From Desulfosarcina sp. (GTDB lineage: Bacteria; Desulfobacterota; Desulfobacteria; Desulfobacterales; Desulfosarcinaceae), in NCBI GenBank assembly GCA_014237405.1, contig JABZFO010000064.1, positions 1 through 50,535 on the forward strand: a DNA stretch of 50,535 bases, read 5' to 3'. A program made the position numbers and the translations under genes. This document shows positions 1 to 50,535 of this stretch, one piece after another. Each line of letters opens with the position of its first letter. Positions within the stretch are counted from its first letter, which is position 1. The notes beneath the pieces were generated by a model. The model was not told where the DNA came from, searched no databases, and saw only the letters and a list, made by a program, of their open reading frames with translations.

Positions 1-1
1 A

Positions 2-61
2 TCCTATGAATTAGTTTCGCTCGATGAGAACAATGACATCGGTTCAAGATTGGCTGCTTAA
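2..61 (+). CDS. 3' end of an upstream gene (partial)
   Basis: An open frame runs in from the left edge and stops at the TAA at 59-61. It encodes about 19 residues ending DENNDIGSRLAA. The other two plus frames contain stops in this stretch. The fragment is too short to assign a family. It leaves about 68 AT-rich bases before mqnP, which probably hold the promoter or leader of the menaquinone operon. Whether this is a real gene end is uncertain. Confidence 0.35.
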   Translation, partial: SYELVSLDENNDIGSRLAA

Positions 62-129
62 GCACAGCTAATGCCAAATTCTTATTTTTCAAAGAACTAT
101 TTTTCGAAAACTCAAGCATATAGATAGCC

Positions 130-972
130 ATGAAACTTGAGTCCACCTTGAAAAACATCTTGAACTTCACCAAGATCGAACACACCGCTTTCAGCTTGCC
201 GCTGATTTTCACCGGTGCCTGGCTGGGGGCCGGGAATCGTTTCCCATCCATCACGGTGATGCTGCTGATCGTTGTCGCCGCTGTTGGCGCCCGTATTTTC
301 GGCATGGCCATGAACCGGGTGTTCGATCGGCACATCGACCGGCTGAATCCGCGCACCGCCGGTCGAGAGCTGCCTGCCGGCAAAATGACGTTATCGATGG
401 CCCTGGCCATCGCTTTCACCGGACTGGTGGTCTACCTGCTGGCCTGCGGGGCCCTGGATGGATGGTGCCTGATCCTGTCGCCAATCCCCCTGGTACCGCT
501 TTTGGGATACTCGCTGCTTAAACGGTTTACCCCTTTTTGCCATTTTGGCGTCGGCCTTTGCCTGGCTTTGGCGCCTTTAGGGGCCTATGTGGCTGCCGCC
601 GGGTATCCGCGGTTTTCAGGAGCAGTGATTCTTTTTTCCGGCTTTGTTTTCTGCTGGATGAGCGGGGCGGACATCATCTATGCACTCATGGATATTGACC
701 ACGATCGTGAGCACAACATCCACAGTCTGCCGGCCCGGCTGGGAGCCGATGGCGCCCTCCGGGTGGCGGGCGGAGTTCACCTGATGGCATGGGGCATTCT
801 GGTGGCCGTGGTTCAGACGGTGGGCGGCGGCCTGGTAGCCTGGATGGCACTGGTTACGGCGGCCATTTTCTTTGGGTTGATGTATGTGCCTGCCATACCC
901 GTGCCCAAACGGTTTTTCCCCATTTCCACCCTCGCCGGCATTGCCGGTGCCCTAGCCCCCATTATCTCATGA
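130..972 (+). CDS. mqnP: UbiA-family prenyltransferase of the futalosine menaquinone pathway (MqnP-like)
   Basis: An integral membrane aromatic prenyltransferase of 280 aa, the usual length. Expected role: attaching the polyprenyl tail to the naphthoate ring precursor during menaquinone synthesis. The first aspartate-rich motif is visible as NRVFDRHIDRLNPRT near residues 62-76, and the second as DIDHDREHNIHSLP near 193-206, the two Mg-diphosphate binding sites of UbiA enzymes. Most of the rest is hydrophobic helices. The gene is first of six consecutive genes (mqnP-ubiX-ubiD-mqnE-mqnA-mqnC), which argues for menaquinone rather than ubiquinone. The ATG at 130 follows an AT-rich leader without a strong Shine-Dalgarno. 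Confidence 0.9.
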   Translation: MKLESTLKNILNFTKIEHTAFSLPLIFTGAWLGAGNRFPSITVMLLIVVAAVGARIFGMAMNRVFDRHIDRLNPRTAGRELPAGKMTLSMALAIAFTGLVVYLLACGALDGWCLILSPIPLVPLLGYSLLKRFTPFCHFGVGLCLALAPLGAYVAAAGYPRFSGAVILFSGFVFCWMSGADIIYALMDIDHDREHNIHSLPARLGADGALRVAGGVHLMAWGILVAVVQTVGGGLVAWMALVTAAIFFGLMYVPAIPVPKRFFPISTLAGIAGALAPIIS

Positions 973-998
973 ACCGGGGAAGCGAGCGGAGCGATAAG

Positions 999-1577
999 AT
1001 GGCCAAAGCGGAAACCACCCATCTGATTCTCGGGATCACCGGTGCTTCGGGCATCCACGGCGCCCGGCTGCTGGTGGAAAAATCCCCGTGGCCGGTGGAC
1101 CTGGTGGCCAGCCGGTGGGGCCGGGACGTCGCTGGCACCGAATGCGGCGGCATCGAATCCATTGAAGCCCGGGCGGCCCGGGTATTCACGCCCGATGATC
1201 TCTATGCGCCCTTGTCGTCGGGGTCGGTACCGGCCGTGGGGATGGTGGTGCTGCCCTGCTCGGCGCACACCCTGGCCCAGATTGCCGCGGGACTGGGCGA
1301 CAGCCTGATCACCCGGGCGGCCCATTGCCAGCTCAAGGAGCGGCGCCCACTGATTCTCTGCTTGCGGGAATCGCCGTTAACCCTGATCGATCTTGAAAAT
1401 GCCCGTCGGGTCGCTGCGGCCGGAGCCGTCATCATGCCCATGAGCCCGCCCTTTTTCATGTTTGCCGGCACCGATCCGAAAGCAGTGTCCATGGATGATC
1501 TGCTTGATACTTTCGTGGATCGGGTGCTTGCTCTGCTGGGCCGGAACCCTGCCCGAACCTGGGAGGATATCCGTTGA
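999..1577 (+). CDS. ubiX: UbiX-family flavin prenyltransferase (MqnQ-like)
   Basis: A 192-aa flavoprotein that would make prenylated FMN, the cofactor of the UbiD-type decarboxylase encoded next. The N-terminal GITGASG motif is the FMN-binding loop, and the SSGS and LKERRPLIL...RESPL segments are typical of UbiX/Pad1. I chose ATG 999 because GGAG lies seven bases upstream. An in-frame ATG at 969 would overlap the mqnP stop as ATGA but has no ribosome binding site. The 3' end overlaps the TTG start of the decarboxylase by four bases, so the two are probably translationally coupled. Confidence 0.88.
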   Translation: MAKAETTHLILGITGASGIHGARLLVEKSPWPVDLVASRWGRDVAGTECGGIESIEARAARVFTPDDLYAPLSSGSVPAVGMVVLPCSAHTLAQIAAGLGDSLITRAAHCQLKERRPLILCLRESPLTLIDLENARRVAAAGAVIMPMSPPFFMFAGTDPKAVSMDDLLDTFVDRVLALLGRNPARTWEDIR

Positions 1578-3349
1578 GTTTCGTCGATCTACGCGCCTTT
1601 CTGGCCCATTTGGAACAAACCGGCGATCTGGCCCGCATCCGCGTTTCCGTGGATCCCAACCAGGAGATGACCATCATCCAGCACCGGGTGATGGCCGCCA
1701 AGGGGCCGGCCCTGCTCTTTGAAAACGTCGTGGATTCCCCCTACCGCGTCGTTACCAACCTGTTCGGCACCCGCCGGCGAACGGATCTGGCCTTCGGTGG
1801 CGATCCGGCAGCGCTGGGCCAGCGGGTGTACCGGCTCTCCAGAATCCTGATGCCGCCGGGTATCAAGGGCATCATCAAGGCTCGCCGTGATCTGCTGGCC
1901 CTTTCCACGGCACGCATGCGAAAGGTGGGAAACGGACCGATCCTGGAAACCGTTTCCCACTCTCCCGATCTGAATCGACTGCCGGTACTTACCTGCTGGC
2001 CCGATGACGGTGGACCCTTTTTCACCCTGCCCTTGGTACACACCACGGACCCGGACAACGGCACGGGCAACTTGGGCATATACCGGCTGCAGCGGTTCGA
2101 TGGCCGCAGCACCGGCATGCACTGGCAGATCGAAAAGGGCGGTGGGTTCCACTTTCACAGGGCCGCCACCATGAACCGGCCCCTACCGGTGAGCGTGGTT
2201 CTGGGCGGGCCGCCGGCACTGATCGCCGCGGCGGTGGCACCGCTGCCCGAAGGTATCGACGAACGTCTGCTGGCTGCCTACATGATGAACCGGCCGCTTG
2301 ACGTGATTGCCCGCAAGACCACCGGCCACCGGATTCCTGCCCGTGCCGAATTCGTGCTGGAGGGTACGGTGATCCCCGGCGATATTCAATGGGAAGGGCC
2401 GTTCGGCGATCACTTCGGCCATTACTCCCATGCCGCCGATTACCCGGTGTTCAGGGTTCGGCGGATACTGGCGCGAAAGGATGCCATCTACCCGGCCACG
2501 GTGGTGGGCAAGCCGGTGCAGGAAGATTTCTACTTGGGCGAGGCCCTGCAGGAGATGACCCTGCCGCTACTGAAAATGATCCGGCCGGCGGTTACCGATC
2601 TGTGGGCTTACCCGGAAACAGGCTTTCATGCTCTGGCGGTGATGTCGGTTAACGAGCGCTATCCTAAAGAGGCCCTCAAACACACCCTGGGTATGCTGGG
2701 AGAGGGACAGGTCTCCCTGACCAAGGTGATGATCACCGTGGACCACCGGGTGAATGTGCGGGATATGGCGGAGGTGAGCCGGGCCTTGTGGCGGCATTTG
2801 GATGCCACGACCGGCATTCACCTGATCGCCCCCACGGCCCAGGACACCCTGGATTTCACGGGGCCGGCCATGAACACCGGCAGCCGGTTGATCCTCATGG
2901 CCACCGACAGCAAGCCCCTTCGCCGCAAAACACCCGGGCATGTTCCCGAGCCCGGTGATCTGCACCCGGATGTGCGGGGCACGGCGGCCTTGGGGCCGGC
3001 CTTTTTAATGGTTCAGGTCAAGGATACCTGCCGGGATATGGAACCCGTTCGCCAGGCGCTGATCCGCCATGCGTCAGCCAGGGATTACCTGTTTCACATC
3101 ATCGTATCGGAAGATGTCCCGTTAAACGACCGGACCCTGATGCTCTGGGGCTGGTTTACCCGTTTCGATCCCTTGGCGGATCTTTATCCGGCCGGCCGGA
3201 CCGTTGCCGGCAACCGGCTGATTTTTGATTTCCCCATTGCCATTGACGCCCGTTGGAAAACAGGGTATCCCAGGCCCGTTGAATTTGATCCGGACGTGGA
3301 AAAACGGGTGGACCGGATGTGGAAGACGCTTGGCCTGTCTGATCGCTGA
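1574..3349 (+). CDS. mqnL: UbiD-family decarboxylase for menaquinone synthesis (MqnL-like)
   Basis: A 591-aa UbiD-family (de)carboxylase that depends on prenylated FMN, expected to remove the ring carboxylate in the late futalosine pathway. Family features include the N-terminal segment (FVDLRAFLAHLEQTGDL), the central PEGIDER and EGPFGDHFGHYS blocks, and the C-terminal DFPIAIDARWK. The start is TTG at 1574, overlapping the ubiX stop, with GGGAGG at 1561-1566 as ribosome binding site. Being coupled to the gene for its cofactor synthase supports the assignment. UbiD proteins also act on other aromatic acids, but the neighbours point to menaquinone. Confidence 0.88.
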   Translation: MSFVDLRAFLAHLEQTGDLARIRVSVDPNQEMTIIQHRVMAAKGPALLFENVVDSPYRVVTNLFGTRRRTDLAFGGDPAALGQRVYRLSRILMPPGIKGIIKARRDLLALSTARMRKVGNGPILETVSHSPDLNRLPVLTCWPDDGGPFFTLPLVHTTDPDNGTGNLGIYRLQRFDGRSTGMHWQIEKGGGFHFHRAATMNRPLPVSVVLGGPPALIAAAVAPLPEGIDERLLAAYMMNRPLDVIARKTTGHRIPARAEFVLEGTVIPGDIQWEGPFGDHFGHYSHAADYPVFRVRRILARKDAIYPATVVGKPVQEDFYLGEALQEMTLPLLKMIRPAVTDLWAYPETGFHALAVMSVNERYPKEALKHTLGMLGEGQVSLTKVMITVDHRVNVRDMAEVSRALWRHLDATTGIHLIAPTAQDTLDFTGPAMNTGSRLILMATDSKPLRRKTPGHVPEPGDLHPDVRGTAALGPAFLMVQVKDTCRDMEPVRQALIRHASARDYLFHIIVSEDVPLNDRTLMLWGWFTRFDPLADLYPAGRTVAGNRLIFDFPIAIDARWKTGYPRPVEFDPDVEKRVDRMWKTLGLSDR

Positions 3350-3419
3350 GCATTAAATGGATGGCCGTTGAAAGGGCTGCTTGCTGCCCAGTGTCTATCC
3401 AGAATAGGAACCATTTGCC

Positions 3420-4502
3420 ATGGGCAATGATATGTTTGACCGGGCGCTGGAAAAAGGAGCCCGCTGTGAGCGGCTCTCCCGGGAAGAAGCCTACTGCCTG
3501 GCCGAAGCCATTACCCCGGACCGCCTTCACCGACTGGGCGTGGCGACGCTGGCCAACCGTCAACAGCGGTTTGGCCGGCAGGCCACGTACGTGTTCAACC
3601 TGCAGATCAACCCCACGAACATTTGCGGCAGCGGATGCACCTTCTGCAACTACGCGGCCTCCAAAAATGCCCCTCATGCCTATGTGCTGGAGGAACCGGA
3701 GATCTTCGAAAAGGTGGAACGGCTGATCCCCACCGAAGTGCATATCGTCGGCGGACTGAACCAGATCTGGCCCTATCAAAGGAACCTGGAACTGGTCAGA
3801 TCCCTGCGATCCCGGTTTCCGGACCTGCACATTAAATCCTATACGGCGGTGGAGATCGATTATTTCGCAAAAACCGCCGGTCTGTCCGAATCAACGGTGC
3901 TGGATCAGCTCAAGGAAGCCGGCATGGACGCCATGCCCGGCGGCGGTGCGGAGATTTTCTCCGACCGGCTCTACCGGCAGCACTGGAAAAACAAGACCAG
4001 CCCCGACGGCTGGGTACGCATTCACCAACTGGCCCACAGCAAGGGGATTTCCACCAACGCCACCATGCTTTTCGGGTTCGGCGACTCCTGGGACGAGCGC
4101 ATCGAACACCTGCTGATTTTAAGACGGACCCAGGATCAATCCGGCGGGTTTTCCTGTTTTATCCCGCTTCCCTTTCAGCCGGGTAAAGGCAATTTTATCG
4201 AAAAAGGGCCCACCCCCCTGGAAACCCTTACCGTGCTGGCCATCTCACGGCTGGTACTGGACAATATCCCCCATTTGAAATCATACTGGCCCATGACCGG
4301 TTTGGAAACCGGGGCGGCCGGATTGAGTTGGGGGGCTGACGACATGGACGGCACCATCTGCGAGGAGAAAATCGCCCACCTGGCCGGCGCAGCCACGCCG
4401 GTGGGCATGGCCCGGGCCAAGATGGTGGAGACTATCAACACGGCCGGATTTACGTCCGTGGAGCGGGACGGCAAGTTCTCACCCCAGGGAGTACCCGCAT
4501 GA
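3420..4502 (+). CDS. mqnE: Aminodeoxyfutalosine synthase (radical SAM, MqnE)
   Basis: A radical SAM enzyme of 360 aa that joins SAM-derived 5'-deoxyadenosine to 3-[(1-carboxyvinyl)oxy]benzoate, giving aminodeoxyfutalosine. The [4Fe-4S] cluster motif is CGSGCTFC (C-x3-C-x2-C) near residues 70-77. HIVGGLN, IKSYTAVEIDYF and MPGGGAEIF are characteristic of the MqnE branch and separate it from MqnC. It follows the decarboxylase after 70 bases and overlaps mqnA by four (ATGA). ATG 3420 is preceded by a modest GGAA; an in-frame ATG at 3432 is the alternative. Confidence 0.92.
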   Translation: MGNDMFDRALEKGARCERLSREEAYCLAEAITPDRLHRLGVATLANRQQRFGRQATYVFNLQINPTNICGSGCTFCNYAASKNAPHAYVLEEPEIFEKVERLIPTEVHIVGGLNQIWPYQRNLELVRSLRSRFPDLHIKSYTAVEIDYFAKTAGLSESTVLDQLKEAGMDAMPGGGAEIFSDRLYRQHWKNKTSPDGWVRIHQLAHSKGISTNATMLFGFGDSWDERIEHLLILRRTQDQSGGFSCFIPLPFQPGKGNFIEKGPTPLETLTVLAISRLVLDNIPHLKSYWPMTGLETGAAGLSWGADDMDGTICEEKIAHLAGAATPVGMARAKMVETINTAGFTSVERDGKFSPQGVPA

Positions 4503-5287
4503 GTGTCCCGGTGGCCATGATTCCCTACACCAATATGGCCCCCTACCGCCAATTGGGTGCACCCCATGGATGCCATTTCGTCCCGCTGGTGCCCAAAGCC
4601 AGCATCGGGGCCTTGATAACGGGAAGGGTGGTTGCTGCGGCCGTTCCGGTCGGGGGACTGGTTCGGCTGGGGGGGGTGGTGGAAACGGTGGGTCGTTTCG
4701 GCATTGCCGCAAAAGGGCCATCCATGAGCGTGCTTTTTTTCTCACGCGTCCCCTTTGAAGAGATGCATGAACCGAAAACCCTTCGGGTAACCATTGAATC
4801 GGCTTCCAGCGTTCGGCTGCTCTATCTGCTTCTGGGGCGAACCCTCGGTTTCGATCGGCTGCCACGCCTTGTTCCCGATGGCCGGAATCCGGACGGTGAG
4901 CTGTTGATCGGTGATCGCGCCTTGATCCAAGGCGTGGTGACAAGGGCTGACGATACGTTCCCCCATGTGACCGATCTTTCAAAAAAGTGGTTCGATATCT
5001 ATGGTCTTCCTTTTGTCTTCGCCCGATGGGTGGTGAGAAATGACGCCGCAGAACCGGTAAAAAAGGCCATTGTCCGGTGGCTAGATGCATTTCGGGAGAA
5101 AGAGCCGCTGCTCGTGGCACAGGCCATCCCCGAAGCGGCGGGCACGTTAGATCTCTCCCCTGATCTGCTTCAACGCTATTTTCGCGTAATTCGGCGGTGC
5201 CTGGACGACAGCGATGTTCAGGGGCAGCAGCGGTTTTTCCAGGAATTCGAACAGTTCGGCAGGGCGCCGCTTTTTCAAAACGCCTGA
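4499..5287 (+). CDS. mqnA: Chorismate dehydratase (MqnA)
   Basis: A 262-aa protein with a periplasmic-binding-protein-like fold that dehydrates chorismate to 3-[(1-carboxyvinyl)oxy]benzoate, the first committed step of the futalosine pathway and the source of the MqnE substrate. The N-terminal YTNMAPYRQLG, the internal SSVRLLYLLL and the GLPFVFARWVV motif fit the MqnA/MqnD family. Placement between mqnE and mqnC and the length favour MqnA over MqnD. It starts in the mqnE stop codon (ATGA). The protein is intact over its whole length. Confidence 0.88.
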   Translation: MSVPVAMIPYTNMAPYRQLGAPHGCHFVPLVPKASIGALITGRVVAAAVPVGGLVRLGGVVETVGRFGIAAKGPSMSVLFFSRVPFEEMHEPKTLRVTIESASSVRLLYLLLGRTLGFDRLPRLVPDGRNPDGELLIGDRALIQGVVTRADDTFPHVTDLSKKWFDIYGLPFVFARWVVRNDAAEPVKKAIVRWLDAFREKEPLLVAQAIPEAAGTLDLSPDLLQRYFRVIRRCLDDSDVQGQQRFFQEFEQFGRAPLFQNA

Positions 5288-5296
5288 TGAGGTGAC

Positions 5297-6313
5297 ATGA
5301 CAGCACTATCCGCATCCGAGAAAAAACAGCGATACGATCGACGTCAGGCGTTGGAGCTGCTTGCTGACCTGCCGATGGGACAGTTGATGAACCTGGCCCA
5401 TCAGGAGCGGGTCCGGCGGTTTCCAGAGGGCATGGTCACCTTCGTGGTGGACACCAACCCTAACTACACCAATGTTTGTGTCACCGGCTGTGCCTTTTGT
5501 GCCTTTTACCGAAAGCGCCATGATACGGACGCGTATCTGCTCAGCTGGCAGGCCTACATCGAGGCCATCCGCAGCGCCTGTCCGCATGTGCACATCCATC
5601 CATTCAGTCCGGCGGAGATTGCCTTCATGGCCGGTCAGGAGACGTGTTCCGTTTCCGAGGTGCTGAAGACGCTGTGGAATACCGGTATCCGGACCATCCC
5701 CGGCGGCGGTGCGGAAATTCTCACCGAGCCGGTCCGGAGGATTATCGCTCCCCGTAAAGCCACCACCGACCAGTGGCTCGACGTCTGCGAAAAGGCCCAC
5801 CGCATCGGATTCAAAACCACCGCCACCATGATGTTCGGCCATGTGGAAACCGATGAAGACATCATTGACCATCTCCTCCGACTGCGAGAACTTCAGGATT
5901 TTACCTCTGGGTTTACCAGCTTTATCCCATGGTCCTTCAAACCGGGCCGGACACCGCTGGCCCAACAGGTGAAACATCCCGCCCACCCGGCCAGATACGT
6001 GCGGATCATCGCTGTGGCCCGGCTGGTGCTGGATAATTTCCCACACATCCAGTCATCCTGGTTTTCGGAAAACATTTCTGCCGGGCAACTGGGGCTTCTG
6101 GCCGGGGCAGATGATTTTGGCGGGGTGCTGGTGGAAGAGCATGTCCACAAAGAAGCCGGCCACGACCGACAGGCCACCGTGGACAATGTCGTCACCATCA
6201 TCCGGCGGGCCGGTTTTATACCGGCAAGACGGGATTCCCATTACCGGATTCAGGAAACCTTCGCTCCGCCGGCGCCGGCCGGCGCCAACTGCTTGTCAGT
6301 ATCTGAGGCTTGA
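5297..6313 (+). CDS. mqnC: Cyclic dehypoxanthinylfutalosine synthase (radical SAM, MqnC)
   Basis: A radical SAM cyclase of 338 aa that forms the naphthoate ring by cyclising dehypoxanthine futalosine. The cluster motif CVTGCAFCAFYR near residues 61-72 is diagnostic for MqnC, and IPGGGAEIL and FTSFIPWSFKPG follow. GAGGTG gives the ribosome binding site nine bases after mqnA. The gene ends the operon and overlaps the convergent hydrolase gene on the other strand by 18 bp (6296-6313), which is tight. No mqnB (futalosine hydrolase) or mqnD lies nearby; a general MTA/SAH nucleosidase elsewhere may replace mqnB. Confidence 0.92.
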   Translation: MTALSASEKKQRYDRRQALELLADLPMGQLMNLAHQERVRRFPEGMVTFVVDTNPNYTNVCVTGCAFCAFYRKRHDTDAYLLSWQAYIEAIRSACPHVHIHPFSPAEIAFMAGQETCSVSEVLKTLWNTGIRTIPGGGAEILTEPVRRIIAPRKATTDQWLDVCEKAHRIGFKTTATMMFGHVETDEDIIDHLLRLRELQDFTSGFTSFIPWSFKPGRTPLAQQVKHPAHPARYVRIIAVARLVLDNFPHIQSSWFSENISAGQLGLLAGADDFGGVLVEEHVHKEAGHDRQATVDNVVTIIRRAGFIPARRDSHYRIQETFAPPAPAGANCLSVSEA

Positions 6314-7318
6314 CGGCTGCCCGCTAAAGGCTTTTTCCGCTTCCGCTTCAAGCATGTCGGGACAGTCCGAATAGCGGGGAGAGTAGTGAAACAGGCTGTA
6401 CTGCTTCACCCGGCAGGACAGGGCGAGTTCACCGGCCTGACGGGCTGTGAGGTGGTGCTTCTTTCTGGCAATTTCCCGGTCAATGTGAGAAAACGCCGCT
6501 TCCACAAACAGATGGTCCGCACCATCGGCAAGCGCAATAATTTTCTTCATGTTTTCAGGAGTGCCGGCCGCATCGGCAATGTACGCCAGACGCTGACCCG
6601 GCGAAATGCGCGCGATGGCCTTTTTCAGTTCTCCTAAAGACAGGGTTAACGCTGCCTCTCCATCTTCCGGCGTTGGGATCTCAAGCGTCGTGCCCGGATC
6701 GGCATCGCCGTAAAGCATGGCCTTGAACCGGTTCAACCAGGGGCCTGGTGGCAACCTCAGCCGGTCCAGCGCTTCTTTGATGATGTTGATGTGAAACCGT
6801 TCATCCAGGGCAAATGCCAGGACTGGTGTCCCGTGGTCGAGATGGACGGCCCGTACCGTCAGGGCCGGCTCGCTTAAAACAACGCCGGCAAAGGGAATTA
6901 CCCGGACCTTGTCATCGGCTAAAAAGCCGTTTCGGCATGGGTAGCGGCAGCACAGGGCCCGGTCAGGGTGCAGCTCGGTGGCATGCAGGGTGAACCGGTT
7001 TTGGTAATTTTCCACCAGGTTCCAGCAGTAGCCGGACAGTTTGCCCGACAGGTTTGCCAGAAAACCCTGGGGCCCGTACAGGAAGAGATCCTTGTCCCGA
7101 CCCAGCAAAAGGCGGAGCACGCGGTCGAATCCCGCAAAGTGGTCCATGTGGGTGTGGGTGACGAAGATGTGGGTGACTTTAAGAATATCGCGGGCGGCCA
7201 GGGCGGCGATATCGCCCAGATCGAAGAGCAGTGCCCGGTTTTCGTGGCGGAAGAGCACAAACAGGGCCGGATCGTCAAAGGGGCCGTTGACCAGTCGCGG
7301 TAGGAAGCTTGGGCCCAT
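6296..7318 (-). CDS. Metallo-beta-lactamase-fold hydrolase, RNase Z-like
   Basis: A 340-aa metal-dependent hydrolase of the metallo-beta-lactamase superfamily. The zinc-binding motif THTHMDH sits near residues 54-60. Further metal ligands are probably in VHLDHGTP, YIADAA and the C-terminal FHYSPRY. This layout resembles tRNA 3'-processing RNase Z, but the N-terminus differs from well-studied forms, so the substrate is not certain. I chose ATG 7318, eight bases after the stop of the upstream 139-aa gene; an ATG at 7363 would overlap that gene. The two are probably co-transcribed. The 3' end overlaps mqnC tail to tail. Confidence 0.75.
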   Translation of the reverse strand: MGPSFLPRLVNGPFDDPALFVLFRHENRALLFDLGDIAALAARDILKVTHIFVTHTHMDHFAGFDRVLRLLLGRDKDLFLYGPQGFLANLSGKLSGYCWNLVENYQNRFTLHATELHPDRALCCRYPCRNGFLADDKVRVIPFAGVVLSEPALTVRAVHLDHGTPVLAFALDERFHINIIKEALDRLRLPPGPWLNRFKAMLYGDADPGTTLEIPTPEDGEAALTLSLGELKKAIARISPGQRLAYIADAAGTPENMKKIIALADGADHLFVEAAFSHIDREIARKKHHLTARQAGELALSCRVKQYSLFHYSPRYSDCPDMLEAEAEKAFSGQPSSLRY

Positions 7319-7326
7319 GGAACGGC

Positions 7327-7746
7327 TCAGGCCAGGAGCCTGGCAACCTGCTTGTGGATGCACAGATAAATGTCCGCATCCGATCCAAAGATGTCTACCA
7401 CGGATTTATGGTTGATCAACTTTTCAATAACGAAGGCGGTGAGGTAGAGGCTTACCACGTTGGGCTGCTGGACCAGGTTCCGAAATGGCGCAATCTGGTA
7501 GTCCACATCAAACTCATCGGCGTGGGAAAGGGTTTCCAGGCACTGGGTGATCTGTTCCTCCAGGGCGTTCTTACTGGTGGTCTCCACCAGGTGCTCTTCC
7601 ACCAGTTTCATGGCAATGGGGTTGGCGAACCTGGCCGGATTCTCCCTCACCGTGCTGATGGCAACCCGCCGAGCATGCTCTTTGGAGGACTCTATTCTAG
7701 ACAGAATGCTGGATTCGCGGTTGCTGGGTCTGAACACTTTTGCCAT
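7327..7746 (-). CDS. Conserved-looking hypothetical protein, 139 aa
   Basis: Family not recognised. The protein is soluble, with a basic N-terminus and mainly helical composition. It has no cysteine pairs, signal peptide or membrane span. AGGTGA upstream of ATG 7746 is a good ribosome binding site. It lies between recJ (155 bp upstream on the same strand) and the hydrolase gene (8 bp downstream), so it is probably in one transcript with at least the hydrolase. Normal codon use and the tight spacing suggest a real gene. An RNA or nucleotide role would be only a guess from its neighbours. Confidence 0.7.
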   Translation of the reverse strand: MAKVFRPSNRESSILSRIESSKEHARRVAISTVRENPARFANPIAMKLVEEHLVETTSKNALEEQITQCLETLSHADEFDVDYQIAPFRNLVQQPNVVSLYLTAFVIEKLINHKSVVDIFGSDADIYLCIHKQVARLLA

Positions 7747-7901
7747 GGATGGTCACCTGTTGTTAATGGATTCGTCACACGCCTTCTTACTGATTCTTTA
7801 TAAAGATGTCCGGGCCATTGCAAGCAAAAAAAAAGTAAAGTGCCAATTTAAAAATCGATCCCAAGGGGTTGCGGACAAAGGATTACAACAGGAAACAAGC
7901 A

Positions 7902-9626
7902 TCAGGGTCCCGGGTCGGTATCTTCGACCATGAGTTGAAGACGTTTTCTTCCGTTCCAGTAATTCCATTGCGGTCGATAGGCGATTTTCTTAAATCGGTT
8001 CATCACCAAAGGATCGCCGGTGACGTTGAACTGGATGGCCGGATGTTTTCCACCGTCGCCGGACCCGCTTTCCAGGACCATCTGGCGGTGGCGATCACCG
8101 ACGGTTTTGCAGGAGCATACCCGAACCCCGGTGTCCATAAACAGCGGGTAAGGATTGCTCTGGCCGAATGGCCCGAGGCGGTCCAGACTGTTCATCAGTT
8201 CGGGCGTGATATCGTCCAGCGGAACGTGGGCGTCAATTGACAGTGTCGGCTCGACACCATAATTTGCCGCCATCTGACCCACAACCGTTTCCAGGCGGGC
8301 TCTGAATGCTGTGATATTGGAAGAACAGAGCGATAGCCCCGCGGCCATGGGATGGCCACCGAAACGGTCCAGAAGATTCTCGCATTGCTTCAGGGCCGCT
8401 GACAGGTCGATGCCGTCGATGCTGCGGCCCGATCCCTTGCTCATGCCGTTTCGGGTGCTGATTACCACTGCGGGCCGATTGAATTGCCGGGTGAGGCGGG
8501 CAGCGACGATACCCAGGATCCCCTCGTGCCAGCGGTTGCCGTCCATTACCAGAACCGGCCGATCCAGCTGGCCTGGGGTGCGCGCCAACCGGTCCAAAAT
8601 CGTTTCCAGCAGATCGTGTTCCATGGATTGGCGCCGGCTGTTGAGCCGGCAAAGGGCCCTGGCCAGGCGGGTGGCTTTTTGCCTGTTATCGGTGAGCAGC
8701 AGTTCGCAGGCCATACGGGCGTGCACCAGGCGGCCGGCGGCATTGAGACGGGGCGCCAGTCTGAACGCGATGGCTTCCGCATCTACCGGCGTGTCCGGCA
8801 ACCCGCTCATGCGCATCAATGCGGCAATGCCGGGCCGTGCACCCTGGTTGATCCGTTGAAGACCGGCTGCAGTCAGTGCCCGGTTTTCACCGATCAGCGG
8901 AGCGACATCGGCGACGGTGCCCACCGCCACCAAGTCGCACAGCTGTTTCAGGTTGGGCTCCCGGCGGTTTTTCCAGAACCCCGTTTTTCTCAGGTGGGCA
9001 CGCAGGGCAATGGTCAGGTAAAAAGCCACGCCCACGCCGGCCAGGTGAGCAAGATTCGCATGGCAGTCCGGCCGTGCGGGGTTGATTACGGCGACGGCAT
9101 CTTCGGGCAGTTGGGCAACCGGGTGATGGTCGGTGATGATGGTATGAATGCCGGCCCGCCGGGCCAGGGTCACGGCTTCACTGCTGCCTGAGCCGCAGTC
9201 CGCGGTAATGATCAGGCCGACACCTGCGGGCATCGCCCGGTTTTTGATGAAATCGGCACCCATGCCGTAGCCGTCGGCAATCCGGTGAGGAATGTAATAG
9301 CTGACCCGTGCACCACAGCGCTTGAGAAAGGCAGTGAGTACCGCTGTGGCGGTGATGCCGTCGGCATCGTAATCGCCGAATACGAGTATTTTTTCGTCGT
9401 CCACCAGGGCCCGGTGGATTCGCTGGACAGCATCGTCCATACCCGCCATTTCCAACGGCGGGGTAAGAGTGCTTAACGAAGGGTTTAGAAATCGGGTGGC
9501 CTGGGCTTTGGATTGAATGCCGCGAATGGCCAGAAGTCTTGCTATCAGGGGGCTGCATTCAATCTGATGGAACAGGGTGCGAACGGTTTCCGCGTCTGGA
9601 TTGAGGAGCTGCCATTGTTTTTCCAT
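7902..9626 (-). CDS. recJ: Single-stranded-DNA exonuclease RecJ
   Basis: A 5'-3' ssDNA exonuclease of 574 aa, used in recombination and mismatch or base-excision repair. The DHH phosphoesterase motifs are present: GDYDADGITATA near residue 80, a DCG motif, then TDHHPV, and the DHHA1 part with MDGNRWHEGILGIVAAR and GGHPMAAG. The C-terminal OB-fold region follows. Length is normal and no key motif is missing. It is divergent from the DUF4911-miaB genes across a 109-bp intergenic region that should hold both promoters. Confidence 0.93.
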   Translation of the reverse strand: MEKQWQLLNPDAETVRTLFHQIECSPLIARLLAIRGIQSKAQATRFLNPSLSTLTPPLEMAGMDDAVQRIHRALVDDEKILVFGDYDADGITATAVLTAFLKRCGARVSYYIPHRIADGYGMGADFIKNRAMPAGVGLIITADCGSGSSEAVTLARRAGIHTIITDHHPVAQLPEDAVAVINPARPDCHANLAHLAGVGVAFYLTIALRAHLRKTGFWKNRREPNLKQLCDLVAVGTVADVAPLIGENRALTAAGLQRINQGARPGIAALMRMSGLPDTPVDAEAIAFRLAPRLNAAGRLVHARMACELLLTDNRQKATRLARALCRLNSRRQSMEHDLLETILDRLARTPGQLDRPVLVMDGNRWHEGILGIVAARLTRQFNRPAVVISTRNGMSKGSGRSIDGIDLSAALKQCENLLDRFGGHPMAAGLSLCSSNITAFRARLETVVGQMAANYGVEPTLSIDAHVPLDDITPELMNSLDRLGPFGQSNPYPLFMDTGVRVCSCKTVGDRHRQMVLESGSGDGGKHPAIQFNVTGDPLVMNRFKKIAYRPQWNYWNGRKRLQLMVEDTDPGP

Positions 9627-9735
9627 AGAGGGGGCATATCTTATTACGACGGTGTGAACAAGAACGAAACACCGTTCAGTCGCTCAAGGCATTCTTTCCA
9701 GTTTCGGGTTGTCAACGGGAAGGGTCAGGTGATAG

Positions 9736-9987
9736 GTGACATTGGAAACCACCAGACGCTGCTACCAGATTGACCGGTGCCAGATCAGCTATGTCAAATT
9801 TATTCTTGAGGCCTGTGACAATGTGGCCGTCATGTCCACTCTGGACCCCCAACAGGCCGTGGTGCAGGTCACCATCGCACCGGGCTGTGAAACGATGGTG
9901 GACGGCATCATGAATAGCCTTGCCAGAGAGTTTGAAGTGGTTCTGGTTGACGATGCATCATCGCCCAATGCAAACCATAGCAGCTGA
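9736..9987 (+). CDS. DUF4911 domain protein
   Basis: A small protein of 83 aa with the DUF4911 pattern as I remember it: TTRRCYQIDRCQISYVKFIL near the N-terminus and IAPGCE in the middle. In deltaproteobacteria this small family commonly lies next to miaB, as it does here (23 bp upstream). The function is unknown; the position suggests a link to tRNA modification or just co-transcription. The start is GTG 9736 after AGGTGATA. The protein is soluble, without membrane segments. Confidence 0.7.
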   Translation: MTLETTRRCYQIDRCQISYVKFILEACDNVAVMSTLDPQQAVVQVTIAPGCETMVDGIMNSLAREFEVVLVDDASSPNANHSS

Positions 9988-10009
9988 ACAGAAGGGATCG
10001 AAATTTTCA

Positions 10010-11431
10010 ATGACGTCAAAACTGCTCCATATCAGCACCATCGGCTGTCAGATGAACGTGTACGACACCAATCAGATTGCCGGTGTGCTGGCACCCCTGG
10101 GATATACTGGAACCGATGTCATCGAATCGGCGGACATGGTCATCGTCAACACCTGCACCATCCGTGAAAAAGCCGAGCAAAAGGCCTTCAGCTTTCTCGG
10201 ACGCCTGGCCAAAATCAAAAACGCCAACCCATCGCTCATTGTGGCTGTGGGCGGTTGCGTGGCCCAACAGGAAGGGGAGGCGATTTTAAAACGCATGCCC
10301 CATGTGGACCTGGTGTTTGGGACCCATGCCATTTTCCGCCTGCCGGAGATGGTCCGGCGCATCGAATCCTCCCGGTGCCGCATCGTGGATGTGCGACTGT
10401 CTGACACCATCGAATTCGATGGCCCGGTGGCCGGTCCGTTGACCGACGGGCAGGTGTCGGCATTTGTAACCATCATGCGTGGGTGCGACAACTACTGCAC
10501 CTACTGCGTTGTGCCACATGTGCGTGGACGGGAGGCCAGCCGCCATCCGGACCGTATCGTCGAAGAGATACGGATGAGGGTGGACCAAGGCGTCCGGGAA
10601 GTGACCCTGCTGGGCCAGAACGTCAACAGCTACGGAAACAAGGAGGGGCTGTGCAGCTTTGCCGAATTGTTGGCGCGGGTGGACGGTATCGACGGGCTGG
10701 GCCGGATTCGGTTCACCACCTCCCATCCCAAGGATCTTTCCGGGGACCTGATTCGCACTTTTGGCCGTCTGGAAAAGCTGTGCCACCACATCCATCTGCC
10801 GGTGCAGTCCGGTGATGATGGAACCTTAAAGCGCATGAATCGCAAGTATACCCGGAACGCCTACCTGGAGAAGGTCGCACGGCTCAGGGTGGTATGCCCC
10901 GATATCGCCATCACCTCGGATTTCATTGTGGGGTTTCCCGGTGAAACGGACCGTCAATTTCAATCCACTCTGGACCTGATCGAAACGGTCCGCTACGAAG
11001 GGCTCTTTGCTTTCATGTACTCGGATCGGCCTAACGCACCGGCCGCCGCCTTTTCCGGCAAGATTGCCGAACCGGTTAAAAAGGAGCGGCTTCAAGCATT
11101 GCTGGATCTTCAGAAAAGAATCACGTGGGAGAAGCACCAGGCCATGGTGGGCCAGACCCGGCAGGTCCTGGTGGAAGGCCCCAGTCGGGGTCTCGCATCC
11201 GATGACACTGACATCGCAGCCCCTCAGATTCGATGGGCCGGCCGCTCCTCATCCAACCACATCATCCATTTTGCCGTTCCCGACGCCCTTTTGGAAAGGA
11301 AAGAACTGTTGACAGGGTCCTTTGCGGATATCATGATAAAAGGTGCCCATGCCCACTCGTTGTGGGGACGGCTGATTCACGGACCGATGAGCGCCACACT
11401 GGAAAAAGGAGAGACGACCATTGCTGCATAA
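10010..11431 (+). CDS. miaB: tRNA-2-methylthio-N6-dimethylallyladenosine synthase MiaB
   Basis: A radical SAM methylthiotransferase of 473 aa that adds the methylthio group to i6A37 of tRNAs. The N-terminal UPF0004 domain has three cluster cysteines (GCQMN, NTCTIRE, GGCVAQ). The radical SAM motif is GCDNYCTYCVVP near residue 159, and a TRAM RNA-binding domain closes the protein. I chose ATG 10010 because homologous sequence begins there (SKLLHISTIGCQMN) and GAAGGGA lies upstream. The stop overlaps the TTG start of the next gene, suggesting coupled translation. Confidence 0.94.
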   Translation: MTSKLLHISTIGCQMNVYDTNQIAGVLAPLGYTGTDVIESADMVIVNTCTIREKAEQKAFSFLGRLAKIKNANPSLIVAVGGCVAQQEGEAILKRMPHVDLVFGTHAIFRLPEMVRRIESSRCRIVDVRLSDTIEFDGPVAGPLTDGQVSAFVTIMRGCDNYCTYCVVPHVRGREASRHPDRIVEEIRMRVDQGVREVTLLGQNVNSYGNKEGLCSFAELLARVDGIDGLGRIRFTTSHPKDLSGDLIRTFGRLEKLCHHIHLPVQSGDDGTLKRMNRKYTRNAYLEKVARLRVVCPDIAITSDFIVGFPGETDRQFQSTLDLIETVRYEGLFAFMYSDRPNAPAAAFSGKIAEPVKKERLQALLDLQKRITWEKHQAMVGQTRQVLVEGPSRGLASDDTDIAAPQIRWAGRSSSNHIIHFAVPDALLERKELLTGSFADIMIKGAHAHSLWGRLIHGPMSATLEKGETTIAA

Positions 11432-11963
11432 GGTAAACATTGCGGGCCTGGCCATGGATCCTGCGTCAAATACTCCCATTATTCTTTTGAAAACCGAAGA
11501 AGGGGATAAAACCCTGCCCATCTGGATCGGGCTGCTGGAGGCAACCTCCATTGCGTCGGCCCTCCAGGATATTCAGTTTGACCGGCCCATGACCCATGAT
11601 CTGTTCAAGAATCTGACCCAGGTGCTCAATGTCCACATCAACCGGATCGACATTTGCGACCTGAAGGACAACACTTTTTACGCGGAGATCCATTTTGCAT
11701 CGGATGAGCGTTCATTTACCATGGATGCCCGCCCCAGTGATGCCATTGCCCTGGCCCTGCGCTTCCATGCCCCCATCTTCGTGGATGAGCGGGTCATGGA
11801 AAAGTCGCGTGTGGGAAAGGAAACCGGAGAGGTGCTGGACGACAGCGAAGAGGGGATAAAGTGGGCCGAATACCTTGAGAAGCTCTCTCCCCGGGCCTTT
11901 TCGTATTCTTACCGTCAACACCGGATGTTGCTGCTGACCTCATGGTCCGGAACAATTTTTTGA
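11421..11963 (+). CDS. Bifunctional nuclease family protein (DUF151)
   Basis: A 180-aa protein of the bifunctional nuclease family (DUF151), whose members have reported RNase/DNase activity. Conserved blocks are LPIWIGLLEATSIA, TFYAEIHF and DARPSDAIALALR. It starts with TTG 11421 inside the miaB 3' end, after GGAAAAAGGAG. The core is intact to WAEYLEKLSP, but the tail is odd. I expect a short ending such as DFGKYKM, whereas here about 25 unrelated residues (RAFSYSYRQHRMLLL...) follow, possibly after a small deletion or frameshift. Confidence 0.8.
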   Translation: MLHKVNIAGLAMDPASNTPIILLKTEEGDKTLPIWIGLLEATSIASALQDIQFDRPMTHDLFKNLTQVLNVHINRIDICDLKDNTFYAEIHFASDERSFTMDARPSDAIALALRFHAPIFVDERVMEKSRVGKETGEVLDDSEEGIKWAEYLEKLSPRAFSYSYRQHRMLLLTSWSGTIF

Positions 11964-12106
11964 AATATTAAATAGTTACCATATATTGCGGTCTTACGTA
12001 AAAAAAACACCATATGATGTTGACAACGGCCATCTGTTGGGGTACGAATAAATGTATCTGATCCATCCTTAACAATTGAAAAGCCAACCCAATTCAGGTG
12101 CCGTCC

Positions 12107-12457
12107 ATGTGCAAGGTTCTGGTGATTGACGACGAACGGATGATCCTTAGGATTGTCGAGCAGGCCCTTCAGCGAATGAACTATTCGGTGGAAACCGCGG
12201 AAAACGGAAGAAACGGCATCGATAAGTTCGACACGGACAGTTACGATCTAGTGATCACCGACATCTGCATGCCGGAAACGGACGGAAACCGGGTCGTCGA
12301 TCACATCCGGAATTCACCGCGTAGCCGCACGCCGGTCATCGGGATGTCCGGCACACCGTGGAAACTGGCAAACCATATGTTCGATCGGGTGCTGCCCAAA
12401 CCGTTTCAGATCGACAGCCTCATGGAAACCGCCAAATCCCTCACATCAGCAACCTGA
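12107..12457 (+). CDS. CheY-like stand-alone receiver
   Basis: A receiver-only response regulator of 116 aa. The acidic pair is IDDE near residues 7-10, the phospho-acceptor aspartate lies in the VITDICMPETDG block, Ser is in GMSGTPW, and the conserved Lys in LPKPF. No output domain follows, so it would act by protein contact or phospho-relay. ATG 12107 is favoured over a GTG nine bases upstream because it places the first beta strand at the N-terminus. No kinase gene is adjacent. It has its own upstream spacer of about 140 bp. Confidence 0.85.
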   Translation: MCKVLVIDDERMILRIVEQALQRMNYSVETAENGRNGIDKFDTDSYDLVITDICMPETDGNRVVDHIRNSPRSRTPVIGMSGTPWKLANHMFDRVLPKPFQIDSLMETAKSLTSAT

Positions 12458-12611
12458 CAGGCCCGACCTAGTAAGGGCAGGCGCCAGGGAAGCGAAACCC
12501 CCAGACACCATCAATATTTAAAACAGCCGTTTTCATAGATGAAAGAAATTCTTTTCCATCTCAGGGGTGGGGTTCATGCGGCGGACCGGGTTCATACCCA
12601 TTTCCATCGGG

Positions 12612-12785
12612 TCAGTGGTTGTCTTTTAAAAAATAGCGGTGGTATTCAGGCTCCGACGCCATCAACCGGTCATCCGAAAATTTCTGGAGATAGTAGATCA
12701 CGGTATCCATGTCGGATTCCCGGTTGAGGCCGAATCCGATAAACCCATCGAACTCTTCGATAAAGAGGTGTGAATGATCAGCCAT
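12612..12785 (-). CDS. Small acidic hypothetical protein, 57 aa
   Basis: A short minus-strand frame from ATG 12785 to TGA 12612. It has protein-like composition (start MADHSHLFIEEFDGF, end SEPEYHRYFLKDNH). It resembles, from memory, small cytoplasmic proteins of sulfate reducers that are longer (about 85-90 aa). If so, the middle between LQKFSDDRLM and SEPEYH would be missing here, like other genes in the window. That comparison is unverified. No membrane segment or cysteine is present. Confidence 0.5.
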   Translation of the reverse strand: MADHSHLFIEEFDGFIGFGLNRESDMDTVIYYLQKFSDDRLMASEPEYHRYFLKDNH

Positions 12786-12898
12786 GGTCGTTTCCTGCCG
12801 AGGCCGTTAAAGGGAAAAGATGGATAAACAATAGTTGAAAAGCCTGGTGAGGTCAACACGGACACGAACATCTGAAACATTGTGGACGGATGTTAAAT

Positions 12899-12953
12899 GT
12901 AAGCCCCCCATAGCACCTGACCGGGAACTTCAGGTACCATGACGGTTGCTTAC
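12899..12953 (+). promoter_or_regulatory. Nested inverted repeat upstream of the LysM gene
   Basis: The outer arms GTAAGC (12899-12904) and GCTTAC (12948-12953) enclose inner arms ACCTGA (12915-12920) and TCAGGT (12930-12935). A GC-rich stretch with GGGGCGATGCTTCCGGC follows. In RNA this could form a two-level stem about 145 bases before the LysM start. It does not match a riboswitch class I can name, so it is reported only as possible leader structure. Confidence 0.3.
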
Positions 12954-13098
12954 ATGAGAGGGGCGATGCTTCCGGCTATCTAAAAACAGCGGAATTGGGG
13001 TTGATGTCACTCACCCTTTTGGTTTATAGAGGGGTAAATTCATTGGGCATTTATTAAACCCTCACAATCAGGTCAACGGACGCTGTGGAGGCACGGCA

Positions 13099-13785
13099 AT
13101 GAAGTGGAAAGATACCGGCGGTGGCGAAGATGAAAATACCGAGAAAGGCGATCCCTACTACGAAGATGACGGCTATTCATCCTTAAAGGAGAAAGGCTTG
13201 GGGAAGACCGCAATTCTGTCGGGCAACCCGGTACGCTATCTGTACTGGGGGCTTGGAATTGCAGTTGTCGCCGGCGTCGTGCTGTTGGTGATGCTGCTTT
13301 TTTCAAACATCAACGAACCGGCCGACCTGGCGCGCATCAGCGCCCTGGAACAAAAAATCGAACGGTTGGAACAGCGGCTGAAAAAGTATGACGGGGTGGA
13401 TGAAAAAGTCACCCGTATTTGGGAGCAAGCCAAGTCTTTTGAGAAGTTCAAAACCCGGTTCGATCGATCTGAAGCCTCCATGTCCCTGAGGATGGACCAC
13501 CTGGCCATGAGCCTGGATGCGCTCCAAAAGAAAACCAACGAAACCCTGGAGAAGGTCGGCAAGCTGGAAAAGGCGCCCGCGCCGGCGGCTGCTCCGGCCA
13601 GTCCGCCGCCGGTCAAGAAGGCGGCGGCGACAAAGACCCACACCGTGGCTGCCGGTGACACCCTTTTCAGCATCGGCCGGCGGTACAACCTCTCGGTGGA
13701 AGAACTGAAATTCATCAACAAGTTGCCTGAAGGGGAGGTGATTCATGTGGGGCAGAGGCTAACGGTGAGTTTGCCGGGCGACTGA
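13099..13785 (+). CDS. LysM-domain membrane-anchored protein
   Basis: A 228-aa protein likely anchored in the inner membrane and bound to peptidoglycan. A charged cytoplasmic N-terminus (about 50 aa, many Asp/Glu) is followed by one hydrophobic span near residues 50-72. Next come a predicted coiled coil (about 80-155) rich in Lys/Glu, an Ala/Pro linker (about 157-175), and a C-terminal LysM repeat (HTVAAGDTLFSIGRRYNLS to HVGQRLTVSLPGD). GGAGG lies upstream of ATG 13099. A cell-envelope role is likely; the partner is unknown. Confidence 0.82.
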   Translation: MKWKDTGGGEDENTEKGDPYYEDDGYSSLKEKGLGKTAILSGNPVRYLYWGLGIAVVAGVVLLVMLLFSNINEPADLARISALEQKIERLEQRLKKYDGVDEKVTRIWEQAKSFEKFKTRFDRSEASMSLRMDHLAMSLDALQKKTNETLEKVGKLEKAPAPAAAPASPPPVKKAAATKTHTVAAGDTLFSIGRRYNLSVEELKFINKLPEGEVIHVGQRLTVSLPGD

Positions 13786-13843
13786 AAAGCAGGTGAACGG
13801 TATCCTTCAGTGATGTTAACCCGATGGAGAAACAGAGCGTTCC

Positions 13844-14293
13844 ATGAATGACTATTTTACCCGTTTCAGCGCATCTCCCGCCAGTTTCAAAAAAAGCTTT
13901 GCCATGCTGGTTGCGGCCTGGGTCTGCCACCCGATCTTTATTTATTCGCTTTTCTTGGCTGAGGCGGCGGTTGAGGGCTCCGATAACGACATAAAGAAAA
14001 TGGTGGCTGTTAGCCTTAGCCTATGTTTTCTCCATTTCATAATTAAAAAATGGGCAAGGGCACTAGTGGTGGTGGGGAATTTTTTTATTGTAATCAATGA
14101 TTTTTTTTATTTTTATGTGATGCCCCACAATAAAATCTCAACAACGCTCTGCGTTGCCGTGGTATTGTTTTCGATCGTGGGTACCTACTGGCTTTTCGTG
14201 AAAGACTCCCGTGACTACTTCACCCAGGTCAACCCGAAAATAGAACCGCCGGAAACCCCTGATCCGAGCGCCGGGCCCAATCGTCCCCGTTGA
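13844..14293 (+). CDS. Small integral membrane protein, 149 aa
   Basis: Family not recognised. The protein has about four hydrophobic segments (roughly residues 18-40, 52-68, 70-93 and 100-122) and a hydrophilic proline-rich C-terminal tail (EPPETPDPSAGPNRPR). The local DNA is more AT-rich in the middle than the neighbouring genes, as expected for Phe/Ile-rich membrane helices, though transfer cannot be excluded. It lies 58 bp after the LysM gene on the same strand and may share its transcript. Confidence 0.6.
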   Translation: MNDYFTRFSASPASFKKSFAMLVAAWVCHPIFIYSLFLAEAAVEGSDNDIKKMVAVSLSLCFLHFIIKKWARALVVVGNFFIVINDFFYFYVMPHNKISTTLCVAVVLFSIVGTYWLFVKDSRDYFTQVNPKIEPPETPDPSAGPNRPR

Positions 14294-14492
14294 TATGGCT
14301 GTTTCGGCGTTGCCGATCGCTTCTACCCGTTCGAGAATATACACCGTAATATTACCTTTGCCCAGGGTTGCCGTCACCATGTACAGCCTGGCTGCCGAAT
14401 GAAAACAGTCGCTGCTGAGGATAATTGGCTTGACAATGGAAGGTGGAAAGAATAACAGATCGTAATCGAGCATATGCTTTATTGGAGGGCTC

Positions 14493-14909
14493 ATGGGAAG
14501 ACCCAGAAAAGACCGACTCGTGGCATTCAACCCAAAAATCAGCTATTTCAAGCCAAGGGGCATCCCCATGGTTGACCTTGCCGAGGTGTGTATTACTGTA
14601 GATGAACGGGAATCGCTGAGACTCGCAGATCTGGATGGGTTGTCCCACGAGGAATCCGGGAAGTGTATGGGGGTTTCGCGGGCGACTTTCGGTCGGATTC
14701 TCCACAAGGCGAGGCAAACGGTCGCCGATGCACTGATTAACGGAAAGGCCATCAAGGTCGATGGCGGTAACTACAAAATGGTTGAAGAGAATCGCCAGTT
14801 CTCATGCCGGAAATGCCACAGCCAGTGGGATGAACCACTGCGTACCGGTCGGCCGGAATGCTGCCCCGCCTGCGGGCAGGACGACTTCCACCGTTTTTTG
14901 AGTGAGTAG
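14493..14909 (+). CDS. DUF134 (UPF0251) DNA-binding protein
   Basis: A 138-aa protein of the DUF134 family. The MGRPRK start and the central sigma-factor-like helix-turn-helix (LRLADLDGLSHEESGKCMGV, then SRATFGRILHKAR) identify it. The C-terminus carries a zinc-ribbon-like pair, CRKCH and CPACG. In sulfate reducers such genes sit beside Mrp/NBP35 ATPases and NifX-like proteins, and here an Mrp-type gene follows after 113 bp. GGAGG lies five bases before ATG 14493. A regulatory role in Fe-S cluster or cofactor metabolism is inferred from this context only. Confidence 0.85.
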   Translation: MGRPRKDRLVAFNPKISYFKPRGIPMVDLAEVCITVDERESLRLADLDGLSHEESGKCMGVSRATFGRILHKARQTVADALINGKAIKVDGGNYKMVEENRQFSCRKCHSQWDEPLRTGRPECCPACGQDDFHRFLSE

Positions 14910-15022
14910 ACGGTCGAACCGGTTCGGCAATACGTTCGGTTAAGCCGCCTTTCGGAAGCACCCGCCCGGGTGCCGATATCGGGGACGGCTGTTGGAGGAT
15001 TAGCCTGACTTGGAGAAGAAAC

Positions 15023-15886
15023 ATGGTACAGATTCAGAGCAATATGGAAACGGCGGCGCAGCCGGCCGACCCGCAGGCCCAAAGAGACGCTGATGTCAAA
15101 AGCGTGCTGGGCCGCATCAAGCATAAATTCATCATCATGAGCGGCAAGGGCGGGGTCGGAAAAACCAGCACCTCCGTCAATCTTTCGCTGACCCTGGCCA
15201 GTCTGGGGCACCAGGTGGGACTCATGGATGTCGACCTTCATGGCCCGGATGTGCCCAGGATGCTGGGGCTTTCCGGCATGCTGGATTTGGGACCCAACCG
15301 GAAGCTCAACCCCATGCGGTATTCAAAAAACCTGTGTGTTGTCTCTATCGAGTCCCTGACACCGACCAAAGATGACGCCATCATCTGGCGCGGTCCGGTG
15401 AAGTACTCCGCCATTCAGCAGTTTATCGGGGACGTGGGATGGGGAGACCTGGATTTTCTGCTCATCGACTCCCCTCCCGGAACCGGTGATGAACCGCTGA
15501 CCGTCGCCCAGACCATTCCCGATGCCAAAGCCATCATCGTTACCACCCCCCAGGAAGTGTCCCTGGCGGATGTCAGAAAATCCATCAACTTCTGCAAAGT
15601 CGTTAAGATGGATATTTTCGGGCTGATTGAAAATATGAGCGGGTTTGCCTGCCCCCACTGCCAGTCGGTCATCGACCTCTTCGGCTCCGGCGGCGGAGAA
15701 AAGACCGCTGTTGCTGCCAGCATTCCCTTTCTGGGGAAAATTCCTTTCGACCAGAAAATGGTGGAATGCGGAGATGCCGGCGTCTCCTATCAGCAGCAGC
15801 ACAAGGATTCACCGGTCTCTGAAGCGTTCAGGGCTGTGGCTCAGGAAATGGCACGGCTGCTCCGTTCAGGGTTGTTTTTTCTTTGA
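15023..15886 (+). CDS. Mrp/NBP35-type iron-sulfur carrier ATPase
   Basis: A P-loop ATPase of 287 aa in the Mrp/ApbC/NBP35 group, which carries and transfers Fe-S clusters. The deviant Walker A motif GKGGVGKTSTSVN lies near residues 44-56, Walker B-like DVDLHGPDVPR follows, and the family block DSPPGTGDEPL is present. The cluster-binding CPHC is in SGFACPHCQSV. It appears complete. GGAG precedes ATG 15023. The 3' end is overlapped on the opposite strand by a possible 54-aa gene. Confidence 0.9.
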   Translation: MVQIQSNMETAAQPADPQAQRDADVKSVLGRIKHKFIIMSGKGGVGKTSTSVNLSLTLASLGHQVGLMDVDLHGPDVPRMLGLSGMLDLGPNRKLNPMRYSKNLCVVSIESLTPTKDDAIIWRGPVKYSAIQQFIGDVGWGDLDFLLIDSPPGTGDEPLTVAQTIPDAKAIIVTTPQEVSLADVRKSINFCKVVKMDIFGLIENMSGFACPHCQSVIDLFGSGGGEKTAVAASIPFLGKIPFDQKMVECGDAGVSYQQQHKDSPVSEAFRAVAQEMARLLRSGLFFL

Positions 15887-16005
15887 TCTTGCTTGTAGGC
15901 CAGCAAGTACTTGATGAAACCACGTATGGTAGCGCGGGTGCGCCCGGTATGATCATAACCATCCTGAAACTCAGCTTTCGTTATGTACTGTTGATCTATT
16001 CTCAT
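15841..16005 (-). CDS. Possible small basic protein, 54 aa
   Basis: A minus-strand frame from ATG 16005 to TGA 15841, overlapping the last 46 bases of the Mrp gene antisense. A strong GGAGAGG lies just before the ATG. The product is basic (MRIDQQYITKAEF start; GRTRATIRGFIKYLLAYK core). No family is recognised. The good ribosome binding site and amphipathic look favour a real gene, but length and overlap keep confidence modest. Confidence 0.35.
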   Translation of the reverse strand: MRIDQQYITKAEFQDGYDHTGRTRATIRGFIKYLLAYKQDQRKNNPERSSRAIS

Positions 16006-16422
16006 GCCCTCTCCATTATGGGTTGAACCTTTGAACTCAGAACCTCTGAACCCGTGAACAGTTACGCCACGGATGGTGCTGGTTCAGGCCAATTGCCGTT
16101 TGTATGCGAGTCAATCCATTCCCCTCCCTTTGCTGCCCATATCGAGTGTCCGGGTTTATGGTTGTCAAGTCTGTGTAATGATGCGGCCAAGGCCGCCTGT
16201 AAACGCTGATAATGGCAGCACACCGGTTTGCCGCTGCCAACTCTTGGATTGTATAACATCCCTGAATAAAATGATATCACAGTCAGCAGGAAGTTGACAT
16301 TAACGGGTGTTGATGGTTTAATCGTCTTCACCGGCGGTCCGCGATTGGCGGTAGCGGGCTGCTAACAAAGCGCATTCCCATGCTATCCAGGACCCTATAC
16401 GTTTCTCCAAAGGGATGACCCG
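16006..16422. other. Intergenic region with degenerate GAACC repeats
   Basis: No convincing gene is seen here. Bases 16022-16057 hold irregular copies of a TGAACCTTTGAAC-like unit, related in style to the repeats near 20250. The rest shows a few short GC-rich inverted repeats. GGGATG at 16412-16417 serves as ribosome binding site for the following gene. Confidence 0.4.
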
Positions 16423-17991
16423 ATGAAAACAGGCACTCTTCGTTTTCTCTCCGCTATGCCTCATTTCTCATTTCTCACCAAAGATGAGAAAGACCTGATT
16501 GTGTCAAGGTCAACCATCATTCGTCTGCCCAAAGGACACCCGGTTTCCGTCCAGGGAAAGACGCTAATCCAGAATGTGCTGATCATCATGAAAGGCCAGC
16601 TGTCCATTTATCAGGAGGGTAATGGGCAAAAAGAGCTGACCGGATACATTAAAAAAGGCGAGGTGTTCGGTGGTATAACGGTGATGCTCAACGCCGGCAT
16701 TTCCCTTCGGACGACGAAAACAGATACAGATGTGGACGCCATTTCCATTCCCGATTCCGTCATTATGGAGATATGCGCCAAGAACAAGGCCTTTCATGAA
16801 TATTTCCTGGTGAATTACAGCCAGAACATGTTTGATAAGTCGTTGGATGCCATTGCCAGAGTGGGCCAGGCACGGCTCTTTCTATCCGGTATAGACCCCT
16901 TTACCTTCCTTCCCGAAGAGGAAATCGAAAATGCTGCCAAATCGCTCTCCCGTTTTTCTTACCCGAAAGGAACGGTCCTGTTTGTTCAGGGAAAGACCCG
17001 GGTCGGCTATCTGTACATTCTTCAGAAAGGTGCTGCAGAGCGGTACCATGAAGAAAACGGGGAAAAAAAGATACCAGAAATTTTGTCAGAAGGGGATATT
17101 TTCGGCGGCATCTCCATGCTCTTGAATGACGGGCTGTCTGTACGTACCATGGAGGTGGTTGAAGATTCCACCTTCTGTGTACTGCCCAAGCAGGAATTTT
17201 TAAAACTCTGTGAAAAACACAGTGCCTTTTCCGATTTTTTTTCCGACACCTTCGGAAAACGGATGCTCAGTCGGTCCTATGCGGCGATTATTGCAAAAAC
17301 CCTTCAGCCCAAAGAGGACAGCCTTCAGTTGTTCAATCAGCCGCTGTCCCAGATATATTCACGGAATCCGGTATTCTGCGATGCCGATGTATCCATTCAG
17401 GATGCCGCCAGTGCCATGGCGCGCCAACAGAGCAGTTATGCATTCATCCGTTCGAAAGATCCGGAGCAGATGGGTATCGTAACCGAAAAAGATTTTGCCC
17501 GCAAGGTGATTGCGCACGGATACCCCACCGACAGGCCGGTGGCAAGCATCATGTCGGCGCCGCTTCGAACGATTTCAGAAAAAGCCCTGGTGTTCGAGGC
17601 CATGATGGCCATGATGGAGGAGGACTTTCAGCATGTGGGTGTCGTGGATGCGAACGAAACCATCATCGGCATGCTGTCCAACAAAGATATTCTGGCATAT
17701 CAGGGGCAGTCTCCCCTGTTCTTGCTCCGCAAGATCCAGATCGCGCCCACCATGGATAAGATCATCGAAAAGCATAACCGATTGGCCCCAATGGTGCGGA
17801 GCCTGATCCACAACGGCGCTACAGCCCAAAATATAACCCGGTTTATCACGGCGGTTTCCGACACGATTTTAAACAAGCTCATGTCCATGACCCTGGATGA
17901 AATGGGCCCGCCACCGGTGCACTTCGTGTTCATGATCATGGGCAGTGAAGGCCGCCGAAGCGGTGGGGCGCTATTTTCGAAAATTTGGTGA
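16423..17991 (+). CDS. cNMP-binding / CBS / DUF294 nucleotidyltransferase-like protein, N-terminal part of a broken gene
   Basis: A 522-aa product with two cyclic-nucleotide-binding-like domains in series (about 15-140 and 150-285), each with a FGGI motif (VFGGITVML, IFGGISMLL). A CBS pair (about 310-435) and the start of a DUF294 GlnD-like nucleotidyltransferase domain follow. The frame leaves the family pattern at MGSEGRR (about 506-512), just before the expected catalytic T-D-x-D-N loop. Ten unrelated residues and a stop follow. The rest of the protein continues in another frame from about 17950. The catalytic loop is missing from the DNA, so an internal deletion with frameshift is inferred. 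The sensor half could still be expressed. Confidence 0.85.
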   Translation: MKTGTLRFLSAMPHFSFLTKDEKDLIVSRSTIIRLPKGHPVSVQGKTLIQNVLIIMKGQLSIYQEGNGQKELTGYIKKGEVFGGITVMLNAGISLRTTKTDTDVDAISIPDSVIMEICAKNKAFHEYFLVNYSQNMFDKSLDAIARVGQARLFLSGIDPFTFLPEEEIENAAKSLSRFSYPKGTVLFVQGKTRVGYLYILQKGAAERYHEENGEKKIPEILSEGDIFGGISMLLNDGLSVRTMEVVEDSTFCVLPKQEFLKLCEKHSAFSDFFSDTFGKRMLSRSYAAIIAKTLQPKEDSLQLFNQPLSQIYSRNPVFCDADVSIQDAASAMARQQSSYAFIRSKDPEQMGIVTEKDFARKVIAHGYPTDRPVASIMSAPLRTISEKALVFEAMMAMMEEDFQHVGVVDANETIIGMLSNKDILAYQGQSPLFLLRKIQIAPTMDKIIEKHNRLAPMVRSLIHNGATAQNITRFITAVSDTILNKLMSMTLDEMGPPPVHFVFMIMGSEGRRSGGALFSKIW

Positions 17992-18685
17992 CATTGCCTG
18001 CACCTTGCTGAACCAGGCCGGCTACGATTTTTGTACCGGTGATGTCATGGCCAAAAATCCACAGTGGTGTCAGCCCCTGACCCAGTGGAAGACCTACTTC
18101 AGCGACTGGATTCACGCCGCCGAAGCCGAGGACCTCCTGCAGGCCAGCATCTTTTTCGATTTCCGCCACGGGTATGGAGAAGAATCGTTGATTGCCGAAT
18201 TGCGACAGCATCTGTTCGCCTCCCTTGACGGATGGTCCGGCTTTTTTCGGCACATGACTGAAAATGCACTCAATTTCAAGCCGCCCCTCGGTTTTTTCCG
18301 CAATTTTGTCGTGGAGTCCAAAGGCCGGCATCGCAATGCATTCGACATCAAGAGTGCCATGACTCCCATTGTTGATTTTGCGCGGGTGTATGCCCTTAAA
18401 AACGGCATCGAAGAGACCAATACGCTGGAACGACTTGATCAACTCAGGATCAAGAAGATCATTTCTCTCCAGGAATATGAAGAGCTGGAAAAAGCTTACA
18501 GTTTTCTCATGCAGCTGCGGTTTGTGCGGCAGATCACCGCGGTCATGGACGATAATATCAAGCCGGACAACTATATCAATCCCAAAAAACTTACCCACAT
18601 CGAACAGACCATGCTGAAGGAGATCTTCAAACGGGTGGAGAAATTTCAAGCCAAGATGAATTTTGAATATATCGGTATCGCCTGA
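17945..18685 (+). pseudogene. C-terminal part of the broken DUF294 protein (DUF294_C)
   Basis: This frame carries the remainder of the DUF294 protein, beginning near VGRYFRKFGDIACTLLNQAG, through VMAKNPQWCQPLTQWK and SIFFDFRHGYG, to the end. The catalytic motif that should precede it is absent. A GTG at 17945 could start a 246-aa polypeptide, but I see no ribosome binding site. It may be reached by re-initiation, or not be made at all. The junction lies at about 17950-17960 in GGCCGCCGAAG, readable in both frames (GRR and KAAEA), so a short direct repeat may have mediated the deletion. Confidence 0.75.
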
Positions 18686-18727
18686 CCGGTGACGCCGGTT
18701 CGGCGATATCAGCAGACCGGGGATGAC

Positions 18728-20086
18728 ATGGCACCAGGAAAGACGATGAGTCGAGATGAACTGTTGAAGCGGATTCAAACCCTCGCGGAGGAGAACCGGC
18801 AGCTTGCCCGGTTGCCGGCCAAGCGACAGGAGGATTTCAATGCTCTGACCAAGCTGATCCGGCGCATTGCCGACAATGCTCCGGATATGATCTGGGCCAA
18901 GGATATGGATAACCGCTACCTGTTTGCCAACCGTGCCCTGTGCAACCGGCTGCTCATGTGCAAAAGTCCCGAGGCGGTGGTTGGTAAAAATGACGTCTAC
19001 TTTGCCGAACTGGAGCGGGCAAACGACCAGCGCCACACCTTCGGCGAAGTGTGTGAAAATTCAGACGAGATCGTAAAAGCAAAGAAAAAAGCCATGCGGT
19101 TTATGGAAGACGGGCTGGTTCGTGGCCAGTATCTGGTTCTGGATGTCCATAAGGCGCCGCTTTTGGATGAAGCTGGGAATATGATCGGCACCGTCGGCTG
19201 CGGCCGGGACATCACCCGCGAGCGGCAGATCCAGAAAGACCTGGAAGAGAGCCGTGCCAGCCAGCAGTTACTCATGGAGACCGCCTCGGATTTTTCCGTT
19301 TTCCGGCTTCACGTGAATCCGGTCCGTCCCAGGGGGCTGAAGGTGATCTTTGTCAGTCCCTCGGCAAAAGATATCGCCGGTATCACGCAGCCACAGCAGT
19401 TGGATCAATGGTTCCAGGTTCATCCAGATGACCGTAAGGCCCTGCGTTACGCCTACGTCAAGGGATACACGGACTTCAAATTCGATCATCGATTCAGGAT
19501 TTTTCATTCCGTCCTGGCCCAATGGCGTTGGATGCATGTCATCGCCACTTGTGTCAAAGGGCCGCAGGACAGCTACGTCAATGGCATCATGTTCGACATT
19601 ACCGACCAGATGAAAAGCAATGAATCGCTGGCGGCCAAAGGCCGTGAACTGGAGACCCGAACCGACAACCTTTCTGAAGTGAACACGGCGCTAAAGGTGT
19701 TGTTGAAAAAGCGTGACGAAGATCGCAAGGCCCTGGAGGAAAAGGTCCTGTACAACGTCAAATCCCTGATCCGCCCCTATTTGAACAAAATGAAGCGCAG
19801 TGGGTTGGACACCAAGCAAAAAGCCTATCTCGAGATACTAGAATCCAACCTCAACGAGATCGTTTCGCCGCTGAGTCGCAAGCTCTCCTTCGATTACCTG
19901 GGATTCACCCCAACCGAGATCAAGGTGGCCACCATGGTCAAGCAAGGGAAAAAGGCCAAGGAGATCGCACGCCTGCTAGGCATTTCCACCCGTACGGTCG
20001 AAGGGTATCGCTACGCCATTCGCGACCGGCTCGGCATCAAGGGGAAAAAGATGAACCTGCATACCTACCTGCTCTCCATCCGGTAA
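18728..20086 (+). CDS. PAS-domain LuxR-type transcriptional regulator
   Basis: A 452-aa cytosolic regulator. A short coiled coil leads to a first PAS domain (NAPDMIWAKDMDNRYLFANR to GCGRDITRERQ). A second PAS domain follows (about 190-310, ending NGIMFDITDQM), then a helical linker and a C-terminal LuxR/GerE helix-turn-helix (FTPTEIKVATMVKQGKKAK, then EIARLLGISTRTVEGYR). No receiver domain is present, so it probably senses a ligand or redox state through PAS. ATG 18728 has GGGGA just upstream; a GTG at 18689 is possible. It directly follows the broken DUF294 gene and may share its promoter. Confidence 0.85.
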   Translation: MAPGKTMSRDELLKRIQTLAEENRQLARLPAKRQEDFNALTKLIRRIADNAPDMIWAKDMDNRYLFANRALCNRLLMCKSPEAVVGKNDVYFAELERANDQRHTFGEVCENSDEIVKAKKKAMRFMEDGLVRGQYLVLDVHKAPLLDEAGNMIGTVGCGRDITRERQIQKDLEESRASQQLLMETASDFSVFRLHVNPVRPRGLKVIFVSPSAKDIAGITQPQQLDQWFQVHPDDRKALRYAYVKGYTDFKFDHRFRIFHSVLAQWRWMHVIATCVKGPQDSYVNGIMFDITDQMKSNESLAAKGRELETRTDNLSEVNTALKVLLKKRDEDRKALEEKVLYNVKSLIRPYLNKMKRSGLDTKQKAYLEILESNLNEIVSPLSRKLSFDYLGFTPTEIKVATMVKQGKKAKEIARLLGISTRTVEGYRYAIRDRLGIKGKKMNLHTYLLSIR

Positions 20087-20090
20087 GCCC

Positions 20091-20357
20091 GAGGTCAGAT
20101 GTCGGAGATCAGATGTCAGAGGACAGAGGACTGAGGTCGGAAGACGGAGGGCTGAAGACGGAAGACAGCGCCGCCACGTCGGACGACGGGGTTTGGTCGG
20201 AAATGAAACCATATTCCCGGAACGCTGGGCTGTGGTCTTGATTTAAAAATTGAACATCGAACGTTGAACGTTGAACATCGAATGATGAGGTCGCTACGCT
20301 CCACCGATTTATGAAGCGGTATTCAGTCCTCCGACATCAGTCCTCCGACCTCTGATC
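20091..20357. repeat. Degenerate intergenic repeats between convergent genes
   Basis: Three blocks of irregular short repeats fill most of the gap. 20091-20169 has purine-rich units such as GAGGTCAGATGTCGGA. 20250-20284 repeats TGAACATCGAACGT. 20323-20357 repeats TCAGTCCTCCGACATCAG, the reverse complement in style of the first block. The outer blocks could therefore fold together. No gene is seen. The region separates the convergent PAS-LuxR and pilD genes. Confidence 0.7.
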
Positions 20358-20360
20358 CAC

Positions 20361-21137
20361 CTACACAAGCATATTGAGGTACCAGGAAATGAGGGTATCA
20401 CCGAAAAAAAGATAGATGATCGCGCCCATGGCCAGAAAGGGGCCGAAGGGAATAGCCAGTTTCATGCCTTTTCCGGATTGGATCATGGCCAGCATACCGA
20501 CTATCGTACCGATGGCCGAAGCGGCGAACAGGGTGAACAGAATGCCTTTCCAACCGATCATGGCGCCGATCATGGCCAGCAGTTTGATATCCCCTCCACC
20601 CATTCCCTCCCTGCCTGTCATCAACTGGTAAACCCACGCCACGGTGAAAAGGCTTCCGCCGCCCGCCAGAATACCGATGGCGCTGGCTTGCCAGGTGACG
20701 GTGGGTACGGCAAGAGCGGCAAGAAAGAAGAGCGGGATCCCGGGCAGTGAAATCGTGTCTGGAATGATCCGGTGGTCCAGATCGATAAAGGCCACCGCGA
20801 TCAGGGTCGCGATGAAGGCGAAGACCACTATCCCGTGGAGCGTGGGGCCGAACGACATGGTGCAGGCCAGGGCGAAGAGCCCGCCCAATAGTTCCACAAA
20901 TGGGTAGCGGATGGCGATGGGTGCCCTGCAGTTGCGGCATTTTCCCATGAGCAGCAGATAGCTGAGGATGGGGATGTTGTCGTAAAAAGGAATCATCGTT
21001 TTGCAGCGGGGGCAGCTCGAGCCCGGATGAACGATGGACAAGGAGGCCGGTATGCGGTAGATGCAGACGTTTAAAAAACTGCCGATGCAGGTGCCGAAGA
21101 TAAAAGTCAGAATGTTTAGGGGCAGGGATATCGTCAT
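20361..21137 (-). CDS. pilD: Type IV prepilin peptidase / N-methyltransferase PilD
   Basis: A membrane aspartic protease of 258 aa that cleaves and N-methylates type IV prepilins and type II secretion pseudopilins. The N-terminal zinc-binding domain has CPRC and CRNC pairs. The two catalytic aspartates are in the FIDLDHRIIPD block and in GMGGGDIKLLA. Several membrane helices follow. I chose ATG 21137 (TISLPLNILTFIFGTCIGSF) because homologous sequence starts there; upstream in-frame sequence is unlike the family. No pilin gene is in the window. Confidence 0.9.
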   Translation of the reverse strand: MTISLPLNILTFIFGTCIGSFLNVCIYRIPASLSIVHPGSSCPRCKTMIPFYDNIPILSYLLLMGKCRNCRAPIAIRYPFVELLGGLFALACTMSFGPTLHGIVVFAFIATLIAVAFIDLDHRIIPDTISLPGIPLFFLAALAVPTVTWQASAIGILAGGGSLFTVAWVYQLMTGREGMGGGDIKLLAMIGAMIGWKGILFTLFAASAIGTIVGMLAMIQSGKGMKLAIPFGPFLAMGAIIYLFFGDTLISWYLNMLV

Positions 21138-21373
21138 GTCAGTCCGGTTTTTTAGGTGGCGAAGCGGGAACTGGTCGTGCTGCTGAATCGATTGGTCTCC
21201 TTGGCAAGGGGTCTGTGTTGACCCCACCGACCAAAGCCAACTGAAGCTTCTTAAAAGAACCCGTGTACCATTGTCAAAGAAAAATTATGTCTTAGTATAA
21301 AAGACTTGTTATTGTACGATCCATTTGTATCGGAAACGGATGATTTTCAGCATTGATATCTCCAGGAGTCATG

Positions 21374-23803
21374 ATGGGCGAAACAGATAAGGATGATCTG
21401 ATCAGCATCATTGAAGAGGACGATCCGGAAGCGACTATTCCGACGATTCTTCCCATGATGCCGGTGCGGGATGTGGTGATCTTTACCGATATGCTGCTTC
21501 CGCTGTTTGTGGGACGTGAAAAGTCGGTAAATGCCATCGAAGAGTCGATTTCAAAGGATCGGTATCTTTTCGTTGCCACCCAGATGGACCCGGGTATTGA
21601 AAATCCCAAAACCGAAGAGATCTACCAGATTGGAACGGTCAGCCGGATTCTTAGAATGCTCAAGCTGCCCGACGGCCGCGTCAAGGCACTGGTCCAGGGA
21701 ATCGCCAAAGCCAGAATTGTTAAATATGTGCGCAAGCGATCCGTGTTCCGGGTGAAAATCGACATCATCGAGGAGCCGGAATATTCCGCTGTCGATCTGG
21801 AAACCGAGGCGCTGATGCGCAACGTGCGGGAATATTCCGAGAAGATTCTCACCTTGCGGGGCGAGTACACCAGCGAAGTGGGATCCATTCTCACCAGTAT
21901 CGAGGATCCCGGACGGCTGGCGGACCTGGTGGCCTCCAACCTCCGATTGAAGATTGACGAATCCCAGGCCATCATCGAAGTGATCGATCCTTTCGAACGC
22001 TTGAAAAAGGTCAACGACCTGCTGTTTCGCGAAGTGGAATTGTCTGCCATGCAGGCCAAGATCCAGTCCGAGGTGAAAGACGAGATCTCAAAGAACCAGA
22101 AAGATTATTTTTTGAGGGAGCAGGTCAGGGCCATCCATAAGGAGTTGGGGGAACTGGACGATCGTTCCCAGGAGATCGAGGAGTATAAAAAGAAGATCAA
22201 ACGGGCCCGGATGAGCCAGGAGGCCAAAGCGGAAGCGGATAAGCAGCTTCGCCGGCTGGAGCAGATGCATCCCGATTCAGCAGAGTCATCGGTGGTTCGG
22301 ACCTATCTGGACTGGATGGTGGAACTGCCTTGGAGCAAGTCCACGACCAATGTCATCGACATCAAAAAGGCCAAATCGGTACTGGATCAGGATCACTACG
22401 GTTTGGACAGGATCAAGGACCGCATTCTGGAGTACCTTAGCGTTCGTAAGCTCAACCCCAACACCAAGGGCCCCATCCTCTGCTTCGTGGGTCCTCCGGG
22501 GGTAGGTAAAACGTCACTGGGACGGGCCATCGCCAACGCCATGAAACGAAAATTCGTCCGCATTTCATTGGGGGGGATACGGGATGAAGCGGAGATCCGC
22601 GGTCATCGCCGCACCTACATCGGTGCGCTGCCCGGGCGAATCATCCAGGGGTTGAAACAGGCCGGCTCCAATAACCCGGTGTTCATGATGGACGAAATCG
22701 ACAAGCTGGGTGCTGACTTTCGGGGCGACCCCTCTTCGGCGCTCCTGGAAGCGCTGGATCCGGAGCAGAATGCTGAATTCAGCGATCACTACCTCAACCT
22801 CAACTTCGACCTGTCCAAAGTCATGTTTATCCTGACCGCCAACCTCACGGACACCATTCCGTCTGCGCTTTTAGACCGTATGGAGGTGATCAACCTGTCC
22901 GGCTATACCGAGGGCGAGAAGAACATCATTGCAAAAAACCACCTGATTCCCCGTCAGGTCAAGGAAAACGGCATCAAGCCCCGCCAGATCAGGTTCAGTG
23001 ACGGAGCCCTCGTTCAGGTCATTAATGAGTACACCTCAGAGGCGGGTTTGCGAAACCTTGAACGAGAGCTGGGGACCCTTTGTCGCAAAGTGGCACGACG
23101 AATTGCCGAAGGGGATAAAGGCCCGTTTCAGGTGACCCGCCACTCCTTGGGAAAATATCTGGGACCGCCCAAATATTATCCGGAGCTGGACAAGGAGCAC
23201 AGTCAGGTGGGACTTTCCACCGGCCTGGCATGGACCCAGGTCGGCGGCGAAGTGCTGTACGTAGAGGCCTCGCTGATCAACGGGAAGGGGGAGATGATTC
23301 TCACCGGCCAGTTGGGTGAGGTCATGCAGGAGTCGGCCCGTGCAGCCCTGAGCTACGCCAGGGCCAATATTGCCCTGTTTAATGTGAAGGATGAGATTTT
23401 CGACAATCGAGACATCCACATCCATGTGCCGGCCGGTGCCATCCCCAAAGACGGCCCCTCTGCAGGCATCGCCATGGCCACGGCCCTGATTTCGGCGTTG
23501 ACCGAACGACCGGTCAACAAGGATGTGGCCATGACCGGCGAGATTACCCTGCGGGGGCGGGTGCTGCCCATCGGGGGCTTGAAGGAAAAGGCGCTGGGGG
23601 CCCTTCGCGCGGGCATCAACACAGTGATCATTCCGGAAAAGAACAAAAAGGATCTCGTGGAGATCCCCAAGAACGTCAAGCGAAAACTCAAGTTCGTTCC
23701 CGTCCGGAACATGGACGAGGTGCTGGAGATCGCCCTGGAGCCCGCCCCGGTAAAAAAGGCCTCGAGGGCGAAAAAAAAGACGGCAGGCAACCGCCGATCA
23801 TGA
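21374..23803 (+). CDS. lon: ATP-dependent protease Lon
   Basis: An 809-aa Lon protease for degradation of damaged and regulatory proteins. It has an N-terminal LON domain (LPMMPVRDVVIFTDMLLPLF), a coiled-coil region, an AAA+ module with Walker A GPPGVGKTS near residue 372, and the Ser-Lys protease domain with PKDGPSAG (Ser696). ATG 21374 is placed five bases after AGGAG, preferred over ATG 21371 and TTG 21353. A Lys-rich tail ends the protein. Its stop overlaps the tsaB start by four bases, giving a coupled pair. All motifs are intact. Confidence 0.95.
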   Translation: MGETDKDDLISIIEEDDPEATIPTILPMMPVRDVVIFTDMLLPLFVGREKSVNAIEESISKDRYLFVATQMDPGIENPKTEEIYQIGTVSRILRMLKLPDGRVKALVQGIAKARIVKYVRKRSVFRVKIDIIEEPEYSAVDLETEALMRNVREYSEKILTLRGEYTSEVGSILTSIEDPGRLADLVASNLRLKIDESQAIIEVIDPFERLKKVNDLLFREVELSAMQAKIQSEVKDEISKNQKDYFLREQVRAIHKELGELDDRSQEIEEYKKKIKRARMSQEAKAEADKQLRRLEQMHPDSAESSVVRTYLDWMVELPWSKSTTNVIDIKKAKSVLDQDHYGLDRIKDRILEYLSVRKLNPNTKGPILCFVGPPGVGKTSLGRAIANAMKRKFVRISLGGIRDEAEIRGHRRTYIGALPGRIIQGLKQAGSNNPVFMMDEIDKLGADFRGDPSSALLEALDPEQNAEFSDHYLNLNFDLSKVMFILTANLTDTIPSALLDRMEVINLSGYTEGEKNIIAKNHLIPRQVKENGIKPRQIRFSDGALVQVINEYTSEAGLRNLERELGTLCRKVARRIAEGDKGPFQVTRHSLGKYLGPPKYYPELDKEHSQVGLSTGLAWTQVGGEVLYVEASLINGKGEMILTGQLGEVMQESARAALSYARANIALFNVKDEIFDNRDIHIHVPAGAIPKDGPSAGIAMATALISALTERPVNKDVAMTGEITLRGRVLPIGGLKEKALGALRAGINTVIIPEKNKKDLVEIPKNVKRKLKFVPVRNMDEVLEIALEPAPVKKASRAKKKTAGNRRS

Positions 23804-24384
23804 TTCTTCTTGCCGTCGATACATCCACCACCACTTGCAGCGTGGCCCTGTTCAATGGCGACCGCCTGCTTGCGGAAGAGGTTTATACGGCAGGCAAAAC
23901 CCACTCCCGCCACCTTTTGTCGATCATCCACAGGATCCTTAAGGGGAGTGGATGCGAGCCTGCGAATATAGGCGGTATTGCGCTGGCGTTTCCGTTGTCC
24001 CTGCTGGATTGCCCCGTGGTTGCCATGATCGATGCGCGGCGGGGAGAGGTGTACCATGCCCGATATCACAGTGGCATCGGTGCGCCCGAACCGGCAACAC
24101 CGGTATCGGTGTGCGCACCTGAAACGGCCGCAGCGGCGCTGCCTGAAGATGCCATTCTGGTTGGCTCCGGTGCCGTTCTTTACCGAGAGGTGTTTGAATC
24201 CCGATGCCCGGGCATCCGGTTTGCCGATTCGACTCAGCATGTGATCCGGGCCGCGTCGGTGGGCATGCTGGCCATGACGCGGTTCAGCCAACAAAATAGT
24301 GATTCCATTGATGCTCTGATCCCTGAATATATCCGCAAGGCCGAGGCCCAGATTCAGATGCCCGTGGGCCATGGAGCGCTATGA
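23800..24384 (+). CDS. tsaB: TsaB, t6A threonylcarbamoyl complex subunit, with an internal deletion
   Basis: TsaB is the dimerisation partner of TsaD in N6-threonylcarbamoyladenosine (t6A) synthesis on tRNAs. The N-terminus (MILLAVDTSTTTCSVALF), HSRHLL and the PVVAMIDARRGEVY block identify it. It has 194 aa where about 220-240 is usual. The segment after IGGIAL that should contain GPGSFTGLRIG and the following helix is absent; the sequence jumps from residue 63 (ALA) to FPLSLLDCPVV. The jump is in frame, at GCGCTGGCG (23980-23988), a sequence that could also encode the ALA expected on the far side. The protein is probably not functional unless another copy exists. Confidence 0.85.
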   Translation: MILLAVDTSTTTCSVALFNGDRLLAEEVYTAGKTHSRHLLSIIHRILKGSGCEPANIGGIALAFPLSLLDCPVVAMIDARRGEVYHARYHSGIGAPEPATPVSVCAPETAAAALPEDAILVGSGAVLYREVFESRCPGIRFADSTQHVIRAASVGMLAMTRFSQQNSDSIDALIPEYIRKAEAQIQMPVGHGAL

Positions 24385-24496
24385 AATCGCATGTCGGGTA
24401 GCTGTTGACATGGGTGCCGGCATTGGATATAGATAACCCTCTAAAAGAGTTGAAAAATGCCTTTAACCGGCATTGATTGACGCCGGGGAGAATGAG

Positions 24497-25093
24497 ATGA
24501 CACAATTGAACTGGTCCGATCCGACCAGTCAGACCGCATTTCCAGTGGCAAAGGCCGGATATCCATTTATATTCGCATCCGCTTTTGCCACAGCTGTTTT
24601 TGCGCTGCTTGGCGTTGGATTTCTGGCGGTACTGGGACTTTTCGCCACGGGTTTCATCTGCTATTTTTTCAGGGACCCGGATCGACTGGTCCCGACCGGC
24701 GAGGGGATTGTCGTCTCACCGGCCGACGGCAAGGTGATCAAAGTGGAACCGGTGGATCAGACGTCCTACTTTGAAGGCACCTGCACCCGGATCAGCGTTT
24801 TCATGTCCGTTTTCAACGTCCATGTCAACCGGGTACCCCACGAGGGGACAATCCGACAGGTGACCTACCACCCGGGGAAATTTTTTTCCGCCAACCTGGA
24901 CAAGGCGTCAAAGGACAATGAACACAATGCCCTGCTGTTGGAAAGCCCTGCAGGAAAGCAGGTGGGTTTCGTCCAGATTGCCGGCCTGGTGGCCCGTCGT
25001 ATCATCTGTGCGGTTCAACCCGGTGATGTCCTGAAACGGGGACAGCGGTTTGGCATGATCTGTTTCGGCAGCAGCATTATCGGTAGATGGTAG
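24497..25093 (+). CDS. psd: Phosphatidylserine decarboxylase proenzyme, short type, C-terminus truncated
   Basis: A short-type phosphatidylserine decarboxylase, making phosphatidylethanolamine at the membrane. Evidence includes two N-terminal hydrophobic helices (about 25-60), FFRDPDR, SPADGKV, and FMSVFNVHVNRVP, plus the block ending MICFGS. The autocatalytic cleavage site is Gly191-Ser192 of FGS. Normally about 28-35 residues follow as the alpha chain; here only SSIIGRW remains. The stretch expected to resemble RLDVYLP through the next strand is gone in frame, at GGCAGC (25067-25072). Length is 198 aa versus about 215-220 usual. Cleavage may still occur, but activity is doubtful. ATG 24497 has GGGGAG upstream. 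Confidence 0.85.
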   Translation: MTQLNWSDPTSQTAFPVAKAGYPFIFASAFATAVFALLGVGFLAVLGLFATGFICYFFRDPDRLVPTGEGIVVSPADGKVIKVEPVDQTSYFEGTCTRISVFMSVFNVHVNRVPHEGTIRQVTYHPGKFFSANLDKASKDNEHNALLLESPAGKQVGFVQIAGLVARRIICAVQPGDVLKRGQRFGMICFGSSIIGRW

Positions 25094-25335
25094 GGAAATG
25101 GGCAACCTTCATATGCAAAGCGAACGACTGCGATTCGGCAAAACCACATGCCGGTTCCGGACAAAGAAAACGTGTTAGAGGAAAACGAGCTCGTTAAACC
25201 ATCACTGTAGTTTGAATCAAGAACCACCCGATTCCCCAATGGCCTGTGCCGTGGGGATCTGTTTTTCTGTCACCGGGCTAAGAGCCGCGGCCCTAAAAAG
25301 AAAATTGAAACCGAAAATCGTTGAGGAGTCGCCAA

Positions 25336-25803
25336 TTGGAAAGAATACCCATGACCAGAGAAGGGTACCAGGTGTTGAAAAAAGAGCTGGAGCACCTTAA
25401 ATCCGTCGAACGTCCCCGTGTCATCCGGGCCATTGAAGAGGCACGTTCCCATGGCGATCTCAGTGAAAATGCCGAATATGATGCAGCCAAAGAGCGTCAG
25501 GCCTTTATCGAAGGTCGGCTCAGCGACCTGGGATACAAACTGGGAAACGCTGAGATCATCGACGTGGACAACCTGCCCAAGGATCGGGCTGTCTTTGCCT
25601 GCACGGTGGTGCTTGAAAATGTTGATTCCGGCGAGGGTGTGGAATACCAACTGGTTGGCCCCGAGGAATCCAACATTGAAAAGGGCCGCATTTCGGTCAC
25701 CTCACCACTGGGAAAGGCCATCATCGGGAAAAAGCCCGGAGAAGAGATTGTGCTCAACGCACCGGGCGGAAAAAGACTCTACGAACTGGTGGACATATTG
25801 TAA
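25336..25803 (+). CDS. greA: Transcription elongation factor GreA
   Basis: A 155-aa factor that binds the RNA polymerase secondary channel and stimulates cleavage of backtracked transcripts. The N-terminal coiled coil has the catalytic-tip pattern GDLSENAEYDAAKERQ, and the C-terminal FKBP-like domain has VGPEESN and SPLGKAIIGKKPGEE. I chose TTG 25336 because GAGGAG lies at the right distance and it gives the common N-terminus MERIPM; ATG 25351 is the alternative. The gene leads greA-rpoZ-ttcA-folE2. The 228 bases between psd and the ribosome binding site hold no recognisable gene. Confidence 0.93.
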   Translation: MERIPMTREGYQVLKKELEHLKSVERPRVIRAIEEARSHGDLSENAEYDAAKERQAFIEGRLSDLGYKLGNAEIIDVDNLPKDRAVFACTVVLENVDSGEGVEYQLVGPEESNIEKGRISVTSPLGKAIIGKKPGEEIVLNAPGGKRLYELVDIL

Positions 25804-25817
25804 ACAGGAGGAATCTC

Positions 25818-26018
25818 GTGGCACGAATTACCGTTGAAGATTGTCTGGAAAAAGTACCGAACCGCTTCAAGTTGGTTCATATGACTGCCAAACGGGTACG
25901 GCAGATCCGTGAAGGCTCTGAATACCTGGTCAGCTCTCCGAAAAACGAGGACATTGTCGTCGCCCTTCGGGAGATTGCCGCCGGAAAGGTTGTGGAAAAG
26001 ACCGACGTCGAGCAATAG
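25818..26018 (+). CDS. rpoZ: RNA polymerase omega subunit
   Basis: A 66-aa omega subunit that helps assemble and stabilise RNA polymerase. The pattern ARITVEDCLEKVPNRFKLV and the helix TAKRVRQI match the family. The start is GTG 25818 with a perfect AGGAGG six bases upstream. It lies 14 bp after greA, an arrangement that places two polymerase-associated factors in one transcript. Intact. Confidence 0.92.
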   Translation: MARITVEDCLEKVPNRFKLVHMTAKRVRQIREGSEYLVSSPKNEDIVVALREIAAGKVVEKTDVEQ

Positions 26019-26042
26019 TCAGTCAAACCGGAAGAGTCCGCG

Positions 26043-26774
26043 TTGCCCCGGTACAACTACACATACAAAGCGCTGAACAGCCTGGTTGGAAAAGCCATCC
26101 ACCGCTACGACATGATCGAAAACGGTGACCGCATCGCTGTGGGACTGTCCGGCGGCAAGGACAGCCTGACGCTGCTGTGGGCACTGGCCGAACGGCGAAA
26201 GCGGGTACCGGTGCATTACGACCTGTGTCCCATTTATGTGGATCCCGGTTTTGATGGGGGGAGGGGCGAGGCACTGGCCGATACCTGCCGAGACCTGGGA
26301 TTTTTCCTCACGGTCGATCGAACCGATCACGGCATTGTCGCCCACAGCGCAGCGAATCGGGAAAACCCCTGTTTTCTCTGTGCTCGGCTCCGGCGCAAAC
26401 GACTGTTCGAAATTGCCGATGCCCTGGGCTGTGCCAAGCTGGCATTGGGGCATAACAAAGACGACATCATTGAAACCCTCTTTATCAATATTTGCTATGC
26501 CGGGGAGATCAGCACCATGGTGCCGCAACAGGAATTTTTCAACGGCCGGTTTACCATAATCCGGCCGCTGGCGATGGTCGAAGAAAAAAATATTCGCCGC
26601 TTTGCCAAGGCGAGGCAGTTTCCCGAATACAACAATCCGTGCCCCTCGGCCGGGATCACCAAACGCTCGGAAATCAAAACGATGCTGGAAGGGCTTTACC
26701 GAACCAACCGCAAGATCAAAGGCAATATCTACCGGGCCATGAGTCACGTGAAGATGGAGTACCTGTTGAAATAG
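26043..26774 (+). CDS. ttcA: TtcA-type tRNA thiolation ATPase
   Basis: A PP-loop ATP pyrophosphatase of 243 aa, most like TtcA, which makes 2-thiocytidine at position 32 of tRNA. The PP-loop is LSGGKDSLTLL near residues 34-44. CFLC (about 112-115) and a later Cys in NPCPSAG match cluster-binding cysteines, and LGHNKDDIIETL is typical. The start is TTG 26043 after GGAAGAG. It sits 24 bp after rpoZ. Other PP-loop thiolases share these motifs, so the modified base is inferred. Confidence 0.8.
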   Translation: MPRYNYTYKALNSLVGKAIHRYDMIENGDRIAVGLSGGKDSLTLLWALAERRKRVPVHYDLCPIYVDPGFDGGRGEALADTCRDLGFFLTVDRTDHGIVAHSAANRENPCFLCARLRRKRLFEIADALGCAKLALGHNKDDIIETLFINICYAGEISTMVPQQEFFNGRFTIIRPLAMVEEKNIRRFAKARQFPEYNNPCPSAGITKRSEIKTMLEGLYRTNRKIKGNIYRAMSHVKMEYLLK

Positions 26775-26795
26775 CCACCGTCAGGTAGTCAAATC

Positions 26796-27581
26796 ATGAA
26801 AGATGTACAAAATGAGCGGGATCACCGGAACATCCCCATCGACAAGGTAGGCATTAAAAACCTGCGCTACCCTATCCGCGTCAAAGACCGCCGCGATGGC
26901 TCCCAGAGCACCATTGCCTCCATCAACATGTACGTGGACCTGCCCCAGGAGTACAAGGGAACCCACATGAGCCGGTTCGTTGAAATGCTTCATTTGCTGA
27001 AACCGGAGATCTCGCTGAAAAAATTTTCGGTGCTGCTGGAGGCTATGAAAAAGATTCTGGTCGCCGCCTCGGCCCATATTGAAGTGAGCTTCCCTTATTT
27101 TATCGAAAAGCAGGCACCGGTGAGCAACGCCCCGGGTTTGATGGACTACAACTGCCGGATCATCGGCTCCAGCAATTCCCGCAACGAAATCGATCTGGTT
27201 TCGGAAGTCAATGTTCCCATCACCTCCGTATGCCCCTGTTCCAAGGAGATCTCAGACTTCGGTGCCCATAACCAGCGTGGCAGTGTCCAGCTCCAGACGC
27301 GCTTTAAAAAATTCATCTGGCTGGAGGACATGATCGAACTGGTCGAATCCTGTGCTTCCTGCGATGTCTTTTCGGTGCTGAAACGTGTTGATGAGAAGAG
27401 TGTGACGGAACAGGGCTTTTCCAATCCGAAATTCGTGGAGGATGTGGTCCGGGATATTTCAGAACGGCTCAATGCCGACGGCAACATCACCTGGTTCTCC
27501 GTCAGTGCTGAGAACTTCGAATCCATTCATAATCACAGCGCCTACGCTCACGTCACTCAGGGAGTCGTGCCGGCCAGCTGA
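26796..27581 (+). CDS. folE2: GTP cyclohydrolase FolE2 (type IB)
   Basis: A GTP cyclohydrolase of 261 aa, COG1469 (FolE2) family, producing dihydroneopterin triphosphate for folate synthesis. Family signatures are VGIKNLRYPI, the metal-site block TSVCPCSKEISDFGAHNQRG and the C-terminal IHNHSAYA. FolE2 enzymes can use metals other than zinc, which is helpful when zinc is bound by sulfide; that link is inference. It is 21 bp after ttcA and ends the operon. A repeat-filled convergent junction follows. Confidence 0.93.
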   Translation: MKDVQNERDHRNIPIDKVGIKNLRYPIRVKDRRDGSQSTIASINMYVDLPQEYKGTHMSRFVEMLHLLKPEISLKKFSVLLEAMKKILVAASAHIEVSFPYFIEKQAPVSNAPGLMDYNCRIIGSSNSRNEIDLVSEVNVPITSVCPCSKEISDFGAHNQRGSVQLQTRFKKFIWLEDMIELVESCASCDVFSVLKRVDEKSVTEQGFSNPKFVEDVVRDISERLNADGNITWFSVSAENFESIHNHSAYAHVTQGVVPAS

Positions 27582-27583
27582 GG

Positions 27584-27676
27584 AAGCTCACAGCTGAAAG
27601 CTGATAGCTCATAGAAAAGCCCAAAGATCCGACTTCTGTCTTCCGACATCAGACCTCCGTCCTCAGTCATCCGACA
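27584..27676. repeat. Degenerate intergenic repeats at a second convergent junction
   Basis: 27584-27614 consists of AGCTCACAGCTGAAAGCTG-like units. 27629-27676 consists of CCGACTTCTGTCTTCCGACA-like units, of the same style and orientation as the block at 20323-20357. The region lies between folE2 (plus) and the sigma-54 regulator (minus), again at converging 3' ends. The last bases run into the shifted-frame end of the regulator gene. Confidence 0.65.
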
Positions 27677-27715
27677 ACCTATCTGACGCTGGTCTCGATT
27701 TTCAGGTTGTATTTG

Positions 27716-29029
27716 TCAATCTTGGCGTGGAGGGTAGGCCTGGACATGCCAAGCAGTTTGGCGGCCTGGGATCGGTTTCCACCGGTGAGATTCAGCCAGG
27801 CTGCGAATCCAGGCACGGATATTGTCGTCGCAGGCGTTTTCGTTCAGATGGTGGCTTTTGGCATCACCACCGGTTGCGTGGGTGATGTCCGCCAGGCTCA
27901 ATGGAGCGCCCCGGTTGAAGATCAGCGCTTTCTGAAGGGTGTTGGACAGTTCCCGAATGTTTCCCGGCCAGGGGCTGGAGACCAGCATGGACAGGGTTTC
28001 CCGGGAGATCCCCGGGTTCTCGATGCCCAGTTCCGCGGAGAAGCGGGTGAGAAAATAGTCGGCCAGCAGGGGGACGTCGCCGGTGCGGTCCCGAAGGGAC
28101 GGCAACCAGATGGTGATCACCTTGAGCCGGTAGTAAAGATCCTCCCGGAACTGGCCACTGGCAATCAGGTGCTCCAGATCCCGGTTGGTGGCAGCGACAA
28201 TCCTCACATCCACCGGGATCGTTTCACGGCCCCCCAGCCGTTCGATGCTTTTTTCCTGGAGCAGCCGCAGCATTTTTGCCTGCAGGTTCAACGGCATGTC
28301 GCCGATTTCGTCCAGTAAGACCGTGCCGCCACTGGCCTGTTCGATTTTGCCTACCCGGCGGTGGTTGGCGCCGGTAAATGCGCCTTTTTCATAGCCGAAC
28401 AGTTCACTTTCCAGCAGGGTGTCGGGAATGGCCACACAGTTAATCACCAGAAACGGTTTTTCCGATCGCGTGCTGTGCTGGTATATGGCTCGGGCTGCCA
28501 GTTCCTTGCCGGAACCGGATTCGCCGCGGATCAGCACGGTGGCGTCCGTGGCCGACACCCGGCCGATGGCTTTATACACCTCCTGCATGGGCGGGCTTTT
28601 ACCGATGATGGCCTCTCCATGAGTCTTGTCCGGCGACACGTCCATGTCCACCGGTGAGCGCATGAAACGACCGGCCTCCAGTGCCTGACGGATGGTGGAG
28701 AGCATCTGCGGAATATCAAAGGGTTTGGTCACATAATCGAAGGCGCCCATCTTGGTGGCCTCGATGGCTGTATCCGTGGTGCCATAAGCGGTCATGATAA
28801 TTACCGGCAACTTTTGCTCGAACTGGTGGATCTGCCTGAAGGTTTCCAGCCCGTTCATTCCCGGAAGACGCAAATCAAGTATAACCAGATCGGGCACCGA
28901 TTCCTTGATCATCCGGATGCCGGCTTCGCCGGACGCGGCGGTGCGGATATGGTAGCCCTCTTCCTTTAACAGCCGCTCGAAACTGATTCGAAGTTGATCA
29001 TCATCATCAATAATCAGTATGGTGTTCAC
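27716..29029 (-). CDS. Sigma-54-dependent response regulator (NtrC family) with damaged C-terminus
   Basis: An NtrC-type activator: receiver (IDDDD near residues 7-11, phospho-acceptor Asp52, Lys in TKPF), then AAA+ domain with GESGSGKE, GAFTGA loop and LLDEIGD. It should end in a Fis-type helix-turn-helix. In the reading frame that domain is lost: after DDNIRAWIR the protein ends with about 30 unrelated residues. The other frame reads LTGGNRSQAAKLLGMSRP then TLHAKIDKYNLKIETSVR, stopping at 27679. Linker sequence is missing between the two at about 27789-27810, so a frameshifting deletion is inferred. GTG 29029 has AAAGGAGG upstream and overlaps the kinase stop (GTGA). Confidence 0.9.
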   Translation of the reverse strand: MNTILIIDDDDQLRISFERLLKEEGYHIRTAASGEAGIRMIKESVPDLVILDLRLPGMNGLETFRQIHQFEQKLPVIIMTAYGTTDTAIEATKMGAFDYVTKPFDIPQMLSTIRQALEAGRFMRSPVDMDVSPDKTHGEAIIGKSPPMQEVYKAIGRVSATDATVLIRGESGSGKELAARAIYQHSTRSEKPFLVINCVAIPDTLLESELFGYEKGAFTGANHRRVGKIEQASGGTVLLDEIGDMPLNLQAKMLRLLQEKSIERLGGRETIPVDVRIVAATNRDLEHLIASGQFREDLYYRLKVITIWLPSLRDRTGDVPLLADYFLTRFSAELGIENPGISRETLSMLVSSPWPGNIRELSNTLQKALIFNRGAPLSLADITHATGGDAKSHHLNENACDDNIRAWIRSLAESHRWKPIPGRQTAWHVQAYPPRQD

Positions 29030-30510
29030 CGGTTTCCTCCTTTAGCGAGGCCCTTAAGCGGAAGGACAATGGAAAAGGTTGTCCCTCGGCCTTCCACCGA
29101 CGTTACATCGACGCTTCCTCCGTGCTCCCGGATGATCCTGGAAACAATGCTCAACCCTAAGCCCGTCCCCTCTTCTTTGGTGGTGAAAAATGGATCGAAG
29201 ATTTTTTTTACATAGGCGGCAGAGATGCCGGGACCGTTGTCGGTAATACGGATCACTGCCTGTTTCCGGTCAAGTGTGTTGCCGAGCATGGTTTCATAGA
29301 TGTCTATGGTGCCGCCGCCGGTCATGGATTCACAGGCGTTGATAATCAGGTTCACCAACACCTCCTTGAACTGATCCGGATCCGCATCGACGGCAGGAAG
29401 GATTTTCTTGCGGTGGACCGTGGCCTTGACATGATAGGACTCAAGGCGGTAGCAGAGGAGCTGGATGGCGGTATCCACTACAGTGGAAGGGCTCAAGGGT
29501 TGCATTTTAAGTTTGGGTGGCCGGGAAAATTCTAGGAAATTCTGGACGACGGTGTCGATATGGCGGATCTCTTCGGAGATCACGTCAAAGTCTTCCTTCT
29601 GGGAGCCGGAGATATTCAAAGAACGACTCAGGGAGAACAGGCGCATCTTGACCGAGGTGAAGGGATTACGCACACTATGGGCCATGCCCGCCGCCAGTTT
29701 ACCCACCAGGGCCAGTTTTTCTGCCTGCAGCAGGTTCTCCCGGCTTTTTTCCAGTTCCACCTGGGTATGGCCCACATCTTCGATGAGGCCGCGGACGCTC
29801 TGTCTCAGGATCTTGACATCGTTGCCGGAAAACTCGATTTTTTCATGGCGGCTGGCTTCCATGATCAGGGCGCGAACGGGATTGAGAATCTGGTAGACCA
29901 GCAGGTAGGCGAGCAGCAAAAGCAGCAGGATATGGGTGACGATGACCGCCATGGCCATGTCCCGCAGCCGCGCCGCTTGGATCAGGGCATCCTCCTTGGC
30001 CGTAGTAATGGCGCGGGTATGCTCCTGCTTGTAATCTTCGCACATCTGGAGGATGGAGAAGAAACGGCTGCGGACCGCTTCGTTCAGCTTGGAGCCGAAT
30101 TGCACGTTTCCGAGTTCGTAATGGTCGATCACCTTGTTTTTCTCGCGAATATAGTGGTTATATTCTTCGGCGATTCGATCGATGGCTTTTTTTTGGTCCG
30201 ACGTTTGGGCCAGTGCCCGGGCCTGGCCCAGTTGTTCGCTGAACATGCGCCGATATTTATCGAGCTGATCGAGCCAGTTTAGATTACCGTCCAGAAAGTA
30301 ATAGGAGACGTATCCTTTCTGGTTGACTAGGGCGATTTCAAGGGATTCGGCACTTCGAAAGGCCACCAGATTTTCGTCAGTGATGGTGGTCAGCACCCCT
30401 TCGATGCTGTAGGAATACCAGACCATGACCGCCGCACCGGATAGGGTAACCAGGAAAATGGCGGCCATGTGAATATAAATTCGGTTTTTCAGGCTGATGC
30501 GGGACCACAT
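29026..30510 (-). CDS. Membrane sensor histidine kinase
   Basis: A kinase of 494 aa, coupled to the sigma-54 regulator (four-base overlap). TM1 (about 14-34) and TM2 (about 188-210) flank a periplasmic helical region of about 150 aa. A HAMP-like segment and coiled coil follow, then HisKA with GMAHSVRNP (His278) and a full HATPase_c: INACESM, DNGPGIS, FFTTKEEGTGLGLS. The H-box has Ser in place of the usual Glu/Asp, as in one kinase subfamily. ATG 30510 is preferred (AAAGGAA six bases upstream); GTG 30525 overlaps the upstream gene. Signal unknown. Confidence 0.9.
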   Translation of the reverse strand: MWSRISLKNRIYIHMAAIFLVTLSGAAVMVWYSYSIEGVLTTITDENLVAFRSAESLEIALVNQKGYVSYYFLDGNLNWLDQLDKYRRMFSEQLGQARALAQTSDQKKAIDRIAEEYNHYIREKNKVIDHYELGNVQFGSKLNEAVRSRFFSILQMCEDYKQEHTRAITTAKEDALIQAARLRDMAMAVIVTHILLLLLLAYLLVYQILNPVRALIMEASRHEKIEFSGNDVKILRQSVRGLIEDVGHTQVELEKSRENLLQAEKLALVGKLAAGMAHSVRNPFTSVKMRLFSLSRSLNISGSQKEDFDVISEEIRHIDTVVQNFLEFSRPPKLKMQPLSPSTVVDTAIQLLCYRLESYHVKATVHRKKILPAVDADPDQFKEVLVNLIINACESMTGGGTIDIYETMLGNTLDRKQAVIRITDNGPGISAAYVKKIFDPFFTTKEEGTGLGLSIVSRIIREHGGSVDVTSVEGRGTTFSIVLPLKGLAKGGNR

Positions 30511-30521
30511 GAGCGTTCCTT

Positions 30522-33029
30522 TCACCCGGTTGGCGCCAAAGGTTCGGCCAGGAGGGTGTCGATCTGCTTCAGAATCTGTCCCCGATAGCGATCTACCATG
30601 GTGGGATTGGCCATGATCATGTCCAGCTGACGCGTGTGGATGGTCAGGTAACCAAGGATTTTCAGCTTTTGAATCATCGTTTCGGTATCGTACTGCTCGA
30701 TTCTGGCCCTGAGGGAATCTTTGGTTATCTCGGTCCGGAAACCCTGGGTGTCAAGGATCTCTTCCACGAACCGCACCCGCTTCAACCGCCGGTTGAAATC
30801 CGCCGCCCCGCCTTTGAACTGGAAGCTGACGTAGTTTTCCGTGGTTCGATCGCCCACCAGGGCTTCGGTGATGCAAAAATGGAATCCGAGCCTGGACTGG
30901 AGGCTGCAGTAGTCCTTCGATAGCATAAAATAATTGCGGTTGGCCATGGTGGTTCGCACCGTGGGAAGCAGGGCCTGGTTCTGGGTGGCCTGGAACATGA
31001 CTGAAACGAAGCCTTTGCCGTCCACCGGCGGCGGACCCTCCCACGGAAAGGCGGTAATTCCTGCCCACAGGGCCAGCATGGGGATGGATGCCACATTGTC
31101 GATATCCACAAAACGATCGCCGACCACATCCGCCTTAAAGCCATCATCCAGGTTCAGCACCCACCACTGCATGGGAATCTGCGCCCGTAGCTGCTTTGAA
31201 GAGCGTTCGGGGAAATGGTGAGCTTTGCCGAATCGGAACATTTCATGAACGCTTTTCTCGTGACAAAACCGGGTGATGTCGTGAAGGGTCTGGCAATTGG
31301 AGGCCTTGAAGGACGGGCTGTCCGGATCCAGCAGATTCAGGGGGGTAATCAGGCTCGCGGCATCGGAGAGAATTTTGTAAATCGGGGTATCCTTCATCAA
31401 GGCTCTCGGCACCTGCCCATCGGTCCTGTCCATCAAATCCTGGATCCGTCCCGGATAGATTCGGCAGGCATCGGCGTCAACCGTGACTAATTCTTGATCG
31501 GCCAGGTGCGCCACGACATCGGCAGCGCCAAACAGCGCCGGCAACTTGAATTCTCTGGCCACATTGGCCAGGTGCCCGGTGATGCTGCCTTTTTCGCTGA
31601 TCACTGCCGATGCCCGGGGCAGCAGCGCCGCCCAGCGCGCCAGGGCGCGGTCGGTGACCAGCACCGCCCCGGTGGGAAATTGGAGGGCATCCACATCTTT
31701 CATCACTAGGTAAACCGGTCCTGCGGCCACGCCGGGAGAGGCGGTAATACCGCCCTGGAACAGTACCGGCGGCAGATCGTCATGATTGACAGGAGCGGGC
31801 AAGCGGACCGGGACATCGGCGATGACCTGCAGGGGGCGGCATTGCAAAAGGATGATTTCGCCGGACTGATCGATGGCCCATTCGATGTCCTGGGGGCGGC
31901 CATAGTAATCTTCTATTTTAACGGCCAGGGCGGCCAGATCAAGCGCCTGCTGGTCCGTGAGTGAGGCGGTGGTCATCTCCGAACCGGTGTCGTCCAGTCG
32001 ACACACCCCTTCTTCCGGGTCACAGATGTATTTTTTCTCTTTGACGGCGATTTCCCGGTGCGTCACCGAAAGGGCAGGGAGCTTTGCCACCTGAAAGAGG
32101 TCCGTGGCCGTGGTGCCGTCCACCACCGCCTTGGGCAGTCCCCAGGCCGAATTGATTACCACCGACCGGTCCCGGATATTCATGGGGTTGGCGGAATAGA
32201 GCACCCCGCCGCAGACGGCATCCACCATCTGAATTACACCCACGCACATCTCCGTCTCTTCGTCAGAAATACCCCGGTTGAACCGGTAGGCCATTACTGC
32301 CGGGGAGTAGGCGGCCGCCACGATCTGTTTGTAGGTTTCGATCAGATGATTTTTGGAAATGTTAAGCGCGCTGTGATAGAGGCCGGCAAAGGAGGTTCCC
32401 TCCCGGTCTTCGTTCAGGGCGCTGCTGCGCACGGCCAGTTGAACGTCTTTCTGTTGGCGCGCCGCCAGTTCACGGCATGCCCCCGTAATGGCCGCTTCAA
32501 GATCATGGGGAAGCGGCGCATTCTGGATCAATTGCCGGATGTCGGCGCTGATGGTGTAGAGTCGATGGTGGCCCCCCTCCTCTGCGCTCTGGATACGCCG
32601 TTGAATTTCCACCTTCAGGTCGTCGTGATCTAGAAAATGGCGGAATGCACTGGCGGTGACCACAAAGCCGTCCGGCACCTTCAGGTGGAGCCGGTTGGCC
32701 ATTTCACCGATATTGGCCATTTTCATGCCCGCCTGATCCGCATGGGATTTGTCCAAGGCAGAAACATGAAGAATATAGTTTCCGGCCGTTACCGTTGTGC
32801 GGTCGGGATTCACCAACGATTCCAGGGACAACCGGGTGGATTCCAAACGTGATGACAGGGCCTTGTATTTGCCGGGGGCCAGGGCATCCATGTGTTTGAC
32901 AATCTGGTAGACCCGGGTGTAAGCCCCCATGGTGCGCGAGCGGATGAACTTCATACCAAAGGGGAAAGTACCCTCCATGGCCTTTTCCACCTCGCTCATG
33001 ATTTCAAGGGCCTGATTGTTGGCATTCAA
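30522..33029 (-). CDS. PEP-synthase/PPDK-like phosphotransfer protein with unusual C-terminal domain
   Basis: A large protein (835 aa from TTG 33029). A helical N-terminal domain of about 100 aa leads to a pyruvate-phosphate-dikinase-type ATP-binding domain (about 100-405: MKMANIGEMANRLHLKVPDG, AVRSSALNED, DIEWAIDQSGEIILLQCRPL). A swivelling phosphohistidine domain follows, with KGSITGHLANVAREF as the probable His loop. The usual TIM-barrel PEP/pyruvate domain is absent; about 300 aa of unassigned sequence follow. Coding-like sequence continues 25 codons upstream of the TTG (to 33104) without a usual start codon, so the true 5' end seems lost. It heads the operon with a kinase and sigma-54 regulator. 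Confidence 0.8.
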   Translation of the reverse strand: MNANNQALEIMSEVEKAMEGTFPFGMKFIRSRTMGAYTRVYQIVKHMDALAPGKYKALSSRLESTRLSLESLVNPDRTTVTAGNYILHVSALDKSHADQAGMKMANIGEMANRLHLKVPDGFVVTASAFRHFLDHDDLKVEIQRRIQSAEEGGHHRLYTISADIRQLIQNAPLPHDLEAAITGACRELAARQQKDVQLAVRSSALNEDREGTSFAGLYHSALNISKNHLIETYKQIVAAAYSPAVMAYRFNRGISDEETEMCVGVIQMVDAVCGGVLYSANPMNIRDRSVVINSAWGLPKAVVDGTTATDLFQVAKLPALSVTHREIAVKEKKYICDPEEGVCRLDDTGSEMTTASLTDQQALDLAALAVKIEDYYGRPQDIEWAIDQSGEIILLQCRPLQVIADVPVRLPAPVNHDDLPPVLFQGGITASPGVAAGPVYLVMKDVDALQFPTGAVLVTDRALARWAALLPRASAVISEKGSITGHLANVAREFKLPALFGAADVVAHLADQELVTVDADACRIYPGRIQDLMDRTDGQVPRALMKDTPIYKILSDAASLITPLNLLDPDSPSFKASNCQTLHDITRFCHEKSVHEMFRFGKAHHFPERSSKQLRAQIPMQWWVLNLDDGFKADVVGDRFVDIDNVASIPMLALWAGITAFPWEGPPPVDGKGFVSVMFQATQNQALLPTVRTTMANRNYFMLSKDYCSLQSRLGFHFCITEALVGDRTTENYVSFQFKGGAADFNRRLKRVRFVEEILDTQGFRTEITKDSLRARIEQYDTETMIQKLKILGYLTIHTRQLDMIMANPTMVDRYRGQILKQIDTLLAEPLAPTG

Positions 33030-33260
33030 CAGCAGCTTGAACTGATGGTAGCGTGACTGGAATTCAAGCCGAAGGGCCCGGGCCTCTTCTTCGTCAATTT
33101 GTGGTCAATCTCTGCGTTATGCTCAATCTGTTTTATATAAAGATCGGGTTTATCCTCGGAATATCAACTATATGCCTGTGGTAAATTTTTTCGCATGCCT
33201 TGATCTTGAACGAAAATCCTCGTTTCTGGACGGACACTCTTCAAGCCGGATTTTTTAATG

Positions 33261-33300
33261 AACCGGACCGACGAAACGGTGACCGTCCATCGATCCGGTT
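33261..33300. terminator. Inverted repeat downstream of the TauE/SafE operon
   Basis: Arms AACCGGA (33261-33267) and TCCGGTT (33294-33300) flank a smaller palindrome ACGGTGACCGT (33273-33283 approximately). It lies about 30 bases past the stop of the minus-strand membrane protein gene. No T-run follows on the minus strand, so terminator function is only possible. The surrounding 33105-33330 contains no gene that I can support. Confidence 0.35.
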
Positions 33301-33330
33301 TTCATTGGCATGGTTTGTTGTCCGCGAGGA

Positions 33331-34017
33331 TCAGTGTTCCAGTCGCAATCCCCAGCCTTCGAACAGATACATGATGCCGAATCCGTACCACAGGGTATAG
33401 ATCACGTAGAAGATCAGGGAGAAAAGCACCACACCGATGCGCTCGGAAATCTTCTGACCCTCAATGCCATAATAGTTGTAGGAGGTCTCTACCGCTTTCT
33501 TCTTGACCGTCTCGGCGATTTTGGCCGCATTGAATTGTTTCTGCTGTTTCAGGTCAAAATCCATAGCCTTGAGGGCACTCCACCAGTTGTAGAGCACCCT
33601 CTTTTCCGCATAGCCGTATTTGGCCGAGACGGAGGCACCGTCGTTGTCGTACATATACTGGGCATCGTCAAGGCAATGGGTCAGAATTTGAACCAGGTTT
33701 CCGGTGACCGTGAGTTCAGCCCCGTTTTGGCCCACCCGGGCCCCGGCTTGCATGAAAAGGGGAACGGTCTGCTGCGCCTGCGTCTCGCTTTTCATGGCCA
33801 GCGTGATGGTCAAATCCGGGGTCTGAATGGTTTTTACATCTTCACGAACCGCATCAATATAGTATGCGGATCCCTTGGAAATGGAGTTGTAAAGGTTGTC
33901 GAGATATTCCAGGCCGTTCTTTCCGCCGAACAGCGGCATGAAGATGGCGACGAAAACGATGGCGAACAGAACCATCAAAACACTACCCATCATGAATTTC
34001 GGTTTGTTGGCGATCAT
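33331..34017 (-). CDS. Membrane protein accompanying the TauE/SafE permease
   Basis: Family not recognised by name. This 228-aa protein has an N-terminal membrane segment (about 11-30), a large extracytoplasmic part of about 155 aa, and a C-terminal hydrophobic segment (about 198-222, VVLFSLIFYVIYTLWYGFG). Its start overlaps the permease stop by four bases, so the two are translationally coupled. It is probably an accessory or sensory partner of the permease; that is inference from position. It contains only one Cys and no catalytic motif that I recognise. Confidence 0.7.
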   Translation of the reverse strand: MIANKPKFMMGSVLMVLFAIVFVAIFMPLFGGKNGLEYLDNLYNSISKGSAYYIDAVREDVKTIQTPDLTITLAMKSETQAQQTVPLFMQAGARVGQNGAELTVTGNLVQILTHCLDDAQYMYDNDGASVSAKYGYAEKRVLYNWWSALKAMDFDLKQQKQFNAAKIAETVKKKAVETSYNYYGIEGQKISERIGVVLFSLIFYVIYTLWYGFGIMYLFEGWGLRLEH

Positions 34018-35315
34018 GTGTGTTCTCCCTCCCCCTTGAGCTGTCCGATGTTTTTCAAAAATGTACCGATAACCCAGGCGCTGAAGCCGCCGATAACGAT
34101 GAAAAAGGCCCAGATGCCGATGGTGTCCAAGGTTGATCCGAGTCCCTTGGAGATGTCGATTACCCCCATCTCCCCCAGCTTGGCGGGCAGGGCGAAGAAT
34201 CGGTTGATGAACCCTGCCAGCACGGCCATGGCGTAAAAACCGCGGATGGTGATGCCGGGCACCACCTTGGTGACCATGGCGCCGATCTGGATGCCCAGCA
34301 GCGATCCCAGCAGCATGCCCATAGCCAGGGTGTAGAAGATGAACCCGTAGATGGCGTACTGGCTGATTGAGGCGTAGCCGGCGGTGAAGACGATTTGAAA
34401 GATGTCGGTGCCCACCGTGGTCATGGAGGAGACCCCCAGCATGTAGACGAAGATGGGGAAGGTGAGAAATCCACCGCCCACGCCCATGATGCCGGCTGCC
34501 AATCCAACCAGTACACCGGAGAGCACGAGGAACACCCAGGAGATGCTCCTGCCGCCGGGGGTGAAGTCGAAGTCGAATTTGACCATGGGGGGAATGTTGA
34601 CTGACTGGAGTTTTTGAGGCAGCCCCCCCATTTCGGCACCTTCCGACTTGCCCTCATGGCCGCCGCCACCGTGGGCATCGCCGGTATCGCCAGCCTTCCG
34701 GGCTTTGAGAAAGTCAAGCATGGCATAGCAGCCTAAAAAGCCCAGCATGAGGGCGTAGACGGTGGTGATGAAGGTGTCCGAGAGTACCGGGTTCAGCTCG
34801 TAGAGCACCCGGTTGATGATCCCGCCGCCGGTGGCCCCTAAAATGGCGCCGATGAGAAAGACCGCGGCCAGCGGGACAGACACGTTGCCCAGCTTCCGAT
34901 GGATGATGCTGCCCATGATGGCCTTGGCGAAAATGTGAAAAAGGTCCGTCCCCACGGCCAGGATTCCCTTGATGCCGGCGCTCATGAGGGCCGGGGCGAT
35001 GATGAACCCGCCGCCTGCGCCGATGCAGCCGGTGATCAGGCCGGCGCCCAGGCCGATGAGAATGGAGACGATAAAGATTCCCGTGGAGTAAAAGGCCGGG
35101 CTGTAGGCTTTTTTCCCGCCGAGAATGTCAGGGATGGTGTCCCCCAGCTGATCCGCGCACACGATGCCCCCCAGGATGATCGGAACCAGCAGCAGCAATA
35201 GCACAAGGACCCGCTTCCGGCTGCCGAGGATGTTGTTGGACATCTGGATTTCCCAGCGTGCATGGGCCTTTGCCCCCTCCATCATGAATCTGCCCCATAG
35301 TTTGAAAAAATTCAT
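34014..35315 (-). CDS. TauE/SafE-family anion permease
   Basis: A 433-aa integral membrane transporter of the TauE/SafE (DUF81) family. The two internal repeats each begin with a glycine-rich helix: GLGAGLITGCIGAGGGFI and GLAAGIMGVGGGFLTFP. A Gly/His-rich hydrophilic loop (GDAHGGGGHEGKSEG) separates them. The family moves sulfite, sulfoacetate, taurine-derived or sulfate-type anions; in a sulfate reducer sulfate uptake is a reasonable inference. I chose ATG 35315 (MNFFKLWGRF) with GGGAGG just upstream; ATG 35336 and ATG 35357 are alternatives. Three receivers and a Cache kinase precede it. Confidence 0.88.
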   Translation of the reverse strand: MNFFKLWGRFMMEGAKAHARWEIQMSNNILGSRKRVLVLLLLLVPIILGGIVCADQLGDTIPDILGGKKAYSPAFYSTGIFIVSILIGLGAGLITGCIGAGGGFIIAPALMSAGIKGILAVGTDLFHIFAKAIMGSIIHRKLGNVSVPLAAVFLIGAILGATGGGIINRVLYELNPVLSDTFITTVYALMLGFLGCYAMLDFLKARKAGDTGDAHGGGGHEGKSEGAEMGGLPQKLQSVNIPPMVKFDFDFTPGGRSISWVFLVLSGVLVGLAAGIMGVGGGFLTFPIFVYMLGVSSMTTVGTDIFQIVFTAGYASISQYAIYGFIFYTLAMGMLLGSLLGIQIGAMVTKVVPGITIRGFYAMAVLAGFINRFFALPAKLGEMGVIDISKGLGSTLDTIGIWAFFIVIGGFSAWVIGTFLKNIGQLKGEGEHT

Positions 35316-35376
35316 ATCCTCCCTCACCTTTCTCATTGAAGTTGATGTCATTGCCACTATGGAAAACAGCAGGAAC

Positions 35377-35781
35377 TCACCCCAAGTCCTGCACCATTTT
35401 GTCGATTTTCCCTGAGTGGATGGTTTTTTTCTTGAATGCGTCTTCCGCCTTGTAGAGCAGGTCGTCCATGTCCATGGGCTTCATTAAATAATCGAAGGCG
35501 CCCATTTCCATGCCTTCGATGGCCGCTTCCATGCTGGCATGGCCGGTCAGCATGATCACTTCGACCAGCGGGTGGCGTTTTTTGATCTCCCGAAGGGTTT
35601 CTATCCCGTCCATACCGGTCATTCGCACATCAAGAATCACCACGTCGGTATCGTTATTTTCCAGCCATGCCAAAGCCTTTTCACCGCTGCCGACACCATT
35701 CACATCCACATTGCGTCGTTTCATGCGTTTGAGCAGGGTCTCGAGAAATTCCGTTTCGTCATCCACGAGAAGGAGTTTCAT
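35377..35781 (-). CDS. Receiver-only response regulator (third of three)
   Basis: A 134-aa receiver without output domain: VDDE near residues 6-9, ILDVRMTGMDG with the phospho-acceptor Asp, MLTGHAS, and Lys in LMKPMDMDDL. A short helical tail follows. ATG 35781 is chosen because it begins MKLLLVDDE; it overlaps the preceding receiver by 23 bp. It is nearest of the three to the permease gene (61 bp). Together the three look like a phospho-relay or phosphate-sink set for the Cache kinase upstream. Confidence 0.9.
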   Translation of the reverse strand: MKLLLVDDETEFLETLLKRMKRRNVDVNGVGSGEKALAWLENNDTDVVILDVRMTGMDGIETLREIKKRHPLVEVIMLTGHASMEAAIEGMEMGAFDYLMKPMDMDDLLYKAEDAFKKKTIHSGKIDKMVQDLG

Positions 35782-36196
35782 CTGTGTCCTCCGTGCGCTT
35801 CCTGTGGCGGACTGCTTCATTGATCTTGTCCACCAGTTCCGCCAGTTCATGTGGTTTGGTAAGATAGTCGAAGGCACCGTAGCGCATGCCCTCTATAGAC
35901 GCCGTTTCCGAGCCGTGCCCGGTAAGCATGATCACCGGCATCTCCGGATCCATTTTCTTGAAAATTTTCAGAATCTCGATGCCGTCCATGTCTCCCAGTT
36001 TCAGATCCAGTACGGCCACATCAAAATCGGATCGCCTGAGCAGTTGTATCCCTTCGGTGCCGGAAAAGGCCTGGGTGGTGAGAATATTTCGTTTGGCCAG
36101 CCGTTTGGCCAGCACCTCGACAAACCCTTTTTCATCATCCACCAGCAACAGCCGTATGGGCGGTTTCCCTTGGCTTTCTTGCCGGCTTCGGTCCAT
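35759..36196 (-). CDS. Receiver-only response regulator (second of three)
   Basis: A 145-aa receiver: LVDDEKGF near residue 20, VLDLKLGDMDG, MLTGHGSE, and the conserved Lys in LTKPHELAEL. It has a hydrophilic N-terminal extension of about 15 aa and a charged tail. ATG 36196 is eight bases after the stop of the first receiver; ATG 36241 would overlap it. Its LKLGDMDG replaces the usual MPGMDG, so it is the most divergent of the three and may have a different partner. Confidence 0.88.
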   Translation of the reverse strand: MDRSRQESQGKPPIRLLLVDDEKGFVEVLAKRLAKRNILTTQAFSGTEGIQLLRRSDFDVAVLDLKLGDMDGIEILKIFKKMDPEMPVIMLTGHGSETASIEGMRYGAFDYLTKPHELAELVDKINEAVRHRKRTEDTDETPSRG

Positions 36197-36203
36197 CTCT
36201 TTT

Positions 36204-36635
36204 TCAGGGCCGTCTGGATGTGATCTCCTTGATGCGGGCATTGATGATCTTCTCCTCGTGCTGTCGTTTTTTGGCGGCAGCCGCCGATACCTTGGTGATC
36301 AGGTGATCCATGTCACAGGGCTTCATCAGGTAGTCAAATGCGCCGAACTTCATTCCCTCGATGGCCGACTCCACGGTGGCATGGCCGGTGAGCATGATCA
36401 CCTCCACCAGCGGTACCTTGCTTTTGATGGCCTTGAGGGTTTCGATGCCGTCCATACCCGGCATCTTCACGTCCAGAATCACCACTTCGGTTTTGCTGCC
36501 GCCGATCAGCTTTTTCAGCGCTTCATTGCCGCTGAAGGCCTTTTCCACCTCGAGATCCCGTCGGGTCAGGCGCTTGGTCATCGCCTCCACGAAGGGGACC
36601 TCATCGTCCACAAGCATGATGTTCGCAATGGCCAT
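36204..36635 (-). CDS. Receiver-only response regulator (first of three)
   Basis: A 143-aa receiver: MLVDDE (about 7-12), phospho-acceptor Asp55 in VILDVKMPGMDG, MLTGHATVESAIEG, Lys in LMKPCDMDHL, and a Lys/Glu helical tail. ATG 36635 has GGAG eight bases upstream; the more distal ATG is less likely. It directly follows the kinase gene (29 bp) and is its likely first phosphate acceptor. The C-terminal helix resembles those at 35377, 39252 and 47122, suggesting recent paralogs. Confidence 0.9.
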   Translation of the reverse strand: MAIANIMLVDDEVPFVEAMTKRLTRRDLEVEKAFSGNEALKKLIGGSKTEVVILDVKMPGMDGIETLKAIKSKVPLVEVIMLTGHATVESAIEGMKFGAFDYLMKPCDMDHLITKVSAAAAKKRQHEEKIINARIKEITSRRP

Positions 36636-36664
36636 GGGTTGATCTCCTTTCCTAATCAATGGTT

Positions 36665-38398
36665 CTAATTGCAGGTATCGGTGGCCGATACGGCTTTGTT
36701 TTCAACGGCTTCGTCAGTTTTTGCCGGAACGCGGATCCCGAAGGTGGTGCCCACGTCCACTGTGCTTTTCACGGTAATTTCTCCGCCCATTTTGTGGATG
36801 ATGCCGTAGCAGATGGACAGACCCAGGCCGGTGCCGCTGCCCACGGGTTTGGTGGTAAAGAAGGGGTCGAAAATCCGGGCCAGGTTGGCCCTGGGAATGC
36901 CGGGACCATTGTCTGACACATCGATGACGATCTGTCCCTCTTCCTGTTTGGCGCTGATCTCAAGGGTGCCGCCGGTTTTGTCCATGGCGTCAAGGGCGTT
37001 GTTGATCAGGTTGAGAAACACCTGCTGAAGCTCAGATTGGGAGGCGGAGATGGCCGGCAGCTTGGGCTCCAGGCGGGTGATCAGTTCCACGTTGCTGTAT
37101 TTGGCCCGCTGGGCGGACAGGGCCACCAGCTCTTCGATAAGATGACCGACCTCGAAATCCTCGATGCGCGAATCGGTCTTGCGGGCAAAGCTGAGAAGCT
37201 TGTGGGTGATCTCCTTGCAGCGTTTGCCCTGGGTGCGGATCTGGTCCAGAGCCCGTTCGAACTCCTTGATGTCCGCGTCACTTTTATAGGCGCCGTCTTC
37301 CATAAGGTCCTGGAGCCAGCCGGCCTCCTCCACCATGATGGCCACCGGATTGTTGATCTCGTGGGCAATGCCGGCGGCCAGTTCACCCACCGAGGCCAGT
37401 TTGCCGGTCTCGATCACCTGTTCGTTCATGATCTCCTTTTCCTGGTCCGATGTAGCGATGCGACGAACCATTTTGCCGGACATCCAGATGGCCATGGCGA
37501 CAATGGCGACACCGCCCAGGAGAAAGAAGACGATGGCAATGGTCTGGGCATTGCGGAGGTCCGAGAAGGCATCGGAAGAGGCCTGTTTGTAAACCAGCAG
37601 CCAGTCTCCCCCCTTTAAAAGGGCCGAGACATAGATGCTTCTTACCCCGTAACTATCCAGGCGTTCTTGAATTTCCACCTCTTTTCCCATGCGCTCCAGG
37701 GTGGAAAAATAGCGGTTGTAGATGTCCAGATCCGGGGTGAAATCGAATATCGGCTTGGTCTGAAACCGGCCCTCACGGTTCAGGATATAGGCAAAGCCGG
37801 TTTTCCCGATGCGTATCTTTTCCACCAGCCGATTGAATTCTACAAAGTCGATGGTGGCCCTGATGATCCATTTCTGATCTTGGCAGGTCTTTCGGGCCGA
37901 AATGATAAAATGGGGCGCTCCCCGCAGGCCAAGAAACACGTCGCTGGTGAAATAGCGGCTTTCGATGGCCCGCTTAAACCAGTCGGCATCGGAGTAGAGC
38001 GCCTCCTCCAGCCTGAAGGGGCCGGTGTAGGCCACCTGCTGGCCCTGTTCGTTGACGACGCCGAGATCCACGAAGACGGGACCGTAGGCACGCTGCAGAC
38101 GTGCAAGGTGCCCTTCAATCATGTTTTGGTGACCACATTGGTCAAAATCGATAGTGTCTGCCAGAAACCGGATATTCTGCAGTTTTTCCACTAAAAAGCT
38201 GTCGATGTTCTGTTTATGCTTGAGGACCAGCTCCCCTAGATGGGCATATACCTTTTCGTGATGGGAGGCACTGAACCTGTCCAGGGTGATAACGGTGACG
38301 AGGAGCATGGGCGTGAATGAAATCATTATCACCAGCAGCACCATGTTTCGGGTGAGGGATCGGTAGTAGGGACTGAGCGGTATCGTTTTTCTATTCAT
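36665..38398 (-). CDS. Double-Cache sensor histidine kinase (TauE/SafE operon)
   Basis: A 577-aa membrane kinase. TM1 (about 19-39) and TM2 (about 287-308) enclose a dCache periplasmic sensor of about 245 aa, recognisable from [29 protein letters not shown] and [14 protein letters not shown]. HisKA has [13 protein letters not shown] (His346). HATPase_c is complete: [33 protein letters not shown]. dCache domains often bind amino or organic acids. It starts the operon kinase-receiver-receiver-receiver-permease and is paralogous to the kinases at 39869 and 47650. Confidence 0.92.
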
Positions 38399-38463
38399 AT
38401 GAGATTGCCCGGTGTTAAGGATCTTTACAAACTGTTAAAAAACAATTTGCCGTTTGAGACTTT

Positions 38464-38479
38464 TACAAGTTCGATGCCA
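38464..38479 (-). promoter_or_regulatory. Possible sigma-54 promoter of the TauE/SafE operon
   Basis: On the minus strand TGGCAT-CGAAC-TTGTA resembles the -24/-12 consensus with correct spacing (10 bases between GG and the -12 dinucleotide), but -12 is GT instead of GC. It lies about 65 bases upstream of the kinase start. A TTTACAAACTGTTAAA imperfect palindrome lies between it and the gene. Weak alone; the better copy before the kinase at 49284 makes it more credible. Confidence 0.35.
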
Positions 38480-38560
38480 TTTTTAAGAATAATGGGACTT
38501 TCTTTAACCATATGAAAATATAGCCTATAGATTAATTAATGAAAAGGTGTAAAAAAAAAT

Positions 38561-38603
38561 GACTGTCCGAATTCTTTACATTTTGTTAGGAATTCGGACA
38601 GTC
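38561..38603 (-). terminator. Intrinsic terminator after the CBS protein gene
   Basis: A perfect 14-bp inverted repeat GACTGTCCGAATTC / GAATTCGGACAGTC surrounds a 15-base loop. On the minus strand it is followed by ATTTTTTTTT, a classic U-run. It lies about 60 bases past the stop of the CBS gene and ends the SLC13-kinase-receiver-CBS operon. Confidence 0.9.
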
Positions 38604-38662
38604 TTTGATTTGAGTAATATAATGAAATCCGAAAGTTATTTGATCACTCGTGGATCTGCAGT

Positions 38663-39229
38663 TCACCGTACGGTAGATTCTGTGGGATTCATCTCAGCGG
38701 CTACAGCGGAAAAAACATCGGTCAGCCTTAAAATGCCGATCACTTTGCTTCCATCTCGAATCAGCAGGGACTGATGAGAGCCTAAAACCAATCGATGAAT
38801 CGCTTCACCCAAGGCGTCATCTTTATCTATGAATTCACCCGCCTCAGGCAAATGCATGATTTTTTCAATCGATAGTTGTGCCGCCCTTTTGCAGGCCTCA
38901 TCAAAGGGTTCTTTAAACAAGTCATATTTATCAACCATTGATTTCAGAAAATAGTTGCTGAGTCGATGCACGCCCATATCGCCGTTTATGCCCAGCTCTT
39001 CGAAGTATTTGGGTTCTAACGCCTTTAAAATACTGGCCTGGTTTATTTTTCCCACAACATCATCTTTTTCATCCACAACCAATATCGCGCGATGTCGATA
39101 TCTCGACGGGTCGAAACCCTTCTGAGCCAGAACAAGCGCCTCAACGGTTTCGGCCACGGTTGCGGATACCGGTACTTTGGCATATTCAGACAAGGGTACC
39201 ATCAATTCTGAAACGGTTATGGTTTTCAT
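38663..39229 (-). CDS. CBS-domain protein
   Basis: A 188-aa protein with a CBS-domain pair: first part TVSELMVPLSEYAKVP with RAILVVDEKDDVVGKI, second part IEKIMHLPEAGEFIDKDDALGEAIHR with SLLIRDGSKVIGILRLTDVF. A helical insert separates them (about 75-125). CBS pairs bind adenosyl ligands and often gate transporters or enzymes. AGGAAGG precedes ATG 39229. It is 22 bp after the receiver gene and last in the operon. The CBS part of the receiver fusion at 43601 shares the layout, so the two may do the same job in sister operons. Confidence 0.88.
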   Translation of the reverse strand: MKTITVSELMVPLSEYAKVPVSATVAETVEALVLAQKGFDPSRYRHRAILVVDEKDDVVGKINQASILKALEPKYFEELGINGDMGVHRLSNYFLKSMVDKYDLFKEPFDEACKRAAQLSIEKIMHLPEAGEFIDKDDALGEAIHRLVLGSHQSLLIRDGSKVIGILRLTDVFSAVAAEMNPTESTVR

Positions 39230-39251
39230 TTAGAACCCTTCCTTAGTATCT

Positions 39252-39701
39252 TTATTCGTCATCAAACACCCGGCTGGGGTAGCGGGTCAATTCATGAATT
39301 TTCGCGTCCCGGATCTTCTTGTCATGGGAGGACTTCTTTTCAAAGGCATGGGCCATCTTCATGAGCAGGTCGTCGAATTTCATGGGTTTGAGCAGGTAGT
39401 CGAAGGCCCCCAGCTTCATCCCCTCGATACTGGTCTCCACCGATGCGTGGCCCGTGAGCAGAAGCACCTCGGCCAGGGGTTGAATGTGCTTGATCTCACG
39501 CAGGGTCTCGATGCCGTCCATGCCACCGGGCATCTTGACGTCCAGCACCACGACGTCGAAGACTTCACGTTTTAACAGATCCACGGCGGCTTCTCCGCTT
39601 TCCACCCCCTTGGCGTCCAGCATGCGCTTGTTGAGGCGTTTGACAAGGGTCTCCAGAAAATCAGTCTCATCGTCAACAACCAGTACTCTGAAATTGTGCA
39701 T
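39252..39701 (-). CDS. Receiver-only response regulator (SLC13 operon c)
   Basis: A 149-aa receiver: VLVVDDETDF near residue 6-15, VVLDVKMPGGMDG (one extra Gly compared with the usual MPGMDG), LLTGHASVETSIEG, Lys in LLKPMKFDDL, and a helical tail. ATG 39701 has AGGGGGAAAT upstream and gives a normal N-terminus. It is separated from the kinase gene by the 124-bp repeat element but lies on the same strand, and is probably co-transcribed with it. Confidence 0.9.
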   Translation of the reverse strand: MHNFRVLVVDDETDFLETLVKRLNKRMLDAKGVESGEAAVDLLKREVFDVVVLDVKMPGGMDGIETLREIKHIQPLAEVLLLTGHASVETSIEGMKLGAFDYLLKPMKFDDLLMKMAHAFEKKSSHDKKIRDAKIHELTRYPSRVFDDE

Positions 39702-39746
39702 TCTATTTCCCCCTATGTGTGATGGCTTCACCAAATTTAGTATTTA

Positions 39747-39870
39747 GACGGTTTTGTAAAACGTTCGAGATCAAGGCTTGCGAGTCCTGAGGAATGAGGC
39801 GTACTGACCGTACGTCGCAGTGACGAGGGAGGACGCGTAACGCGGATATCGGACGTTTTACGAAATCGTC
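39747..39870. repeat. 124-bp imperfect inverted-repeat element
   Basis: Ends GACGGTTTTGTAAAACGT (39747-39764) and ACGTTTTACGAAATCGTC (39853-39870) are imperfect inverted repeats. The interior contains CCTGAGGAATGAGGCGTAC, ACCGTACGTCGCAGTGACGA and GCGTAACGCGGATATC, with several small palindromes. I recall closely similar extragenic repeats scattered through deltaproteobacterial genomes, but cannot check it here. It has no ORF. Its right end supplies two bases of the TGA stop of the kinase gene at 39869, so it inserted exactly at that 3' end or created it. Confidence 0.75.
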
Positions 39871-41536
39871 ATTTTTTTTCCGGTAGAACCACCGGCAACG
39901 ACACGACGAAAGTCGTCCCCTTCCCCTGGCTACCTTCCACGGTGATGCGTCCGCCCAATTTTTCTACGATGCTGTAGCTGATGCTCAGCCCCAGACCGGT
40001 CCCCTTGCCGGTGTCCTTGGTGGTAAAAAACGGGTCGAAGATTTTCTTTTTGATCGACTCCGGCATCCCCGGTCCATCGTCCTTAATGCTGGCGGTGATA
40101 TGGTCTTTGTCCAATGCCGTCTCGATTTCAATCATACCGTCTGAGCCGATGGCGTCAATAGAATTGTTGATCAGGTTCATGAACACCTGCTGAAGCTGAG
40201 ATTGATCACTGGCGATAACCGGCAGTTGTCCGGCAAACTTTTTTCGGATATCGATGTCGTTGATGTTGGCGTGATTGGATAAAATATCGATCGTCTGTTC
40301 CAGCACCCGATTGACATCTACGTCGTCCAGGCGGGGTTCCATGCGGCGGGCGAATCCCAGCATATTGTGGGTGATCTTGCGGGCCCGGTCCACGTGTTCC
40401 TCGATCTTGGAAATGGAGGTGGCAAACTCCTTGTAGTTCTCGCTGGTCTTGAACTCCTCTTCGGACAGAAGGTCCTCCATCCACCCCGCTTTCTCGCCGA
40501 TTACCGCCAACGGGTTGTTGATTTCGTGGGCGATGCCGGCTGCCATTTTCCCCAGTGCGGCGAGCTTGTCCTGCTGGATGAGTTGGGCGTTGAGTTCGTT
40601 CATCTGCAGGTCCGTCTCCTCCAGGTGGCGGACCAGGGTGTTGGAGATCAGAACGATGGCAATAATAATGAGCAGGCAGCCGGTGACAATGATCAGTGTT
40701 GCCGTGTTGCGCACCCGGCTGAGCCAGCCGGCCTCCTGCCCGGCAATCTGGCTGATCACCAGCAGCCACTCCCCCTCCTTGAGCCATGTCCCTCCCACAT
40801 AGCGGGTGTCGCCGCCCCCTTGCTTTTTTTCAAGAACCATGGTGCCTTCGCCGAATTGCTGGGGGGTGATATTCGAGGGCCCGAGTATGACCCCTTCAAA
40901 TCGGGGACCGGTCTGGAAAATGCCGTCGCGGTTAACGATGTAAGCATCGCCTGCGGTACCCACCTGGGCGCTTCTCACCAGGCGGTTGAAAATTTCCGAA
41001 TCGATGGTTGCCCGCAGGATCCAGCAGTTCGTATCGCATGCACCCTTGACGGCGATAATGACATGGGGCACCTGCCGGAAACCCATGAACACGTCGCTGA
41101 TATACTTTCCCCGGCGCAGCACCTCGTCGAACCACGGCTGCTGGTAGTAGTTGAGCCCTTTCAGGTTGTAGGGGCCGGCGTATGCCAGCTGATTACCGTC
41201 CCTGTCGATGATTCCCAGGTCCACCAGCCCGAGTCCTTCGGCCCGCCGGTTGATCTGCCAGAACAGGCGGCTGAGATTCTCCTGTTTGCTGAGGTCCTCA
41301 AAGGACTGGGTCTCAACGATCATTCCCAAAATGGAGGTGCGCTCCCTTAAAAAAACGTCCACGGCACTGCTCTGGGATCGGGCCAGGTGAAGGATCTGGT
41401 CCTCGATGCGCTCCTTGTAGAGATTGCTGAACTGGTAGTAGAGCGCGAAGCCCAGCAGGAGCAGCGGTCCGATGGATACCGCCACTGTGATGCTGATCAG
41501 CTTAAACCGCAGCTTATTGTACAGGGCATGCTTCAT
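39869..41536 (-). CDS. Double-Cache sensor histidine kinase (SLC13 operon c)
   Basis: A 555-aa membrane kinase: TM1 (about 14-36), dCache sensor (about 40-275; [45 protein letters not shown]), TM2 (about 279-299), HisKA with [13 protein letters not shown] (His337) and complete HATPase_c ([33 protein letters not shown]). ATG 41536 has GGAGG four bases upstream. The stop codon TGA overlaps the 124-bp repeat element. It follows the SLC13 permease by 28 bp, so permease and sensor are co-expressed. Confidence 0.92.
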
Positions 41537-41564
41537 CGATCCTCCGGTCAAATCTTAAAGGGCC

Positions 41565-43232
41565 TTACCAGGACAGAAAACGCCAGTAGCCGAATACGGC
41601 CCATAACCAGAGCACCAGCCAGGCCAGGATGGTGATGGGCAGGCCGTATTTGACGAAATCCATGACATCCAGCAGCCGCTCACCGGTTTCCGGGTCCTTG
41701 CCCATGCCGAAGCAGATGGCGTTGTTGGGCGTGCCCACCACCAGAAAATTGGCAAAAGAGGATGAGAACGAGGTGATCAGCCCCACCTTCCACACGCTCA
41801 CGTTGGCCAGGGTGGCCATGGGCAGGACGATGGGGCCCAGGGCGGCCACCGTGGCCCCGTCACTCATGAAGTTGGTCATGGTACCGGTGAGCAGGCTGAT
41901 ACCGATCACGAGACCGTCTCCTTGGGTAAGGGCATCGGGAAGCAGATTCACAAAGGTTCCGGCCAGCCACAGGGCGCCGCCGGAGAACTTCAGGGCCACC
42001 CCCATGGCGCAGGCGGCGGCATACAGGCCCACCACGTCAAAGGCCACGCCGTCCTGGATGTCGTCCCAGCGAAGAATCCGGCACAGGAACATGGCCATCA
42101 CCGCGTAAAGGGTGGGGCCGCCCAGGCCGGCATGTTCACCGATGAGGATCCACGCTGCGACCAGCAGCACCAGAATGACCGCCATGATGGCCTCCTGACC
42201 GCCGAACTTGGGCATATTCTGCACTTCCCGCTTCACCACTTCGCTGGGGTTGACATCGCTGACCAGGAATTTGGGTTTGAGGCGCAGGTACATGAACAGG
42301 CCGATCACCCAGGACATGACAGGCACGAAGGGCATGCCGATTTTCATCCACTCCAGGAAGGTGATGGGCATGCCGTATTCGGCCAGGTACCCCACCATGA
42401 TGGCGTTCCTGCCGCCGGCGGCAGGAGAACCGGGGCCGCCGTGGTTGGCGGCAAAGCACACGCCAAGCAGCAGGAAGATGGCCAGTGCCCGATCCTTTTT
42501 TACCCCATGCATCTTGCAGGTGACTTTGTAAATGCCCATGAGTACCGGAATGAGCAGAGCCACCAGGGCGTGCTCGGATAAAAAACCCGCCGACACGGCC
42601 AGAAGGGGCAAGAAGATGAACGCAAAGGCCTTGGCGCTTTTAATGCGGCTTAGCAGGATCAGGCCGATGCGCTTGTCCAGGCCGGTTTTGGCCACCCCCA
42701 CGGCCACGGCCAGGATGCCGAAGATGAAAAACACCGCATCTTTCATATAGGCCTGTGAAATTTCATTGATGGGAAGGATGGCGAACAGGTAAATCATGAC
42801 CCCCACCATGATATCCGTTGCACCCAGAGGAAGCGCTTCGGTGCCCCACAGAAAAGCGGCCAAAAAAAGGATGGCCACGGTCACCTTGGCCATCTGGGCC
42901 ACCTGGTAGGTGGTGAGCAGGGGCTTGGCCTCGCGTCCGTGCTTTTTCACTGTTTCGGTGCCGTTTTGTTGGGCGTTAAACGCCTCAGGCCGCAGCTTTT
43001 TATTGACGGCATCGGTAATGGTGGTGCACGCCCGCGGCATACTGTATCCGGCCGGCTTCTCCGTTTTCACCATCTCCAGCATACCCCGGGTCGGCGGCAT
43101 CAGGACCAGAAAGGTAAATACCAGGGCCGCAAAAGTGAACAGGATCGGCTTGTATCCGGGCCTGCTTTTCCATGACCAGGCGCGATCCTCAAGGTCGGCT
43201 GCGAGAAGCGGGTCATATTCGTGATTCGACAT
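41565..43232 (-). CDS. SLC13 / DASS-family anion permease (operon c)
   Basis: A 555-aa sodium-coupled-type anion transporter. About 110 hydrophilic-to-mixed N-terminal residues include one hydrophobic segment (about 30-46). The SLC13 core has EHALVALLIPVLMGIY and GGPGSPAAGGRNAI in the first half. TNFMSDGATVAALGPIVLP and VGTPNNAICFGMG occur in the second. The DASS signature Ser-Asn-Thr is replaced by MSDGAT, so the ligand site differs from classical dicarboxylate carriers. Sulfate, sulfonate or dicarboxylate are all possible. AAGGAGG precedes ATG 43232. Confidence 0.88.
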   Translation of the reverse strand: MSNHEYDPLLAADLEDRAWSWKSRPGYKPILFTFAALVFTFLVLMPPTRGMLEMVKTEKPAGYSMPRACTTITDAVNKKLRPEAFNAQQNGTETVKKHGREAKPLLTTYQVAQMAKVTVAILFLAAFLWGTEALPLGATDIMVGVMIYLFAILPINEISQAYMKDAVFFIFGILAVAVGVAKTGLDKRIGLILLSRIKSAKAFAFIFLPLLAVSAGFLSEHALVALLIPVLMGIYKVTCKMHGVKKDRALAIFLLLGVCFAANHGGPGSPAAGGRNAIMVGYLAEYGMPITFLEWMKIGMPFVPVMSWVIGLFMYLRLKPKFLVSDVNPSEVVKREVQNMPKFGGQEAIMAVILVLLVAAWILIGEHAGLGGPTLYAVMAMFLCRILRWDDIQDGVAFDVVGLYAAACAMGVALKFSGGALWLAGTFVNLLPDALTQGDGLVIGISLLTGTMTNFMSDGATVAALGPIVLPMATLANVSVWKVGLITSFSSSFANFLVVGTPNNAICFGMGKDPETGERLLDVMDFVKYGLPITILAWLVLWLWAVFGYWRFLSW

Positions 43233-43322
43233 GTAGCCTCCTTAGCAAATCAAAATAATGGACAATCCCATCGTCATTTTTCGTATCGTCGGATCTGGCC
43301 GGTGATGACCATCGATTCACCA

Positions 43323-43339
43323 ATCAACGATTATGCCAA
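43323..43339 (-). promoter_or_regulatory. Possible sigma-54-like promoter of the SLC13 operon c
   Basis: On the minus strand TTGGCAT-AATCG-TTGAT has the -24 element and spacing of a sigma-54 site, but -12 reads GA instead of GC. It lies about 90 bases before the permease start and just downstream of the 23-bp palindrome at 43356. Tentative. Confidence 0.3.
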
Positions 43340-43355
43340 TGGGTGCAGTGTCCGG

Positions 43356-43378
43356 TTTCTTTACAAGTTGTAAAGAAA
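43356..43378. promoter_or_regulatory. 23-bp perfect palindrome, probable operator
   Basis: TTTCTTTACAA-G-TTGTAAAGAAA is an 11+1+11 perfect inverted repeat, about 125 bases upstream of the SLC13 gene. It shares the TTTACA/TGTAAA half-site with the palindrome at 49468. It has no T-run in the terminator position, so a dimeric regulator site is more likely. Confidence 0.6.
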
Positions 43379-43525
43379 ACCGAGACCGATTTAAATGGCA
43401 TGCCGTACAACATCTGCAGACGCCTTTCGCTTAGGAAAGCGACTGTTAGGAAGGTCCGACCTGACATCTGATTTTCAAGGCGTGTCCCCATGACCCCCTA
43501 AAAAAAATGAAGGGGTGGTGAGGCG

Positions 43526-43567
43526 GCCTGGAGACGGGTCTCGATGGGGTGAACGCCGTCTCCAGGC
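43526..43567 (-). terminator. Hairpin after the receiver-CBS gene
   Basis: A perfect 12-bp stem GCCTGGAGACGG / CCGTCTCCAGGC with an 18-base loop begins about 34 bases past the stop of the receiver-CBS gene on the minus strand. A second small stem with ATTTTTTTT follows at about 43492-43517. Together they probably end operon d. The rest of 43233-43600 is the control region of the SLC13 operon c; no gene is seen. Confidence 0.6.
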
Positions 43568-43600
43568 ACAGGAGGAGGGGGTGCACATCCGTGGGGCAGA

Positions 43601-44410
43601 TTACCGCAACACCCGCTCCATTTCAAAGAACAGATCCTGCTCACGAATGACGCCGACAACCCGGCCTTGCTCCAGGACCACCATGCGGCGACATTGATTT
43701 GTGACCATCAGGTAAGCCGCTTCCATCAGGTTGGCGTCGGCATCGATGGATGGGGGGGTCGGTGACATCAATTCACCCACCGGCGTGGCCGCCATTTGGC
43801 TCACTTCGCGGACGAACATGCCGGTCCAGAACATGGGGGAATACTGGAGGCTGTCCGCCGTGGACGGTTTGGGGGCGGACAGGTAGCTTGGCATGACGGC
43901 CTCCAGCAGGTCCGTGATGGCCAAAATGCCCGTGAGGTTGCCACCGGCATCGAACACCAGCAGACTGCGGTGGCCGGTTTCCATGATGCTGCTGGTGTGC
44001 AGTTGCGGAGAAAAAGTCCGCTTGAGTTCCTTTATGCCCTCTGCCACGGTCTGACTTTCCAGCAGTTTGGTATATTCTTCCACCGGTATCATGACATCTT
44101 GCACTCTGCGTTCGGCCTCTTCGGTTTCGTCCGCCGCCGGCTGTTGGCAGGCATCCACGATGCGCAATGCCAGTGTGTCTATATCACAGGGTTTGGAAAG
44201 AAAATCGAAGGCACCCTGCGCCAGGGACCTTTTGGCGGCCTCCCCCTCACCGTGACCGGTAAGCATGATCACCGGGATTTCCGGCTTTTGGCGCTTGATT
44301 TCCGCCAGGGTTTCGTTGCCGTCCATTCCCGGCATGCGGATGTCCAGGACCACCACATCCGGATCATTGGCCAGCTGAGCCAATGCCTCCTCCCCATTGG
44401 CGGCGTCCAT
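43601..44410 (-). CDS. Receiver-CBS fusion protein lacking the start of the receiver
   Basis: A 269-aa protein combining a receiver and a CBS pair. The receiver begins only at MDAANGEEALAQL: the first strand, the acidic Asp pair and helix 1 (about 45 residues) are missing. The phospho-acceptor region VVLDIRMPGMDG, MLTGHGEGEAA and Lys in LSKPCDIDTL are present. The CBS part has VQDVMIPVEEYTKLLESQTV and PVGELMSPTPPSIDADANLM. ATG 44410 has GGAG upstream. Upstream in-frame sequence ends at a stop after about ten codons with no beta-strand 1, so a 5' deletion is inferred. Phosphorylation is probably lost; the CBS part may work. Confidence 0.85.
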   Translation of the reverse strand: MDAANGEEALAQLANDPDVVVLDIRMPGMDGNETLAEIKRQKPEIPVIMLTGHGEGEAAKRSLAQGAFDFLSKPCDIDTLALRIVDACQQPAADETEEAERRVQDVMIPVEEYTKLLESQTVAEGIKELKRTFSPQLHTSSIMETGHRSLLVFDAGGNLTGILAITDLLEAVMPSYLSAPKPSTADSLQYSPMFWTGMFVREVSQMAATPVGELMSPTPPSIDADANLMEAAYLMVTNQCRRMVVLEQGRVVGVIREQDLFFEMERVLR

Positions 44411-44476
44411 ATCATCATCTCCATTTTGGTCAGCCGTCAGATCATGTTATTTTGATCGGGATTGCCCCGAAATTCG

Positions 44477-45034
44477 TTAAAATGCCGGTGGCGTGGGTGA
44501 CGCCACCATCAAGCGCAGGATGGCCAAAAAGAGCACGGCCGTCAGCGAAGCGGTGATCATCAGGACCCAGACGGTCCGTCCTTTGCCCATGCCCAGGCCG
44601 TAGATCATTCCCAGGGCAACCAGCACCCATTTCCAGGGTTCGGTGAAAAAAAAGGAGGAGGGCACCCATGCGATCAGCAGGGTGGGAATGGTTCCGATGG
44701 CAAAAACCCTCCAGATGCTTGAAAACCGGATGCGTGATCCGTTGCCGATGGCCCCGACGAGCCAGGCGATGGCGGCACACAGCACGGTCATCCCCAGGGC
44801 GTTCACCATCAGAATCGCGGCACGCACAAGGGCACCGGTGCCTGACAAAGGCAGAGCGCCGGCGGCAGCATAAAACAGGCTGGACAGGAGAAGCATACCG
44901 CCCGCCTCTTTTGAGGTGGTCCGGGGAAAGGCCTCGGAAAACCAGCGCACGGGAGAGATGATCAAGCCTGAGAGTGTACCCATGAAGCCCATTTTGAAGA
45001 ACGGTCCGGTTTTGCCGGAAGCATGTGCCATCAT
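44477..45034 (-). CDS. Small integral membrane protein (Yip1-like)
   Basis: A 185-aa membrane protein with about five hydrophobic segments. The layout (soluble N-terminus, SGLIISPVRWFSE before the first helix) vaguely resembles Yip1-domain proteins; no firm family call. ATG 45034 begins one base after the stop of the 52-aa gene, so the two are coupled. It lies between the SLC13 permease and the receiver-CBS fusion in operon d, suggesting an accessory role for the transporter. Confidence 0.65.
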   Translation of the reverse strand: MMAHASGKTGPFFKMGFMGTLSGLIISPVRWFSEAFPRTTSKEAGGMLLLSSLFYAAAGALPLSGTGALVRAAILMVNALGMTVLCAAIAWLVGAIGNGSRIRFSSIWRVFAIGTIPTLLIAWVPSSFFFTEPWKWVLVALGMIYGLGMGKGRTVWVLMITASLTAVLFLAILRLMVASPTPPAF

Positions 45035-45035
45035 A

Positions 45036-45194
45036 TTACCACACCCCTGTTTTATAGAGGATGCCGGCAACCAGCATGATCAGGGTCAGGGCAAAGCATA
45101 CCCGCCGCTCGGTCTCCTTGGTGTACCAGATTCTTCCCCGGCGAAAACACACCGGGGAACTGTTTGAATGGTGATCGTTTTCAATCTGTTTCAT
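45036..45194 (-). CDS. Small single-span membrane protein, 52 aa
   Basis: A short protein with a basic N-terminal half (MKQIENDHHSNSSP, then RRGRIWYTKETERR) and one C-terminal hydrophobic segment (VCFALTLIMLVAGILY). ATG 45194 lies nine bases after GAGGAG; ATG 45203 would give 55 aa but directly abuts that site. It sits 40 bp after the SLC13 gene and one base before the Yip1-like gene. Size and topology resemble small transporter-associated subunits, but the partner is inferred. Confidence 0.65.
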   Translation of the reverse strand: MKQIENDHHSNSSPVCFRRGRIWYTKETERRVCFALTLIMLVAGILYKTGVW

Positions 45195-45234
45195 GGGGCT
45201 CATCTCCTCATTCGATCCTTTTTAGCATCCTTTT

Positions 45235-46971
45235 TTAGAATCCGGGTAACCCAGCGAAGCCCCGGAAGTTCCAGTAAAGGCCCGACAGCGCAAGCAGCAC
45301 GATATTGGCGATCACCCACATGGGCAGGCCGACCCGCAGGTAGTCCTTGGGCTCCAGGTAGCCGCTGGCGTACACGATGGCATTGGGAGGGGTGCCGATG
45401 ATCAGGCAGTAGGCAAAGGACGAGGCCATGGCCGTGGCCATGGTTATGAAGGGCAGATAGGTGCTGCCCGGGTGCACCAGGCCGGCCATGTTCAGGGCAA
45501 TGGGGCCGACTGCGGCGGCGGCAGGGCCATCGGCCATCAGGTTGGTGAGGATGGAGGTTAGCCCGTTGCTGACGGCCATCAGCGGCAGCCCTGCATTTAT
45601 GCCCAGCGGCGCCAGTGCATCCAGGGCGCTGCGGGCCAGCCAGTATGCGGCACCGGTGCTGTCCAGGGTGCGTCCGAAGATGATGGCGCCGGCATAGAGC
45701 CAGACCACCCCCCAGTCCACCTTTTCCTGGTAGTCACGCCAGTTGACCACACCGGACAGCAGGTAGGCCACGGCGCCGGCCACGGCGATGACGCCGATGC
45801 CCAGACGGATCGGATAGATGCCCATGTTGTAGAATGCCTTTTCCGTGAACCAGCCGAAAACCATGATGATGAATATGATCAGGGCGATGACCTGCTTCCG
45901 GTTCCATCCGCCCATGCGGCTGATTTCATTTTGCAGATGGGCCATGGCCGGTTTCAGGGAGGTGATGGCGGGTTTGAAACGCCAGTTGACCATCAGCCAG
46001 GAGAGCGGGATCATGAACAGCAGGAATGGAAAGCAGTAGGTGATCCACTGGAAGTAGCCGATATCCTGGCCGAACATGTCCGACAGGTAGGTCATCATGA
46101 TGACGTTGCGGGCACCGCCCGAGGGTGCTCCGGGGCCGCCGATGTTGCAGGCCATGGCGATGGCGATCATCAGCATTTTGGCCAGCTCCGGATCATTGGG
46201 GACCTCTTTGGTCAGGCTGTTCTGGTAGAGCAGCATGCCGATGGGCAGGAACATGGCGGCCAGGGCGTGGTCGGAGATGAAGGCGGCCAAAGGGGCAATG
46301 ATCACGAAAAAAATGAGGGTGATCCAGCGCACATTGGGCACCGCCAGTTTGCGGAACATCATCAGGCATACCCGTTTGTCCACGCCGGTCTTTACGAAGG
46401 CGGCGGCGAACATGAGGCTGCCCATGATGAACCAGCAGGCGTCACTCCAGTAGAGCATGGCCACCTGTTTGCGGGTGGTCACCCCGGTAAACACCAAAAT
46501 CAAACCGATGCAGAAGGCGACGCCGGGCAGGGGGATGCATTCGGTGAGAAAGCACAGCACCACGAATACGGTCATGGCGATGGCCACCTTGATGTGCCAG
46601 GCTCCTTTGTCCGCCTCTTTTTTATCCTTGTCGGAGAGCGCTTCGTATTTCAGACCCTCCTTTCGAAGGGTCAAGGCGCTTTGCATCAACTGCAAAAACG
46701 TTTCATCAGACACCTGGGTGTCGATGAAGGAGCGGGCCTTGTCGAAATTGACCTGATCCGCATGAATTTTATAGCGCTTGCACCATTTGAGATCGCGTTT
46801 GAGGTAGCGCTCCCGGGGGAGCGAGCCCATTCTCATGTTCTGTTCCATGATCTGGGCGGTCAGCAGTTGCCACTGCTGGGCGTCGGTCCGATGGGTGCCG
46901 AACAGCCCCTGGGTGATGTGCTCGATAACCGCTTTGGGGCCGATGCGGTATTCGGTCCCCACGTCTTTCAT
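45235..46971 (-). CDS. SLC13 / DASS-family anion permease (operon d)
   Basis: A 578-aa transporter with a long N-terminal cytoplasmic region (about 120 aa), then the SLC13 core: DHALAAMFLPIGMLLYQ and IGGPGAPSGGARNVIM in the first half, and TNLMADGPAAAAVGPIAL and IGTPPNAIVYASGYL in the second. As in its paralog, the Ser-Asn-Thr signature is altered (MADGPA). ATG 46971 has no ribosome binding site. A better start, ATG 47062 with GAAGAG upstream, opens another frame (MAPETNHSIKRNDTFEVEE) that runs out of register before PTPYGMKDVGTEYRIGPK, so an N-terminal deletion or frameshift is likely. Substrate inferred: sulfate or an organic anion. Confidence 0.85.
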   Translation of the reverse strand: MKDVGTEYRIGPKAVIEHITQGLFGTHRTDAQQWQLLTAQIMEQNMRMGSLPRERYLKRDLKWCKRYKIHADQVNFDKARSFIDTQVSDETFLQLMQSALTLRKEGLKYEALSDKDKKEADKGAWHIKVAIAMTVFVVLCFLTECIPLPGVAFCIGLILVFTGVTTRKQVAMLYWSDACWFIMGSLMFAAAFVKTGVDKRVCLMMFRKLAVPNVRWITLIFFVIIAPLAAFISDHALAAMFLPIGMLLYQNSLTKEVPNDPELAKMLMIAIAMACNIGGPGAPSGGARNVIMMTYLSDMFGQDIGYFQWITYCFPFLLFMIPLSWLMVNWRFKPAITSLKPAMAHLQNEISRMGGWNRKQVIALIIFIIMVFGWFTEKAFYNMGIYPIRLGIGVIAVAGAVAYLLSGVVNWRDYQEKVDWGVVWLYAGAIIFGRTLDSTGAAYWLARSALDALAPLGINAGLPLMAVSNGLTSILTNLMADGPAAAAVGPIALNMAGLVHPGSTYLPFITMATAMASSFAYCLIIGTPPNAIVYASGYLEPKDYLRVGLPMWVIANIVLLALSGLYWNFRGFAGLPGF

Positions 46972-47121
46972 GCCATAAGGCGTGGGTATGAGAAGGAGTA
47001 TCAGATTCCTCTACCTCAAAAGTGTCGTTCCTTTTGATGGAGTGGTTCGTTTCGGGCGCCATCTCTTCGGATCCGCCGAAGTTAATGGCCCAACGGATGG
47101 GCCATAATCAAGGATCGGGCA

Positions 47122-47568
47122 TCAGGTGTTTCTCAGTATATCGCGAGGAGATTTCATCAACCCCCGCATGCGGGCCACCCGGATCCTCTCCTCGATGCCC
47201 ATCCGCCGGCTGAATGCGTCGTTTGCTTTTTCAAGAATCTGGTCCAGGTCCGCCGGCTTCATCAGGTAATCCACCGCACCGCTTTTGAGCCCCACCACAG
47301 CCGAATCCACCGTGGCGTGGCCGGTAAGCATGATCACTTCCACCATGGGAAACTGCCGCTTGATCTCTTTGAGCGTGGCCACGCCATCCATACCCGGCAT
47401 TTTCACGTCGAGGATCACCACGTTAACGGCATGGGCCCTTAACTTCTCCAGAGCCTCGCCCCCGCTGGACGCGGTCACAACATCGACCCCCTTTTTTTTC
47501 AGCAGCTTTTCCGTTGTCGTCAGAAAGCGCTCCTCATCATCCACGAGCATTAATTTGAGTTTTTCCAT
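47122..47568 (-). CDS. Receiver-only response regulator (operon d)
   Basis: A 148-aa receiver: LMLVDDEERF near residue 6-15, VVILDVKMPGMDG, MLTGHATVDSAVVG, Lys in LMKPADLDQIL, and a basic helical tail (RIRVARMRGLMKSPRD). AGGAG eight bases upstream supports ATG 47568. It follows the kinase gene and precedes the SLC13 permease, the same neighbourhood as the receivers of the sister operons. No DNA-binding domain. Confidence 0.9.
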   Translation of the reverse strand: MEKLKLMLVDDEERFLTTTEKLLKKKGVDVVTASSGGEALEKLRAHAVNVVILDVKMPGMDGVATLKEIKRQFPMVEVIMLTGHATVDSAVVGLKSGAVDYLMKPADLDQILEKANDAFSRRMGIEERIRVARMRGLMKSPRDILRNT

Positions 47569-47649
47569 CTCATGATCTCCTTTTTATCTATTTTTAGCAG
47601 CCCGGTTTGGCAACCCGGCCGGCGCATACGTGCGGTCGGCTCAGTTTCT

Positions 47650-49284
47650 TCATGTCTTGTGGGTGCTCATAGCTTCAGTTGCGTAGTAGGCAGCTCCACG
47701 GTGAATTCGGTGCCGACCCCCACCTTGCTGGATACCACCATTTTCCCGCCCATCTGCTCGATGATGCCATGGCAAACGGACAACCCAAGCCCCGCTGTCA
47801 CTCACGTCAACGGCCGCCATTCCATCCGAACCATCGCGTACGGATACCTGGATGGATCCCCCGGTGCTTCCGCTTTTTTCAATGATGGCGTCCATGGCGT
47901 TGTTGAGCAGGTTCAGCAATACCTGTTGAAGCCGTGCCGGATCGACCTGAACCTTGATTGTCGTATCGGGCAGTCGGCGTTCAATCCGAATCCCGTTGAC
48001 CTCCGCTTTTTTTTGTACCATGTCGATGATTTCAGGTACCGCTTTGTCCAACGCCAATGACTCGAAATGGCCATCTTCCTGCCGGCCGAACTTTAAAATG
48101 GCGCGTGTGATCTTGGAGCAGCGTTCGATCTGTATCTTGATCTGGTCTATGCTGTCGATGATCTCTTCGTAGGATTCCCCCTTCTGAAGGTGGCCCGCTT
48201 CGACCATCTCTTCCTCAAGTACGCGGATCAGGGAGAGTTCGGTATTGATTACCTGCAAAGGATTATTGATCTCGTGGGCAAAACCGGCGGCCATCTCCCC
48301 CAGTTCCGCCAGGCGGGAGGCACCGACGAGCTGCTGGCTCAACAACGCTTTTTCAGCGTCGGTTTTTTCCATTTTCCGAACAATGGCGCCGGTCAGCGTG
48401 AAGGCCGCCCACACAATGCATGCTCCACCGATCAGCGAGATCAGCGCCACCGGGATCCAGGAGTCGTACAGGGCGTGAAAGGCATCCGATTTCTCCTGGC
48501 GCACCACCAGCAGCCATTGCCGGTCCTTGAGCCAGGCCGTGGCGTAAAGGAATGTCTCCTCCCCTTCCTGGCCGTGAATCAGGGTATGGATGTCGTCACC
48601 TTTCGGGGGCGTCGGAATGGTGTCCAAGGGCTTTTCCATCAGCTCACCGCCGCTTCGCCGGTTCGTCTGAAGAACACCCTGGCTGTTGAGCAGGTAGGCC
48701 TCTCCGGTTTTCCCTATCCTAACTTGCCGCACCAGGGTGGTGAACCGCTGGGAGTCCACCGTGGCGCGGATAACCCAGGGTCGGTCGTTTTCCATGCCGG
48801 CCACGGCAATGATAAAATGGGGAAAATTGCGAAAACCCAGGAAGACATCGCTGATATACACCCCGTTTTTGATGGTCTCCTGAAACCAGGGTGTATCCCG
48901 ATATAGCTTGCCGGTGAGGTTGAACGGGCCGTGGTAGGCCACGTGGACGCCGTTTTCATCGAAGATGCCGAGGTCCGAAAATGCGCTTGAGGTGAGCTGC
49001 AGTTGGGTGAACACGCTTGATAGGCGCTCCGGCCGGATCAGTTCGTCAAAGCTGACCGTGTTGACGATCATCTCGAGATCGTTTTTCCGCTCCTCCAGGA
49101 AGGAGGCGATCATGTGCCGATGATCGCCAACGATACGTTCCATGGAAGCGATGGTGCTGCTTTCAATGGAACGGGAAAGTTGATAATAGCCGATACCGAT
49201 GACGATCAGAAACGGTATGGACGGCACCAGAATCATGTTGATCAGGATAAATCGTCTGATGTCGGCGTAGTGGCTTTTTTCCAT
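47650..49284 (-). CDS. Double-Cache sensor histidine kinase with disrupted ATP-binding domain
   Basis: TM1 (about 12-33), dCache sensor (about 37-270; ISDVFLGFRNFPHFIIAVAG, WVIRATVDSQRF, IGKTGEAYLLNSQG), TM2 (about 277-299) and HisKA with [13 protein letters not shown] (His337) are normal. HATPase_c starts well (LNNAMDAII) up to VDVSDSG (about 498), then goes out of frame. The correct continuation, GLGLSVCHGIIEQMGGKMVV and VGTEFTVELP, lies in another frame ending at 47667. The G1 and F boxes between them are absent from the DNA; the junction is near 47785-47796 at AGCGGGGCTTGGG (minus strand). ATP binding is probably lost. Confidence 0.88.
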   Translation of the reverse strand: MEKSHYADIRRFILINMILVPSIPFLIVIGIGYYQLSRSIESSTIASMERIVGDHRHMIASFLEERKNDLEMIVNTVSFDELIRPERLSSVFTQLQLTSSAFSDLGIFDENGVHVAYHGPFNLTGKLYRDTPWFQETIKNGVYISDVFLGFRNFPHFIIAVAGMENDRPWVIRATVDSQRFTTLVRQVRIGKTGEAYLLNSQGVLQTNRRSGGELMEKPLDTIPTPPKGDDIHTLIHGQEGEETFLYATAWLKDRQWLLVVRQEKSDAFHALYDSWIPVALISLIGGACIVWAAFTLTGAIVRKMEKTDAEKALLSQQLVGASRLAELGEMAAGFAHEINNPLQVINTELSLIRVLEEEMVEAGHLQKGESYEEIIDSIDQIKIQIERCSKITRAILKFGRQEDGHFESLALDKAVPEIIDMVQKKAEVNGIRIERRLPDTTIKVQVDPARLQQVLLNLLNNAMDAIIEKSGSTGGSIQVSVRDGSDGMAAVDVSDSGAWVVRLPWHHRADGRENGGIQQGGGRHRIHRGAAYYATEAMSTHKT

Positions 49285-49343
49285 GAGGGTATAAACTCCT
49301 TCAAAAAAATTGGCGATGGAGGTAACGGACTGGAAAGGTGAAT

Positions 49344-49359
49344 GGCAAGAGGGATGCCA
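49344..49359 (-). promoter_or_regulatory. Sigma-54 promoter of operon d
   Basis: Minus-strand TGGCAT-CCCTC-TTGCC matches the -24/-12 consensus (TGGCAC-N5-TTGCW) with the invariant GG and GC ten bases apart. It lies about 60 bases upstream of the kinase start at 49284. The NtrC-type regulator at 27716 would be a candidate activator, but its DNA-binding domain is damaged. Confidence 0.7.
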
Positions 49360-49467
49360 GATTAGTATGACGCGTGATATTGAGAGATCAATTTCTATTA
49401 CAGCATGTTACGAATTATACTGGATGAATGCCGGTATGGCTGAAAAGCAATGGGGCTGTCGGTGTTT

Positions 49468-49482
49468 TTTACACGGTGTAAA
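49468..49482. promoter_or_regulatory. Palindromic putative activator site
   Basis: TTTACAC-G-GTGTAAA is a perfect 7+1+7 palindrome about 110 bases upstream of the sigma-54 promoter, the usual place of an enhancer. A second inverted pair ACGTTTTTGTCCCCCACGT, part of the larger AAACGT/ACGTTTA arrangement, follows at about 49480-49505. The half-site resembles that of the 43356 palindrome. Confidence 0.5.
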
Positions 49483-49527
49483 CGTTTTTGTCCCCCACGT
49501 TTACGAACTTTGGGCGGACCCGATGGC

Positions 49528-49559
49528 GGAGAGAAGGGATAATTTCATCCCTTCTCTCC
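49528..49559. terminator. Hairpin after the PstS-like gene
   Basis: A perfect 13-bp stem GGAGAGAAGGGAT / ATCCCTTCTCTCC with a six-base loop AATTTC, 14 bases past the minus-strand stop at 49573. No T-run follows on either strand, so it may be a terminator or a 3' end stabiliser. Confidence 0.6.
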
Positions 49560-49572
49560 ATTCATGCAGCAC

Positions 49573-50382
49573 TCATTTTCCAAGGGGGACCATCCCGTAT
49601 TTTTTGATCAGTTTTTTCGCCTCATCGGTAAAGCTGAAGTCCAAAAACTTCTTCACCGCATCGGATGGTTCCGCCCGGGTTACATAGTAGAAGGTTTGGA
49701 AGTAGGGGTAATCCTTGTCCGCCGGTGACTTCCCGTTGATACGGACAACCTTAAGGCCTTTGTCATGGGCCGCCGCGCCCTGTGAGATGAATGAGACGGC
49801 GCCGCAAGGAAAGTGTGCCACCGCCGCAATGGCCATGGTGGAGTCATGGGCCATGAAATCATGCTCAATGTCCTTGTGCTTCATTACCTGGCGACGGAAG
49901 TTCTTATTGGCTGCCGTATTTTTGGACGGAACGATGACGGTAATCGCAAGATCGGGCCCTCCCACTTGTTTCCAGTTCTTGACTTCTCCGCTGAAAATAT
50001 TCTGAAGCTGATCTTCAGTGAGGTTGTCCACGCCACATTTATCGCTGATGATTACCGCTATTGGATCCCGGCATAACGGAACCTGAAGAAAACCGTAATC
50101 CCGATGCCTGCGGTACATTGCTCTTGCCGTAGCGGCAATATCACAGTAACCGTTCATTAAAGCGTTTAGACAAGACCCTGAACTAGCGGTTTTAACATCG
50201 ACTTTGATATTGGCGGCATGGGAGAAAGCTTCCACCTGCTCCTGGCCGAAGGCTTTGTATACCTGGTTGGAACAGTAGAATTTCAGCGTTTCCTCAGCAT
50301 TTGCGGCAGGAACCGGAGAAGCCACCCATGCTGCCAGGAATGCACCGACGATTACGAACAATACCAATTTTGCCTTTTTCAT
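49573..50382 (-). CDS. PstS-like phosphate/anion-binding periplasmic protein
   Basis: A 269-aa exported binding protein with a signal peptide (KKAKLVLFVIVGAFLAAWVA to about residue 29, cleavage near ANA-EE). PstS-like (PBP domain) features: SSGSCLNALMNGYCDIAATAR, the segment NIFSGEVKNWKQVGGPD, and the terminal FLDFSFTDEAKKLIKKYGMV. No pstCAB genes follow, so it may feed a separate sensor or transporter; oxyanions other than phosphate are possible. AAAAGGAGG precedes ATG 50382. It is a single-gene unit closed by the hairpin at 49528. Confidence 0.88.
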   Translation of the reverse strand: MKKAKLVLFVIVGAFLAAWVASPVPAANAEETLKFYCSNQVYKAFGQEQVEAFSHAANIKVDVKTASSGSCLNALMNGYCDIAATARAMYRRHRDYGFLQVPLCRDPIAVIISDKCGVDNLTEDQLQNIFSGEVKNWKQVGGPDLAITVIVPSKNTAANKNFRRQVMKHKDIEHDFMAHDSTMAIAAVAHFPCGAVSFISQGAAAHDKGLKVVRINGKSPADKDYPYFQTFYYVTRAEPSDAVKKFLDFSFTDEAKKLIKKYGMVPLGK

Positions 50383-50429
50383 GATGTTACCTCCTTTTAG
50401 TGTGTTGAATATTACAAACTGGGGTATCT

Positions 50430-50459
50430 ACTTGACTCAAGTGACCACTACATATAGTG
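50430..50459. promoter_or_regulatory. Two adjacent palindromes beside the transposase gene
   Basis: ACTTGA-C-TCAAGT (50430-50442) and CACTA-CATA-TAGTG (50446-50459) lie between the PstS-like gene and the partial transposase. They may be control sites of either gene, or part of the insertion-sequence end. Confidence 0.3.
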
Positions 50460-50468
50460 TCCAGCGTT

Positions 50469-50535
50469 ATGGAGAAAGAAATTTACCCAAGGTCTCTGCT
50501 GGAGTTCGAGGAGCGATTCGCCACCCCGGAAAACT
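50469..50535 (+). mobile_element. IS1595-type transposase, N-terminal part cut by the window edge
   Basis: ATG 50469 opens a frame reading MEKEIYPRSLLEFEERFATP and continuing to the edge. The YPRTLLEFEERF-like opening is typical of IS1595-family transposases, which start with a zinc-ribbon region following this segment. Only 22 residues are visible, so element integrity and ends are unknown. The left end is likely between 50400 and 50460. Confidence 0.65.

Follow-up and report, generated by a model that had tools for sequence, protein, structure and literature searches.

Unmarked gaps, mostly of 60-120 bp, spread through a draft Desulfosarcina genome: probable errors of assembly joining rather than biology

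Published work on metagenome-assembled genomes describes assembly errors at the local level and scaffolds that were wrongly joined; protein-coding genes deposited in public databases are left incomplete or incorrect as a result, and, according to the portion of that account drawn on here, such errors are detected by missing read support (PMC7111523). The draft Desulfosarcina genome considered in this work (G000) comprises 4.90 Mb in 201 contigs, is 92.17% complete and 4.84% contaminated, and has other Desulfosarcina as its closest relatives. The window, that is, the whole stretch of DNA that was analysed, is one entire contig of this draft (C151; 50,535 bases), and it was aligned with the syntenic stretches of nine relatives.

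The alignment showed that eight segments of 68-111 bp are missing from the window in comparison to these relatives. Four of them have a length divisible by three; an earlier note made on this DNA had described some of the gaps as in frame and some as not. The genes that were hit and the positions of the junctions are as follows:

5543..5544, forward strand, MqnC-like radical SAM gene (ORF 5297-6313): 99 bp missing, a multiple of three, against four of four covering relatives
17950..17957, forward strand, DUF294 gene: 68 bp missing, out of frame, against five relatives
23978..23979, forward strand, tsaB (ORF 23800-24384): 111 bp missing in frame, against eight relatives
25065..25066, forward strand, psd, near its 3' end (ORF 24473-25093): 72 bp missing in frame, against seven relatives
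27795..27796, reverse strand, sigma-54 regulator, near its 3' end (ORF 27716-29029): 74 bp missing, out of frame, against four of four covering relatives
44404..44405, reverse strand, receiver-CBS gene, near its start (ORF 43601-44410): 93 bp missing, a multiple of three, against G010:C115 only
46998..46999, reverse strand, probable amino-terminal part of an SLC13/DASS gene (remaining ORF 45235-46971): 86 bp missing, out of frame, against G010:C115 only
47791..47792, reverse strand, ATPase domain of a Cache kinase (ORF 47650-49284): 77 bp missing, out of frame, against G010:C115 only

The first five gaps (5543, 17950, 23978, 25065, and 27795) stand out because the relatives agree on the length that is missing. 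There were departures from this agreement: the DUF294 gap measures 77 bp against G006 and 53 bp against G004, the psd gap measures 69 bp against an eighth relative (G004), and in tsaB the ninth relative (G001) places a gap of 95 bp about 39 bases upstream of 23978. The missing segments that had been proposed for the DUF294 gene, tsaB, psd, and the sigma-54 regulator were thus confirmed against multiple Desulfosarcina relatives, while the gap in the MqnC-like gene lies in the first 11 kb, a part of the window that had been taken to be intact. The MqnC-like ORF scores 384 bits with its best family (NCBIfam TIGR03699), under the cut-off of 428, and the DUF294 gene is now read as two ORFs (16423-17991 and 17945-18685), with the Pfam DUF294 match ending at position 61 of 138.

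The gaps proposed in the Cache kinase, receiver-CBS, and SLC13 genes were confirmed against the one relative, G010:C115, which is the best match for 38.6-49.6 kb of the window, in pieces of 87-94% identity. For the receiver-CBS gene, the flank identity to G010:C115 is 0.97, and the alignments of G009, G001, G007, and G011 also end at base 44404. The segment missing at 46998 is spanned by a 616-aa ORF in G010:C115, and, judged by its place, the segment probably belongs to the amino-terminal end of the SLC13/DASS gene. In the Cache kinase, the Pfam HATPase_c match ends at position 46 of 111. The alignment of genes to their relatives that the note had called for therefore bore out seven of the eight genes it named; the exception is the PPDK-like gene (30522-33029), which shows no gap of this kind in alignment with relatives. 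A ninth gap in the window, 47 bp at 24384, was seen against G009 only and is probably natural.

Some other features of the window and of the draft were observed alongside. Positions 39871-49560 of the window are 93-94% identical to G010:C115 in four of five pieces and 87% in one, while the first 27.6 kb are only 77-85% identical to G010; judged from these identities, the former may be a recombined or transferred stretch. A repeat of about 130 bp lies between genes at 39743-39872. It is strongly self-complementary (fold z-score -6.9) and has many copies of about 82-90% identity among the matches listed in the Desulfosarcina genomes searched, and no Rfam match for it was found in the window. Further sequences that match many places across related genomes, each about 65-150 bp long, lie on G000:C2 (near 8868-8987 and 10595-10660) and on G000:C8 (near 2090-2235, 7810-7959, 11551-11669, and 14192-14340).

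The comparison covered 756 kb of G000 (35 contigs, whole or in part, the window included) together with stretches of its relatives. One fixed rule was used and nothing was dropped by hand: a gap had to measure 40-200 bases, the 60 bases on either side of it had to be at least 68% identical, the relatives had to agree on its length to within 3 bases, and none of the relatives covering the site could be without it. The results showed 36 gaps found in G000 only, on 10 contigs. The sequence that could be aligned with one relative or more amounts to 237 kb, which gives about one gap per 6.6 kb. Two window gaps are left out of this number, the one at 17950 probably for its length disagreement in G006 and the one at 25065 probably for a weak flank. 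The sizes were confined to a narrow range, with 33 of the 36 gaps within 60-120 bp (mean 87.4, sd 13.5, for those 33).

With the comparison restricted to sites covered by two or more relatives, there were 14 gaps in 131 kb of G000, all of them 73-112 bp, in comparison to none in 75 kb of G009, none in 71 kb of G002, and none in 62 kb of G010 under the same rule. A hand calculation that takes account of the compared lengths puts the probability of all 14 falling in G000 at about 2 in a million. The gaps resting on a single relative numbered 22 in G000, none in 162 kb of G009, five in 139 kb of G002 (103, 132, 138, 139, and 174 bp), and two in 97 kb of G010 (59 and 172 bp). A few of these 22 among the 36 G000 gaps may be natural, above all those of 47, 50, and 152 bp, and the gaps at C8:30863 and C8:30951, which lie 88 bp apart and were seen against one relative, may be one divergent stretch. 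An earlier scan under a different rule, which counted gaps from 25 bp upward, found 11 in 81 kb of G000, none in G009, G002, or G001, and a single 25-bp gap in G010. When gap sizes were listed for nine genome pairs, the segments missing in G000 peaked at 65-112 bp, a peak that was lacking in the reverse direction and in five control pairs, barring three single gaps (two in G002 versus G010 and one in G010 versus G009). The density of gaps in 50 kb, which had been regarded as striking, is indeed far above that of the control genomes, but it is not peculiar to the window, as the same gaps occur elsewhere in G000.

The position of the gaps relative to the reading frame was also compared. The 26 gaps that lie inside open frames have lengths distributed 7/10/9 by remainder of three, and the frame is therefore not kept by anything. 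At C3:7362, G000 lacks most of a tRNA-Val gene that is present in G002 (one relative). Across these sites, pieces that are contiguous in the relatives are bluntly joined in G000, mostly with 60-120 bases left out and with joins that are not marked by Ns; none were present in the 21 G000 contigs counted, which also served for the short-indel, GC, structure, and first overlap counts.

Taken together, these comparisons of sequence lead us to put the probability at roughly 94% that the gaps are joining errors made throughout the genome when the draft was assembled, and not biology; the missing segments are almost certainly present in the living organism. Of the origins listed in the earlier note, an amplification or assembly artefact is the one supported, by gaps that are genome-wide and frame-blind and by controls, assembled independently, with no gaps where two or more relatives were compared. 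The contig ends point in the same direction. An exact stretch of at least 20 bases, no more than 10 bases from the end, is shared with other G000 sequence examined by 11 of 60 contig ends; nine of these tails are 111-119 bases long, four of them being 119 and none longer, though the ends partly match each other and are not all independent. One such tail is in the window:

1..116, no strand, contig end common to the ends of C7 and C10: exact match of 114 bases, no more than 2 bases from the contig end

The hard stop of the shared tails is in keeping with a word size of about 119-120 in the assembly, and since 35 of the 36 gaps are also under 119 bases (the exception, 152 bp, was seen against one relative), an assembler word-size limit on the gaps is suggested. 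No exact suffix-prefix overlaps were found among the 60 contig ends. A joining step of a short-read assembly with a word size of about 119-120 could have linked contigs whose true overlap or gap was smaller than assumed; alternatively, read pairs or scaffolds could have been linked and the unsequenced part dropped. By either route a stretch bounded by the word size would be removed or never filled during joining. A point against an artefact of this kind is that plain coverage gaps should yield many gaps under 60 bp, and the lower limit of the sizes is explained by conjecture.

Damage before assembly, such as polymerase skipping in DNA amplification carried into the consensus, would also give gaps that are genome-wide and frame-blind, as any technical cause would. 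However, no hairpin or GC bias was found across the 23 missing segments: the GC content is 0.556 in the segments in comparison to 0.562 in the flanks, and the mean percentile for structure is 0.44. These segments come from 33 gap clusters listed first, of which 10 were dropped by hand before the GC and structure test and 9 before the test of conservation given below, the dropped clusters being variable intergenic or poorly flanked. In addition, the size limit near the length of the contig tails suggests the assembler, and damage before assembly is very unlikely to be the cause.

Real deletions, made by error-prone end joining or genome decay and fixed in the lineage, are a highly improbable explanation, even though the gaps are real relative to the relatives compared and several are out of frame. 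One line of evidence against them is gyrB, which is essential. The best match of the gyrB model in G000, C100:13120-15147, scores 733 bits in comparison to a cut-off of 882, and a second piece of the gene (C100:12878-13123) lies in a different frame; between the two pieces three relatives hold 112 more bases, and the gene is thus split out of frame in G000. The only other match to the model is on C34 (323 and 245 bits, in one 623-aa frame), which is probably parE. No better copy of gyrB was found in the draft (92.17% complete), and a second, whole gyrB may lie in the part lacking from it. A cell with only the gene as written should not live. The sparing of essential genes, looked for as a trait of genome decay, was not seen, since gyrB is split.

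The frame of the 26 coding gaps shows no selection, as given above, and the junctions speak against end joining. The earlier note had placed the visible junctions on short sequences fitting both flanks; compared with the nearest relative, the junctions share 0-3 exactly matching bases, which is what chance gives. For the gaps found under the fixed rule, the mean overlap was 0.76 bases in comparison to 0.70 expected by chance (P 0.38), and for 23 gaps picked by hand earlier it was 0.74 in comparison to 0.73, where the overlap is measured on relatives, so that the true overlaps could be somewhat longer, and the chance value allows for divergence. The microhomologies described in the note are therefore unsupported. 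A short repeat at both breakpoints, as expected for microhomology-mediated end joining, was not found at these junctions beyond chance, and the narrow range of sizes likewise argues against error-prone end joining. With regard to decay, short indels whose length is not divisible by three numbered 7 in G000, 7 in G009, and 2 in G002 where at least two relatives were compared (counts unscaled to length, coding and non-coding together); the number is not raised over that of G009, and there is therefore no sign of general decay. At one gap per 6.6 kb, a genome of 4.9 Mb would hold several hundred damaged loci.

Mixed alleles, from a polyploid cell or a mixture of strains in which the short forms are one allele class, would not alone account for gaps of nearly the same size at sites unrelated to each other, nor for the blunt joins. 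A collapse between strains predicts missing blocks that are unusually conserved, and the conservation of the missing segments was average (mean percentile 0.38-0.59 in seven genome pairs, with 4-11 segments each). The explanation by mixed alleles is extremely unlikely. Collapse on shared repeats, our first idea of the mechanism, was dropped for the same average conservation; it had been considered as several of the lost segments carry well-known motifs. A living process in this Desulfosarcina lineage that cuts blunt segments of about 90 bp genome-wide, with intact copies on other copies of the chromosome, is scarcely credible.

In general, gene losses, truncations, and pseudogenes based on G000 are not to be trusted. 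The draft is rated 92% complete and 4.8% contaminated, yet it holds about one unmarked gap per 6.6 kb aligned, and the finding carries no biological message beyond this warning on G000.

No match to this defect was found in the literature searched, and the closest account is the general one for metagenome-assembled genomes, in the portion of which drawn on here the size range is not described (PMC7111523). Like the errors of that account, the joins in G000 hold a consensus that is not the true sequence and damage genes; unlike them, as far as that portion goes, the gaps in G000 are dense (36 in 237 kb), nearly of one size, and without Ns.
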